From Liolophura sinensis (taxonomy: Eukaryota > Mollusca > Polyplacophora > Chitonida > Chitonidae), in the NCBI RefSeq assembly GCF_032854445.1, contig NC_088297.1:8979375-9043374 (forward strand): a stretch of 64,000 bases of DNA, in the 5' to 3' direction. Positions 1 through 64,000 of this stretch are shown here, one piece after another. The stretch's first letter is position 1. Every line of letters begins with the position of its first letter. The position numbers were made by a program, and so were the translations under genes. The notes beneath the pieces were generated by a model that searched no databases, was not told the DNA's origin, and was given only the letters and a program-made list of their open reading frames with translations.

Positions 1-360
1 TACAGATAGGCTGAGAAAAAGATTTACTTTTTTTTTCAAGAAGCAAAAACATACTGCCAACCATTGGTCCATTATTTTGAGGGCAATTGTTCTAAATGTA
101 ACGTTTGATAAACTCCATATATAGCTGGAAGAGACCAAACTGATTCTAGCGGCTACACCAAGGCAGGTAAAGACGAATTACAGAAGGAGCCCTACAAGAG
201 TCATGGCCACTAAGGAAGTATGGCTAAAGCAAGCGCACTGTTCAGTATTTTGATATACATGCAAGCAAATTAAAGCATCTGTAATTCAGACTTAAAATAT
301 AGTCTATAATTTGCACCATGGTATGTTTAAACTAGCCTTGAAAATGACAAACGGCCGTAA

Positions 361-510
361 GTGGGAAGGTCTGTCAGCAACCTGCGGATGGTCGTGGGTT
401 TCCCCCGGGCTGTGCCCGGTTTCCACCCACCATAATGCTGGCCGCCGTCGTATAAGTGAAATATTCTTGAGTACGGCGTAAAACACCAATCAAATAAATA
501 AATAAATAAA
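361..510 (+). mobile_element. SINE-A copy (tRNA-derived SINE, 3' part)
   Basis: Copy of the commonest dispersed repeat in the window. It reads from AGGTCTGTCAGCAACCTGCGG through the conserved body CATAATGCTGGCCGCCGTCG and GAGTACGGCGTAAAACACC to an (AAAT)n tail. The tRNA-like head is missing (5' truncated). Confidence 0.85.
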
Positions 511-604
511 ATGACAAAAAACTGCTTAAGTATGAACCCTTTAAAAGAATGCTAAGATATGGAGTTAGGTTCACCATACAGACAACTGAGAACTATGCGT
601 AAAA

Positions 605-958
605 ATACTTTCATTTATTTCTTCAGAATTTTTTAGGAGTGTTGAAAAAAGGCATTCCAACATTTGAATACTATGGTGGGCTTTATGAGCCATACCGGCC
701 CTATCTAGGAACTCTGACCTCACATAACGTTTTTTTTCCTGATGTTATGGAATTTTCGAGAACATGATTTCAGTAATCTGAGTTATTCCAACATTCAGTG
801 TTGTGATTTTAGTTGGATAAACTTTCTGTGATGTCAAAGTTCCTGAACTCTGACAGTATGATAGTGCTCTGATAGGTCCATAAAGCCCACCTTAGAATTC
901 AAATGTTTGTACGCCTTTAACTCTTCTCACAAAAAATCTAGAAAAAAAAATGAATGTA
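605..958. mobile_element. Fold-back / MITE-like element with about 100-bp inverted arms
   Basis: The left arm (about 608-720, containing CATTTGAATACTATGGTGGG) is matched in inverted orientation by the right arm (about 840-957, containing AAGCCCACCTTAGAATTC). The arms are imperfect but alignable over roughly 100 bases. No coding potential lies between them. The family is not identified. Confidence 0.6.
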
Positions 959-1650
959 TATTTATGCATAATTTTAAGTGATCTATTTAGTGACACCTGC
1001 TTTGATTTTTAGGGGTCCTTTCCTTTAAATACATGCAAGTGAATCGGGAATATCCTAATGAATAGATGTATATGTTCTGATGTGAACAACAGTAAGTATT
1101 TCATGTCTACTTTGTTGAAGTTAACACTTCACCGTTTAGGTGATTGATTGTTTACACATAGAACTACAGTAAGATGTCATATTTCCTCTGCGTGTGTGTA
1201 TACAGTATATTTGTATTGAGTCAAAAGACAAACAGATATGTTGAAAATAAATTCAAATTATTTACATGAAGTTTAAAGTTGAAGAATTAAATACCTGTGC
1301 ACAGACTTCATAAGAGGTCATAGGTCATAGAGGAAAAGAATCTCAGTCAGCATTGTTCAAAGACTTCATAAGAGGTCATAGGTCATAGGGGAAAAGAATC
1401 TCAGTCACCATTGTTCACAACCTAAAATGTTAATGTAAGTCTAAGTGAGTGTATTAGCTTGAGGTGAAAGGCTTTCACTTCACTGATTAGTTGCCTCTTT
1501 TTATAATCAATTTATTTATGTGAGTATCCTTTGACAACTGTCAAAGTTCTATAGACATTGGGATATGTATTCTTTTAATTGCATTGATATCTGTTCAGTG
1601 GTTTCTTGTTAGCAGTATGATTCAATTTCTGAAAGTTAGCTTACAGGAGT
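959..1650. other. Noncoding stretch with a short direct duplication
   Basis: No gene seen. A unit of about 60 bases (AGACTTCATAAGAGGTCATAGGTCATAG...) occurs twice in tandem at about 1305-1410. The rest is AT-rich unique-looking DNA. Confidence 0.6.
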
Positions 1651-2434
1651 TACATACATGCATGCACCTGTTGCCTTTGTACCTGCATACATGTATGTAC
1701 CTGTTGCCTTTGTACCTGCATACATGTATGTACCTGTCGCCTTTGTACCTGCATACATGTATGTACCTGTCGCCTTTGTACCTGCATACATGTATGTACC
1801 TGTCGCCTTTGTACCTGCATACATGTATGTACCTGTCGCCTTTGTACCTGCATACATGTATGTACCTGTCGCCTTTGTACCTGCATACATGTATGTACCT
1901 GTCGCCTTTGTACCTGCATACATGTATGTACCTGTCGCCTTTGTACCTGCATACATGTATGTACCTGTCGCCTTTGTACCTGCATACATGTATGTACCTG
2001 TTGCCTTTGTACCTGCATACATGTATGTATGTACCTGTCGCCTTTGTACCTGCATACATGTATGTACCTGTTGCCTTTGTACCTGCATACATTTATGTAC
2101 CTGTTGCCTTTGTACCTGCATACATGTATGTACCTGTCGCCTTTGTACCTGCATACATTTATGTACCTGTTGCCTTTGTACCTGCATATATGTATGTACC
2201 TGTCGCCTTTGTACCTGCATATATGTATGTACCTGTTGCCTTTGTACCTGCATACATGTATGTACCTGTTGCCTTTGTACCTGCATACATTTATGTACCT
2301 GTCGCCTTTGTACCTGCATACATGTATGTCCCTGTCGCCTTTGTACCTGCATACATGTATGTACCTGTTGCCTTTGTACCTGCATACATGTATGTACCTG
2401 TTGCCTTTGTACCTGCATACATGTATGTATGTAC
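1651..2434. repeat. 33-bp minisatellite, about 23 copies
   Basis: The unit TACATGTATGTACCTGTCGC plus CTTTGTACCTGCA repeats every 33 bases with TTG/TCG and CATG/CATT variants. Because 33 is a multiple of three and the unit lacks stops in several frames, long open frames arise on both strands. These are treated as artefacts. A flanking unit of about 64 bases (GTACGCTTGGGGTTTATTAT...) is duplicated at 2425-2555. Confidence 0.95.
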
Positions 2435-2584
2435 GCTTGGGGTTTATTATCGTACATGTTTAAAATTGTTTGTCATATGTGACTTTGTCATATATGTATG
2501 TATGTACGCTTGGGGTTTATTATTGTACATGTTTAAAATTGTTTCAGTCATATGACGATGAGGAGTCATTAGGTGTGTGCATAA

Positions 2585-2832
2585 TGTGTCTTCCATGCCG
2601 CCACTGAAGTGTCATGCTGAAGACATGATACTCCACCTAGTCAAATTGTACTGACACCAGCCCAACCATTCATGTTTCCTTTTCATGTAACCTCTCAATG
2701 CTGAGCGCCAAGTGAGGCAACAGCAAGTACCATTTTTAAAGTCGTTGGTATGACCTAACCCGGGTTTGATCCTGCGGTCTCATGAATTTGAGGCAAATGC
2801 TCTAACCATTAACCTACCAGGGCAGTCCATGT
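2585..2832 (-). mobile_element. SINE-B copy (second tRNA-derived SINE family)
   Basis: On the minus strand the right end carries a tRNA-like head: GGTTAGAGCATTTGCC resembles an A box and GGATCAAACCCGGGTT a B box. A body containing CTTTAAAAATGGTACTTGCT follows. The same body recurs near 16.9-17.2 kb and twice near 35.4-36.1 kb. Confidence 0.65.
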
Positions 2833-3527
2833 GTACATGCACATGTCCTCTTACATGTAGCTATCTGTCCCATCATGTACTCGCTGCTGCACGTCATAAG
2901 TATAATATAAAGTATGTCAACTTGTACGACTGCAAGCATTGTATGATCATCAGTGTATATTAATTAGGCGGCATTGGATTTACATGTTACATGTACATTT
3001 AATGACTTTAATGATGTTTTAACATGTTTAATGTGAGGTTATGAAACTGTGCTAACAAGTTTCATCCATGGCATTGCATACTTGTATATGTAGCTTATTA
3101 TTTCCTTTTTGCATCACACATTAATGATTCAAGTAGACATTTTGGGCAAGTGTATGTAGACTTCACAATGAACAGTTCCCTACATTGGAATGTTACAGGA
3201 AGAGACAATTGTATTAACATAAACTACACGGAGAATCTTCTGAGAAGTAACCAAGGATTTATGCAAACGGCCAATTTCATGATTGTCAAAGTGTGGGTGG
3301 GCTGGAGCTCCCTATTGCTTGATGAAAATCAAGTTGGCCAGTTTGGTCAACATACTATAAGAGATGGCGTGAGCTGCCATGCATAAGATGGAGAACAGTG
3401 ACTATAATATGATTGTCTCTTAGCAACCTGGCCATTTTTGACCATAAAACAATCTCATTTTTGCCCAGCTGAATTTTTTTTTGCATCTTTAGCTGTTCTT
3501 TTTCGATAGTGCAACTGGCTACCCTTT
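2833..3527. other. Noncoding stretch
   Basis: No gene or recognisable element seen. Short open frames here have no family resemblance and no convincing splice context. Confidence 0.5.
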
Positions 3528-3958
3528 TGACAGAGGCATTACTTATGGATAACAACTCCTGGATTTATTGTATTGGTGACATTTCGATGTAGGTTCTAAC
3601 ATCGTTATCAAACCATATGAACATACACAGATACAAGTCAACATATATACAATAAGAGAGTGAGTGGTGTCTAAACAGGCAACAATGTAACTATTAGATA
3701 ATGGCTTCGGGGTTTAAGGCGGTCACTGTCTAATCTGATGAGGTCATTGTAGGCGCTTCTTAGGTGGTACCCGCTGTCTCCGTTCAGCTGTGGAGTGTGT
3801 CGTCGGATCATGATGGCTTCCAGCAGTTTCCTTCTTTTGTAGTCTGACTGGCTGTTGACTTTTTGATAACGCTGTAGGAACCTACATTGAAACGTCACAA
3901 ATACCATAAATCCAGGAGTTGTTATCCATAAGCAATGCCTCTGTCAATCTGTACCACC
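3528..3958 (-). mobile_element. Penelope-like / GIY-YIG retroelement 3' remnant flanked by inverted repeats
   Basis: The sequence GACAGAGGCATTACTTATGG at the left edge recurs inverted near 3955 (AATGCCTCTGTC). Together the edges form inverted arms of about 75 bases that include AACAACTCCTGGATTTAT. Between them the minus strand reads KLLEAIMIRRHTPQLNGDSG followed by a tyrosine- and asparagine-rich tail. This resembles the C-terminal GIY-YIG endonuclease end of Penelope-like elements, where an [RK]xxEAxxI...P.LN.D.G pattern is usual. It is short, lacks a reverse transcriptase and is certainly defective. The family call rests on motif memory. Confidence 0.5.
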
Positions 3959-4004
3959 CCAGCTCCTAAATGCCTCTGAAAGTGGCTACCCTTTTCCCTT
4001 GTAG

Positions 4005-4393
4005 ATTATGGGATGCCTCTGTCCAATTACTTGAAGGGCCAATCTTGGAAGACCTCAACAGATCAAATGACTCCATCTGCTGTGCCCAAGTTTACCACAC
4101 GTAACACGACGAATGCAGTGGCAATGTTTGAGCGATGGTTGCGGGAAACTGGACGCGGGGAAAACATGCCAATGCACAAGATCCCTGCTAATATTTTGGA
4201 TGGATACATGGCTGACTTTTTTTCCACTGTCAAGAAAGCTAACGGAGAGGATTACCAGAGGAAAACTCTTGGTACGCTACGGTCATTTTTGGAACGTCAT
4301 TTGAGAATTCATGGATATTCTTTTTCCATCCTGAAATCTGCGCAGTTTTCCCAAAGTCAACAGGCTTTTCGAAGGAGGTATCATAAGCCTTGA
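4005..4393 (+). CDS. Terminal exon: recombinase-core-like DNA-binding domain, module P1
   Basis: Open exon starting directly after the acceptor CCTTTTCCCTTGTAG, with AT completing a split codon (phase 1), then about 128 residues to TGA. It carries the family signature: FERWLRETG, an I-P pair, LDGYMADFF, a G-E-D-Y turn, a basic FLERHLRIHGY helix and a final SQSQQAF helix. By motif this resembles the SAM-like N-terminal half of Crypton-type tyrosine recombinases. No catalytic half follows, so DNA binding without recombination is inferred. Its leader is short and lacks the HLYP motif of the minus-strand modules; its nearest relative is the 7.0-kb module. No upstream partner exon is visible to the left, so the 5' part of the gene is probably outside the window. 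Confidence 0.75.
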
Positions 4394-5000
4394 TGAAGAA
4401 TTCCTGTGTTGATTTGTCAGTTAGTATCCCATCAAGAGTAGGAAAAGCTGTCAACAGAGATACTATGGATCTTTCTCAAAATTCCAGCTTTACAAGTGAG
4501 AATTGTATGTAGAGTTTGCCTGGTGCAAGGAAGTTTACTGGTGTGCTAAATCTTGATCAGTGTTCCAATATTGTTGGTGGTAACTTCAACAGGCAGGTGA
4601 TTTAGTTCAAGAAAAATTTATACTGTACACATTGACTGGAATTTCAGCATGATCAGTGGTATATCATCAGGAATTTGCCTCAGTGTTGGTACAAAAATGT
4701 ACAAAAGTCTTGATCAAAGTTTCAGCATTGTCAGCTTGGTATTCCCATCACACATTTGCTCGTTGCGAAAACAGCAAGGAATTCCAGCATAGCCAGTGGC
4801 TTGATACTGAGGCACGGTAAATCTTGATGAGAGTTCCAGCGCCAGTCATCCTCTAAAGTGTGCTCCCAGACGTCAGTGTTTCAAAATGATTTAATACATG
4901 TAGGTGTTTGAAGAGTTCAACCTTGCATCGCTGGCGATTGACATAATGGTTTCAAGCAGAAATACATAATGATTGTCTTCATATGATTATGTATGTACTT
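4394..5000. other. Noncoding stretch after module P1
   Basis: Contains degenerate recurrences of phrases such as TCTTGATCA(G/A)(T/A)GTTCCA(G/A) at about 4480, 4550, 4710 and 4820, suggesting an old decayed repeat. No gene seen. Confidence 0.4.
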
Positions 5001-5004
5001 AACA

Positions 5005-5515
5005 TGCTAGTCTCAGTATGAGGGGTATGAACTGTTAGTCTCAGTATGAGGGGTATGAACTGCTAGTCTCAGTATGAGGGGTATGAACTGCTAGTCTCCG
5101 TATGAGGGGTATTAACTGCTAGTCTCAGTATGAGGGGTATTGACTGCTAGTCTCAGTATGAGGGGTATGAACTGTTAGTCTCAGTATGAGGGGTATGAAC
5201 TGCTAGTCTCAGTATGAGGGGTATGAACAGCTAGTCTAAGTATGAGGGGTATGAACTGCTAGTCTCAGTATGAGGGGTATGAACTGTTAGTCTCAGTATG
5301 AGGGGTATGAACTGTTAGTCTCAGTATGAGGGGTATGAACTGCTAGTCTCAGTATGAGGCATATGAACTGCTAGTCTCAGTATGAGGGGTATGAACTGCT
5401 AGTCTCAGTATGAGTGGTATAATGAAGTGCTAGTCTCAGTATGACGGGTATTATAAACTGCCAGGCTGAGTGTCTTAATATGAGGTATATGAACTGCTAG
5501 TCTCAGTATGAGGGG
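5005..5515. repeat. 28-bp minisatellite, about 18 copies
   Basis: The unit CTAGTCTCAGTATGAGGGGT plus ATGAACTG repeats in tandem, with ATGAACTGTTAG and ATTAACTG variants. It degenerates at the right end. Stops occur in the unit, so it is not coding. Confidence 0.95.
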
Positions 5516-7041
5516 TAACAGCTGGTACCGGTACCCAGGAAACCACTCCAGTCAGCTACATCATTATGGGGTGCTACTAGTCAGACTAGTCAACATGCGT
5601 TATGTACATCTACCTAGAAGTTGTAGCTGGATTTTGACCTTAGCACTAAAGAGATAGTTCGGCCGATAATAAGAGAAATTAGGCCTTCCTTAAAAATTCT
5701 TTGTTGGGTGTAACCCGATCAGTCAGAAAATATAGGGTCAGTCGATGGGGGAATTCATTTTCTTTTTTTTTTTTTTTTTTTAATTCTGCCGGGTGAGTAA
5801 GAGACTGGTTTTTAAAGAAATTAACATTGAGAGAGAAATAAGACAAAAATACCCAACAAGCATATTTTTAATGATGGCATGCCTGACATATATTGTATCT
5901 AGGCAATCTTTTGTTGTGTGTACATAGACACGCTAGTCATTTTTTTTCTTTTGAGAAAATTTTATCTCCTCAACATGAACACTACATGTACATCATAATA
6001 TTCATTGTTCTGGAAGTCAGTCTCACAGTTCATGTACATGTACATGTAATGTGCTGTAGTGCATTCAAGAGACCATGATATTGTACATTTAGGTATAATG
6101 TCCAGTCCCTGAATTTTCATCCATGCATCAATGTGTCTTGCATATGGTTTTGACCAGGTTCTTCCATGCACATGCAGCCTTCACCCATGAGCATGATAGC
6201 TGTCCTATTAAGGGTGAAATTTCTTGAATATAGTGCAAAAAATAAAAAAGCCAAAAACCCAGTGACATATACATGTATGCAGATATATAAATTATTTTAT
6301 GAACATGAACTGAAACGTTGTGCAAGTTTTCAGAATGATTTAAAATTCAATAAAGTGCTAAGAAAAACTTGTAACCTTTTTTGAAGTCCAGTGGCTGTGT
6401 ATCTCTGTCCATTGCTTGATTTTCTATTGCATGTATGTTACCTCTAATTTATGCTCCTTCTCATGCGTTTGCTGTATGATGGTCAAATGGCACATGTACA
6501 TTACAATTTTCCGAGGTTTATCTGTTCCTACATGTATGCCAGGCTGTACATGTACATGTAAGTCAGACTAGATGCTAAGACATGATAGAGGGCGAAAATT
6601 TGCCTTCTGACCACAGAGGGGATGGGGAATTGTAAGTGTAGGTACACTGTACATTAGTATAGACCTGACAGATACTTGTACATGTCTTTATTTGCAGGCT
6701 TCCATAGCCAGATATAGTTTTCACTAGTTTTCTGTCTGTGAAGAGAGATGCTTTCTTTTTCTTTTGTTTGAATAATAAATGGTGAATGATCTCTTGTTCA
6801 CCCCGAATTTACCCTGTGCAGTTTCTTACCTGGACAAGGTTGTGCTTTCTAGTTTTGTCTAGAAAATGCTTACTTCATGTAAATTGTCACATCTGGAAAA
6901 AGTACTGAACTATACCTGTATGTATAAATATGTACATGTTTCTGATATTCAGTCTGACTCTGTCTGCCTCACTCTGTTCTTTGTCTCCCAAAGACCTCAT
7001 CACCTGAACATTCTTCAATTGGATTTCCTTCTTTTTGCCAG
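5516..7041. other. Noncoding stretch upstream of module P2
   Basis: Contains a poly-T run at about 5764-5782 and many TACATGTA words. No supported gene. Candidate open frames at 5893-6384 have poor composition and are not called. Confidence 0.5.
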
Positions 7042-7541
7042 AGTGGGATCGCAGTCGCTTCATTACCAACCACAAAGAAAGGGGAAGAAATCCCACTTCT
7101 GACACCAGCTTAATAATTGAACTTGACGCACCTGAACCTGGTAGATCCATGGAGGCCAGTGCGACGGTACCCCGACAGTTAGGACATCCAGATAGTCGTT
7201 ACTCAACCCTGAAAAACACCCGCTATGCGGTCGCCACATTTGAGAGGTGGCTCGTTACCCATCATGGCGACAACACGAAGATGGAGAAAATTGACCCTGT
7301 CAAGCTGGATGCTTATCTTGTGGAGTTTTTCTTGACGGCTAAGCGCTCTACGGGTGAAGACTACCGAGCTGGATCCATAAGGCTTCTCCGAGAGCGCTTT
7401 GAACGACATCTGAAGTTGTATGGTTATCCACATTCCTTAGTGTACTCAGAACTGTTCGCTAAAAGTCAGCAAGCTTTTAAGGAGCGGAAACGTCAACTGA
7501 AGGATTTGGAGTTGTCTGGTGGCTTATCTGGAAACAAGTGA
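7042..7541 (+). CDS. Terminal exon: recombinase-core-like DNA-binding domain, module P2
   Basis: Open exon after the acceptor TTCTTTTTGCCAG; AG completes a split codon (phase 1), then 165 residues to TGA. The first 55 or so residues are a polar, charged leader. The core follows with YAVATFERWL, KIDPVKLDAYLVEFF, a G-E-D-Y turn, RFERHLKLYGYP and KSQQAFKER. The spacing of these blocks is the same as in the 4.0-kb module, and the shared FERW / ERHL / SQQAF variants group the two as a plus-strand subfamily. It probably works as an alternative C-terminal DNA-binding end of a protein whose N-terminal exons lie left of the window. There is no plausible local start: the ATG-like start lies within the intron-side sequence before the acceptor. 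Confidence 0.78.
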
Positions 7542-8467
7542 ATGACTTGGAATATTGGCATCTTGAATTTGGGTCTGGCGATTTACACTTAATACATGTG
7601 TCAGGAAACACATGAATAGCTGGAAAAGTGGCATCATTCTTGAGACTGTGATTAACAAAAAGGAAATTTTCACCTGTGAAGATTCATTGTAGGTTGAATG
7701 CTTTGAGGACCATAATGGGTTTGATTTGAGGATATATATATATATATATACAACATGCATCCATAAGGCACTAAAGTTCCCTGGACATAACACTACTTTA
7801 GAGACATTTTTACATGGATCTGTTGTTTCATAGCATTTATGATTGGTTAAAAAGTCACATCATGATCAGATTGATCTGTGGCTGTATGTAATGACCTTTT
7901 CACAACGTCACCTTTGCACAACTACACGGCAGTTAGTATACTGGTGTACTGGTTATGAGTTTTGAATCCTGCATGTAATGCCATGTATATGTACATTGTT
8001 TAATAACAAACAAGTCAGTTCCTTCATGCAATCTCATGATACAATATCAGTTTGAGCAGTACCTGCTACTGTATCATCTTTTATTAATATACCATATAAA
8101 CTGTATATCATGATTGGAATTTTGGAATTTGTGTTTTGTTGTGGATGTCAAAACTCTTGATACTGCTTGCATTTACAAGTATATATTTGCATGTATATGT
8201 AAGCAAAAGCATGTAAAAACTTCACATGAACTGAAAGGTGAATAATTAATATTTCAATATATGTAATTTTTAGAAGTGGTGCAACATATCAGTGTATTGG
8301 GAGTCATCATCCATGCATTTGCATTATGCTAAGTTTATTGGTGGAACAACAACATAGCAGGATTTGTGAGGAATAAAGTCCAAAAATTCAATATGTACCT
8401 GGCAAGGCCGATCAGAGATTTAATTACTACTGGCACTAGTTTCCTCCGCCTATAAGCCTGACTGGTG
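7542..8467. other. Noncoding stretch
   Basis: Holds a short (TA)n tract at about 7732-7750. No gene seen. Confidence 0.5.
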
Positions 8468-10546
8468 TCATACATGTATAACTGCCATCATACATGCATA
8501 ACTATCGTCAAACATGCATAACTGTCGTCGCCCATGCATAACTGCGGACATACATGCATGACTGCTGTCGTGCATGTATCACTGCCACCATACATGTATA
8601 ACTGCTATCATACATGTATCACTGCCATCATACATGTATCACTGCCATCGTACTTGTATCACTGCCATCATACATGTATCACTGCCATCGTACATGTATC
8701 ACTGCCATCGTACATGTATCAATGCCATCATACATGTATCACTGCCATTGTACATGTATCACTGCCATCGTACTTGTATCACTGCCATCGTACATGTATC
8801 ACTGCCATCATACATGTATCACTGCCATCGTACATGTATCACTGCCATCGTACATGTATCAATGCCATCATACATGTATCACTGCCATCATACATGTATC
8901 ACTGCCATCGTACTTGTATCACTGCCATCGTACATGTATCACTGCCATCGTACATGTATAACTGCTGTCATGCTTGTATCACTGCCGTCATACTTGTATC
9001 ACTGCCATCATACTTGTATCACTGCCATCATACATGTATCATTGCCATCGTACTTGTATCACTGACATCGTACATGTATCAATGCCATCATACATGTATA
9101 ACTGCTGTCATGCTTGTATCACTGCCGTCATACTTGTATCACTGCCATCATACTTGTATCACTGCCATCATACATGTACATGTATCACTGCCATTGTACA
9201 TGTATCACTGCCATCATACATGTATCACTGCCATCGTACTTGTATGACTGCCATCGTACATGTATCACTGCCATTGTACATGTATCAGTGCCATCATACT
9301 TGTGTCACTGCCATTGTACTTGTATCACTGCCATCGTACATGTATCATGGCCATCATACATGTATCACTGCCATCATACATGTATCACTGCCATCACTGC
9401 CGTCGCACATGCATCACTGCCATCATGCATGTATCACTGCCATCATACATGTATCACTGCCATCATACTTGTATCACTGCCATCCTACATGTATCACTGC
9501 CGTCACGCATGTATCACTGCCATCATACATGTATCACTGCCATCACTGCCGTCGCGCATGCATCACTGCCATCATACATGTATAACTGCTGTCGTACATG
9601 CATAACTGCCATCACAAATGCATAAGGGCCGTTGTGCATGTATCACAGCCATCGCACATGTATCACTGCCATCATACTTGTATCACTGCCATCATACTTG
9701 TATAACTGCCATCATACATGTATCACTGCCATTGTACGTGTACATGTATCAGTGCCATCATACTTGTGTCACTGCCATTGTACTTGTATCACTGCCATCG
9801 TACATGTATCATGGCCATCATACATGTACCACTGCCATCATACTTGTATCACTGCCATCCTACATGTATCACTGCCATCACGCATGTATCACTGCCATCA
9901 TACATGTATCACTGCCATCACTGCCGTCGCACATGCATCACTGCCATCATGCATGTATCACTGCCATCATACATGTATCACTGCCATCATACTTGTATCA
10001 CAGCCATCCTGCATGTATCACTGCCATTGCGCATGCATCACTGCTATCATACATGTATCACTGCCATCATACATGTATCACTGCCATCATACTTGTATCA
10101 CTGCCATCATACATGTATCACTGCCATCATACTTGTATAACTGCCATCATACATGTATCACTGCCATTGTACGTGTACATGTATCAGTGCCATCATACTT
10201 GTGTCACTGCCATTGTACTTGTATCACTGCCATCCTACATGTATCACTGCCATCACGCATGTATCACTGCCATCATACATGTATCACTGCCATCACTGCC
10301 GTCGCACATGCATCACTGCCATCATGCATGTATCACTGCCATCATACATGTATCACTGCCATCATACTTGTATCACAGCCATCCTGCATGTATCACTGCC
10401 ATTGCGCATGCATCACTGCTATCATACATGTATCACTGCCATCATACATGTATCACTGCCATCATACATATATTACTGCCATCATACTTGTATCACTGCC
10501 ATCATACATGTATCACTGCCATCGTACATGTATCACTGCCATCGTG
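8468..10546. repeat. 20-bp minisatellite, about 100 copies, with higher-order blocks
   Basis: The unit TACATGTATCACTGCCATCA repeats for about 2.1 kb with CATCG, CTTGTATC and GCATGCATC variants. Larger blocks are duplicated: the distinctive phrase GTACATGTATCAGTGCCATC followed by ATACTTGTGTCACTGCCATT recurs near 9276, 9742 and 10176. The unit lacks stops, so all three plus frames stay open for hundreds of codons. The Cys/His-rich look of these translations comes from the repeat. Confidence 0.95.
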
Positions 10547-12195
10547 AAAAATGTTTACAAATGTACGGTGTACACACCAATCATACAAGTAAACAAATAC
10601 AGAAATATTCTGACAAATTCTACATGAAAAAAGTACATGTAGAAAAAGTACATGCTCTTGTAGTCAAAAATCTAAATAAGTGAGACACCATGATTAAGTC
10701 TGGCTTCATTCATACATTTGTAGTGTTCATCTTAATGTACTTTTGTACACGCCCTCAAGATGTTGTTCAGGAGCCATTGTTTGCCGGCTGAGTACATATT
10801 CAATTATGTGGAATTGACACTGTTTAATGGTACCATACCATATGTGATAGACTTTATGAATAGTGGGACAGTCACTGCCTATGGAGACTCAAAAATTATG
10901 CATGTACATGCACATGTATCTGCTGCACTGCTATAGGTTCCATATACCTTGATCAGTAGGGCCTGTAAGTCTTGCCAAATTCCTTCCTTCCTTCATTAGT
11001 GTCACTTTGAACACCTGTCATGCCTTTCACAGAATATTGTGAATTCACAGGCAAAAATAACATGCATATGTGGTAGCAGATTCTAAACTAGCTTCCACAA
11101 CTCTAGCTGAAGCTTTAAGTCAGAAGGATTCCCAGCTACCTGGCGAGGTGTGGTTTCCTCTGGCACGTCAGGATGGGCAGTGCAAGGTTTAGTCCAGGTG
11201 TAAACCTGACCTACATGTACATGTAAGCTTTACATTTGTGTACATATGCGGGGATTAATTAAGAAAACACCAGTTCTGAGACCATCAACATAGTTAATGT
11301 CACTGGATAGACTGACTATGGTTGTACAGTTTAGTTGCATGTAGAATTTTATTAAAGTTCTTGCCTTCAGTGATGTCAGTCATTATCTGTAGGCTACACT
11401 GAGACATATTACAAGGGTTCAATCCCGCTCTCCGGAAAATGTCAGGATTCTCTGACTTCCAGCTGTCCATGGTTGTTAATTACAGCCTTGGAGGCAATAA
11501 GCAGTTGACTATTTTGTGTCTGTGTGGTTTTACATGAAGTCCTCAGGAAGCTGGGTGCCTTCCACCAATATGATATATCACAGGTGAGAACATTCACCAA
11601 TAACTTTTCAAAGTTTACCTAGTGGTTTATTCTGGTTTTCTCAAAGCGTCAAGTTAACTGGTGGCCATCCAGTAAGTGGAAAGTCACAATTTTCCTTAAA
11701 ATAAGTGGCCGTATACATGAGCTATATATACACAAGTAGAGTGTCGTATCTGAGTTAACATTTTTTTTTTCATCCTTCATTTTGCACTACTTTCAGTCAT
11801 CTGAACAAAAGCCCAGGTTTCCAGTTTTGAGAATGTGGGTCTAACCCTAGTTACATGTACCAGGAACATAACAGTTCATGCAGTAATGCCTTTCTCATGG
11901 CTGCTCAAACGGTTATATAAACTTTTCAATACCTGCATCTTGTATTTGTTTGTCTTAATGGGCTTTTTGTATACGTGTGAATTTAAGTGTTAGGGTTGAA
12001 GATGAGGGATGGTGAACAGCTCAATTAATTTTATGAATGAAAACAATTCTGGCATCTCTTTCCTTTAAAGGCATCCTTCACAGATATGATCGTTTGCTAA
12101 GAACTGTGCAAATCTTTATACTTGACCTCTATTTTATTCCCCACCATGAACTTCACTGCTGTTACATGTACATGGATATAGGTAAAACATTCTTG
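10547..12195. other. Noncoding stretch
   Basis: No gene, RNA or clear element seen; AT-rich with scattered ACATGTA words. Confidence 0.5.
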
Positions 12196-12432
12196 ATTTA
12201 TTTATTTGTTTATTTATTTATTTGATTGATGTTTTATGCTGTACTCAAGAATATTTCACTTATACGATGGCAGCCAGCATTATGGTGGAGGGAAACCGAG
12301 TAGAGCCCAGGGGAAACCCACGACCATCCACAGGTTGCTGGCAGACCTTCCCACGTACAGCCGTAGAGTAAGCCAGCATGAGCTGGACTTGAACTCACTG
12401 CGACCGTATTGGTTAGAGGCTGGGTCATTACC
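12196..12432 (-). mobile_element. SINE-A copy
   Basis: Runs from the T-rich tail complement (TTTATTTATTTGATTGATGT) through ACTCAAGAATATTTCACTTA and GAAACCCACGACCATCCACA to TGGACTTGAACTCACTGCGA, which is the B-box region of the tRNA-derived head read backwards. The head is truncated. Confidence 0.85.
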
Positions 12433-12695
12433 AAAACATTCTTGAGTGTGGAGATAAACACAAACAGGATTGATTTTATAAATTTGTGACTGTGTCCTTG
12501 TCTGGAAAAATGAAGCCAGTAACTTAGAGAATAAGTTATTATTATGTTGTTCATTTCATTCTGGGCAAAAACGTGAAAGTATTTTAACACATATACATTT
12601 TATTTTATGACTCTGTTTCATCCACGCTGTTAGGTTGTAGGATCCAACATTGAACAATGACATAAATGAATAATGTTTTGACGTTTTGTCTTCAG

Positions 12696-12958
12696 AATAC
12701 ACAGCGACAGAGGACAATGAGACCATCTTTCGAGCACGCTCACTAATCCAGGGCTGTTATTCCGGCGAGGAAAGGGCTATGATTGGACGATTTGCCATCC
12801 AACACGGCAACACCAGGGCAGCTGTCCACTATAGCAAGATTCTGGGAAAAAATATCAATGAGAGTACCGTCAGGTCATTTAAGAAGCGCCTTATTGATGT
12901 TGCCAAGGCACGGAACTGTGATATCAGCCAAGTTGCCTCAATACCTTCACGAAGGTAG
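12696..12958 (+). CDS. Terminal exon: HTH-like DNA-binding module P3
   Basis: Starts after the acceptor ACGTTTTGTCTTCAG; AA completes a split codon (phase 1), then 86 residues to TAG. The core reads YSGEERAMIGRFAIQHGN, then AAVHYSKILG, then NESTVRSFKKRL. This pattern (an Ala/Gly-rich helix, 'HGN', then ESTVR-x-(F/M)-KK) is what I know from CENP-B/Pogo-like helix-turn-helix segments in invertebrate proteins; the exact family is not certain. It shares no sequence with the ERWL modules but has the same splice phase and stop-containing single-exon form, so it looks like another exchangeable DNA-binding end. Its upstream exons are not visible on this strand. Confidence 0.68.
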
Positions 12959-13773
12959 AGGACAAAGTGACATTTGGTGTAATTTCATTGCTTCATTTTT
13001 TTTTTTTTTTGATAGGGTGATTTAAAAGGACGCAGAATAGACGTTGATTGGCTTACATGTGACACCAGGCATTGCTGGACACCAGACATGACACTCAACC
13101 ACTCATGCAAAGTGTTTTCCCATGCAAAGAAACCACATGTAACTTTTTTAATGTCTCAGGCATTAAAACTTAATAGAGAATGTTTCTTTTTTTTAACTTG
13201 TACTGTTTGTATTATACATAATACTTCATCTTGAATGAGAAAGACGTTTTAGATTACTTACATATCAGTAACGACACATGCCCAGAAACTACAGTGCAAG
13301 AATATTATCCAATCCATTCTCCATGGCAGTTGGTGCTCGCTATTTTATTCTACCATGTACACGTAAATGTTTCTACGGTACAGTCAACATTTTACTGGCC
13401 ATACATGTGGAGAACATTTCAGTATAAAGAAGAAATACTCTTGATAAATATATTAGAGCCAGACACAATGAAAAAGCTGTGTTTCTTGACCACTTCTGGA
13501 GGCCAAGTACTGTATATGACCTAAAAGTTTGTTTGTGATGGCATAAGTTGCTTAGTTATGTAAGTTACATATACCCATATATATATATAAATATATATAC
13601 ATATATTTTGTCTGATTCTAAGAGTTTTTTCAATCTTAGGGAGATTGATGTTTTAAGGATCGGTTTTAGAAGATACCTGTTGATTGATATTTTACTGGAA
13701 AAATGTTGGCACTAAAAGTAGTATTTAAAGACTTACTAGCCTTGAAAAATGTACTTTTTCTCAGAGCAGATAC

Positions 13774-14028
13774 ATTTATTTATTTATTTGATTGGTGTTT
13801 TTTACGCTGTACTTAAGAATATTTCACTTATACGGCTGTATGGTGCGAGGAAACTGGGCAGAGAACAGGGGAAACCCACAACCATCTGCATGTTGCTGGC
13901 AGACCTTCCCACATACAATGGGAGTGGAAGCCAGCATGATCTGGACTTCAACTCACAGTGACCACATTGATGGGAGGCTCCTGGATCATTGGTTTAAGCA
14001 TGCTACCCCGCTCGACCACAGAGGCCCC
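13774..14028 (-). mobile_element. SINE-A copy, near full length
   Basis: Extends from the T-rich tail side to GACCACAGAGGCCCC, the 5' end of the tRNA-like head (GGGGCCTCTGTGG on the minus strand). The body is diverged, with a small deletion. Confidence 0.8.
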
Positions 14029-14874
14029 TAGGGTGAATACAGTACCGAAATATTTATGTTGAACATACATGTACCCAAGTGAACTGTGTAAAGAGAGTCA
14101 TGTTTCAAAGAGCAGACAACTTTCAGTCCGTTCCTTTGAAACTGCAAGTCATATTAATACAAGTTAATAATAAACAAACAGCAACTGCCAAGAAACTGCT
14201 TGTGTCTTGTCCTTCAATAGGTTTCAGCCATGTTAACTAAAATATATTACGCCAAGAAGTCATTCCGTTCCACATGCTACCAGTTCTCCACATTGTAAGT
14301 ACCTTAAGCTACAAAACAAAAAGAGTTTGAATGTAGGCTTTGGATGCTGGAGGGAAGTTACATAGGTACCTGCTAGTGGTTTTGTTTTCACCAGTATCAT
14401 ATTTTCCTGTTTGCTCGCAAAACTATAACTCGTAGCCAGTCTTTACTGGATAGCCTTTCGGTGACTAAAAGGCTGAAATGGGTGAAAGCTAGAAACACCT
14501 GACTAAACAGGAACATTGGCCTGCACTTCAGGCTTTCACCCACATGGAACAAAAACATCATAAAATTAAACAATAGTTGGAAAACTTAAACTGAAGATAA
14601 AATCAGCCACTAAAGCTGAATAAATAATAAAGTATTATTACAGAAATGTTGTAAAAATATTTTATAAATTCTACACCGTCTGCTTTTCAAGAAAGTAAAT
14701 AGCAAACAATCAGCACCTAGCCACTCATTTGGTGACGCCATTTTACCATGTTATAACTATATAGAGTGACGTCACAAAACCTAGAAGCTCTCCTGTACCA
14801 TCGGTATTGAACAAGTGACAATGAGAACATACAAACAAAAACGTCTGGTATCCAACCAAAGAATATCAGCTCTG
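14029..14874. other. Noncoding stretch
   Basis: No gene seen. A modest hairpin (GGGTGAAAGCTAG near 14480 against CAGGCTTTCACCC near 14530) is present. Confidence 0.4.
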
Positions 14875-15472
14875 TAGCAAACTGAAGTTAGCAGCGGGGT
14901 AGTTATTAGTCATTCGAATAACTAATAACTAACTCAGCAGTGGGTTAGTTCTTCGAATAACGAGTAACTAACCAGCCCGCTGCTGGTAAGTTATTCAAAT
15001 AATTAATAACTAACCAGTTGCTGGTTAGTTATTTGTTATTTGAATAACTGACCCGCTGTTGATTAGTTGTTAGTTATTCGAATAACTAACCCGCTGCTGG
15101 TTAGTTATTAGTTATTCGAATACTGCTGAGTTAGTTATTAGTTATTTGAATAACTAACCCGCTGTTGGTTAATTATTACTTATTCAAATAACTAACCCGC
15201 TGTTGGTTAGTTATTAGTTATTTAAATAACTAACCCGCTGCTGGTTAGTTATTAGTTATTCGAATACTGCTGAGTTAGTTATTAGTTATTCGAATAACTA
15301 ACCCGCTGTTGGTTAATTATTACTTATTCGAATAACTAACCCGCTGTTGGTTAGTTATTAGTTATTTAAATAACTAACCCGCTGCTGGTTAGTTATTAGT
15401 TATTCAAATACTGCTGAGTTAGTTATTAGTTATTCAAATAACTAATAACTAACCCCCTTCTAACTTCAGTCT
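14875..15472. mobile_element. Fold-back element expanded into a palindromic satellite
   Basis: The outer edges are inverted copies: AACTGAAGTTAG at the left and CTAACTTCAGTC at the right. Inside are many self-complementary blocks such as AGTTATTCGAATAACT and CTAACCCGCTGCTGGTTAG. A block of about 145 bases beginning CTGCTGAGTTAG repeats near 15123, 15268 and 15412. It has no coding potential and could form cruciforms or long hairpins. Confidence 0.8.
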
Positions 15473-16934
15473 GCCCAGCTCTGACCTGTTATCAAAAGGC
15501 TGATGTTTCTTATACTTTGGCGCTCGGTCAGGTCGATGTTAATGGATACAAGCGGCGTGTTTTAGCCGCCTTGTTCGTCCTCGTTGATCCTGCATGGGTG
15601 TAAGCATTTGGCCTAGCTGACTGTACCCACTTAAGGGAATTTACCGAACACAGCACGACCTTCTGACTGATAACTCACTTGTTGCGGAACACTATGCCAA
15701 AGAACCAGGCATATAATCCCCATCCATCCACAATATTTTGATATAGGGCTTACAAGTACTTGGCCTATTTCTCTGAGCCCCTAGCGACCACGTCCCAATA
15801 ATAATTAAAGTTCCCGATCTTCAGAATGATGACATAAACCCCAGGTGTATCGCTTACGAGGCAGAAGCTCTATTCGCTAAGCCACCTCTAAGTCATGCAG
15901 TTTGGATACGTAGGACAAACACGGTTGTAATATTAAATGTCAACTGCATGTAAAGTTAATGTACCTGGTACAGTGTCCGTTTACTGCGACTATTGGTGCC
16001 TTTGGCATGGCATTCCAGTGAAGCAGCGCCATACACGGCATTGAGACTACAAGAGGTCACCAATCCATTTGGATACAATTATTGCAATGAAAAGAACATT
16101 AAGTCCCAAGTACATATAAACAAACTTTTGTTCTGAATCAAACACCTACGTCTGTGTCTCACTCTTTACCATACAGGCCTTTTCATCCACGGGCTTATCA
16201 GTGAGCATGGTTAATGCACATGGAAGTCCACACAAAAGTAGCACCCAAGACAAGTAATAGTTTATTTGAAATAAATAAAAAATACATTATCTACAACACT
16301 GAACATTTAAACATCACATAAAACTGTACAGTTAAATAAAACACAAGAAAAGTTAAGTCTTTACCATATATTTGTACAATCTGATGAACATAAGCACTTG
16401 TGGAATAAAAATTGAAACTTGAGCCACAAAGATTATTATGATGTTTCCCTATTATGAAATTTAATTAACCAAAAAATTCTACATGTAGCATAAACTTATC
16501 ACTTAATACACATTTTGCGCTTTATTTATGCGGCCTGCACTCACACAAAATTGGATTCTTTTCTATTTCCCAAAATTCCAAGTCTGAAATAAAGTTTACA
16601 AACTCATCAAGACACACAGGGTAATTTTCTTGTCTTCGTTCTCTATCAGAAATCTAAACTGTCATCAGCTGCATCTATCTTGTACATGTACCGAATTATC
16701 CAAATCAAGAGAAACATCAAATGCTGAAAACATATTTGCTACTTTTTATTTTGGCTTTAATCTATTTTTTGCAAAGTGTTTATTCAAGCATATTCTGAGA
16801 ACAATATTCTGTGTAAAATTACACTTTTTGTGAAGTCCTGAAGTTGGTTAACTCAACCAATGTAGTTTGGCCTCAAAAATGAAATTGAAAATGTGCATAA
16901 ATTGTGACAAAAGTTGCCAAACGGTTGAGGAACT
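15473..16934. other. Noncoding stretch
   Basis: No supported gene. Around 15840-15890 is a tRNA-like SINE end (AGGCAGAAGCTCTATTCGCT then AAGCCACCTC), probably another decayed SINE. Confidence 0.4.
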
Positions 16935-17165
16935 GAAGTATTATGCTGAAGACACCAGACATGACACTTCACAAACTCACATTATACTGACACTGGGCCA
17001 ATCAGTCCTATTTCTTTGCTCAAACGTCTCAGTGCTAAATGCCAAGCGAAGCAGCAACAAGTACCATTTTTGAAGTCTTTGGTATGGCCCGGCCCGGGTT
17101 TGATCCCAGGCCTCCTGCCTTTGAGTTGGACGCTCTAACAATTAGGGCACTGAATCAGGCCTCCC
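16935..17165 (-). mobile_element. SINE-B copy
   Basis: The minus strand reads a tRNA-like head (TTGTTAGAGCGTCCAACTCA ... GGGATCAAACCCGGGCC), followed by the body seen at 2.6-2.8 kb (CTTCAAAAATGGTACTTGTT, GCTTCGCTTGGCATTTAGCA). Confidence 0.65.
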
Positions 17166-17821
17166 AAGATTTAAGCATACAGTATAAACTGCGCAATTTC
17201 AAATTCACATCATTGGTCATTGATCAAGATAAGTTCTGGACAAGTAGTATCCTGCATGTTTTTCACACAGTTATATTTCTGTATCAACATTTAACTGATT
17301 GTAACACCTCAAACTTTAAAATATTAATACCACTATGTTTTCGGAACCATCATAAAAGTGAAAAGTTGCCACAAACTAGCATTAAGAGGACGACACAGTT
17401 TAGTGATCATCCAAAAAAAATTGCATTCGAGCACAGTTCATGCAAATTATAAAATATCAGTATTATACATCTTAACCTAAACTTAAATTTTCAATTTCAT
17501 TTCAAAAGAGATGTAGATGGCAATATACTACACATGTAAACCATACAAAAGAAATACTGCACAAATACCAGAAATACTGTTTAACTCTGTGACAGAATAA
17601 CTCACTCAAACAACATTCCAGGTCCACAATTACATTTCCTAAATATACTGATATGCCATCGCCAGAACTGAAGTTTTTATATTCAAGAGTCGACACAAAT
17701 AAATCCCCAAAAAACCAAGTTACAATGCATACAGTGTAAAATTGTATTTTGAAACAAAGCCTGTATTCCCTTATAATCATAGACCTGTGCATCTATATCC
17801 AAAATATTTACTTGCTTATTA

Positions 17822-17930
17822 AAATGATTTGACTGTTGTTTTATGCTGGAAATTTCACTTTATGCAGCAGCCAGTGCATCATGGTATGATGAAACCCGGG
17901 AAACCCATGACTACTCGACCTTCTTACACA
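17822..17930 (-). mobile_element. Decayed SINE-A fragment
   Basis: TGTTGTTTTATGCTGGAAAT ... GCAGCAGCCAGTGCATCATG ... ACCCGGGAAACCCATGAC follows the SINE-A order but is heavily diverged and shortened. Confidence 0.55.
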
Positions 17931-18800
17931 TTTAAAAGACACAGAGGCAAATCTTGTAAATTCCCGAAACACCAGTGCTCTCTATCTGATTCAATTACAA
18001 GGCAAGTAACCATAAATAAATGGAAATACACAATAGCTCTGACATTCCATAGATTTGCACTCAGGCTTCTTGCTAAAAGAAAAGACAACACTAGACCAAA
18101 TGTATATATATGTATCAACTGCACATGAACTTTAAATTTAAACAGCATACCTCTTTATTTTTACTCATCACATGACAGAAAAATTGTTAATTGTGAATTA
18201 AACCCCAAGGACTCATTCACTCACTCTTTAAGTTTACAATAAAGATACTGCAGTTTGAAAAACAAGCAAAAGAGCACACATTGAGAAATCAAAAGCGCTG
18301 CCATGCTATCAATTTTAACCAATCGAGCGTGATTTATTTCAACATGTTCAATAACCCAAGAATGCATCTGTTTCCGTTGCTATCTGCGTATGTCAGACAT
18401 GATTGTGGTGAACCAAGAAAATAGCTGAAATTTACTATCATAGCCCAAAAAGGCCGGGGTCCAGGGGCCGCCTAGGCCCCGGAAGCTAGAAAAATCTGCG
18501 TGGCTGAAAATGGATTCTGGGACGTTTTTGGCTATTAAAATCAAACCAGAATCCTGTAAAATATGAAGAAAACCAACACTGTTTTCTGACTTACAGATTT
18601 TCCCATCTGCTTTGTCCCCACAGAACTCTAATCTTCTGGACAGAGAGAAGAATGCATTTTTGTACCAAAGCCAAAATTTAATACATGTAACAGATTTTTT
18701 CTGGTTCAGATATTGTTAGTAGTGTACAGGTCATTTTCAGCATTTTCAGTCAAATGTTTAGATTGGCATGTTATGGCACAGAATACAACTGTCCAGTTTT
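17931..18800. other. Noncoding stretch with a GC-rich hairpin
   Basis: A SINE-B tail-like piece (TTAAACCCCAAGGACTCATT) lies at about 18198. A GC-rich palindrome (GGGGTCCAGGGGCCGCCTAG then GCCCCGG) lies at about 18455-18482. No gene seen. Confidence 0.45.
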
Positions 18801-19226
18801 TCATTCAATGGCACCATGGTGTTCCACTCTGGCTTTCTTGGCTGCCTTTTGACACAACTCCTTGGCTTTCCTTTTCGTCAAAGTGCTCTGTGCCCTAATG
18901 TCCAGCTGTTTCTGTTTTTCTGTGGCAACTGATTTCTTCTCTTCAAGAATGGCCTTATACTGGCTGAATGATCGCTTGACATTCCTCACAAGAGTGTGAT
19001 CAACCTTATCATGGAGATGGTCCCTCTTCTTGAAATACTCCACAGCAGATTTACCAGAAGCTTTCAAACCATATTTTATGTTTTGTATGGCTTGGTAGGT
19101 TTCAATGGTGAGTCTCCCAGATTCAAGCCAATCCCACCTCTAGATGTTTTTCAACCCCTTGTCCACTGTACGCGCATCAAAATCTTTATCTGATCGATCC
19201 ACGATACTCCGAGACGTTGCCGCCAT
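18801..19226 (-). pseudogene. Unrecognised basic coiled protein, reading frame broken by one TAG
   Basis: From an ATG in good context (AAAATGGCGGCA) the frame runs 142 codons to TGA, except that codon 29 is TAG (19140-19142). After it the frame continues with RWDWLESGRLTIETYQAIQN, then KASGKSAVEYF, and a long Lys/Glu/Gln-rich helix ending KRKAKELCQKAAKK. Composition and continuity on both sides of the TAG look like genuine coding sequence. It may be a retrocopy or transposon-borne gene inactivated by a point change, or a 3' exon using the TCTAG as an acceptor. That splice would leave phase 0, unlike every other exon in this window. No known family recognised. Confidence 0.5.
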
Positions 19227-19429
19227 TTTTGACTGGGCTGGCTCTGCTTCTGCCTTCGAATAATGGTATCTTGTTCCCGACTTGTTGAAACAGTTCGGCT
19301 TAATGAAACACACGATCTGACTGGACAACAGACTCCATTCAGATAACATTATAACCTCCGGCAACGCCAGATTTCGGTAGCCATGCATCGGCAAATTGAC
19401 AGAATCTTCGACTTTATTTTGAGGAAATA

Positions 19430-20419
19430 AATCGGAACTTTACAAAATGTTACTACACAGAAAAAAAAAACCGGAAAACAGGTAAATTAATCGAAACTGA
19501 ACAAAGAAAAGGCGGAATTCCGCTAAAAAGCGGAAAAAAATCATGTCTGGTATGTTACGATTATTTCCGGTTTCTCTCACTTTGGATAACTCATGACGTA
19601 AGAATTCCAGACTAAAGGTTATTTACAGAGCTACAGAACGTCAGAGCAAAATGGCTGTGGCGGCATAGGTCTGCTTCCATCTCTCTTTTGAAATAGCTAT
19701 GGTTAAATTATTTGTTGTCTTTTCCTTTAAATCAATGGCCCACTTTAAAAGATGGGAGGCCCTTGTTATTTAAGATAAAGAAGTTAGGATGTTGACAATT
19801 TTTGCTCACAGAATGACTAACTTACAGAGCTTTAAGCCCAAGCTAAAATTCATTGATAGAACTACCAACATGTCAAAGCAAAATGGCTATGGCTGTTTAC
19901 GTCCGTTTCCACCCCTCTTTTGAAATAGCCAAGGTTACTTATTTCATTTTCTTTCCTTAAATGGCCCATGTTAAAAGATATTAGGCCCCGTTGAATGATA
20001 TTAGGCCCATGTTAAAAGAGGGGAGGCCCATGTTGAAAGATGGGAGGCCCAGGTTGACAGGTGGGAGGCCCATGTTGACAGATGGGAGGCCCATGTTGAC
20101 AAATGGGAGGTCCATGTTGAAAGATGGGAGGCCCAAGTTATTTATAAAGAAGTTAAATTATTGACAATTTTACTGACAGAATGACCAATTTCTAGAACTG
20201 CTTAGTCTGAGCCAAAAATATCCATATCTTGATGATAAATTGCTCTGTTTTTCCATGAGTCACTGTCGACTTAATCACATAAAATTGATATTTGACCAGA
20301 GCTATGGAACTGTATGGTGTGGAATCCAGATTAGCTTGAAAGTCAGTAACCCTGGAGCGAAGGATTACAAGTATTTGTCTTCATAGAGTTTAAATGCTTT
20401 TTTCACTTCTACAAAAGGT
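19430..20419. other. Noncoding stretch with a short tandem repeat
   Basis: About six copies of a 21-bp unit (GGCCCATGTTGACAGATGGGA) lie at roughly 20005-20135. Two related segments (CAGAGCAAAATGGCTGTGGC near 19642 and CAAAGCAAAATGGCTATGGC near 19873) show a local duplication of about 230 bases. No gene seen. Confidence 0.55.
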
Positions 20420-20637
20420 CTATGGTGATGAAGGCATGATATGTGTTGGCTCGTCTCCAAACTGATGAACCCCTCTCTGATGTCGCTTCAAATGTTCATT
20501 TCGGGTGAAGGACTTGCTGCAGAGGGTACAAGGGTAGCGTACATTGAGCAGGTGTGTGCGTCTGTGGCGTCTGAAGGAATCGTATCTGTTGAACACGGAC
20601 CCACAATCTTCACACGTCATCGGCCGGGTCTGCTTGC
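20420..20637 (-). CDS. Gene B terminal exon: two-finger C2H2 zinc finger
   Basis: Starts after the acceptor TTCTTGTTTTCCCCAG; GC completes a split codon (phase 1), then 71 residues to TGA. Two classical C2H2 fingers are present: CEDC...HRRTH (C-x2-C-x12-H-x3-H, residues 8-28) and CTLC...HQRGVH (C-x2-C-x12-H-x4-H). The inter-finger linker does not match TGEKP. The exon's phase matches the phase-1 donor of gene B exon 2 at 25270, so a clean fusion is predicted, with the fingers as the DNA-binding C terminus. The psq exon at 21.5-22.0 kb ends in its own stop, so the two must be alternatives rather than serial exons. Confidence 0.82.
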
Positions 20638-20684
20638 CTGGGGAAAACAAGAACAAAATGTTGTAATTCAAATTACAGATCATA

Positions 20685-20830
20685 TTTATTTATTTACATA
20701 TACCTGTACATATCTGATTGTTGTGAAACGCCACACTCAAGAATTATTCACTTGTACCACAGCAGTCAGTTTATTGGAGAGGAAACAAGAATGCCCGATG
20801 TAAACCACCAACCTTTGGCACATTACACTG
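20685..20830 (-). mobile_element. Decayed SINE-A fragment
   Basis: TATTTATTTACATATACC ... CACACTCAAGAATTATTCAC ... TTTATTGGAGAGGAAAC retains the SINE-A order with many substitutions. An (AT)n run follows at about 20850-20876. Confidence 0.5.
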
Positions 20831-20877
20831 ACAAAATTGCTACGTGTGATGTGTATATATATATATATATATATATA

Positions 20878-21496
20878 CACCATATCTGCAGAAAACAAGT
20901 GAGCTTCAATGAACAAATTGCCCAAAAAGTCACCTGAGCAATGTTGACCAGTTACTACCACCAAGGTCTCATGAACACCGAGAGATAGGAAACACAAATT
21001 CTCTGTACAAGGCCAGAATTGAACCTACATCTTCATTCATGTTATTATTAGAATCTACATGTAGATCTTAGGTATAAAAACCATGTCTCACCAACTTCCA
21101 CCTACTCTCCTTTAAAGCTACTGGAGAAATGGGCCAGCAAAGTTCATAACCTGAATTCACAGACGCGATCTTCATTTATAATGAAGCTTTAATTTTTTTT
21201 GAAAGAGTTAACAAAGTTTGACATCACTCCTTGTATCTCTCCTGATCACATTATGGACGGAAGCACACAAAAAAATCACCCAGCCTAAGACACATGCCTT
21301 CAAGCATGAATCTTCATCTGAACATCTTGAATCCTCCAATTTGGCGATATGCATGTTATAAGAACAACAGCCATTTCCTGGCCAGCCAGCATGTGGTTAT
21401 TTTTTCTGTCCTCCTCACTGCACACTGCCACTCCCATTTCCTAGCCACATGCAGGGGAACTATGTATCACAATTATCGACATCCCCCATAAAACGG
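20878..21496. other. Intronic stretch between psq and zinc-finger exons
   Basis: No additional exon, RNA or clear element seen. Confidence 0.45.
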
Positions 21497-21969
21497 CTAC
21501 TTCTCCTCCCTGATCAGTGACCCTATCAGCCTCCTCTGCAGGCTTGTCCGCGGCACCCCTAACAGCTGACACGCCCTCCGCTGAGACATCAACCCACTCT
21601 CCACAGCAGCCACGGCCTGGTCCATGTCTGCCTGCGTCCAGGCGCGGCTCTTTCGGCGCGCAACATACATGTCTTCTTTAGCACCTTGACTAACACCGAC
21701 TTTCAAACCCCTTTCATCCAAATTAGACACATCTGTCACAGTTACATTCTGATGCTTCCTGCTTTTGACATGTCCAACAAAACCGTCAACGACTGTTCTT
21801 TGGTTTGCTGGCACAGAAGGATGTGTGTTAGATATTGTCTGCTGGTTTGTAGTGTCATCAAGGCGCTGGGATAAATTCTGTTCCTGTATCACAGCCTTTA
21901 AGTCCAGAAGTACTGCTGTGTCTTCCACGTCTACCAAGGCCACGTTGTCAGCAAGGGTAAAAGTTTCTT
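21497..21969 (-). CDS. Gene B terminal exon: pipsqueak-type HTH
   Basis: Begins after the acceptor TTATACTTTCCAG; AA completes a split codon (phase 1), then about 156 residues to TAG. The first 100 residues are a polar, probably disordered leader with several acidic and Gln/Asn/Thr-rich stretches. Residues about 108-147 form a pipsqueak/CENP-B-like helix-turn-helix: RAWTQADMDQAVAAVESG, then SQRRACQLLGVPRTSLQRRL, the standard 'W...M..A...V..G..S...A....GVP..TL..R' pattern. The domain binds DNA in known family members such as Drosophila pipsqueak. It splices in frame to gene B exon 2, as does the zinc-finger exon 0.9 kb downstream. Confidence 0.82.
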
Positions 21970-22781
21970 CTGGAAAGTATAATGGGAGTCACAGTCAGAA
22001 TTTTGATGCCAGACTTCTTTTGCTCAAAGAGCGTTCAGTGATAATCCGAAAATTTCCCACAAAATGTCTACATACATACATGTATTTAAATAAAATGTCT
22101 ACAGGCTCTCCAAGTTCGAACATGGTCCCAGTTACATGTAGGCCTATTATGTGCAAACTGTATATCCAACACACATCACAGTTGGTGAAAATCTCCACTG
22201 AAATTCAGCGCACAAACATATCCAATATGATCCGTAAAAATCGGCCTTAAAATTCATTGGAAAATGTCCAGCATGGCCGACGGAAATCTTCTTTAACAAA
22301 ATGAAGAAGTCCAGAATAAAGCAGCACTTGTCGACTTGACAGATGTCATCTGTTTTATATTGATAACCACTTACATGTATCTGACTTATCGGCATGAAAT
22401 TGTGTATGATTCAGTGTACGCTGTCCCGGTGGCTATGAAACTGTGACTGTGACAGAGAGGAGCTCAAACAGCCACCTGTGACTAGGCAAAAAACGCCATT
22501 GTGGTCCACTATTGGCTTTTCTCGGCCAGACAGATCATGTGACTCACAAATTCCCGATCACAGCAATGCTCTAATATTACAAATCTCGCGTGATAATGCG
22601 TGAAAAGCAGGGAGAGCACCTACCTCAACGATGTAAAGGTCTTCTTGGACCAAACACATCACTTTCTAATATCGTTGTTACATGTACCAGAGTCTAATGC
22701 CTCTATGTATAAGCACGCTGCACAGCTATGCATGTGTGCAGCATACCTAGCCCTCATGTAGTGGTGAGGATACAACATTAA
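21970..22781. other. Gene B intron, left part
   Basis: No exon seen. The right end abuts a DNA-transposon candidate that begins at 22782. Confidence 0.45.
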
Positions 22782-24202
22782 CAGGGCTCGAAATGGGTGC
22801 TTCTGAATGGCAAAAGGCAGGCCGAAAATTTGCCGAATACAAATTTATTGTTCACCGAAAATTTAAGGGATGCCGTTCGCAGCTGTTGCAAACTTACAAC
22901 TTCCTTTTTTCGGGAGGGACGAATGTAATTCTGTGTATTTTAGGGTGTAAAGTCTTTTTTGCTGCCAGCCTATTGTTTTTGGTATAAGGTGCATGCTTGG
23001 TATCAAAATGATGGAAACTGTCTAAGCTTTGGGCAGGTATGAGTTTTAATGATGAAAGTTTGAAATTCTAGGCGAGAGGACACAAGGAGATAGGTGGTGA
23101 TGAGGCTGCGAGTGACGTCCCCTTGGCGTTGCTAGGCACCCCTCCCAGCTGCCGGCATAGAAAGGTCCATATTTTGACGGTCAACCTACGTCAAGATTTT
23201 AATGGCTTCTTTCTCACAGGCTGGGGCAGGTATGCACCAAAGTTTATTGGCCACGGAATGTTTGGGGCTGAGCTTCACCGCTAAACGTTAAAATTGTCGC
23301 TTATGGAAAATTAATGGGGGTCTATGCCCCGTTACATGAGATAACTCTGTGCTGAAAGCTACTTAAGAATAAAATTATCTCCCTTCGCTTGTGTGCGCAT
23401 GTGCGCTCGTACTGCGGCATGTACTTCCGTTTTTGCTTCAACTAAAAGCGAAACCAATGTTGACTTCTTCTTTGGATAGAAGACAAAAGGATCCTTTCAA
23501 AAACTAGTACACATTTAAATCCATTTCGGACTAGTTGTACGCAGAAAATCTGATAAAATGTTAACTTTTCCCTCTTCAAAGTTCGGGTTGAATCTAAGGC
23601 CACCGTCAGAAAACATGGATAACGAGACCGCTGCACAGACAATAAACGATAGCCGCAAGCCTTGCCTGAAACATCTGGATTTGACTTTTCTCGTTCGACT
23701 GACTGGGCAAATTGTTCTTTGTATTTTAATACATGATGACTGATGAAACCATCGCTAAGCTTGTCATTTAGGGCAGCGTGGTCCTGATGGGTTGATTTCC
23801 ATGTCCTTTGGCGGGCCGTTCCGAAATGTTTGTAGACCCGACTGCAAAAAATTATTTCGACGGGCGAGAAGGAAATATTTCTGTGGATTGCATCAATTTT
23901 TCGACTCGGGACTGGATTTATACTTGCAGAAGTGATAATAAGGTCCTATTCTCTCATGCTTTTGGGTGAATTTAAAAGCCAACTTCGTTATGGACAGACT
24001 GGAGTTCGGAATTCAATGATCAAACGTTGAGGCAGGTAAAAATCAGAAAGATGTTGAAACAGATCTCCACGTTTAATTTAACTGAACTACAAAATTGACA
24101 ACCCATGTTTAAAAATTGCAGGTCATCTCCCATCGTGCCCGCTAAAACTTTATGATTCGAGAAAAGTTGCAAGCCAAAGGAGATTTTCTAATTCGAGCTC
24201 TG
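22782..24202. mobile_element. Nonautonomous DNA transposon candidate (CAGGGCTCGAA ends)
   Basis: The left end reads CAGGGCTCGAAAT; the right end, read inward on the minus strand, is CAGAGCTCGAATTAG. The 1421-bp block is bracketed by identical ATTAA pentamers (22777-22781 and 24203-24207), a possible target duplication. A CAGGG-type terminus is common in hAT elements, but those usually make 8-bp duplications, so the superfamily is unsettled. No transposase frame seen. Confidence 0.5.
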
Positions 24203-24207
24203 ATTAA

Positions 24208-25269
24208 TACACCTGAATGTTTAGACAAAGGACTGTCACAATGCCACAATGTAGCAAACACATTTTGCTTCATTCTGATTGTTTTATCCAACTAACAGGA
24301 TTTTATTTTCATTCATTTTTTTTTGGGGGGGGGGTGAATTTTGATTCATTTCTGATAAGGAGTTTTGGCATCAAAGATATTATTTTATGGCTTTTGTGAA
24401 ACACCAAACTTTTAACGAGTGAAATACAATACTCAACACCTCATTTCCTTAGACACTTAAATACCTATTTCACAAGAGTCATCTTAAAGCGCATTTTTAT
24501 ATACCAAACTGTCCCACTAAATACATGTAGTGATTAAGTAATAACAAGTGAAGGAAACTGGACAACCTGGAGAACATCAGGTTCCTTTTAATAGCTAGTA
24601 ACATTTCCACATTTATAGAAACTGTATATTCCATCTGCCAGTAGTCTAAAACAAATTTCATACACGACTATTTACATGGTTGCAGTCAACAGCTTATTGC
24701 CATGAAAACACTGAAAACAGCTGAAATAGGGGAATATCAAACGTAGTCTCAGTCTGGTATCAGCAGCGACTCTACAATTACAAAAGTACTACCATGTTCA
24801 GACATGGGCCAATTTTACAAAGCTATTTCTGACATAATTGTGAAGTCAAAATCTGAAATATTTTTCTGGCTCTGTGTATTACAATTCTCACCAGCTCATA
24901 AACTGTTGTCATTATCTTAAACTGAGAAAGATGTGACAAAATTTGCGTTATGATGACGTTCTAAATTTTGACTTACTGTAATTTTTCTCATTTTCAGGAC
25001 AGATAATTAGCAGTGCAGAAAGCCAAAATATTATAGTTCCAGTTTTTACGGAAAGTAAAATTACATGTATGTATATGTTGTTCTTACATTAGATGGACTA
25101 ACCAAGTGAAAAAATAGAAAATGTATTCTTGTTACAATTTCATGCATATTCAGTTTCACTAAAAGAAGCAGAGGTGATGTCCCAAGTCTGTCATCCGCTT
25201 TGTGAGAAATGTCCCAAGTCTAACATCCGCTTTGTGAAATTGGCCTTTGGTACATGTATTTATACTTAC
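24208..25269. other. Gene B intron, right part
   Basis: Noncoding, including a G-rich run at about 24325-24333. A phrase GATGTCCCAAGTCTGTCATC / AATGTCCCAAGTCTAACATC is duplicated at about 25173-25240. No exon seen. Confidence 0.45.
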
Positions 25270-26052
25270 TTTTGGGAAAATTCTGCACTTCACTTTCGGT
25301 TTTTGGTATCTGTTGCCCAGTGTTACCTGTTACTCTGTTCGGAAATGGTAGACCACTGCTATTGTTGGACTCTCCGCATGAGAGCAAATCTGCAGGACTC
25401 GGATACGCACTGAGATCTTCGCCTGTCAACTGCACGTGAGTCTCTGTCATTTCTACAGAGCCGTCCGATGACGGTTTCTCTGTTTTCACTATAATTTGCA
25501 ATGGCTCCCTTTCCTCTGGTGTTGGTGATTGTTCAGAACACGGTGCAACAACTGACTGCTCAAGCCGGCTGAATGCACAAGAGTCTGGTTTGATAATGGA
25601 AGCGAGACTTTCAGTGGCTCCTGGTGTGTCTGATAAAGATGCAGAGCTATCGCCATCTGCTCCGTGTACCTCAAGTCTTTGTGATTTCTGTGAAGATGCA
25701 AGATCAAAGTTATGTTCGCCTGGCACTAAGTGGTCGACTTTGGAAATAACAGGGTCAATACCTGGCCGCTTACGGTTGGTTACCTTGTACATATGGATAG
25801 GGAAAACGGCAGACTTGGCCGTCATGTCTGAGAACTCAGCTCCCATTACCGCCACATCTTCCTGTTCCACTTCGCTTAACACGGCGACATCCTCCTCATA
25901 CTCATTATAAACAGAATAATCTCCATCACCACCAGGTCTGTAAGATTTAGGAATGTCAGCTGGCATGGCTGGAGACTCTGTTGCTCTTTTCATTCGTCCT
26001 CTACGCCTGTGTCCACGAAGCCAGGTTGGGTCCGGCTCACAGCCGGAACATT
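25270..26052 (-). CDS. Gene B exon 2: acidic low-complexity linker (hub exon)
   Basis: Acceptor CTCAATACTGATTTCAG, then AA completing the codon started by exon 1 (G|AA), then 260 codons, ending ...CCCAAAA before the donor GTAAGT (phase 1). It begins ECSGCEPDPTWLRGHRRRGR, a Cys pair followed by a basic patch that could serve nuclear import. A long Asp/Glu/Ser/Pro-rich region follows. IVKTE fits the sumoylation consensus. Gene C exon 2 starts with the same ESxGxxPxPxWLxxH pattern. No enzyme motif is present; a disordered tether between the N-terminal helix and an exchangeable DNA-binding end is inferred. The region could instead be a regulatory or activation domain. Confidence 0.75.
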
Positions 26053-26082
26053 CTGAAATCAGTATTGAGTTTATTATTATTT

Positions 26083-26240
26083 AACTATTTATTTGATTGG
26101 TGTTTTACACTGACATGTACATGTACTCAAGAACAGACTCTCAGTTATGCAACAGTAGCCATTTTTATGGCACCACAGGTGGAAACCGGGTACACTCTGG
26201 TAGGAGACCAATGACCATACGTAGGTTGTTGCTGGACGTT
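26083..26240 (-). mobile_element. Decayed SINE-A fragment in gene B intron 1
   Basis: ATTTATTTGATTGGTGTTTT ... GTACTCAAGAACAGACTCTC ... GGTGGAAACCGGGTACACTC is a diverged SINE-A in the window's usual tail-first orientation. It lies 30 bases upstream of the exon 2 acceptor. Confidence 0.65.
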
Positions 26241-26675
26241 CCCATTTTTACATGTCTTATTATTGTTAGTCAGCTCACAAAATTGCAATATCTTGAAAAC
26301 TGTTAAAGGTAGAAAAAAAACCAAACATTGGAGTTGTAATAACAAACAGTCATAAGAAGCAACTGTTAAGGTTTTGTGCTGTTTGGCCTGTCACGTGATT
26401 TTGGCCTGTCACGCAGCCATTTTGAATTTTTTTGGTAAGCTTAAAAAATTTTCTTCTCCAGAACAGCTGAAGCTATCGACATGACATTTTTGTTGGCCGA
26501 TTCTAAGTAGACGGCCCTACACAGGTTCAAAAAACACCAAAAGTTTTATGAATTTACTATGACAACCATGACTGTATAAAGATGTATGCACGCAATGTAT
26601 TATGAAATCAGCAAATGTTACAAAACAATAAAATGCTACAAAAAAAAAATTAATACAACTACGAAATTTTCTCAC

Positions 26676-26820
26676 CTAATGATATTGCTCCCTTGGATTT
26701 ATACTCTGCCAGCCTCAAATCTAACCATATTGCAAACTGTGACAAGATGTCCGGTTCACTGCAGAGTTCACCAATAATGCAGGCAAACTTGTTCTGTACT
26801 CTCTCCAGTGTCACTCCCAT
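26676..26820 (-). CDS. Gene B exon 1: N-terminal helical segment (hub exon)
   Basis: ATG at 26820 follows an in-frame TAG three codons upstream, so this is a believable start. There are 48 codons plus one base, then the donor G|GTGAG (phase 1). The peptide has FACIIGELCSEPDILSQFAI followed by WLDLRLAEYKSKGAISL. Gene C exon 1 at 29.96 kb has the matching (F)xIWLD(L/M)RLAEYK(S/A)KG core and the same boundary. The amphipathic helix pair may be a dimerisation or partner-binding segment; I do not recognise the family. The 5' untranslated part probably continues in an upstream exon not identified. Transcription runs away from gene C. Confidence 0.75.
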
Positions 26821-27423
26821 CCTCGTCTATGTAGCCTTTTCATCAAAGATCTTTGAACTTTGAGTATACTACAAGACAACCAAAAGCTGGACAGTCTACA
26901 ATATGGAAAATATATAAAAAGATAAATAGTACATGTATACACTGTAAGCTAATTTGTTTATTTATTTACCTGATTATTAGAGTCCAAGAATGTTTTACTT
27001 CTATTTTTGCCTCTATTTTAACTTCTAGGTTGACATACCTATTTCATGGTTCTATAGTGTTTTGGTGCTAAGAACATATGATCTGTCATTGAAAAGCCCT
27101 TTCCCAAGTATTTAATATTAAACTTCTGCGGACAACTCGAGATTTTCTGAGTAAGGTGCAAAGATTGTTAAAATTAATGCCTGTCAGTTTATTCTTGGCT
27201 TGACGCAAGTGTACTTAATGGCATCAATGAGGTATCCAAAAGGAAGTTCAAACGGCGTAACTTTTTATTTTCGTGGAGGTGCACACCCAAGATATTGGGC
27301 TTAGTTCAAACTAAGCAACATTCCGCACATCAAGATAATCATAAGTGTCACCAATTTACCAATTTTCACTTATCATGGGCATGCTATTTCTGTAACCCGA
27401 GGATGCAGCTGTTCCTGCATATA
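26821..27423. other. Spacer upstream of gene B
   Basis: Contains a short SINE-A tail piece at about 26958-27010 (TTTATTTATTTACCTGATTA). No gene seen. Confidence 0.45.
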
Positions 27424-27435
27424 TCACCTGATCTA

Positions 27436-27868
27436 TTTATTTATTTGATTGGTATTTTACGCCGTACTCAAGAATATTTCACTTATACGACGACAGCCAG
27501 CATTATGGTGGGAGGAAACCGGGCAGAGCCCGCGGTAAACCCACAACCATCTGCAGGTTGTTGGCAAATCTTCCCACGTACGGCCAGAGAGGAAGCCAGC
27601 ATGAGCTGGACTTTAACTTGCAGCAAACGCATTCCTACTCAAGAATATTTCACTTATACAACGACAGCCAGCATTATGGTGGGAGGAAACTGGGCAGAGC
27701 CCGGGGTAAACCCACAACCATCTGCAGGTTGTTGGCAAATCTTCCCACGTACAGCCAGAGAGGAAGCCAGCATGAGCTGGACTTGAACTCGCAGCAACTG
27801 CATTCGTGAGAGGCTCCTGGGTCATTACGCTGCGCTAGCGCGCTAACTGACTGAGCCACGGAGGCCCC
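27436..27868 (-). mobile_element. SINE-A copy with tRNA head, 12-bp target duplication and internal duplication
   Basis: Best SINE-A copy in the window. The right end on the minus strand reads GGGGCCTCCGTGGCTCAGTC, then GTTAGCGCGCTAGCGCAGCG (A-box region), then a GAGTTCAAGTCCAGCTCATG B-box region: a tRNA-derived head. It is bracketed by TCACCTGATCTA at 27424-27435 and 27869-27880. The body (ACTCAAGAATATTTCACTTA ... GAGCTGGACTT) is present twice in tandem, about 180 bases per copy. Confidence 0.9.
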
Positions 27869-27880
27869 TCACCTGATCTA

Positions 27881-29895
27881 TGCTTAATGGGTACTCACTG
27901 TTTTTAAAAGCATATCTGAAGAGCATTTCTGTGGTTAGACTGATAAAAATATATCTTATCTGTGAAGCTCTGTAGGGCCTAATACTGGCAAACCCACCAA
28001 AACATAAACAATCTCTATTTAAGACTCTATAACCAACCTCTATCAAGTTTGATAAACTGCATTAAAATTTTACCTCAATCTTGCGAAACAGTTGAAGAAT
28101 TAGGGTAATATTCTTTGGCAGCTCATACATGTCAGTCCATTACTAACATAACTATAATACAATACATGTATGACATTTATCGTTAAATAGTGGTATTGCT
28201 TTCAAGAGCCTATCGGAAAATAATCTCTTTTTTTCAACGACTTTAAAGGTCTTGAAAACCTTTTCACAAAATTCCAGTACGTTCCAGGATTTCAGAGACC
28301 AGTGCGAACCCTGTTTTTTGTCATGCATGCGGGCCTAGCTGGTGTCAACACCAAGACTACGCTGTAATTAGTGGGGCGCCAATTTTCGTTACCTAAAATG
28401 CCCATTCGTCTAATGTTTACACTTTGAATATCAGAAGCCTTGTCAAAAACAAGACGTCTTTTCGTTGCAGCGAAGGCGTAAACGAAGTAGGTCCCGAAAC
28501 CAATAACGAGAAGATGACATATTTCACAAGACGTTTTACCTTAGTAGCGTTCTGTCGAGATCTCATACAACCCAAAAAATAATTCCTTGCGGGAGTTCTC
28601 TCCCGTTATTGGAAGAACTCTCCTATGTTTCATCTTCCCTGCTAATTTCGAGCGCGAGGGTTGATATTATGCCCACATAAAATGTAAGTGTCAACAACGT
28701 TAGTGTCTGTTAGGTAGTGAAGTAGATCAGTACTGAATAAATATACTGTAGAGGCTAAAATGTTGCATGCCGCATGTGTCATGATTTTTCTGCTCAGTTT
28801 ATTGTCTCTGAACGGTCGAGTATATGTGTTGTCGGCCGATCTAAAAACGAAACCCAGTGTAAAATCCGGTCTGTGCATTCTTGCAAAACCGCTTAAACGG
28901 AAGCATGTAACATCTCAGCATAGCTGTAGTTCATGTTATGTTTCATTTATATATAGAATGTCAACACTGGGAAAAAATTTACGGAATAGTTTTTGCACAT
29001 CAGGAAAGAAATTGGCAGTGTCCAGTCGTGGAACAAGTTGCTTTCAAAATGGCGACACCGGGTCAAGGTCAACGAGCATCTTTAACTATAAATGCGAAAA
29101 CGGACATACATAATTTATATAAATTAACCAGATAATTTTGTGATTTTATGCAAACGTGTATTTTTGGGGAAGGTTAGAAAATTAAATTCTATGTCGTTCC
29201 ACTGCGGGTAGAAGAGGTTGCCCTTCCATCTCCTAATATTACATTTACTATGTAGCTCTGGATAATCCTGCTGAAAAGCAGTAATGTGAAAGAAAAACAG
29301 GATATTAATTAAAAATACGTATAATCCAGATATACAGGAAAATGTTTGCACAATGATTACACATAGGTATTGTATAATGTTTTACACTGTAGTTCTGCAT
29401 ATTAAAAGTCATGCTGTTTATGGGACATTGAAATAAAATTGTTCACCAAGATTATTACAACAGCATACACATGCCATTGAGGAAATCATTAAAAATATGT
29501 CTGTTGGCTATAGCTTGACTGACTCGGTCACAAAAAGGACTCTTACAGTAATTTCTTCAAAATTCATATATCTTTTTCATCAGCTAGAAAGAATATTTGC
29601 CCACTTGTCATTAGGATGCTCAGTTATAGGTCTACATATATTTTCCATCAGTACTTGCAGAATTTACGTTTGTGACTTCCTGTTGTGTGACATGTTTGGT
29701 GTCTTTGCCACGGTATTCCCGTGAGGTAGGAGTGACTATAAATATGTCTTCCTTGGGACTATATTTCTACGAGGAAGGAGACAGTGTCTTGATATTACTA
29801 AAATTAATCTACAAGCAGACATCTACGAAACAAACAAAAAAAAATCGTGAGAAATTACATATTTTCAGAAAGAAATATCTTTTTCTTTTTTACAG
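27881..29895. promoter_or_regulatory. Spacer between divergent genes B and C: probable promoter region
   Basis: Genes B and C are transcribed away from each other, so their promoters should lie in this interval, between the SINE and the gene C acceptor. The part at about 28300-28640 is richer in CG dinucleotides than its surroundings (for example GACGTCTTTTCGTTGCAGCG). A Kozak-like AAAATGGCGACACC occurs at 29049 but its frame closes after 28 codons with no clear donor. No TATA box can be assigned. Confidence 0.35.
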
Positions 29896-29962
29896 CTGTG
29901 TGTGAAGGGTTATATTTAAAGGTTATAAATGGAAGTTTTTGAAAGAGCCTGTGGCCCAGACA

Positions 29963-30116
29963 ATGGAAATTAAGAAGTTACCCTTAAAGGGTCTACAGGA
30001 GAAATTTGCCATTATTATTCAAGAGGCTCGCAATAATCAAGGCCTCCTTGAACAGTTCATGATATGGCTGGATATGAGATTGGCTGAGTACAAGGCTAAA
30101 GGTGTCCTCCGTCTAG
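29963..30116 (+). CDS. Gene C exon 1: N-terminal helical segment (hub exon)
   Basis: An acceptor TTTTTCTTTTTTACAG ends at 29895, so the exon spans 29896-30116 with untranslated leader. The frame opens after a TGA near 29904, and ATG at 29963 is the best start. There are 51 codons plus one base before the donor G|GTAAGA (phase 1). The peptide contains LQEKFAIIIQEARNN and FMIWLDMRLAEYKAKGVLRL. It is a clear paralogue of gene B exon 1 with the same end and phase. Function unknown; a protein-interaction helix is inferred. At least one noncoding exon must lie upstream. Confidence 0.75.
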
Positions 30117-30470
30117 GTAAGATAACAAAAAAAAGTCAAAAGTATTGGCCTGCAACAGAGGGTCACTTTCCAAAAAAGATCTTACACCTTCATGTTATCT
30201 TCATGACGATGCTCATAGTTTAATCTTATTATAACATGTAGACACAGTGTGTACAGTGATTTTTGTAAACTTTTAGCTTCTGGTAGGGTAATTTTTCAAT
30301 GCATATGTACCCTGAACAAGTGCATGTAACTTTATATTTATTATTTTCACATTTTATTATGACCTGATTGTATGCCTTACTTGTGTATTGAAACAGTTTC
30401 ACAGGGTTACCCAACATTTTCACAGGGTTACCCAACAGTTTCACAACACCCATGTTGTTGATGGTTTCAG
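30117..30470 (+). other. Gene C intron 1
   Basis: 354-bp intron with GTAAG donor and TGATGGTTTCAG acceptor. Two copies of a 22-bp unit (TTTCACAGGGTTACCCAACA) stand just before the branch region at about 30396-30440. Confidence 0.65.
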
Positions 30471-31232
30471 AATCAACAGGTTCAAAACCTAACCCTGCCT
30501 GGCTTCAGAGACACAAGGGTGATTTAGCCGAGCAGAAAGTCAATGATCAGAAACCTAACTCACTGACAGAAAATATCCACAATGTTAAACCAGGTGGAAC
30601 TGCAAAGCAGCATGTTAGATGGTCTGCTTCAAGACCAAGGAAATCTCAAAATCCAAGGGCTGACTCTAAAGTAAGTTCTGTAGCAGGTTCTGATGCACAA
30701 CCAACAAACCTTGTTACAGATTCACCAGCAGCCACAAATCACAGAACACCTGCAAGTGATACCAATCTGACAAAAGGCCCTGTTTCACTCATAGTGAAAC
30801 ACCCAGTTACAAATCCCGCCACAGAGCCTGTTACGAACACAATGGCAGTGAGTCCAGTGGCTACAGAGGGACGTAAGCGATCCATCACGTCTCAGGATCC
30901 AGTAAAATGCAACATTAAGGTTGTTAAACTTCTGGTACCATCAAAACCTGGCTCACCCAGTCGTGGTTGGACAGTTCCAAAAAATCAGTTGTTTTTTTTA
31001 GTCAAACCAGGGCAGAATGCTTCCCAGTTGGATGCCATGAGAAAGGGTGTGAAGGAGTCAACGTCAACACCAATGCCTAAGTCTTTAAACTCATCTGGTA
31101 GCCAGACATCTAGTTGTAACAACTGTAACAGGGGCTCACAGGATTGTGACCAGTACACAGAGTTAGCTGCTTCTGCTGGCACATCCAGCCAAAAGCCACC
31201 CACGTCAGATAAGAACTCTTCTGCAGATAAAG
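30471..31232 (+). CDS. Gene C exon 2: Ser/Thr/Pro-rich linker (hub exon)
   Basis: AA after the acceptor completes G|AA, giving ESTGSKPNPAWLQRHKG at the junction, the same pattern as gene B exon 2 (ECSGCEPDPTWLRGHRRRG). About 253 codons follow, rich in Ser, Thr, Pro, Asn and Lys, with repeated PVTNxA(T)-like phrases and basic clusters (RPRKSQNP, GRKRS) that could direct nuclear entry. The exon ends ADKG before the donor GTGAGA (phase 1). No catalytic motif seen. It joins in frame to the terminal module at 32908. Past the donor the frame reads into a SINE, so that extension is not coding. Confidence 0.75.
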
Positions 31233-31261
31233 GTGAGATATTTGTTTGGGTGTTTATTCAT

Positions 31262-31485
31262 GGCCTATTGGTGTCCCACCAGCCGGTCACAAACACGACC
31301 CCAGTTCACCTTGGCTTCCTGTTTTGTGGTACGTGGGAAGGTCCTTCAGCAACCTGCAGATGGTTGTGGGTTCCCTTTAGACATCCCGGTTTCCTCCCAC
31401 CACAATGCTGGCCGCCGTGGTAAAAGTATAATATTTTTGAGTACGGCGTAAAACACCAATCAGAAAAATAAATAAATAAATAAAT
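31262..31485 (+). mobile_element. SINE-A copy just inside gene C intron 2
   Basis: Contains ACGTGGGAAGGTCCTTCAGC, CACAATGCTGGCCGCCGTGG, GAGTACGGCGTAAAACACCA and an (AAAT)n tail. It starts about 30 bases after the exon 2 donor. Confidence 0.85.
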
Positions 31486-32180
31486 ACAAGTATGAAAGGG
31501 ACATAACTCAGTTTTAGTAATGTGGGCTTGGCATCAAGATGCATGTATGTCATTTGATGACACTTGTTAGTTTATCAGATGCTGAAATTTTGGAATTATT
31601 TTCGGACAACTCTTACTGACGAACTACCCCAGCCTTGCCATTACTCTTGTTTCTCAAAGGCTCATAAATCAGTTTTATTGATGTGAGGAGTCTGACGATT
31701 ACGGTGACATTTCTATGTTTACCATGTTTTCTTAATTACATGTAATTTTCTACAACTCTCCCAGGGATGCGCGTAACACACGTTCTGTTTTAGCAGATGC
31801 TTTTGACTCAGAGACCATAGATTTCTGTGGACTTGTACAAGACATGACCGACTCGATTGATGAGACAAAAAGCTCTGAGCGGACAAAACTAGCGGGCGTT
31901 GGTGTTCAGTCTGAGCACCCGTATGGTACTGCCGTGTTAGGTCATCCGTATTAAATGACGCTGAACAATTCATAATTAAGTTTTATGTCATGTACAGTAC
32001 GTACACAAAGGTACGTGAAGAGTTCAGGCGCAGAAACAGACAAATCCGTTTCAGTTTTTAATTTTTAATGTCTTCGTATGAGTTTTTTAATTTCCTTTTG
32101 ACATTAACCCTTCATGTTTTTAATTTGTTCATGTACGAATATCCATGCAGGGTTATTTCTTTTGAGCTCCTATAATTTAA
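31486..32180. other. Gene C intron 2, unique part
   Basis: No exon seen on the plus strand. Confidence 0.4.
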
Positions 32181-32397
32181 ATATTTATTTCTTTAATTGG
32201 TGTTTTGCGCTGTACTCAAGAATATTTCACTCATACGACAGCCACTAGCATTATGGTGGTAGAAAACCGAGCAAAGCCATGACCATCCACAGGTTGTTGG
32301 CAGGCCATCCCACGTAACCGGAGAGTGAGCATGAGCTATACTTGAACTCACCGCGACCGCATTGGCAAGTGACCTTTGACCCTTGGATCATTGCGCC
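32181..32397 (-). mobile_element. SINE-A copy
   Basis: TTAATTGGTGTTTTGCGCTG ... ACTCAAGAATATTTCACTCA ... TGAACTCACCGCGACCGCAT. The central body is shortened and the tRNA head is partial. Confidence 0.8.
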
Positions 32398-32907
32398 TTT
32401 GACGTGAAGATGAAGTATTATGATGGTGTGGGTATGTGGGAAAAGAGTTGATGTCCGGTTAGACTTAATTTACCCTAAATCATCAATAAATTCAACCAGT
32501 AAAGAGTAAATCAAGATCCGATTTGCGAAGATTATTCATGAGATTTTGAGGTCTGAAATGTTATGTTTATGTAGGGGCACATGTAGGCTTCACAAACCTT
32601 ATATAAAGTCTAAAATGTTCTGTTCATGTAGGGGCACATGTAGGCTTCATAAACCTTATTATAAAAAGTAATTTGTCCAGGTCGAATTTGTTGAGAATTC
32701 AGAATAGGTAGAGTTTGGTATTTACATTCAAAATTATTTTAATTATTGTACATTGCTGTTAATGCTGTTTTAAGATGTTGTGAAAAGTAATCAAAGGGTC
32801 ACAGCTCTTATGCATCTTTTATCATCTTTTGTTAACCCGTTTATTTTACATGGTGTGCTGTGATTTTGTGACAACACATAATACCCATGTTAAATCTTTG
32901 TTAATAG
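32398..32907. other. Gene C intron 2, 3' part
   Basis: A phrase of about 50 bases (TGTAGGGGCACATGTAGGCT plus TCAYAAACCTTAT) is duplicated at about 32571-32660. No exon seen before the acceptor. Confidence 0.55.
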
Positions 32908-33551
32908 ACCAGACCCCAGCTTTAAACATGTTAAAAGAGGCCCAATCACCAGACACGACCCCAGCACGAGATGAAACCCCTCTTCCAGATGAAACCATTA
33001 CACCAATAATAAGTCAGACCCCATCATCACAAAAGACCTCAGACATGTTAGAAGCAAAACAGGCCCCAGGAAGGTCCCCAGCCGCATTTCGTCTGGATTT
33101 CCCAGACGTGTCTCACATGTATCCCAGACACACATTAAAGCGGCTAAAGAGGGCAGCGGTGAAAGCAAGAATTGAAGCTGTTTTTGGCCATTCAGTGAAG
33201 AAGGAACCTCCACGATCACGTGGTGCAATAACAGTCCTGATGACTTTAGAGCGCTGGCTTTGGAGCAAGTTCAGAGAGCGACGACCTGTAGAGACAATGC
33301 CTGTCGATGACTTAAACAAGTATCTTGAGGAATATTTCCGCGTCGTGAGGAAGGAATCGGGCACTCCGTACTCCCCGGTAGCATTCGGCGCTCTAAAGAT
33401 GGATTTGGCGAAGTTCTTGGAGGCCAGTGGCTATCCCTACTGTCTAAAGACTTCTGAGAAATTCAAGACATGTAGAGAGGTTTATCTAACAAGACTTAAG
33501 CAGCTGCAGAAATTTGCATATCATCGGAAGAACAGAGGAGAATTAACATGA
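32908..33551 (+). CDS. Gene C terminal exon: recombinase-core-like DNA-binding domain, module C1
   Basis: Acceptor AAATCTTTGTTAATAG; AC completes G|AC from exon 2, then 213 residues to TGA. The leader of about 65 residues is Thr/Pro/Asp/Glu-rich (repeats of the DTTPARDET type). A leader motif SHMYPRHTLKRL then matches the HLYPxxYPxRL of the minus-strand modules. The core reads LERWLWSKFRERRPVETMP, LNKYLEEYF, a G-T-P-Y turn, DLAKFLEASGYPYC, and a C-terminal basic helix. It carries an insert (HSVKKEPPRSRG) before the core helix. Predicted product: exons 1+2+this, about 518 residues, a DNA-binding protein without recombinase catalysis. It is the only terminal module seen downstream of gene C. 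Confidence 0.82.
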
Positions 33552-34870
33552 TGGATACACCATGGCTTACCATGTCAGATTTTAGAGATCATTGTTGCTT
33601 TGGAATTCTTGTGTTATCCGTATTTAACACAAGTTAACCAATTTCTGATGTATATCTACAAGTATACATGAATATTTATACGGAAACATTTGCCCTGAAT
33701 TGTCTTCATCACTTGTTATAGACAAATACAAATTGGCAAAATGTTACAGTTTTTTTTAAGTTTCCAGATATAATTCTGCCAGTAGATTGCAAGATGCTTT
33801 CTAGGCAAGCATACAGGTAATGTAAAATGGCATTTTCTGCCATTGAGTTGATGGTTATCAATCCATGCATTGCACCTACATTCAACTTCGTGTTATTATT
33901 CTTCAAAAAGAATCCAATTTCTTCAAATTCATTTTGAACCGTTCTCTACTAACTTGGTTTGCTTGCGGTGATATGTTGTATGGTAGTTTAACTAAAATTT
34001 ACAACTTGTCAATCCTAAGTTTTGGTATACATTGAATCCGTAAACACTTGCACCGACAAACACACTTCTAACAATAACCCAGGCTCTGAAAATTTTGTGT
34101 TAAGACGTCAAATTGTCGCCCTTCATATTTCATGCTTGAACCATAGCCGATGTATTGGCTGGAAAGTGTAGGTGTTTGAAAGATAAGCGTTTGACAACGA
34201 AAGACAAACTGTTTAAAACGAAAGACTGACATAGCCTTATATTTGAAGCGGAAAAAAGGCCAATAATGTCCCGGTGGAAGAAATTTTCGAATAACCAGCA
34301 CATACCTGGCTGGGACTTTGGCGTAGGTTTGACTTGTTCGTTTCAACTGCTGGATTATTGATGGTTTACCTATGCACGCTTTGACAAGTCCAGACACAGG
34401 GTGACTGAGAGAATCAGTGTATACTAGAGACATTGAGAGAACGGCGCGACTGGTCTATTTATTTTGTTGGCGTTCTAGGCCATACTGCAGACTATTTCAA
34501 AATTATGGGGGTTTGTCATGGTCACGTGGTTAAGAAGCTGGTCTTTGTAATGCAAGAACACACTAGGTTAAGGTTTAACCCCAGCCTCGGACAGGGAGAT
34601 CTCCCCCACTTCTACTGTTGTACTTGTTTCATTTGTAAACAGTACAAGGTGGGCAATCTTTGTTCGTCTAGACAGATAATCAGCACCTCACGCCGAGAAG
34701 TTCTGGGTCGGAGTTCAACTCTTGCCTGTCTCGGTGCTGCTGTGAAGGGGACAGACTACAGAAAGAAATTCAGAATTGTTTGAGTTGGTTCAGCTAAATA
34801 CAAACGATGAGTTGTATTTCACTCCAAACTACACTTCTTGGACCTATATTTCTGAATTGAAAAATGTCAG
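33552..34870. other. Noncoding stretch after gene C
   Basis: No gene seen. About 34445-34780 has SINE-like features (TCTATTTATTTTGTTGGCGT, GTGGTTAAGAAGCTGG, GGAGTTCAACTCTTGCC), probably a decayed tRNA-derived element. Confidence 0.45.
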
Positions 34871-35006
34871 TTAAGAACCCGAGGATGATCGTGGGTTCCG
34901 CCGGTTTCTGCCAGGTTTCTTCCTAACCATAATGGTGGGTCGACGTCGTATTAATGAAATATTCATCAGCACGGCGTAAAACACCGATCAGATAAAATAA
35001 ATCAAA
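34871..35006 (+). mobile_element. SINE-A copy, 5' truncated
   Basis: GATGATCGTGGGTTCCGCCG ... ACCATAATGGTGGGTCGACG ... AGCACGGCGTAAAACACCGA then an A-rich tail. Confidence 0.8.
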
Positions 35007-35429
35007 GGTCTTTAATTTTACGAACAGCTTAGGTTTTGACAATTTTATCTGTTCTGACTAGACCACATGTGTGTACAAAATGTGTACAAGTGGATATGAC
35101 TTCTGCAACCTTGAAAATGTTCTGTTCTGTGAACAGTTATAAGTGTCTCGGGCACTTGCATTGTGTGTACTTCTCAAAACAGGTTTGTTATCTCTGGGAG
35201 ATACCCAGTTAGCTAACTTAGATTAATGCGGTGGAATTTTCTCTTACAACTCTCGCAACTGCGTTGCTGTGCTTGGATGAGGGACATTCATTCTCCCATC
35301 CGACTATCCCAAACACAAGCTGTGGCTCATCCGATCTTAGTCACTGACGATCACAGCAAATCTCGGCAAACGCCTTAACCTTTATTTTTTGCAGACGTGT
35401 TTTTTGTGTTATAACTAACCACTAATGAA

Positions 35430-35660
35430 TCAACGTACACTTAGCTCGATCACTGAAATCAAACCTGGATCGGGTGATACAAATACGTTAAAAATGGTAC
35501 TTATTTCTGTGTCGCTTGGGTGTTCAGCACATAACGCAAGTAAAGCCGACTGGTTGACCCAATGTCAGTGTAATGTGACTGGTGGGGTGTCATGTCTTGT
35601 GTCTTTGGTATGATGCTTTTATGAGTCTTATGACTGAAAAACTGTTAAGTACGGCAACAA
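35430..35660 (+). mobile_element. SINE-B copy
   Basis: GTTAAAAATGGTACTTATTT, GTCGCTTGGGTGTTCAGCAC and ATGACTGAAAAACTGTTAAG follow the order of SINE-B. The tRNA-like head is eroded. Confidence 0.6.
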
Positions 35661-35797
35661 ACGAAAAAACCCAAAGGATACATACATACGCTTAGCTCAA
35701 AGTGAAACAAAATCGTCACGTATTTGGTTGCTGTGTGAGATATGCATGGCTAAGATGAGCTGAATATTAGGTACCGGTACTCTAAATTTATTTCGGG

Positions 35798-36113
35798 ACA
35801 GGTAGATCCAGGACCAATCCTTGATCGAGTCACACCTAAGACTTTAAAAGAGGAAGTTGTAACTTCCTCGCTTGGTGTTCAGCGTTATGGGGAAGTGCAA
35901 CGACTGGTTGACCCGTATCGGTATAATGGCTCGGGGGGGGGGGGGGGGGGGGGGGCGCTTACTTGCCTTCGGTAAGTCGTCTCAGTGAAGCAGCACTAGA
36001 TAAAAGAGCGGTGGGAAATCCGTCCTGCTACAAGGAGACACATTACATGTACATGCACCCATATGACTGAAAAATTGTTGAGTACGACGTTAAACCCCAA
36101 GCACTCACTCACT
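35798..36113 (+). mobile_element. SINE-B copy with G-run and typical 3' end
   Basis: CTTTAAAAGAGGAAGTTGTA, CTCGCTTGGTGTTCAGCGTT, then a run of about 22 G at 35934-35955, and the 3' end TTGTTGAGTACGACGTTAAA plus CCCCAAGCACTCACTCACTC. This 3' end is one I associate with molluscan repeats. Confidence 0.65.
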
Positions 36114-37224
36114 CTAAATTTATTTGGCAAACACTCTTGTTGTGTGATAAAGGTTCTGTTCTCCAAGGTCTCGTTATTAGTGTTGATTCTGTGCCCTTTT
36201 AAGATCCATATTCAGGGGTCAGTTGCTCAAAAGTGTACCAAAAGTTAAAATCTTAATACAAGCGTTATCTCAATACAAAGTAGATATAAATGACGCTTTA
36301 ATCTGGTCTAAGGTAACACCCTAAACACTTGAGAAAGCCGACCCCAGGCCCCGGGATCACAAAACAGTCTTACACTTTAGTGAAAATTTCAAATCACTTT
36401 AAAATTGTTAATCCTTACGTAACAAAGTCAAAATATTGCTTGACAACATAATGTCTGGTTAAGTTTTGGTAACACTAATTTCAGCTAAATTAACAGAAAG
36501 GAATATACGAAGTTTAATGATTGAAATTCTGTCTTAATTCTAAGATCGCTCCCTGGGGCCTGGTGCTAAAGGTCATGCCAATCTTGATATTTATTCGACC
36601 GGTGATAACGACGGCTTTTCTTTAAACACGAAGCAATCACTAAACGATGAACCCGAGGGAAAGACGAGGTGTACCCATGTGGAACTCTGCCGCTATTGCA
36701 AGTTTACGTTTTTTGCAGTAATCCCACGGCAATCATGCATGTTTACAAGTGGAAGAAAGGACCCAGGTCAAAACCTCAACTCCTCAGCAGGTTCATGAAA
36801 AGGACAATACCGTACAAAAGCAATGGCGGAGCTGGGCTCGAACTTATGACCTCTTAGGTCAGGTGGCACAGAACTGTGGATGCAGACAAAAGTACAGGCA
36901 TCTTAACCACAATAAGCGTCTACATAAAAAATAAAATTAGAAAGTATTAGGGTCACGCAAACAGCTGTAGTACTTTTTATTGAACAATCTGCCGTAATAA
37001 TTATATAGTCCTATACGTTTGGCTTTATCAACTTAAAAGACCAATTTAGAGACACTTATTGTCTCTGTACGGTACACACTGGCAAATCATTGATGTGTTT
37101 AAAGATAAGCCGGGAAATGCTATGATGGTGCGTGTGATACTGCCAGCGTTCTGCATTATATGTTCCCGTTAAATTTGGGAGTTGGTTTCTCCGCAGTATG
37201 AATCTTGTTTTACATGTATTATCC
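36114..37224. other. Noncoding stretch
   Basis: No gene seen. About 36750-36935 has a minus-strand tRNA-like pattern (TGTGGTTAAGATGCC and AAGTTCGAGCCC), probably a decayed SINE of a third type. Confidence 0.4.
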
Positions 37225-39245
37225 TCAGGAGTGTAATTGAAAAGGTGTAAACAACAATGAATTCAGTGGACATGGGAGGATAGACAGTAGAGAATTAATG
37301 ACAAAGAATGCAACCATTTTTAGACAATGGAGAATAACGACCAAAGAATGAAATGGATATGGGATAATGAGCAATGAAGAATAAACTAAAGAATGCAAAG
37401 GACATTGGGTGATAGCTAGTTAATGGAGAACACACAGGTAAGAATGCAAATAAACCGGTGTGGTGAATTTATTTATTTATTTGATTCGTGTTTTACGCCT
37501 TTCTCGAGTATATTTCACCAGAATTACGGTGGGAGGAAAACAGGTGCTGGAACACACGGGTGCGATAGACAATGGTGTGGAAACAACAAAGAAGGTAACT
37601 GACATGGGGTGATAGACCATGTGGAATAAAATAACAGAGCAAAGGACAGAATGACAAACAACAGAAGAAAATAAAAAAAAATGCAATGGACATATGACAA
37701 TCGACAACGGAGAACAGAGAACAAAGAGTGAAATGCATCTGGGATGACAGACAATGGAGAAAACACGGAGCAATATACAACAAAGATTATTATTGACATG
37801 TGTGACAGACAGTGGGGAATACAAAGGTAAGAATTTAATTGAAAGGATGTGATACACAGTGGAGATTAAACAACAAAGAATGAGATGAACGTGGGATGAT
37901 AGACAATGGAGATTAAACGACAAAAAATGTAATGCGCATGGCATGATAGACAATGGAGATTAAACGACAAAGAATTTAATGCACATGGCAAGATAGACAA
38001 TGGAGATTAAACGACAAAGAATGCAATGGACATGGCATGATAGACAATGGAGATTAAACGACAAAGAATGCAATGGACATGGCATGATAGACAATGGAGA
38101 TTAAACGACAAAGAATGTAATGGACATGGCATGATAGACAATGGAGGTTAAACGACAAAGAATGTAATAGACATGGCATGATAGACAATAGAGATTAAAC
38201 GACAAAGAATGCAATGCACATGGCATGATAGACAATGGAGATTAAACGACAAAGAATGCAATGCACATGGCAGGATAGACAATGGAGATTCAACTATAAG
38301 GAATGTAACTCACATGGGATGACAGACAATGGAGATTAAACAACAAAGAATGCAAAGGACATGCGATAATAGACAATGGAGATTTAATGACAAAGAATGC
38401 AACTGGTATGGGGTGATAGGCAATGGAGAATTAGTGGCAAAGAATGCAACTGGTATAGGTTGATACAAATTAAGAACAAGGAAAGGAAAGGACATGGGAT
38501 AACAGACAACGGAGAATAAACGACTAAAATGGAGTCACCAAAGGTTTATAGACAAAGGAAGAAAAAAGACGACAACAAAGAATGTAATGGACTTGCATGG
38601 GGTGATAGATAAGGGAAAATAAAGAACACAGAACGGAATGGACATGACATGATAGACAAAAAAATGGAGTTACCACAGGATTAATATAAAGATCATGGGA
38701 TGACAGACATCGGAGACTAAGCAACAAACAATGTAATTAACACGGGGTTATAGACAATGAAGAATAAACAAATAAGTATGCAATGGACACTAGGTGATAG
38801 TAAATAGCAAAGAATATAATTCACTTGGGCTAAACAATGAGAACACACAGGCGAAAATGTAAACTGACTGGCACTGAGACATTGGCTGACACAATGGGAA
38901 ACAAACAACACAGAAAGCAATTAGCATGCGGTGAGGAAAAATGCGGAGTAACAAACAGGAAAGCAAAGGACAGCATAGTAGACAATGTACAATAGACGAC
39001 AAAGAATGCGGTCAGCACAAGGTGCTAGACATAGGAATAATATACAACAAAGAATGAGGTGGACACTGGGTGATAGACAATGGAGAATAAAGGGCAAAAA
39101 ATATAACTGATATGGTGTGATAGCTAGACAATAGAGAATACAGAAGCAAGAATGTAAATGACATGGTGTGATAGACGATGGAGAATAACAAAGAATGCAT
39201 TGGACATGGAATGAAGAGTATATAACAAAGAATAAAACTGATATT
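37225..39245. repeat. 47-bp degenerate minisatellite, about 40 copies
   Basis: The unit GATAGACAATGGAGATTAAA plus CGACAAAGAATGCAATGGACATGGCAT recurs at 47-base spacing, best conserved at 37,900-38,330 and decaying to both sides. A truncated SINE-A (37466-37550) is inserted in it. The long minus-strand open frames here are translations of the repeat. Confidence 0.92.
37466..37550 (-). mobile_element. Truncated SINE-A inside the 47-bp array
   Basis: TTTATTTATTTATTTGATTC, GTGTTTTACGCCTTTCTCGA, GAATTACGGTGGGAGG: tail-side 85 bases only. Confidence 0.8.
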
Positions 39246-39295
39246 CTCATTGCCTGCATTTATGTTGACTTCTCAGCCAAAGAGATCTAGCACCT

Positions 39296-39342
39296 CCCCC
39301 CCCCCCCCCCACACCCCACCCCCACCCCACCCCCAAACCCGG
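39296..39342. repeat. C-rich low-complexity tract
   Basis: A run of C broken by CACACCCCACCCCCACC at the right edge of the 47-bp array. Confidence 0.9.
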
Positions 39343-39566
39343 TAATCTTCTTTTACAGAGGTAAAATTATAGGAAAAATATGAATATTTCTGAAAATATA
39401 GGACATTTATAGGATCCTATATAAATTGAGGAAATTATAGAATATTTTAGCATGGATGAATTAGGTACATAAAAAGGTATTTTTGTCCTTTATCAAGAGA
39501 AAGATTTTAATGTTAAAAAGTGTTTTTGTCTGGCACTAATAGGCCACTACTGTGTTGTCTTGGGGG

Positions 39567-40054
39567 TCAAGTGGAACAGAAGTTGTCAACAGACGCCAAC
39601 CGCTTGTCTGCCAGAGACAGTTGCTTTCGTCTCGCCGTGAACTTCTTCTGGCTGGCAGAGAACACTGGCGAGGTACATATGCAATGCGGGTAGCCGGACT
39701 CTTTCAGGAATCGACTGAGGTAGGACCGAAACTTTGTGAGCGACAAGGACTCGTAGTCTTCCCCTGAGGGTTTGCATAGTACCGCGAAGAAGCCACCAAG
39801 GTAGCCGTCCAGGGCCTCCGGGGGAATGGTCTCAACTTGCCGACACTCGTTATAGCACGCCCACAGCCACCGCTCCAGCGTGGCTACGGCCTTGACGATG
39901 TGGGCCACCGTCTGCCCGGTCTTCTCCTCCGATTTGGGCACACGGGTCCTGATGTTCCCGTAGTTGTAGCGATCCGGGAAATGCGGCGGATAGAGTCCAG
40001 AGGCGAGGTTATTATGACCTTGGACAATTCCATGGGCGCTCAGTACACCGAGAA
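39567..40054 (-). CDS. Terminal exon: recombinase-core-like domain, module D8
   Basis: Acceptor TGTGTTTCCACAG, then TT completing a split codon (phase 1), then 161 residues to a stop at 39567. The motifs are GLYPPHFPDRYNYG (degenerate leader), VATLERWLWACY, VETIPPEALDGYLGGFF, a G-E-D-Y turn, RFLKESGYP and a C-terminal basic helix. It is the last of eight same-strand modules between 39.6 and 64 kb. The 'G-E-D-Y-E' turn links it to the plus-strand P1 and P2 modules, while the leader links it to the D group. No start codon is placed sensibly in the exon; it must be spliced to upstream exons. Confidence 0.8.
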
Positions 40055-40463
40055 CTGTGGAAACACAAAGCACATTCGGTTAATTTGACTTAGGATAATT
40101 GTGCCATCGGTTTTGGGCATTAGAGTAGGCCTTATGCTTTTTAAGATCATTTCAAGTTAGTGTGTGAAAAGTGGTTAAAGAAAAGTGCTGATGAAGTAGA
40201 CCTATCCGTTGTCACATGAAAACATTTTCCTCAGTCCGGAATAAAATGTCAAAGACATCAATAAATACTTCCAAATCTTCAGCGACACCCCTCGCCTTGG
40301 GTTACAAGTGTAACGTTTTCCAGATCACCGAAATGGGTCCAACATAAGGTTCCACAATGTCATAGACACCGAATGAAGTATTCATAAGCAGAACAAACGG
40401 ATCACAAAACAATCTTGGACTTCAGTAAAAATTTAAAGGTTACAAGAAAAGTCCTTCACAATT

Positions 40464-40510
<47 letters not shown>

Positions 40511-42448
40511 TCTTTGGTTTAATAATTAAAAGAAAAAGTTGATCTTAGTACCCTGCCACACAAGAAGAAACTGGAAACAATCTACATGACTGTACATGCT
40601 GTACATACAGGACAACGGGCAGTTTTATATGTGGTTGAAACTGCAATACACCACCAGGCCATGAGAAGTAACTTATCAACTTTCTCACACGTGACGCATA
40701 GATGTTCACGTGGGGAGTGAACTTGACGGCAAGTCATCTCCAGCATCTCGACTATCATAGTGATTGAAAGGCATGTATCTCGGTCGCGTAAGAAATAGGC
40801 AACGCAAAGGTGGTAAACTGAGGGAACACAGTTTACGGAGATATCCATAGGCAAAAATGGTACATATAGGAAACACAGTTTTACGAGATGCAGAAAAGTA
40901 ACGATGATAAATAACGGAAACCCAGTTTAAGGAGATACCGATTCATCGTTGATCAGCTGTTGTGAGAGACAGACACTCCTTGGCTCAGCTGTATTTTTAC
41001 TGTACTGTATTTTCTTTCTCAGTCCACTTAAGCGTGACCACTGTTAGACCATTTAACCAAGGATCTACTTGTCGATAATCTGCATTGCTTCAACTTCTGC
41101 CAAACATTGATTAGTCTTCAATTTGGCAGAGATGAAAAACGAGCTAACTGGCGTCACGCGTCTCGAACAAACAGGTGCCAACATAGGACTTTTGACGATA
41201 ACGATCTGACGGTAAGACGTACAAAAAATTCATACCATTTTAATGTGGTCTCATACATTTAGGGAAGAATTTAGCCAGACAAATAAAACACATGATAAGA
41301 GATATTCAAACAGACGCATAGCTTTCATCACAATATTTCTTTTAAAAGCTAATGTCCACATATATCTGCAATTCCTATGACCAGAGTATTTGCTGATACC
41401 ATCCAATAGTGTGGGTTCTACCGGAACTCCTCGGTAAGCATAAACTGACTCATGTCCGGAAGGTTACAGCAGTGTCCTTACTTAACAGTTCAACAGATTA
41501 ATTTCAGCTCTTAATGTCTAATTCACAAATATTCTAAGATATATTGTAACGTTCTGTAAACATGAACACACTTAACATAACCAGGTGACTGGTGGCTTGA
41601 TGGCACCAAGAGTTACAACAGCCAGGCTTGTATAGAAGCAAAACGGTCACCTCAGGTTTGAAGCCCAATGTGGTACAAGTGGTACAAATACTATTAATAG
41701 CTCTATACATCCAAAAAGACTAGAGACATGAATGCGGATGCCAAATGGTGGGAGAATATAACTTATTAACAGGGTAAAGTAAATATTCAGCAGTCTGTCT
41801 ATTATTTGGTTACAATGCCACACACATTCAGAGGTTTTCCTCTTTCACAGTTATTTGCTCAATAAGATAGCAGAAGATTTTTTTCTCTCTCTCTCTTCTA
41901 ATTCGTAAGAGAGAGTTCTACTTCATAGTAAGACTTTTTTTTTGAAGTTTTCATGAGATGGACATTTCCAAGAGTTGGCTCGAAAGGATTTCATATTCAC
42001 AAATATCCCCTATTTTCATCAACAAAAATACACATCGAGTATTTACTAACAAAAACAGGTCAGTCAATATTTCACTGGCACTGTAGTAGAGCGTTGAGAT
42101 GCCGACATTTTCAGCACGACTTGATTTATTGGGTTTCTTTATGGTAGTTAAAGCCGCACTTCACTTAAACGGACACGCTGTTTCCACACGCACTTCACTA
42201 TAGTATATGTAGCTGATGACAAGCATTACACTATGGTTGAAGTCATGATTTAACAACTGATTTTCAGGTCATGTCAACTGTAACCAATAAATATTTATAA
42301 AAAGACATTATTATACGATATTATACATACAACTGATGACAAGCCTGAAAAGTACCACATTCCAATTATTTGGTGGACACAAACTTTACGATTGAAGTTA
42401 ACATTAATGTACATTACAATTTCTCAATAATTTACTTTTTGACGTAAG
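40055..42448. other. Spacer between modules D7 and D8, with microsatellite
   Basis: (AT)n(GT)n microsatellite at 40461-40509. A Cys-rich minus-strand frame at 40582-40854 lacks splice support and is not called. Otherwise nothing seen. Confidence 0.5.
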
Positions 42449-42921
42449 TTATTTCTTCATTTTGACCAGATCGTTGAGTTTTTTCAGCCTCTTGCAATAC
42501 GCAGTTCTGCTTTGCAGGAATTTCCCGGAGGACATCATGCAGCACTCATAACCGCTCTCATTAAGAAAGCGTTTGATGCAGTAGTGGAGTTTTCGAAAAG
42601 AAACAGGCCCGTACTCCTCTCCGGATTCCTTCTTTACCACGCGGTAGAATTCCGCAAGGTAAGCGTCCAGTTCTAGGGGCGGTATGGTCTCGGTCTGGCG
42701 ATCATCGGCGTACTTGCTCCACATCCAACGCTCTAGGATCCTCATCGTTTTCACCATGTCCCGAACAGTAAACTGTGATTTTTGGTCCGCGTAACGCTCC
42801 ACGCGTTTTCTGATCATGGCGGACTGGAGACGGGAAGGGTAAACGTTAGGATATAGGTGATTAAGTTCAGAGTAGTCGATTGTCTGAGTCCCGGCTGCAA
42901 GACCGTGCACAGTGGATTGTC
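42449..42921 (-). CDS. Terminal exon: recombinase-core-like domain, module D7
   Basis: Acceptor CTTTTTCCCATTGTCAG, then GA completing a split codon (phase 1), 156 residues to TAA. Leader LNHLYPNVYPSRLQS; core ILERWMWSKYADDRQTETIP, LELDAYLAEFYRVVKKESG, then YGPVSFRKLHYCIKRFLNE and a short basic tail. All family blocks are intact, so it looks functional. The Trp-Met-Trp variant of the ERWLW block is shared only with the 47.3-kb module, suggesting these two are close duplicates. Confidence 0.82.
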
Positions 42922-43135
42922 CTGACAATGGGAAAAAGACATCCAGTTAGTTTCTAGAAAACCAAAAATACAAGTTTTACATTCTACAGTACATGAACTG
43001 TATGGCTGTGTTATTTTTTCCAGAGATGAAATAACAAAGGACCAGATTACGCAATTTATACATGGCCATTTACCAACTATTACACGGTTGTCGATGCTCT
43101 TGGTTTACTCTTCACGCTGTAGTCGTTTATATTAT
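42922..43135. other. Spacer
   Basis: Nothing seen. Confidence 0.4.
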
Positions 43136-43440
43136 ATACGAATATTTCCTGAGAATACGATTGAGTAAATATGAATGAATGAGTATAAACGGATATTTCT
43201 TGAGAATACGATTGAGTAAATATGAATGAATGAGTATAAACGGATATTTCTTGAGAATACGATTGAGTAAATATGAATGAATGAGTATAAACGGATATTT
43301 CTTGAGAATACGATTGAGTAAATATGAATGAATGAGTATAAAAGGATATTTCTTGAGAATACGATTGAGTAAATATGAATGAATGAGTATACACGGATAT
43401 TTCTTGAGAATACGACTGAGTAAATATGAATGAATGAGGA
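43136..43440. repeat. 51-bp minisatellite, about 6 copies
   Basis: The unit GGATATTTCTTGAGAATACG plus ATTGAGTAAATATGAATGAATGAGTATAAAC repeats almost exactly. The unit length is a multiple of three, giving misleading open frames on the minus strand. Confidence 0.95.
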
Positions 43441-43605
43441 ATACACTGGGTGTTCAAGACGCGTCGAAACTTGTAACCGGTACCTTTGCATGACTGGTGT
43501 GTGAATCTGGCGTGCCTTTCTGAAATTTGCTTTTAAACCTGTCTGCCAGTTTCCACAAATTTGACTGATAATATTTAGCTCACACATGGAGACCGGTTGT
43601 AAAAG

Positions 43606-43745
43606 AAAAAGTCTGCTAGCAACCTGCGAATGGTCGTAGTTTTCCCCTCCGGTTACCTCCCACCATAATGCAGGCCGCCATGGTATAAGTAATATATTCT
43701 TCAGTATGGCGTAAAACACTAATCAAATAAACAAATCAAATAAAT
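43606..43745 (+). mobile_element. SINE-A copy, 5' truncated
   Basis: CTGCTAGCAACCTGCGAATG ... CCATAATGCAGGCCGCCATG ... CAGTATGGCGTAAAACACTA plus an A-rich tail. Confidence 0.85.
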
Positions 43746-45613
43746 CGAAGATGGGGATGTCCTCGCGAGAGTATTAGTACCGGTTAACCCTCTTTCACCT
43801 GACTGTACTATCCCCATCACTCAACACTGTAAAATCGACTTGATTGGTCGGCTTACCGACAGTCTGTTACCATGGGAGTTCATAAATCTATTTTTTGAAA
43901 ATTCTCATATCTAGGAGAAAGCAAATATGATAATGGCGCTCATTTTACTGGATATTTCGGAGGTCTTGACAGAGAAAAGCTACCAAGATTGGTATATGCA
44001 CTGTTTCCTCTCAGGAATGAGCACACGTGGCACGAGCATGAGTGGAAAGTTAAAATCACCCGAATGCAGCTAGTGTCGTTAAAAACTGAAAACTGTCGTA
44101 TATGCATCGTGTTGAATGTTATGAAGCATGGTTTTCAGACATCAGCCAGCACATTTATTGATTCCTCATTAACGTCTGTTGATGAGCATGTCCGAATAAA
44201 TAAGCCTTGGCTGTTTAACTGTTTAATACACAACACCTAATAAAAAGCATACAGGTCATTGGAAATCAATACGGGGTTTGTATGACATGTTTCATTAACA
44301 ATGCTACTGAATATCATGTCATTGAACATCTGAGATTCTGGCCTATATGTCTCAACGGTCAGAATATACTGTGCTAGGATATCAAGTGTTGAAGACTTTC
44401 ACGTTGGCAAGCCAGCATCTGCGGCATGGTACACAAACCATTATACAGTAAAGCAAAAGAGACACCTATACTTAGGACGTTGAGTTACAGAGAAAACACT
44501 TGGGTAGTCAGAATTAAAAGCATACTTTGAATATAACATTTATTCAAGTAAAATTTCCGAACACTCATTACAAGACAGTGCTCCACAATTAATGGAAAAT
44601 GAAACCAGTAACAAGAGGACGACAAGAACGTGTACATTTTAAAGCATGACATATGAAGATGAAGTTGGATTTACAAGACCAAAATGCAAAGTTGCAAGAA
44701 AACATGGGTTATTCCGTAATACTTGACTTGGTAGAAAATGCCAAAGGATATATATTATGAGATTTCTACACTATTTACAGCTGTATTTCAGTAAAACAAT
44801 ATGAGTTACACTCAATAACTGTTAGTATCAATACCACCGCGAACCCGGATTTTGATGATCATACATTTATCTATTTCACAAATGTTTCATGTTATGTTTT
44901 ATGAATATTTCACTCACAAGACAGAGGTTCATATAATATTTTGGAAGGACGTCTGGAAGCCTCACAGAAGAGACACAAGAGGGTAAGTCATGAATTTTGT
45001 AATTTACGGTACTTTCAACAGGTGAGCCAAAACGGACATCATTTACAGCCTCTCTTTTCAGGAAGAGGGCGTATCAAGAGATGTCCTGGTGAGGTAACTC
45101 AAATTAGAAAGTTGACTCACAGAGGAAATAAAAAAAAGGATGAGCAATTATGCTAATCGCCTTAATAAAAGGGTTGTTTTGTAGTTTTAAACAAAATTAA
45201 TGATACAGTTTCTGTCTGACATAGCATTTTTCTATATTTAACATTCACATATTTTTAAATGATTTGTAAAACATTTAGACGAGTCATTCAATAATGTTTA
45301 CAGCTTGAAACATCCAGTGTAGGGGAAATGTTCTGATTGAATGTCATATAGAATGAATATCTTAAAACGCACAACCAATTATGAGAAGGGTTCATAGTTT
45401 CTGCTTGCTGGAGATAATCACCTATATTTCTATAATTACTGAGACAATTTCCCGGTATAATGCACCAACAGAGGAAATATACCCCATAAGTATAAAACTA
45501 CAAACATACACATACAATATACACAGACACATACCGTACGCCTAAAAAATCAGGAACTAGGGATTTTTTAGTCAGAGGGTACGTTTAACGCTCTAAGTGA
45601 ACAACCAATACCA
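43746..45613. other. Noncoding stretch
   Basis: No supported gene, RNA or element. Short open frames (43989-44240, 44941-45156) have no recognisable content. Confidence 0.45.
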
Positions 45614-47245
45614 TTATTTATTTATTTATTTATTTGCCCGGTGTTTTACGCCGAACATTTCACTTAAATACGACGATAGCTAGCACTGTGGTAGCAGGAA
45701 ACCTGACAGAGCCCAGTGTTATGTATGACTATTTAACGTTTTCATGTACTGTTAGTCTGCGGACCTTTGTGAAAGCATAACAGGCCCTGTTATATATGTA
45801 CAGCGCGGACCTGGCCGAAAGCACCTTGTTCAATGCTCTATTAATTTAACTGGCTGTTCATTGGCTGTTAATTCTGTGTCTAAGAATAGTTGAATCCACC
45901 TGGACCGTATATAAGCCGTGTTTTCTGTGCAGAGTGAAGGAAGAGAACAAAACTGTTAACCAATAAATAAAGGCACTACTGTTGTTTTCTCTCTGTGTAA
46001 ATTTCTGTATAGGCAACTCATTGTAATTCTTTAATGCAGATCTATGTATTTCTAATGTAAAGATAACGTTAATCTCTGTAAATAGCTTACTATTTATCCC
46101 CTTTCTGTTAAATGACCATGGCAGCATTTGAACCTATACAATAAGCTGTAACATGCTACCACAAAGAGGTAAACCCCACTAATTGACTCATGTACATATG
46201 TAAATAGTATACCAACGCACTGCTGTTATGTAACCAAAATATTCATGTGTTAAAAAAAAATAAAATAAAATAAAACACTGATTTGATGGGCCACGATATC
46301 CGCCAGGAAAGTGGCCCTAAAACCAGTAAATAAACAAAAAGAAAAAAACAGAGTGAAGGTATTTTTGCTGCATCCACTGGGAGCCAGGAGAGTGTGAGAC
46401 GCTCTCGTATCGAGTCCATTATTTTGATATGAGCTGGTGATGCCAGTTTCATTTGGGAGGACAGTTTTTTTTATGCCGGCACCGTTTGTGTACCACAGTA
46501 GTACTGATGTCTGGTTTATGTGAATTTCTGCGGAAGTCACGTTTATTGGTGTTCGGATCTTGATTATGATTATACAGTGTGGACTGTGTAATTTGTTTAA
46601 CACGCTGACCTCACCTGACCGACAAGGTCGTCAAGGACTCTAAACTGAAGTTTTCAGTTTTGGCAAAGGACGTTCGTTCTGCCACAAGGTGACATTACTC
46701 TACGTCTCTGAACGGCTCGTTTGTGAGCTTCTGCGGGAGCTGTGACTGATCTGAAGTGGATTATACCTCCATGCCTGTATTTACCCTGTGTTGTGCTCTG
46801 CGGGTGTGACGTCATTCAAAGGCTTGACTGTTCCAGTTCTGTGTAACCTGTGTACTGTGTTCGTGTTCGCTAACCTAGCGAAGTACCTGACTGGGACAAT
46901 TTGTGACTTGTGAGAATTGTGTGTTTATCCCATGGTCTTTACGTTGGATTTCCTGGAATACATTCCTTGGGATGCAAAGGTGAACTGGAAACTTGTAAAG
47001 ACCGGTAATACTGATGTGCATGTTGTTGTTGTTGAACTGTCTGTAAAACTGTACGTCTCATTTTATATATAAAGCATCGTTTACATTGTAATATTGAGTC
47101 ACTGAGTCTGTTTTCTGTTGCTGCTTTCAATACCGTAACACCAGGGAAAAACCCACGACAATCCACAGGTTACGTACGACAAGAGCTGGACTTAAACACA
47201 CAGTGACCTAATTATTGTAAGGGTTCTGGGTTCAAACATTATTCA
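45614..47245 (-). mobile_element. SINE-A copy split by the LTR-like insertion
   Basis: The tail-side half (45614-45716: TTTATTTATTTGCCCGGTGT ... GACAGAGCCCAG) and the head-side half (47145-47245: GGAAAAACCCACGACAATCC ... TGGACTTAAACACACAGTGA) are contiguous in SINE-A order once the insert at 45717-47140 and one CCAG are removed. Confidence 0.82.
45717..47140 (+). mobile_element. Solo LTR-like insertion (1424 bp)
   Basis: Starts TGTTATG and ends CGTAACA, i.e. TG...CA ends with a short inverted repeat, flanked by a direct CCAG (45713-45716 and 47141-47144). It interrupts a SINE exactly. Inside are ATTGGCTGTTAATTC, a TATA-like GTATATAAGCC at about 45907 and AATAAATAAAGG at about 45962, the promoter and poly(A) signals expected of an LTR. 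No gag or pol remains, so a solo LTR left by recombination is inferred. Confidence 0.72.
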
Positions 47246-47347
47246 CGGAAAGATATTTGCGCACCTTTACCAAGGTCGTGCGCCTGCGCTTCTTACCCAT
47301 ATCAGCGTGTTATTACTGTCCTCAACATAAGATGATTTAAAATAAAA

Positions 47348-47826
47348 TCACTTTGTCTTCTTGAACAACTGGCAAAGTTGCCTCACCCTATGAGTAAAGG
47401 CAAGTCGACTGCTAACAAATTCAGGCGAACTTGCAATACAAAACGGATATTGGTTTTCCTTCAAATACCGATTGATGCAATATCTATGTTTCCGGAATGA
47501 CCCTGGTTCGTACAAGGTTCCGTTTTCCTTTTTCAGCACCAGGAAGAACTCCTTTAAGTACTTGTCCAAATCCTGAGCTGGTATTTTCTCCACTTGGCGT
47601 TCGTCTTTGTACTTACTCCACATCCATCGTTCTAAAATAGTGAGACTTTTTACCATATCAACTACGGTGCCTGCTGCCATTTGGCCCGGAAGACGCTCCA
47701 CGCGTGCTTTCACACAGGATGAATGTAGGTGTGGTGGATACAATGACGGGTATAGATGGCTGTTTTCACGGAGGTCCTCGGATGTGTCGTCACTCGTTGG
47801 GAAGATAGTGTCAATTTCAAGATGCC
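47348..47826 (-). CDS. Terminal exon: recombinase-core-like domain, module D6
   Basis: Acceptor CCTTTTTTTCAATCAG, then GG (phase 1), 158 residues to TAA. The frame opens well upstream of the first ATG: HLEIDTIFPTSDDTSEDLRE, then SHLYPSLYPPHLHS. The core is ILERWMWSKYKDERQVEKIP, LDKYLKEFF, a G-T-L-Y turn, CINRYLKENQYPFC and a basic tail. Every block is intact. It lies only 1.0 kb downstream of module D5, the tightest spacing in the array. A lone ATG start would lose the leader motif that all D modules share, so splicing is the better model. Confidence 0.82.
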
Positions 47827-48851
47827 CTGATTGAAAAAAAGGAAGGAAAATGGCAGATTTATTATTGATGACTTACACATGACCATGCCAGATATTTGAT
47901 GCAGTTAGGCTAAGAAGGAGCTGCACAACTTGTGGAGTTATACAGTTATCCTGTAACGGTCATGCAGAAAGTAGCTGGTTACAAAACAAAACAGCGCCAT
48001 AGTCAGGCATACATTTTAACATACAAGAAATGTGCCTAGCGTTCTAGGAGCTGATTTACTTATTTCTTTAAGCACTCAAACTGCTTCCTCCCATAGTAAA
48101 GAGTTCACGTGATATGTCCGAAGTCTCTCTTCAGTTACTCGCTATGAACAACTGTAAGCACTTGGAGACTGGAAATGAATGTATTGACACGGTAGTTTAT
48201 GATGTTCTATTTCACGATAACCACACACAATTCCTCCAGATTTATACTGTATTCTTTGGGAAGGATGGTTTTTTAACCTCTGATAACTTCGCGTTTGCTG
48301 CAAAGACAACACACCAAGTTCTAGGCCACAGTGCTTAGGGTTACTATTTACGCATTTACATTACAACAGTTAGAAAAAAAAACACCAAGGTATTAAAATT
48401 GAGGAGAGACCATATTTCACAGATTAAACGTGTGACCAACTGTCAGATATCACACTGCCGTAGCTCCTCGGGTTTTACTCTCTATGCTGCATATCTTTTA
48501 TGTTGAAGCCTTGTGTCGCGTCAGTGTATTACTTCAGTGAGAAATCCGTGATCCTAAGGCAAGGGTTGCATGGGCATGGAAAGTTAAACGTGTAGAGTAC
48601 AGTTCAACATACACATACGATCTGCTTCCAAACCCCATATCTCACATCACTGCCTGACTTAAGTGTTAAAAACGCAGCTCATTCGTGCAGTAAAACAAAG
48701 TAAAAGCCATGCCTGCAGTGTACATGTATGTCCATCTTGCATATTAATCATTCATGAATATTCTTTAGCGAGATAAACACTAGGAATTACAACATCACGT
48801 GTCTAGTATACTGGTATAAAAATTAGAATCGTATCACCATCTTCGCTACGT
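47827..48851. other. Spacer between modules D5 and D6
   Basis: Nothing seen beyond AT-rich DNA. Confidence 0.4.
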
Positions 48852-49366
48852 TCAGCTTTTGGGGTTTGGTTTGTTTTTCTTGGTGTAAGAGGTTATTCGA
48901 TAGGAACAGGCGGCTTGGCTTCTCGCGAAATCCCCTGACGTCGTGATGGAGACAGGGTATCCATTTTCAGTGAGGAAACGATCAATGAAGTACCGGTACT
49001 TGCGAAACGTCACCGGCTCATACGCCACGCCACTCTCTCGCGCCAGTACCAGCCAGAATTCTTCCAGGTACCTATCCAATTCTGCCGGCGGAATGCCCTC
49101 GATCTGGCGGTGCTCACTGTGCTTGCTCCACAACCAACGTTCTAAAGTAGCCACAGCTCGCACCATGTCGGACACTGTGGTCCGGACTTTAGTATCCAAG
49201 GCAGGAATCCGGGCCCGGATGACGCTGGTGTGTAGACGAGCTGGGTAATTCGTAGGGTAGAGATGACAAATCTCGGCTTCACTGGTCACAGCACAGGTAA
49301 CTGGTCCCATCGAAATTCGACCCCCCGGAGAGATTAGGTCATCGCCTGTCCCATCCATCTTCACAC
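48852..49366 (-). CDS. Terminal exon: recombinase-core-like domain, module D5
   Basis: Acceptor TCATTATCACGTAG (weaker polypyrimidine tract than its siblings), then GT (phase 1), 170 residues to TGA. Leader ICHLYPTNYPARLHTSVIRA; core VATLERWLWSKHSEHRQIEG, AELDRYLEEFW, a G-V-A-Y turn, YFIDRFLTENGYP, then a Lys/Asn-rich tail. An ATG nine bases into the exon cannot be excluded as a start, but the frame is open back to the acceptor and the phase matches the family. It groups with the 53.4-kb module (both have RKxRYFIDRFLTE), a probable recent duplicate pair. Confidence 0.8.
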
Positions 49367-49654
49367 CTACGTGATAATGAATAGTGCTTCGTTATACTTT
49401 TAAATTTTTTTTATAACTGATTTATTTGACTGGTGTTCAAGTTAACGTGCCTTTCGATAAGACCAGGGTTAGGTTTACTCATTTGGAGGCAACAGGAGTC
49501 CGTCACCTGAGTAACCCCTCCCCCACTTCCGTTTTTTTAGATATTTGAGATACTTGCTCACTTTAAAATCGAGGCCGAACAGACGATATGCTGGAGCTGT
49601 TTGTATTAATCCTGTTTGTATTAATCCTATGTTTTTTTCCACCTAATACAATCT
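49367..49654. other. Spacer with SINE-A scrap
   Basis: TGATTTATTTGACTGGTGTT at about 49420 is a short SINE-A tail fragment. Confidence 0.45.
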
Positions 49655-50605
49655 CCTACACTCATGTAAGACGATCTCCTACACCCATGTAAGACACCCA
49701 TGTAAGACAATCCCCTACACTCATGTGAGACGATCCCCTACACACATGTAAGACGATCTCCTACACCCATGTAAGACAATCACCTACACCCATGTAAGAC
49801 AATCTCCTACACCCATGTAAGACGATCTCCTACACCCATGTAACACGATCTCCTACACCCATATAAGACATTCTCCTACACCCATGTAAGACGATCACCT
49901 ACACCAATGGAAGACGATCTCCTACACCCATGTAACCCGATCTCCTACACCAATGGAAGACGATTTCCTACACCCATGTAAGACGATTTCCTACACCAAT
50001 GGAAGACATTCTATACCCAGGTAAGACGATCTCCTACACCCATGTAACACGATCTCCTACACCAATGGAATACGATCTCCTACACCTATGTAAGACGATC
50101 TCCAACACCCATGTAACACGATCTCCTACACCCATGTAAGACGATCTCCTACACCCATGTAAGACGATCTCCTACACCCATGTAAGACGATCTCCTACAC
50201 CAATGTAAGACGATCTCCTACACCCATGGAAGACGATCTCATACACCCATGTAAGACGATCTCATACACCAATGGAAGACGATCTCCTACATCCATGTAA
50301 GACAATCTCCTACATCCATGTAAGACAATCTCCTACACCCATGTAAGACACCCATGTAAGGCAATCTCCTACACCCATGTAAGACAATCTCCTACACCCA
50401 TGTAAGACGATCTCCAACACCCATGTAAGACGATCTCCTACACCAATGGAAGACAATCTCCTACACCCATGTAAGACACCCATGTAAGACAATCTCCTAC
50501 ACCCATGTAAGACAATCTCCTACACCAATGTAAGACGATCTCCAACACCCATGTAAAACAATCTCCTACACCCATGTAAGACAATCTCCTACACCCATAT
50601 CATAC
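49655..50605. repeat. 23-bp minisatellite, about 41 copies
   Basis: The unit GATCTCCTACACCCATGTAA plus GAC repeats with CACCAATGGAAGAC and AACACGATC variants and a few slipped copies (CACCCATGTAAGACACCCAT). Regular period with no unique spacers, so not a CRISPR array. Confidence 0.95.
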
Positions 50606-50795
50606 ATATGCATGCATTGGCTTTTTCTTGTAGTATCTAGTTATTCCACGATAGATCAAAGAAAACAAAAGACACCATGGTCTCTCAAATCTGTAGTTTT
50701 CCTCGTTATTCAAACAACATATGACGTTCTGACTATAGCGTCTTGTGGAACAGTACGTGTATAAATCCAGTATATTCACGTGGCATGCAACCTAC

Positions 50796-50997
50796 CTTGC
50801 TGGAGATAAACAATTTTCAGTGGAGGACTCAACAGCTCAGATATCCTGCTTATGATCATTTTCTTGTCGAGTAGCATACGGCAAAGATACATTATCTGTA
50901 TATTTATGAAGTAAAATTTATGAAGAGATGTCTGTAAAACGAGGATAAAGTACGGACTAAGAGATCCGTGTCCTTGTGAGAATGTTACTGACGCCAT
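50796..50997 (-). CDS. Candidate alternative first exon (uncertain)
   Basis: ATG at 50997 in good context (AATAATGGCGTC), open for 67 codons plus one base to the donor CAAG|GTAGGT (phase 1), the phase every downstream module accepts. The peptide is hydrophobic and basic (FILVLQTSLHKFYFINIQIM, later RISELLSPPLKIVYLQQ) and unlike the B and C exon 1 peptides. It sits upstream of modules D5-D8 on the same strand, so it could be an internal alternative start for them. Equally it may be a chance frame: composition is not clearly coding. Confidence 0.3.
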
Positions 50998-52997
50998 TAT
51001 TAAAGTGGTGACTTACACGAAAACTAAGCAAAGAATAATTGCCAGTCCATAAATACTGACTTTATCGAGCATCAAGTGTAACACACATCTACTTGGCACG
51101 CACTGGCCAACAAACAATTTCTCTCTCTAATTCATTCAAGTTAATCATTCGGTAATGTTGCGCAGTACGTTCTAGTGCTGATTTGCAGTGCTTACGTTGT
51201 TTTGCTTACACTGAAATCGGTCACCTAATACGAACGTGGCAGAAAGGTTGTTTTAACGAAATTACTGTTCAAGGTAACACTCAAACAGATTTTTGTCGTT
51301 TCTTTTTAAATCAGCAAATAAGAACGCAATACACAACTAGGCATTCAGAGAATACCGGTAGCTCGCCTGATTGAACAGCTCGTAAAATTGCATATGTTCA
51401 AGTCATGTGTTACATTCAAACACTGAACTCTAAACAAACAAAAAAACTAGAATGACTGACACTGTCATACACAGATATTATACTCTAATTATATACTGAT
51501 AAATTCTTTCATTAAATCAACAGGAAGCACCCAAATTTTTATACTATCACAATTATCACTGTTTATCGTAAGGATTGTAGAGCACTGGCTTTATATGTTA
51601 TGGAGTTGTAAATCATTGCGGTGGCAAAAAAACACTGTGGGGGAGGAGTGCATGCACAGCTTTACCACAGATGTCTTTGATATGCAAAGAATGCGAACTG
51701 CATTTGGCAATCCATGTTTGGGAGGACATTTCAACGCTGTGAATGGCCAAGAAAAATGTTGGGCTTCCTTGGTCTTTGATATGCAAATCGCCACTGATGA
51801 TTGGCTATCTGTGTACTACAGCTGGCCACTGCAAACCTTTGATTAGCCAAACACTTCAACCAAACAGTTTAACGGGACACCGACACTGCCACCAGCAGCA
51901 TCAGATCCCCCTCTCACAATACCTTTCCTTACTTCGTAAGGTGAGCTAAGAAGTAGACTTTGGAGCATTCTGTTATATGGAGCTTGGTAAAGGGTTCTGT
52001 GTTCTCAGAAAAGAAATCGTTTCTAGGATTCACAACAAAAATTGCAGCCGAATGCAGGCGAAATACGTGAATGTTCTTCTGGCATTTGCTCTGCATTGTT
52101 CTTTAAAGTGGTATTAAAAGGATAAAGCAAGATCAAAATACGAAATACGAACAACCAATCTTAAAGCATAATGAAAATATGAAATACGAACAACAAATCT
52201 TGGGTATATTTGTGTTACAAGTGCTTGTTTTTGATATATTCAAATTCACTACTATCCAGTGTATTAACTTACACACGCGGCCATTTTACTGGAAAGACAA
52301 GCCGACTTGCCATCCGTCGAGGCGCCTCAATCCCACTGATTTAAGCGACTTTTGGTCAGCATTGGTCAAGAGGGATTAGTTTCATTGCTTATAAAATGCA
52401 TGTTATCGGCACAAGTGTAGGCATCAGATCGTAACACATACCGGCTACGTGATGAACACAGTAGCTGAAAAGCCAAATACTGACTTTGAAAAGACAATAA
52501 TTTAGTCGAAGTTACTGCTCAAATTGCATGTACAGAACTTCTTTTATTGCAAGTTTTTACCATTTTACATAACACCATAAGCTACGGGCTTGCTCATTTC
52601 TCCTTTATCATGTTCCTACCTGTAAAGAGATGTTCATTTGGAACTGTCACGTATCTACATAGCAGTCTGACACACAAAAACATGATATTCGATCTATAAA
52701 GCGATCTAAAATTATTTATGGTAACAGGAAATGATTAAAAATTTGATGAATTGGACATCAAAATCTTTAAACGTCAGTATACAACTTTTAGAAACCTCCC
52801 AAATAATGCAGTATAATATATCATAAAATTGGTTCTTGGTATACTTATTCCGTGTACAGAGCTACGTTTTTGGTGATAAAACAAGGGCAAATGGCCAAAT
52901 ATCTGTCTACCTTTCAAGCCTAGAGGTAAAACATAAGTTTTCTTCTTAAAATACAAGTATAAAATAAAATATACCTGACACTAAATACATTAATAAG
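50998..52997. other. Noncoding stretch
   Basis: No supported gene. TCTTTGATATGCAAA occurs twice at about 51672 and 51773, part of a small local duplication. Confidence 0.45.
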
Positions 52998-53095
52998 TGT
53001 ATTTATTACATAGGTGTCTTACGCCGTACTTATCCCGGGAAAACCCATGACCATCAACGCGTTGCTGAGAAACTTTCTCTCACGCAAGGCATTAC
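52998..53095 (-). mobile_element. SINE-A fragment
   Basis: TGTATTTATTACATAGGTGT, CTTACGCCGTACTTATCCCG, GGAAAACCCATGACCATCAA: tail side plus part of the body, with the middle deleted. Confidence 0.7.
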
Positions 53096-53404
53096 ATGGT
53101 ATTGAACACTACGTCAGGGACGTCAACGTCTGGGACCGGACGTATGAATTAAACAGCTATGACGATAAACATGGGAAAATAGTCACGTACTTGACTACAC
53201 TTCAGGCCTAGAAGTAAAAGACACAAGTTTCCTTATTAAAACACAAGAATAAAACAAAATATGCCTGACGCTATAATAGTACATGCTACACTTTCTTCTA
53301 CATGTCCGGATGGGACTTCAATGATCACTAGGCCAGGGATATCAACGCCTCCTATTGGCAGTGTCATACACATGACATCGCCTTTTTACATAAATGAGAT
53401 TTCT

Positions 53405-53943
53405 TCACGCAGCATCACCCGTGCTCTTTCTCCCGGTCGCCTTTTGCTGTTCTTGTAACTGTTTCATACGCCACTGAAAAACAGCTTGACTTCGGTTGAA
53501 TGCTCGGGAATAGGCAATGGAGCTGGGATAACCGCTCTCTGTCAAAAAACGGTCTATAAAATACCGGAACTTTCGAAAGGTCACGGCCTCGTAGTCTTTG
53601 CCGGACTCGCTGATGAGTACGCGCCAGAACTGCTCGAGGTACGCGTCCAGTTCTTCCGGTGGAATTGTCTCGATCTGTCTTGTCTCCTTGTAACAGCTCC
53701 ACAGCCAGCGTTCCAGAGTGGTTACCTTCTTCGTCATGTCAGTGATCGTTTGCCGCACTTTGGATTGTGCCCCTGGGATCCTGGCCCGAATGGTTTCCGG
53801 GTGAAGGCGAGGGGGGAAGGTACTGGGATAGATGTGTCGTAGTTGTGCTAGCCTCTCTTCGTCAGAAAGCTCTGAAACAGCTAGACTCGATGATTCACCC
53901 GATGAACGTTGAGGAACATCTTTAGACTCGATCTTTATCGCAC
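53405..53943 (-). CDS. Terminal exon: recombinase-core-like domain, module D4
   Basis: Acceptor CCTTTGGTTTTGCCAG, then GT (phase 1), 178 residues to TGA; the longest D module. The leader is Ser/Glu-rich and starts with AIKIESKD (IKIE fits the sumoylation consensus), then RHIYPSTFPPRLHPETIRAR. The core is TTLERWLWSCYKETRQIETI, ELDAYLEQFWRVLISESG, YFIDRFLTESGYP, and a Gln/Lys-rich amphipathic tail. GC content and codon use are visibly higher than in the flanking introns, supporting selection on the protein. Confidence 0.84.
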
Positions 53944-56731
53944 CTGGCAAAACCAAAGGAACACGTGATCCATAAATATGTGTTGCTAAATGAAATGAAA
54001 TCCAGAATCATAATTCGACATTCGCATACCAGACGTTCAGCTCAAAGCACATGTCACAAAAAAGGTTACAAACGGCGAAAACAAAAATCTCCGAACCATG
54101 AGACCACTGCGCGGCACAATAGTTATCAAAGCATCTAACACCAACCTAGTGTATTTGATCACTAACTGCTGACTGCCTGCACCAGACCCGAAGGTGTATA
54201 ACTAGCCCTTGGTCAGAAAAAATATTACTGGCAGAACTCAAGCTCAAAATGAATCAGCTTATAGCTTATATTTACTTAAAACAAAGCTGTAGGACCAAAC
54301 TTTTTGTCCCTCACAAGTCACCCAATCGAATGAAGTTCAAATAATGACACAAGCAGTCCACTGTCAATTGTACAGTTTAATACACGGATAACTAGCATGG
54401 CAACCACGTTGGATATATGGAAAAAATATCGTATTGTTCTCGACATAGTTACTAAAATTTCACACTATATCCATGTGTCCCCGTTCTCAAAAACAATCGT
54501 GTCCAAAATTACATCCACAGAATCCAAGTTGCGCAATTTGTATAAATATATATACCAGATTACCCCTGATAGGCATGTTAGTGGATGTTGCAAATGTTAC
54601 AGTCCATTTTAGAGAATGCACACTATATAGTTATCAATCAACATTATCGTTTTATCTTCAGAAAGAGTCAAGACAAAATGAATTTATACACAAGCCCTTG
54701 ACAGAGACAATGAAGCAGTTTACACGAAATTAGCTTTGTTGCTGCAAATACTTCGCTAGAAGCGCTGCTCTCTTGCTCAGAACACTGCCGAAACTCAACA
54801 CACAAACCTGACATCTACTATATGTGAAATATACGAACTCTCGACTTCTGATACAACAATGCAAAAAAGCAAATAAAAATATTCCTTAATATACTGTATT
54901 TTTCTGTAAGTGGAAGCAAATACACCTCGTGTAACACATCCCATACAAAACCGAGCCAGAATATTAAAACCTATGTTCCTTTTATATACTGCCATTCCAC
55001 TTCTTACTTTTCTTCATTTCGTTTTTTCAAAACTGGCACGCACTGTATTATCACGGAAAGTTATGCATAGTACTATGTAACTGTTTCACTGATGTCAATG
55101 CCAAGGTTAACCGGATTTGCCAATTACATGCATACCATGTCCACTTCATTTCCTTAATGCGGGTATCTGTGATAGCAGAAAGGCATAAACAGTTTCTGAA
55201 AATGAAGTATAGCGGCTGTATAAAAGACGGTCAACCAATACGCTTCAATCAATCTTTCGTTAGGTCTGCTTTAAAGTATTGGGCAGTTACACTGTTCTAG
55301 TCGTGTAACATTCCCATTACCAGTGACGTCTAATATATTGAAATTAACCTCCCTGCTCTTTTTTTTGAAATCTAATTATGCTTTAATACGTCTCTGTCCT
55401 GGGGCCTGTAAATTATTACCTTTTAAGCATTCACATGGACAGTCAGAAAAAAACCGTAAATGATGTAAACCGACAAGAGGCCAGTGTCGTAGCCGTTCTG
55501 GTTTTTAATACATGTCTCCTTGTGGTAAGAATTATGAGCTAGCTGGAAGACTTTTTGTTTCAGTGCCATCAACAAATGGGTTCTACACTGTGCAGTTTAT
55601 TTTGTAATTTGTTACGTTTCCGTGGCGTTTGTACCAACAAAGTAATGGTACAGAACGGAGGTATTTCCGTGTGAAAGAAGAAAGCGAAGAGTTTTAACCG
55701 CAGTTCAAGATCTTTGTGTCCATACAACAGTACAACAATTATGGACTCCTTTGGTATACATCATCGATAGTATTATATAAGTGTGAACAGTTACAGACAT
55801 CCATGTACTCATCAACGGTAAGGTCAGCCAGAGACCACATGAGTACTGACTGTAAAATATAATCAAATACTACACGACATAGAGAGTAAAACCAAAGCAG
55901 CGATCACCGTGTGAAAAATGGTCGCATAACCGGTAAAATAGGGCAGCAAATAACACACCCCCTCTCTTATGGCTGAAAAATGTCTGTAGAATACACAAAA
56001 AAATGATCAGCGATATAACGTAACTTTATTTGTAAAACACAATATATGAAAACTCCGAGAAGCAATGTTAAGTTCCAAATATGCGAAACTGAGTCATCAA
56101 GAGCAAAAAGGAGTCACTAAAAGCAAAGTGAGTTACAAAATGCAGATTGAGCCATCAAATGCCATCTGAGATGTGCGGAATCATTGGAAATTCAAGGCAA
56201 GCCAACAAGTTATTTCAAAATACAAAAAAAATCTCTTCATCTGCTGCAAAACAACTTAGCAGTGGTTTTGCATTGCACACCGACTCTTTCACCAAAAATT
56301 GTTCAGAACATTTGATAACAAACTGAGAGTAAATTATTGTTTTCTACTTCGTATCCACACGGGTAAATATATAAAATCAAGGCGGGTCATTTCTAATCAC
56401 AGTGTATTTACGACACCTCAAAGAAGTTCGCCGTCAAAGCCGTCGTGCAAACCAGTTCGAACGTTAATGCTCAAGCACGTAAGGTGTACATGTATTTAAC
56501 AAATATATGTGGTGCGGATGTACAACATAATTCGTGAATACATCCAAACCCTGTTGTTTGGAGAAAACCTATCCGTGCTGCCAATAAACAGCTTCATTTC
56601 AATCTGGTGGATTCACAAACTCAAGATAACATAGGTTGGATATTGAAGAGCTTTGCCCTGAATCGCAATCTGTCGTGGACAAGTATACGCCTTATTTGAA
56701 GACTTCCTGAAAGCGCTACGTGGCTTTGGGG
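53944..56731. other. Spacer between modules D3 and D4
   Basis: About 2.8 kb of AT-rich DNA with no supported exon, RNA or recognisable element. Confidence 0.45.
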
Positions 56732-57228
56732 TTAGCTCCGTCCCTGCAGTATAAGCAGATTCACACGAAATTGGTATGCGCTCTGGCTTTGCGGAAACGC
56801 GTGAGAAGTAGTGATAGACTCTGGGTAATCATTCGCCACCAAAAAACGATCCAGGCAGTAGCGGTACTTCCTGAAGGACACAGGCAGGAAATCCGTGCCG
56901 TTTTCCCGGACAAGAACCTGCCAGAACTCGGCCAGATAAGCGTCCAGTTCGGGTGGAGGGATTGTCTCGATGCGCCTGGTTTCGCCGTATTTACTCCATA
57001 GCCAACGTTCTAGCGTCGCCACAGCTCGCACCATCTTTGTGGCGGTCTGACTGGATACGCGCGGTACACGAGCTCGTATCGAGCTAACGTGTAAACGAGC
57101 TGGGTAGGTACAAGGGTAGAGATGGTCGCGCTTGGAGCCCATGTCTTCTTGAGATGGATCTGTTGGCTGCCTTGGCATTCCTTCGCCAACAACGCCAGCG
57201 GGGCTCCCAGAAAAGGCCGCCCAATGAC
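56732..57228 (-). CDS. Terminal exon: recombinase-core-like domain, module D3
   Basis: Acceptor TTTGTGTTTGTCAG, then GT (phase 1), 164 residues to TAG. Leader of about 40 residues with a Gly/Pro-rich start, then DHLYPCTYPARLHVSSIRAR. Core VATLERWLWSKYGETRRIET, ELDAYLAEFWQVLVRENG, YCLDRFLVANDYP, then a helix ending in LLILQGRS. The usual Gly of 'E-x-G-Y-P' is Asn-Asp here. Otherwise all blocks are intact. Confidence 0.83.
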
Positions 57229-57696
57229 CTGACAAACACAAACAATACACTGGTTGAGTCACTGACTAGTTGGTTGAGTGGGACGAACACGTGTGTATGG
57301 TCTGCCACATGCATAGGCTTATTCGTAAATCAATCTCAGTCTAGCACATTTACACCGAAAGTTTGAGTTCCAAACTAAAACAGAATGAAGATACAGAATG
57401 AGGGCGCTATTTTACTTGGGAGTGTAAATGACATGTCATATCCACTATTCCGCGCCGAGTTTACTGGAACAATATAAGGTTAACGAATACAGGGCGGAAG
57501 AACCTTCTGCAGAATAATGTGACGAGTGTGATACTAACTCTTCAGAAACTTACGGCTGTCATTGAAACCAGTCATAAAACATTTTTGTGACTTTGAATTT
57601 GAGATTTATTAATTTTTTATTTTTATTTTGATAGTTGGACAATCATGAATGATACAACATTGATCACGCCTCTTGCTGCCATGTCTCAATGCCATT
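57229..57696. other. Spacer
   Basis: Nothing seen. Confidence 0.4.
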
Positions 57697-57845
57697 TGAT
57701 TTATTTATTGATTTATTTATTTATTTGATTGGAGTTCGACTCAAGAATATTTCATTTATTCGACGGTGGCCAACATTATGGGGGGATGAAACCCGGGAGA
57801 AACCCACGACCATCCGCAGGTTCTGACAGGCTTTTCTACATACGA
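57697..57845 (-). mobile_element. SINE-A copy, partial
   Basis: TTTATTTATTTGATTGGAGT, GACTCAAGAATATTTCATTT, GAAACCCACGACCATCCGCA, then lost before the tRNA head. Confidence 0.85.
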
Positions 57846-58094
57846 TCATGTTATTTGATAAACGGTGATAAGCAAAATGACCTGCTTATAGTAAAACATA
57901 TTCTGAGAGAGGCGTAGATCACCCGAATCAGTGTACATAAAGACATGCAATACTATCCTACAAACACGTGTAGACATACCATCACCTCTACTAGGTAACT
58001 GTGACTATGAAATGAAGGTGATGGATTTGAAAAATTTAAGTCGACATTAGTTAATACTAAATTTAACGTAACATGCACAATAAGGAAGCAGTGT

Positions 58095-58435
58095 ACTTTG
58101 TGTATCAAATCCATAACTCTGTTAGGCCTAAGGCAGTGTACTGTGTATGGTAACCGACTAGCCCAAATCCACAACTCTATTACGGCTAAAGCAGTGCACT
58201 GTGTGTGGTAGCCAACTAGCCCAAATCCACAACTCTATTACGGCTAAAGCTTTGCACTGTGTGTGGTAACCGACTAGCCCAAATCCACAACTCTATTACG
58301 GCTAAAGCAGTGCACTGTGTGTGGTAGCCAACTAGCCCAAATCCACAGCTGTTAGACTAAAGCAGTGTACTGAATATGGCAACCGACTTGCCCAAATCCA
58401 CAACTCTATTACGGCTAAAGCATTGCATCATGTGA
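58095..58435. repeat. 58-bp minisatellite, about 5-6 copies
   Basis: The unit CCCAAATCCACAACTCTATT plus ACGGCTAAAGCAGTGCACTGTGTGTGGTAGCCAACTAG recurs at exact 58-base spacing (for example 58162, 58220, 58278). Confidence 0.93.
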
Positions 58436-58669
58436 ACTGCACGTTCTTTCGTTTTCTTTGGGTTGTCGAATTTCATCTTCATTTGCACCGCCCGCACAGG
58501 TGACGTGGCAGTAAAGCACACATCGCTACGTCCTACAAACTGCCACTAAAGAACATGTAGTGCAGATGTTTGTAACTTCCTGCCTGTTAGTAAACCTGAT
58601 ATGCTGTGACCAATACCCAGTTGAAGAAACTTCGTCCACAGAGATTCTGGATGCTCTGTCCATATTTAC

Positions 58670-59044
58670 TTACAAGAGAATTATGCTCACTCTAAAATTT
58701 AAGAAACTTGGAGCTAAGGAGTTTGATGGAATAATCTTCCGTTGACATCTTACTTTTTGCACTAATAACTTGTGACGTTGAATGAAATCGTCACACAACA
58801 CACAGGATCTAACAAATGTTACCAGGCCAGATATGTACACGTCACATGCAGAACCCTTCGATATATTGCTGTCCAAGTAAGGATAACTTACAAAGTCAAA
58901 ATTGAAACTATCCCTATTGTCATCAAGTCTGCGGGAGAGGAAACCGTTTTGGTATTTGTACAAATATCGGTCCAGGTAAGATATACCATCTGGAGAGTGT
59001 GTGGGTTCCTTCACATCGAGCGAAGGTAGGTAAATATCTTTCAC
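58670..59044 (-). pseudogene. Reverse-transcriptase C-terminal fragment of a retroelement
   Basis: The minus strand reads RRLDDNRDSFNFDFVSYPYL, then ACDVYISGLVTFVRSC and CDDFIQRHKLL. The order (D...P.LD......VYIS.L..F.R.C...DDF..R...L) is one I associate with the region after the catalytic YxDD in a widespread class of animal retroelement reverse transcriptases. The catalytic part is absent and the frame decays at the left, so this is a dead fragment. The LDRYLYKY string superficially resembles the LERWLWSKY module motif, but the rest does not fit. Confidence 0.5.
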
Positions 59045-59703
59045 AGCCTTTGCTATATATGGACTGTTTCAAGTCACCAGATCATCAATATACCATTTAG
59101 TGAATGAGACAGATCAAGCCTGGTGAGGATTACTCCTTAATAGCTTCTGCATAAAGTCGTATTCACATAAAAACAGGTATAGGTAAGCCAAAAGGGAGGA
59201 GGGGGGAGGTCACAACTTGTACCGAATACCTTTACACTGTCGATATATGGTTTCCCCGAATTTCACATAGATGTTATCAATGCGAAATTCAAGCAAGTCA
59301 ATAAACATGGAAACATCCCATGAATGGTAACGCTTGTACGTAGTGGAACAGAAGCAGGCTTTGTTACCGGTGGCTCCTATTAGTTCAGACATATAAACAC
59401 TAAAAGACATTCCAGCCACAACACTTAACATCAGTGCTCTGTTTGTTTATTGGAGTCACTTGATTTAATGTTGCTTTAAACGATACTTACCTGTTATACA
59501 AAAATTCTTTCGCAAGATCGACTGAGTGAATGCTCCTGATGGGTTACCACGGTGATGCGTCCTGCTAAACACATTCCACCACGTTACACAATAAACCCAC
59601 CTTGCCAACATTTAACGCTTCCTACCCTTAAGACATAGGCCTACTTTCGAATCTATACAGTACACGAACTGTACTCAAACTGAAGTCTTGTGTGTGATGT
59701 TGC
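59045..59703. other. Spacer
   Basis: No supported gene or element. Confidence 0.4.
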
Positions 59704-59972
59704 ATTTATTTATTTATTTGACTGGTGTTTTACGCTGTACTGAAGAATATTTCACTTATACGACAGCGGCCAGCATTATGGTGGGAGGAAAACGGGGAGA
59801 GTCCAGAAGAAAGCCACGATCATCCGCAGGTTGTTGACAGACCATCCCACGTGCGGCCGGAAAAGAAGCCAGCATGAGTTGGACTTGAACTCACAGCGGC
59901 GACCGCATTGGTGATAGGCTTCTGGGCCATTGCGTCGCGCTGGCGTGTTAATCTCCTTGGCCACGGAAGCCA
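59704..59972 (-). mobile_element. SINE-A copy, near full length
   Basis: From TTTATTTATTTGACTGGTGT through CCAGCATTATGGTGGGAGGA and TGGACTTGAACTCACAGCGG to the tRNA head (GCCAAGGAGATTAACACGCC on the minus strand). Confidence 0.88.
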
Positions 59973-60641
59973 CTGTGATGATGTAGTTGAGACTGAACTA
60001 TATTCTATGCACACAGTTAAATCAGTTTCTGTATTTGGCAAAAAGGGTTTAAATTTCGTCACATTTATGGTAACACAATGATCTGCGTTGTGAAGGGAAA
60101 GCGGATAACACCAAACTGGATACGTTCTTTAACACTTAAAACTGACACAAAATCAAGAGCTACAACAGTGTCCGCCATACCACACTGCTGTCACATCATG
60201 GTTTGCACAACGATGTTTTGTCACAAGGATAAAGGGGTGGAACAGTTGTTGTTTTATGTTTATTTCAATGCTTACTGATAGATCACTCTACACGAAGCTC
60301 ACCTCAACAAACTGAGGACATCTAAGCATGCGTCATTCTTTCTTGAATACAAACGGTCATCATACTTGGCGACACAAGTCAAACTTTGCCAAAAATAACG
60401 CCTACGATCCAGTTGTAAAAACACACCTCCTTTTATTTGTACTAAAATACGTGAGGGAATACCACTTAAGCCTGACTCGTAACCATCACAACAGACGTTG
60501 GACGTGTACTAAATCCATTTCAACATCTCAATGCATATCTACCCTCCTCTTTGATGAACGCTTCACAGGGACAACAAAGAAGGCGTTTACGTAATTATTT
60601 CATTACTTTACACATTCGCAGCGAAGAGAGGAAGTTTGCAG
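59973..60641. other. Spacer
   Basis: No supported gene or element. Confidence 0.4.
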
Positions 60642-61126
60642 TTAAGCATTTTTCTTAAACTTCTCCTCCAGTAATTTCAGCCTCGTTTTAAACGCAGCCC
60701 TGCTTCTGGCGAACATGTCCGATGTGGAAACGCAGATGGAGTAGCCGGTCTCCTTCAAATAACGTCCGATGCAAAAACGGTATTTTTTAAAACCTGACGG
60801 TTCATATTCCCTTCCGGATTCCTTCTTTAAAATGTAGTAAAACTCGGCAAGGTACGCGTCCAATTCTGCGGGGGGTATGCTCTCTACCTCGCGGGTCTCT
60901 CGGTATTTGCTCCAAAGCCAGCGCTCCAAAAGCGCAACCGCTCTCACCAAGTCTATCATCGTGCGCACGTGCACCGCGGTGCGCCGCTCCACTCGGGCCT
61001 TAATAACCTTCGTTTCTAGCCGGGTTGGATAAACTGCTGGGTAAAGATGACAGAGTTCAACGAGATCAGAGCCAGGGTCGTCCACTGCGCCGGAAGTGGA
61101 TGGTAAAGCCAAAATACTACGTCGAG
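60642..61126 (-). CDS. Terminal exon: recombinase-core-like domain, module D2
   Basis: Acceptor TTCTATTTTCACCAG, then CT (phase 1), 160 residues to TAA. Best representative of the family: leader CHLYPAVYPTRLETKVIKAR (residues 25-44), core ALLERWLWSKYRETREVESI (from residue 64), ELDAYLAEFYYILKKESG, a G-R-E-Y turn, FCIGRYLKETGY, and a basic C-terminal helix RAAFKTRLKLLEEKFKK. By resemblance this is the four-helix core-binding half of a tyrosine recombinase; the catalytic R...H-x-x-R...Y half is absent. Strongly CpG- and GC-enriched relative to introns. Confidence 0.85.
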
Positions 61127-63917
61127 CTGGTGAAAATAGAATAAAAGAAGACGCACGGTATTACTGAATTGTAAAATTTCAGATTCAACGGCTTCACCTC
61201 CACACAGCCGCCAATTTGTTAAACTGTTTCTGATTCGCTGAATATACCAAGACAAATGAACGCATACAAATCAGGCAAGAGAGCATGTATGGACGTATTG
61301 TTTTACAGTTTAACTGTGTGTGACGTTTATCGTGTATCCGCTGTATACACCAAAAGATAGCTAGAAAAAGCCAACACTATTAAATGCTGCTCAGACGTGA
61401 CATATCGGACTACGTATATCTAAGACGCCTAGATATAGATTCTTTCTTGTGCCATCGATTTTGGCAGAGGGATACAGCAATACATTACAAAATGTCAATA
61501 ATACCAATATCAATCTAAGAAAATAGTGGCCGAATACCAAGAGTCAAAATGTTCATTCAACATAACCACCCAATGTACAGTGTAGAAACTGCGGGTTGTC
61601 TGCATTGTGTTAAATCTAATCTCATCCAATCTCATATATCCAATCACTAAACTGCATATATGAGCATGTGCAATGAAATCGCAACAGGCCTGCTCTGAAT
61701 TATCTGCCTTGTTACGCGACAGCGAACTATGAGGTAACGCCAGATTTGGTTTTGAGGCGTGAAACTACGAGAAATGGGACCTCGTATATTAAAGCACAAA
61801 GTATGTATGTTATGTTACCCAAGTGAGGAAAATTTTCTAGGCAAAAGACTGTTAAAACAACATATCAGCCTTTCAGAGCCGTGGAAATGTCTATTGTATT
61901 TAATTGGGGTCAGGACTTTAAATTTACCTCTGAATGGATTAAAAGTTTAGCCTGGGCTTTCCACGTAAGTTTACCAAGTAAAATCTATCCTAAAGCTTAT
62001 GCGGCTTTCAATTTGCCATTAGACATTTTCTGCGGTTTCAACTATTCACAGCTTTAAACGCGCCCTTTAAAGGGGAGAGTGGCCTGAAGGGAGGTAATTC
62101 AGCACGGTCCTACAGAACTATATTCTGGGATACACAACATATAAAGATGGATGACACACGATTTCACTTTAGATGCTGATTAAATATACACGCCGAAACC
62201 TTTATTTGTATCTTTAAGGCATCATTGTAACCTACTGACTGCTTCTAAATCCGTCCTAATAATCTGCTTGATCTACTTGCTAAGTTCTCCGATGGTTTGC
62301 GTTGCACGTTATCTGGAAATCGGTCTCCCGACTGTTGACTTGGAACTTCGATTACTGTTGACGACTGGTAAGCGAATGTCAATTTAGAGGCCTTGAATTA
62401 TAGATCCATTTAGTTTGTTTATTAATTCTTAGCTGTTATTTGAATCGCCTCGGTACGTTACTGACACTCACAGGAGTATATTCATTTATTTGATTACACA
62501 GAGTGAAAACCCTAGACAGGATGGCTGTGAAGATTCTAAATGTGAGTGGAGAAACCCCATCTTCATGTAATCAAGACAACATTATCTACGTTGATTTATT
62601 GAGCCATACATGAGAAGTAGTGTACTGAGATACGGTGTCAGGAATAAATTTATTTGACACCCAACGTGGAAGTGCCAGCGCCAAAAAAAAAAAAAAAAAA
62701 AAACTCCATGCACATCGACTTGTTAAAGTTATCGAGGGGACTGTCATTTGGCTGTTTGGCTACGATTGGCTGTTGAAAGGGTAGGTTTCTGAAGACTTTT
62801 ATATGTACAGTAACGCAAGCGTGATTACGAAGCTTATATAACGGTTTTATGACAGCTAATGTTAAAGCTCTTTCCTCTCGCTGAAAAGCAATTATAATGC
62901 AATAGACTACAGTACGGAGAGGAGAACGAGAGCAAGCGACAACAGTAACTAGCGTAACTAAGATTTTGCTCTATTTCTGTAACTGCGTAAAAGAAAAATC
63001 AACGAGTTCCAAACTCACACTAAAAGTTAATCTGTGGATTCCTTCAACCTGAATGACTATGGGAGAATGACAGATTCCCCCATCAACATCAAAAGGACAT
63101 AGTAGCAGACTTGTATTAGAAAAACACCGTTTAATTTCCACTGAAACTGTTCCAAATATTCGGCACTACTGCACACATCTACATATCACAAAGAGTACAG
63201 AATCGTTTATTTGACGGTAAACCTCTTACCGAAAGGCACATAACTGTACACTAGTCACAAGACTTACAGCAGCATATTTTTCCCGACATAATACCGATAT
63301 ATTTGAAATTGTGTAGTTCACAATTTTTAGGTGTTATAGTATCCAAGCAAATATTATATACTTACAGAACTTCACAAAATCAAAACTATCCATAAACATA
63401 TCAACATTAAAATTAGTAATTTAGCTTAGTTAAATTATCAAAGCCTATAACGAAACAAGGATATCGTAAAGGGTACTGTATCCAACAGAATTCACCACAT
63501 TTCTCCCTAGTCTGTCTGACGATGGGATAAATTAACTGAACAATGAACTTCATACACTTCAAACGTTGTATTAGCCATCAGGCTGCGACATTTTCGATTC
63601 AATACTGAATCGTGAAAACCCAAGATATAATTAAAGGCGTACAGAAAAGAACTTAAAACCAGATCATCGACGACAGTGTGATATCTGGGAAATGGTCACA
63701 CGTAAGATAATTTTTTTCACATTTTTTTTGTTCGAAGCAACAAAATACATGTGTAAACAAAGTGGACGTCAGTAATTTGGGAACTTGAAGGGCAACACCG
63801 TGACACAACTCGTAATATTTTTCTTGTGTTACTTCGTCAACGTCACATACAAGCAGTTGCAAGAAGAAGGCAATCGAATACATCCCACGGATACGCCATG
63901 GATTAAAAACCAAGTCA
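61127..63917. other. Spacer between modules D1 and D2
   Basis: Poly-A run at about 62681-62703. No gene, RNA or recognisable element seen. Confidence 0.45.
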
Positions 63918-64000
63918 TTACGTCTTCCTGAACAGATCAACCAGCTCTTGATACCGGCGCTTGAAGGCTTGCCGACTCCCTTCAAACATGGACGACGTCA
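63918..64000 (-). CDS. Terminal exon (partial, runs off the right edge): module D1
   Basis: Only the last 26 residues are inside the window, ending in TAA at 63918-63920: TSSMFEGSRQAFKRRYQELV followed by DLFRKT. This matches the C-terminal helix of the other modules (TSDMFARSRAAFKTRLKLLE in the 60.6-kb module), including the S/T-S-x-x-F-x-x-S-(R/Q)-x-(A)-F spacing. It shows that the array continues beyond 64 kb. Confidence 0.75.
   Translation of the reverse strand, partial: TSSMFEGSRQAFKRRYQELVDLFRKT

Follow-up and report, generated by a model that had tools for sequence, protein, structure and literature searches.

A chiton gene family with a shared first exon and arrays of putative alternative terminal exons carrying a recombinase-like core-binding domain

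Introduction

To our knowledge, loci in which one N terminus can be followed by different C-terminal DNA-binding domains have been described chiefly among arthropods, in a small number of BTB genes. A stretch of 64,000 nucleotides from the chiton Liolophura sinensis (the window; positions without a prefix refer to it) carries recurring modules that a preliminary description took for a library of exchangeable C termini. To which genes do these modules belong, what do they encode, and could they be alternative terminal exons of a few shared heads?

Results

Four probable loci in the window

The motif and HMM scans recovered the ten complete ERW(L/M)-block modules and the partial one at the window edge reported before. 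The complete modules scored at least 131 bits and the partial one 15.7, against 6.9 for the next open reading frame, a gap indicating that the set did not arise by chance. The recurring modules are real, and they are part of something much larger.

The eleven modules had been presented as one array. This was ruled out by strand and by assignment to N1, a shared first coding exon: the modules fall into three units, with N1 at C3:8974254, 29963 and C3:9084279. The window is best explained as covering, in part, four adjacent loci that belong to a single gene family, and we hold this reading as a whole to be highly probable.

The N1 at C3:8974254, left of the window, is followed by two plus-strand terminal exons with a core-binding (CB) domain, 4005..4393 and 7042..7541; our script placed the first exon base at 4005, as had been done previously. 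A second plus-strand unit starts with an N1 at 29963..30116, found by homology and read from its ATG to the phase-1 donor CTAG/GTAAGA. Its N2 exon (30471..31232, +) has a phase-1 acceptor and starts ESTGSKPNPAWL; the donor AAAG/GTGAGA is the best-looking among several phase-1 candidates. The only CB exon assigned to this unit is 33106..33551 (+; the module at 32.8 kb).

On the minus strand, an N1 at 26676..26820 (MGVTLERVQNKFACIIGELCSEPDILSQFAIWLDLRLAEYKSKGAISL, phase-1 donor TTAG/GTGAGA) is paired with an N2 at 25270..26052 (ECSGCEPDPTWLRG...; phase-1 acceptor, donor AAA/GTAAGT), for which a second phase-1 donor would place the exon end at 25327. Downstream of this pair (26.8-25.3 kb) lie a pipsqueak helix-turn-helix terminal exon (21497..21969, -; PF05225, E 3.6e-10) and a terminal exon encoding two C2H2 zinc fingers (20420..20637, -; PF00096, E 6.3e-13), both with phase-1 acceptors; no CB exon was assigned to the pair. 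Both N-terminal pairs previously recorded in the window are present, one heading a CB unit and the other the pipsqueak and zinc-finger exons.

The N1 that heads the fourth locus lies to the right of the window, at C3:9084279. This locus has 17 CB exons, eight of which lie in the window on the minus strand: 63921..64000 (the 3' end of an exon cut at the window edge, whose full open frame is C3:9043295-9043822), 60642..61126, 56732..57228, 53405..53943, 48852..49366, 47348..47826, 42449..42921 and 39567..40054, the last recognised in the unit. Thirteen of the fourteen terminal exons claimed for the window were identified; the other, unlisted in the claim, was not found.

Fold and ancestry of the modules

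The exon 53405..53943 (-) was used as query for an AlphaFold model, which was given a second look with VIA-align. Similarity to recombinase core-binding domains, already proposed, was borne out by this comparison: 21 solved entries were listed at Z of at least 8 (34 chains reach Z 8), all of them tyrosine-recombinase or QRICH1 core-binding domains, and the following row had Z 3.9. QRICH1 was the single metazoan protein among these listed folds (9hjt_H 471-598, Z 9.7). With the same model, Foldseek reached E 0.59 at best (Cre) and no match fell under 0.001; the assignment of the fold therefore relies on the VIA-align comparison and on profile alignments, in which the CB modules could be aligned with the core-binding part of two DUF3504 proteins of the chiton. 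Pfam returned only sub-threshold matches for the ten window modules (QRICH1 in three of the ten), and PF25561, the QRICH1 core-binding family, was above the cut-off in at least two array exons (C3:19659427, 33.6 bits; C3:7789473, 33.1 bits). A PDB sequence search with the window-module profile produced one match (E 1), which was not credible. Judged by the predicted model, the identification of the modules as a tyrosine-recombinase CB domain, closest to Cre and QRICH1, is well supported. DNA binding is inferred from the fold only, and a Crypton rather than a DIRS origin is not proven.

The window modules stop soon after the CB domain. They lack the catalytic R-H-R-Y domain, no DUF3504 match was found in the window, and none of the columns among the ten modules is an invariant or nearly invariant Cys or His. 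Of 60 DUF3504 matches (150 of 168 candidates scored), just one was located within an N1 unit, where it is fused to a CB exon. That most of these terminal exons are the CB half of a QRICH1/DUF3504-type protein without its catalytic half is well supported as far as the fold is concerned, and the exon retaining the DUF3504 half suggests a route from recombinase to trimmed DNA reader. Clustered mobile elements (Cryptons or DIRS-like) instead of host genes would fit the mobile-element ancestry of the CB fold and of the QRICH1-domain similarity. We find this reading extremely improbable in view of this solitary DUF3504 match, of the agreement of CB exons with an unrelated N1 in orientation and splice phase (see below), and of a CB tree that groups exons by unit (4 changes vs. 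18.2 when shuffled). Modules as mobile elements were rejected on the absence of the catalytic half; terminal repeats were not part of the basis.

The N1 and N2 head exons

N1 is a strongly conserved first exon of 48 codons, predicted to form a two-helix hairpin. Pfam gave no family for the two window N1 and no BTB in the two window N2, and no PDB match was obtained with a profile of the two window N1. The median dN/dS of N1 was 0.061 (98 usable pairs of 595); from its sequence, N1 is under strong purifying selection. N2 is of low complexity; it begins with a P(D/N)P(S/T/A)WL-like sequence and contains a K-x-E motif. It was recognised in at least nine loci (a strict pattern matched 9 of the 28 stretches scanned), and this pattern had no match in the minus-strand unit headed by N1 C3:9084279, part of which lies in the window.

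Genome-wide organisation

The genome contains at least 228 CB terminal exons vs. 45 copies of N1 (45 out of 47 candidates, all scored), so the preponderance of terminal over N-terminal exons described for the window holds genome-wide. Each of the 228 has an N1 upstream on its own strand, and single units contain as many as 31. For 220 of them this N1 is within 60 kb upstream, compared to 155.7 ± 20.1 (maximum 198) in 1000 runs with N1 strands randomised. Neither an N1 nor a CB exon on the opposite strand occurs inside any of the 38 units having CB exons. The N1 units also include 8 pipsqueak and 7 C2H2 exons, in the same strand and phase as the CB exons. The longest units span 65-94 kb. The distance from a stop to the next acceptor had medians of 788, 901 and 2302 nt in three arrays and a minimum of 303 nt in one dense array; a gap that short could hardly hold first exons and a promoter of their own.

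Each terminal exon might have a promoter of its own, its transcript being spliced to N1/N2 pre-mRNA from another part of the locus. The available part of one source describes this for mod(mdg4), with more than 30 isoforms produced by trans-splicing, independently promoted 3' exons and some alternative exons on the opposite strand (PMC12692577). The chiton anatomy is the same, and units of up to 65-94 kb are compatible with this explanation. Nevertheless, we consider it unlikely: the 38 units are free of opposite-strand CB exons and N1, as cis-splicing would require, and gaps as short as 303 nt (one array) offer little promoter space.

The CB exons could also be tandem, small, separate genes, each with its own diverged, unrecognised first exon. 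An in-frame Met lies between acceptor and domain in 19 of 38 CB exons, and ahead of the ERW motif in nine of the ten window exons, which leaves private start codons possible. Exactly one CB exon follows each of six N1; for four of these no other terminal exon was recognised, and they look like ordinary genes. However, separate genes throughout would need some 180 further N1 copies that escaped recognition, which is unlikely because N1 is highly conserved where present. Among the ORF matches listed, the exon-like repeats between modules were only N1 and interspersed repeats, and common phase-1 acceptors would be useless in intronless genes. For these reasons we give this explanation little credence.

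Splice phase of heads and terminal exons

A phase-1 donor was present in all 41 N1 read. With acceptors ranked by a simple home-made score, the top acceptor was in phase 1 in 36 of 41 CB frames, in 8/8 pipsqueak exons and in 7/7 C2H2 exons. Every complete window exon had been described as starting with two bases that complete a codon after AG. The top AG did so in nine of the ten, and the tenth (42449-42921) was a near tie (1.04 vs. 1.06). In the window and two other arrays together, the top AG left two such bases in 27 of 30 module frames. The same phase was found in 16 of 52 control ORFs and in 16 of 41 AGs within 300 nt upstream of the same frames. For two window exons the top-scoring AG falls within conserved coding sequence: the acceptor of 48852..49366 is uncertain (49366 or 49240), and for 56732..57228 an acceptor at 57099 scores slightly higher. 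CB copies are related, and consequently these counts are not independent trials. As N1 donors are in phase 1 and nearly all acceptors are too, N1/N2 could join any terminal exon in frame. AATAAA or ATTAAA was found within 400 nt of the stop in 17 of 38 CB exons (background 40%) and more often in antisense (25/38); with polyadenylation signals at background level, the terminal 3' ends lack independent support.

Conservation and decay of CB exons

Synonymous sites of CB pairs were saturated (mean pS 0.835; pS below 0.6 in one of 736 pairs, with a ratio of 0.64), which makes CB dN/dS uninformative in absolute terms. The 12 closest pairs had pN of 0.20-0.28. Among 150 CB matches, 140 had no stop and 10 had one, and C3:9056691 is a decayed copy. 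Degenerate copies of this kind fit the notion that a unit uses no more than its first one or two terminal exons, the rest being relics of tandem duplication. We regard this as quite improbable, since 140 of the 150 matches are stop-free despite copies old enough for saturated synonymous sites, and since frames and acceptors remain intact in the most distal parts of arrays, e.g. in window minus exons 41-65 kb from their N1.

Discussion

We conclude with considerable confidence that these are loci like lola and mod(mdg4) in which the head is not a BTB and the DNA reader derives from a recombinase. Each locus would consist of N1, in at least nine loci a recognisable N2, and then alternative 3'-terminal exons, every one with its own acceptor, a single DNA-binding domain (mostly CB, otherwise pipsqueak helix-turn-helix or two C2H2 fingers) and a stop. 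One pre-mRNA per unit is inferred to be cis-spliced to one terminal exon at a time. The products would be transcription factors with a common N terminus, possibly used for oligomerisation or cofactor binding, that differ in the DNA sequence read. The parts, their phases, strand, order and counts, and the selection on N1, come from the sequence itself; splicing and DNA reading are inferences. The earlier idea of a cassette library of terminal exons is supported by genomic anatomy, without transcript evidence.

A more specific reading, which we favour by a small degree, is that a recombinase half without catalysis became the main DNA reader, and that two unrelated folds joined the same phase-1 socket behind a hairpin without Pfam match. 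At least 240 exchangeable DNA-reading terminal exons across about 45 loci would then be available, and terminal-exon choice would give hundreds of regulators that share one partner-binding domain and could mix as oligomers. Isoform choice in lola concerns cell identity, and mobile-element surveillance has been proposed for clustered vertebrate zinc-finger genes; by analogy, and as part of this reading, terminal-exon choice might serve either function. One locus could yield many different gene regulators and, if expressed, the repertoire would be among the largest splice-diversified transcription-factor families known to us. With the chiton arrays, comparison can be used to test how such loci arise and what governs the choice of terminal exon. 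No published account of the CB/N1 family was found in the literature searched, as far as its available text extends, or by a term search of a chiton comparative-genomics paper.

Clustered protocadherins vary at the 5' end, where each exon has its own promoter and is spliced to common 3' exons, whereas in the chiton the variable exons are 3' and stop-ended and the shared ATG exon is 5'. The vertebrate KIAA1958 has two alternatives, each with a DUF3504 domain; the chiton has up to 31 CB exons per unit, with a DUF3504 match in one unit exon only. QRICH1 resembles the modules in fold (Z 9.7), and PF25561 exceeds the cut-off in some array exons. Of the two halves of a QRICH1/DUF3504 protein, the core-binding domain is met here and the DUF3504 half is not (1/60 matches in an N1 unit). 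By contrast, QRICH1, ZMYM and WOC proteins carry the DUF3504 half, and the accessible portion of the source describes no alternative-exon arrays for them (PMC3212892). In plants, ALOG proteins likewise owe a transcription-factor domain to the recruitment of one half of a tyrosine recombinase, the N-terminal half that binds DNA. According to the excerpts of the source, ALOG differs in its DIRS1-type origin and zinc-ribbon insertion, and those excerpts do not mention alternative-exon arrays (PMC3537659). The ribbon is absent from the window CB modules, where Cys and His are missing from the invariant and nearly invariant columns.

The closest parallels remain lola, with 20 isoforms, 17 of them with C2H2 fingers, and mod(mdg4), with at least 30, mostly FLYWCH; in both, as the available text puts it, common N-terminal exons are combined with alternative 3'-terminal exons for different C-terminal domains (PMC11426971). 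A shared head with many DNA-binding terminal exons is met in the chiton as genomic anatomy only. The chiton N1 is a 48-codon two-helix exon without Pfam match or BTB, recombinase CB domains are the most frequent DNA-binding domains, and the units are without opposite-strand CB exons or N1. Fruit flies have a few such loci, made of parts unrelated to those of the chiton, which has about 45 loci compared to single fly genes. The same architecture thus occurs in a mollusc from unrelated parts, in tens of loci and hundreds of exons.

Terminal exons and splice phase in the window

Motif and HMM scans re-found ten complete modules and one partial module carrying the ERW(L/M) block, as counted in the preliminary description, and no other ORF of the window had a score approaching theirs in these scans. 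The modules share 27-62% pairwise identity over the aligned stretches and terminate in a stop codon. The acceptor phase first read from the sequence was also reproduced: using a simple acceptor score, the best AG left two bases in 27 of 30 module frames taken from the window and from two further arrays. In a larger set of these 3'-terminal core-binding (CB) exons, the top acceptor was two-base (phase 1) in 36 of 41 frames (binomial p 7e-13 relative to an expectation of one third, although the CB copies are related and so not independent). This phase was not preferred in the controls (16/52 control ORFs and 16/41 upstream AGs).

A SINE-like repeat whose core resembles GTACGGCGTAAAACACCAATCAAATAAATAAATA is present on both strands (415-510, 12211-12410, 27434-27804, 31385-31480 and 59707-59906) and recurs in other arrays. 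Long tandem repeats (1521-2550, 4921-5508, from 8458, 37709-38525 and 49558-50580; units of 33, 28, 20, 47 and 23 nt) sit between modules, and some yield spurious long ORFs.

A conserved first exon heads the terminal exons

When the window and two other arrays were compared all against all, the matches listed showed one repeated exon beyond the modules and interspersed repeats. This exon, N1, is a conserved first coding exon of 48 codons (MGVTLERVQNKFACIIGELCSEPDILSQFAIWLDLRLAEYKSKGAISL in one window copy). There were 45 N1 matches genome-wide (47 candidates, all scored; 609,464,459 bases in 632 contigs), of which 41 were read, the pattern having failed to catch the other four. Each of the 41 closes with a phase-1 donor (G before the GT in 40, A in one). 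The ATG was at the standard place in 35, at most three codons away in four more, and was not seen in two of the 41. Strong purifying selection acts on N1: mean pS was 0.70 and mean pN 0.13 (35 copies, 595 pairs), and the 98 pairs within the usable range had a median dN/dS of 0.061 and a maximum of 0.284. The second exon, N2, has a PDPTWLKG-like start, a K-x-E motif, a phase-1 acceptor and available phase-1 donors. A strict pattern recovered N2 in 9 of 28 stretches, and not in the unit to which the window's minus array (eight minus-strand modules, one partial) belongs.

At least 228 distinct CB terminal exons are present in the genome (union of four CB queries and nine QRICH1 hits). Every one of them has a same-strand N1 upstream, the furthest at 94 kb, and no opposite-strand N1 or CB exon was found inside any unit (N1 plus its downstream terminal exons). 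One or more CB exons follow 38 of the 45 N1 (median 3 over all 45, 31 in the largest unit), and the gap from a stop to the next acceptor is as small as 303 nt in one dense array. The N1 at C3:7652188, C3:2002185, C3:19706613 and C7:55548796 (contig:position) had no assigned CB exon. Two diverged N1 away from the clusters (C1:70529833 and C1:79760597, 50-54% identical) had zero CB exons assigned and precede a long N2-like ORF; the ORF downstream of one gave a weak, sub-cut-off Tc5-type DNA-binding match. These two loci are possibly older family members.

The claim that the eleven modules of the window form one array was not upheld, as they fall into units of three different N1. The window itself spans C3:8979375-9043374. 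The N1 at C3:9084279 heads the minus array (17 CB exons over 65 kb), the N1 at C3:8974254 heads the unit of the two leftmost plus modules, and the plus module at 32.8 kb is the sole CB exon of the in-window N1 at 29963.

Pipsqueak and C2H2 terminal exons

Downstream of the minus-strand N1/N2 pair at 26.8-25.3 kb, which has no assigned CB exon, lie a pipsqueak exon (PF05225, E 3.6e-10) and an exon with two C2H2 fingers; both have a phase-1 acceptor. Three N1 units on C3 account for eight of the genome's 46 pipsqueak matches, with four behind the N1 at C3:9093377, three in the minus-array unit and one in the window. The C2H2 exon has at least 15 matches at E 1e-6, itself included (150 of 724 candidates scored). 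Among these scored candidates, five more small C2H2 exons are in C3 units and one is downstream of a C6 unit, each of the six sharing its strand with the nearest upstream N1; the other eight are located elsewhere. The top acceptor was phase 1 in 8/8 pipsqueak and 7/7 C2H2 exons.

Identity of the CB module

AlphaFold, run with one module plus nine window relatives, predicted six helices (pLDDT 86.5, pTM 0.78). In VIA-align, 34 chains reached a Z of at least 8 against this model. The 21 entries listed at this level comprise Cre with its variants (Z up to 10.3 over residues about 12-132), QRICH1 from the Zincore complex (Z 9.7 over residues 471-598) and, at Z 8.1, an integron integrase. The row after these has Z 3.9. 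VIA-align warns that helical folds may score such Z values without kinship, and Foldseek with the same model gave no significant E-values. In hhalign, the modules matched the parts directly preceding DUF3504 in two chiton proteins (probability 89 and 71), and some array exons passed the Pfam QRICH1 cut-off. The recombinase-core-like reading proposed earlier is nonetheless well supported, as a prediction of a recombinase core-binding/QRICH1-type domain, by the drop in Z after the listed entries and by concordant sequence profiles.

Of 60 DUF3504 matches, a single one falls inside an N1 unit. Together with the fold and profile matches, this indicates that the CB exons keep the DNA-contacting half and that the catalytic half is missing; loss, rather than original absence, is an inference. 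That single match belongs to a terminal exon (C7:55529465-55530307) in which CB and DUF3504 are fused within an uninterrupted frame of 326 aa, a possible intermediate. A CB frame of 327 aa at C7:55527105 is its neighbour.

History and proposed mechanism

The tree of 38 CB exons clusters by unit (4 changes vs. 18.2 when shuffled), suggesting that tandem duplication in place probably enlarged the arrays. The plus-unit exon at 32.8 kb has a long branch nested among the window's minus-unit exons. Even in the closest CB copies, synonymous sites are saturated while pN is 0.20-0.28, and judging by these values the copies look old and kept.

We propose that transcription would start at N1, that N2 would serve as a flexible regulatory linker, and that alternative splicing and polyadenylation would select one terminal exon per mRNA. 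The product would be a nuclear protein combining a common helical hairpin with one of many DNA readers. Terminal exons might instead be joined to N1 by trans-splicing; cis-splicing is favoured by the strict conservation of order and strand, in the absence of transcript evidence. Polyadenylation signals (AATAAA/ATTAAA) were not enriched after the stops of 38 CB exons from the window and other arrays (17/38, background 40%), and many CB exons contain an in-frame Met. Both findings, and the lack of transcripts, speak against the proposed mechanism. Within 400 nt downstream of the stop, the polyadenylation signals were commoner antisense than sense (25 vs. 17 of 38 exons).

Comparison with known systems

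No published report of the chiton N1/CB family was found in a limited search of the open-access literature. The loci lola and mod(mdg4) (PMC12692577, PMC11426971) work in the same way as we propose for the chiton loci, which, however, are not BTB loci. ALOG proteins (PMC3537659) likewise use a recombinase core-binding domain alone, but the ALOG zinc ribbon is missing from the chiton CB exons. KIAA1958 has two alternative Crypton-derived exons (PMC3212892) and is the nearest step toward such arrays among the systems compared.
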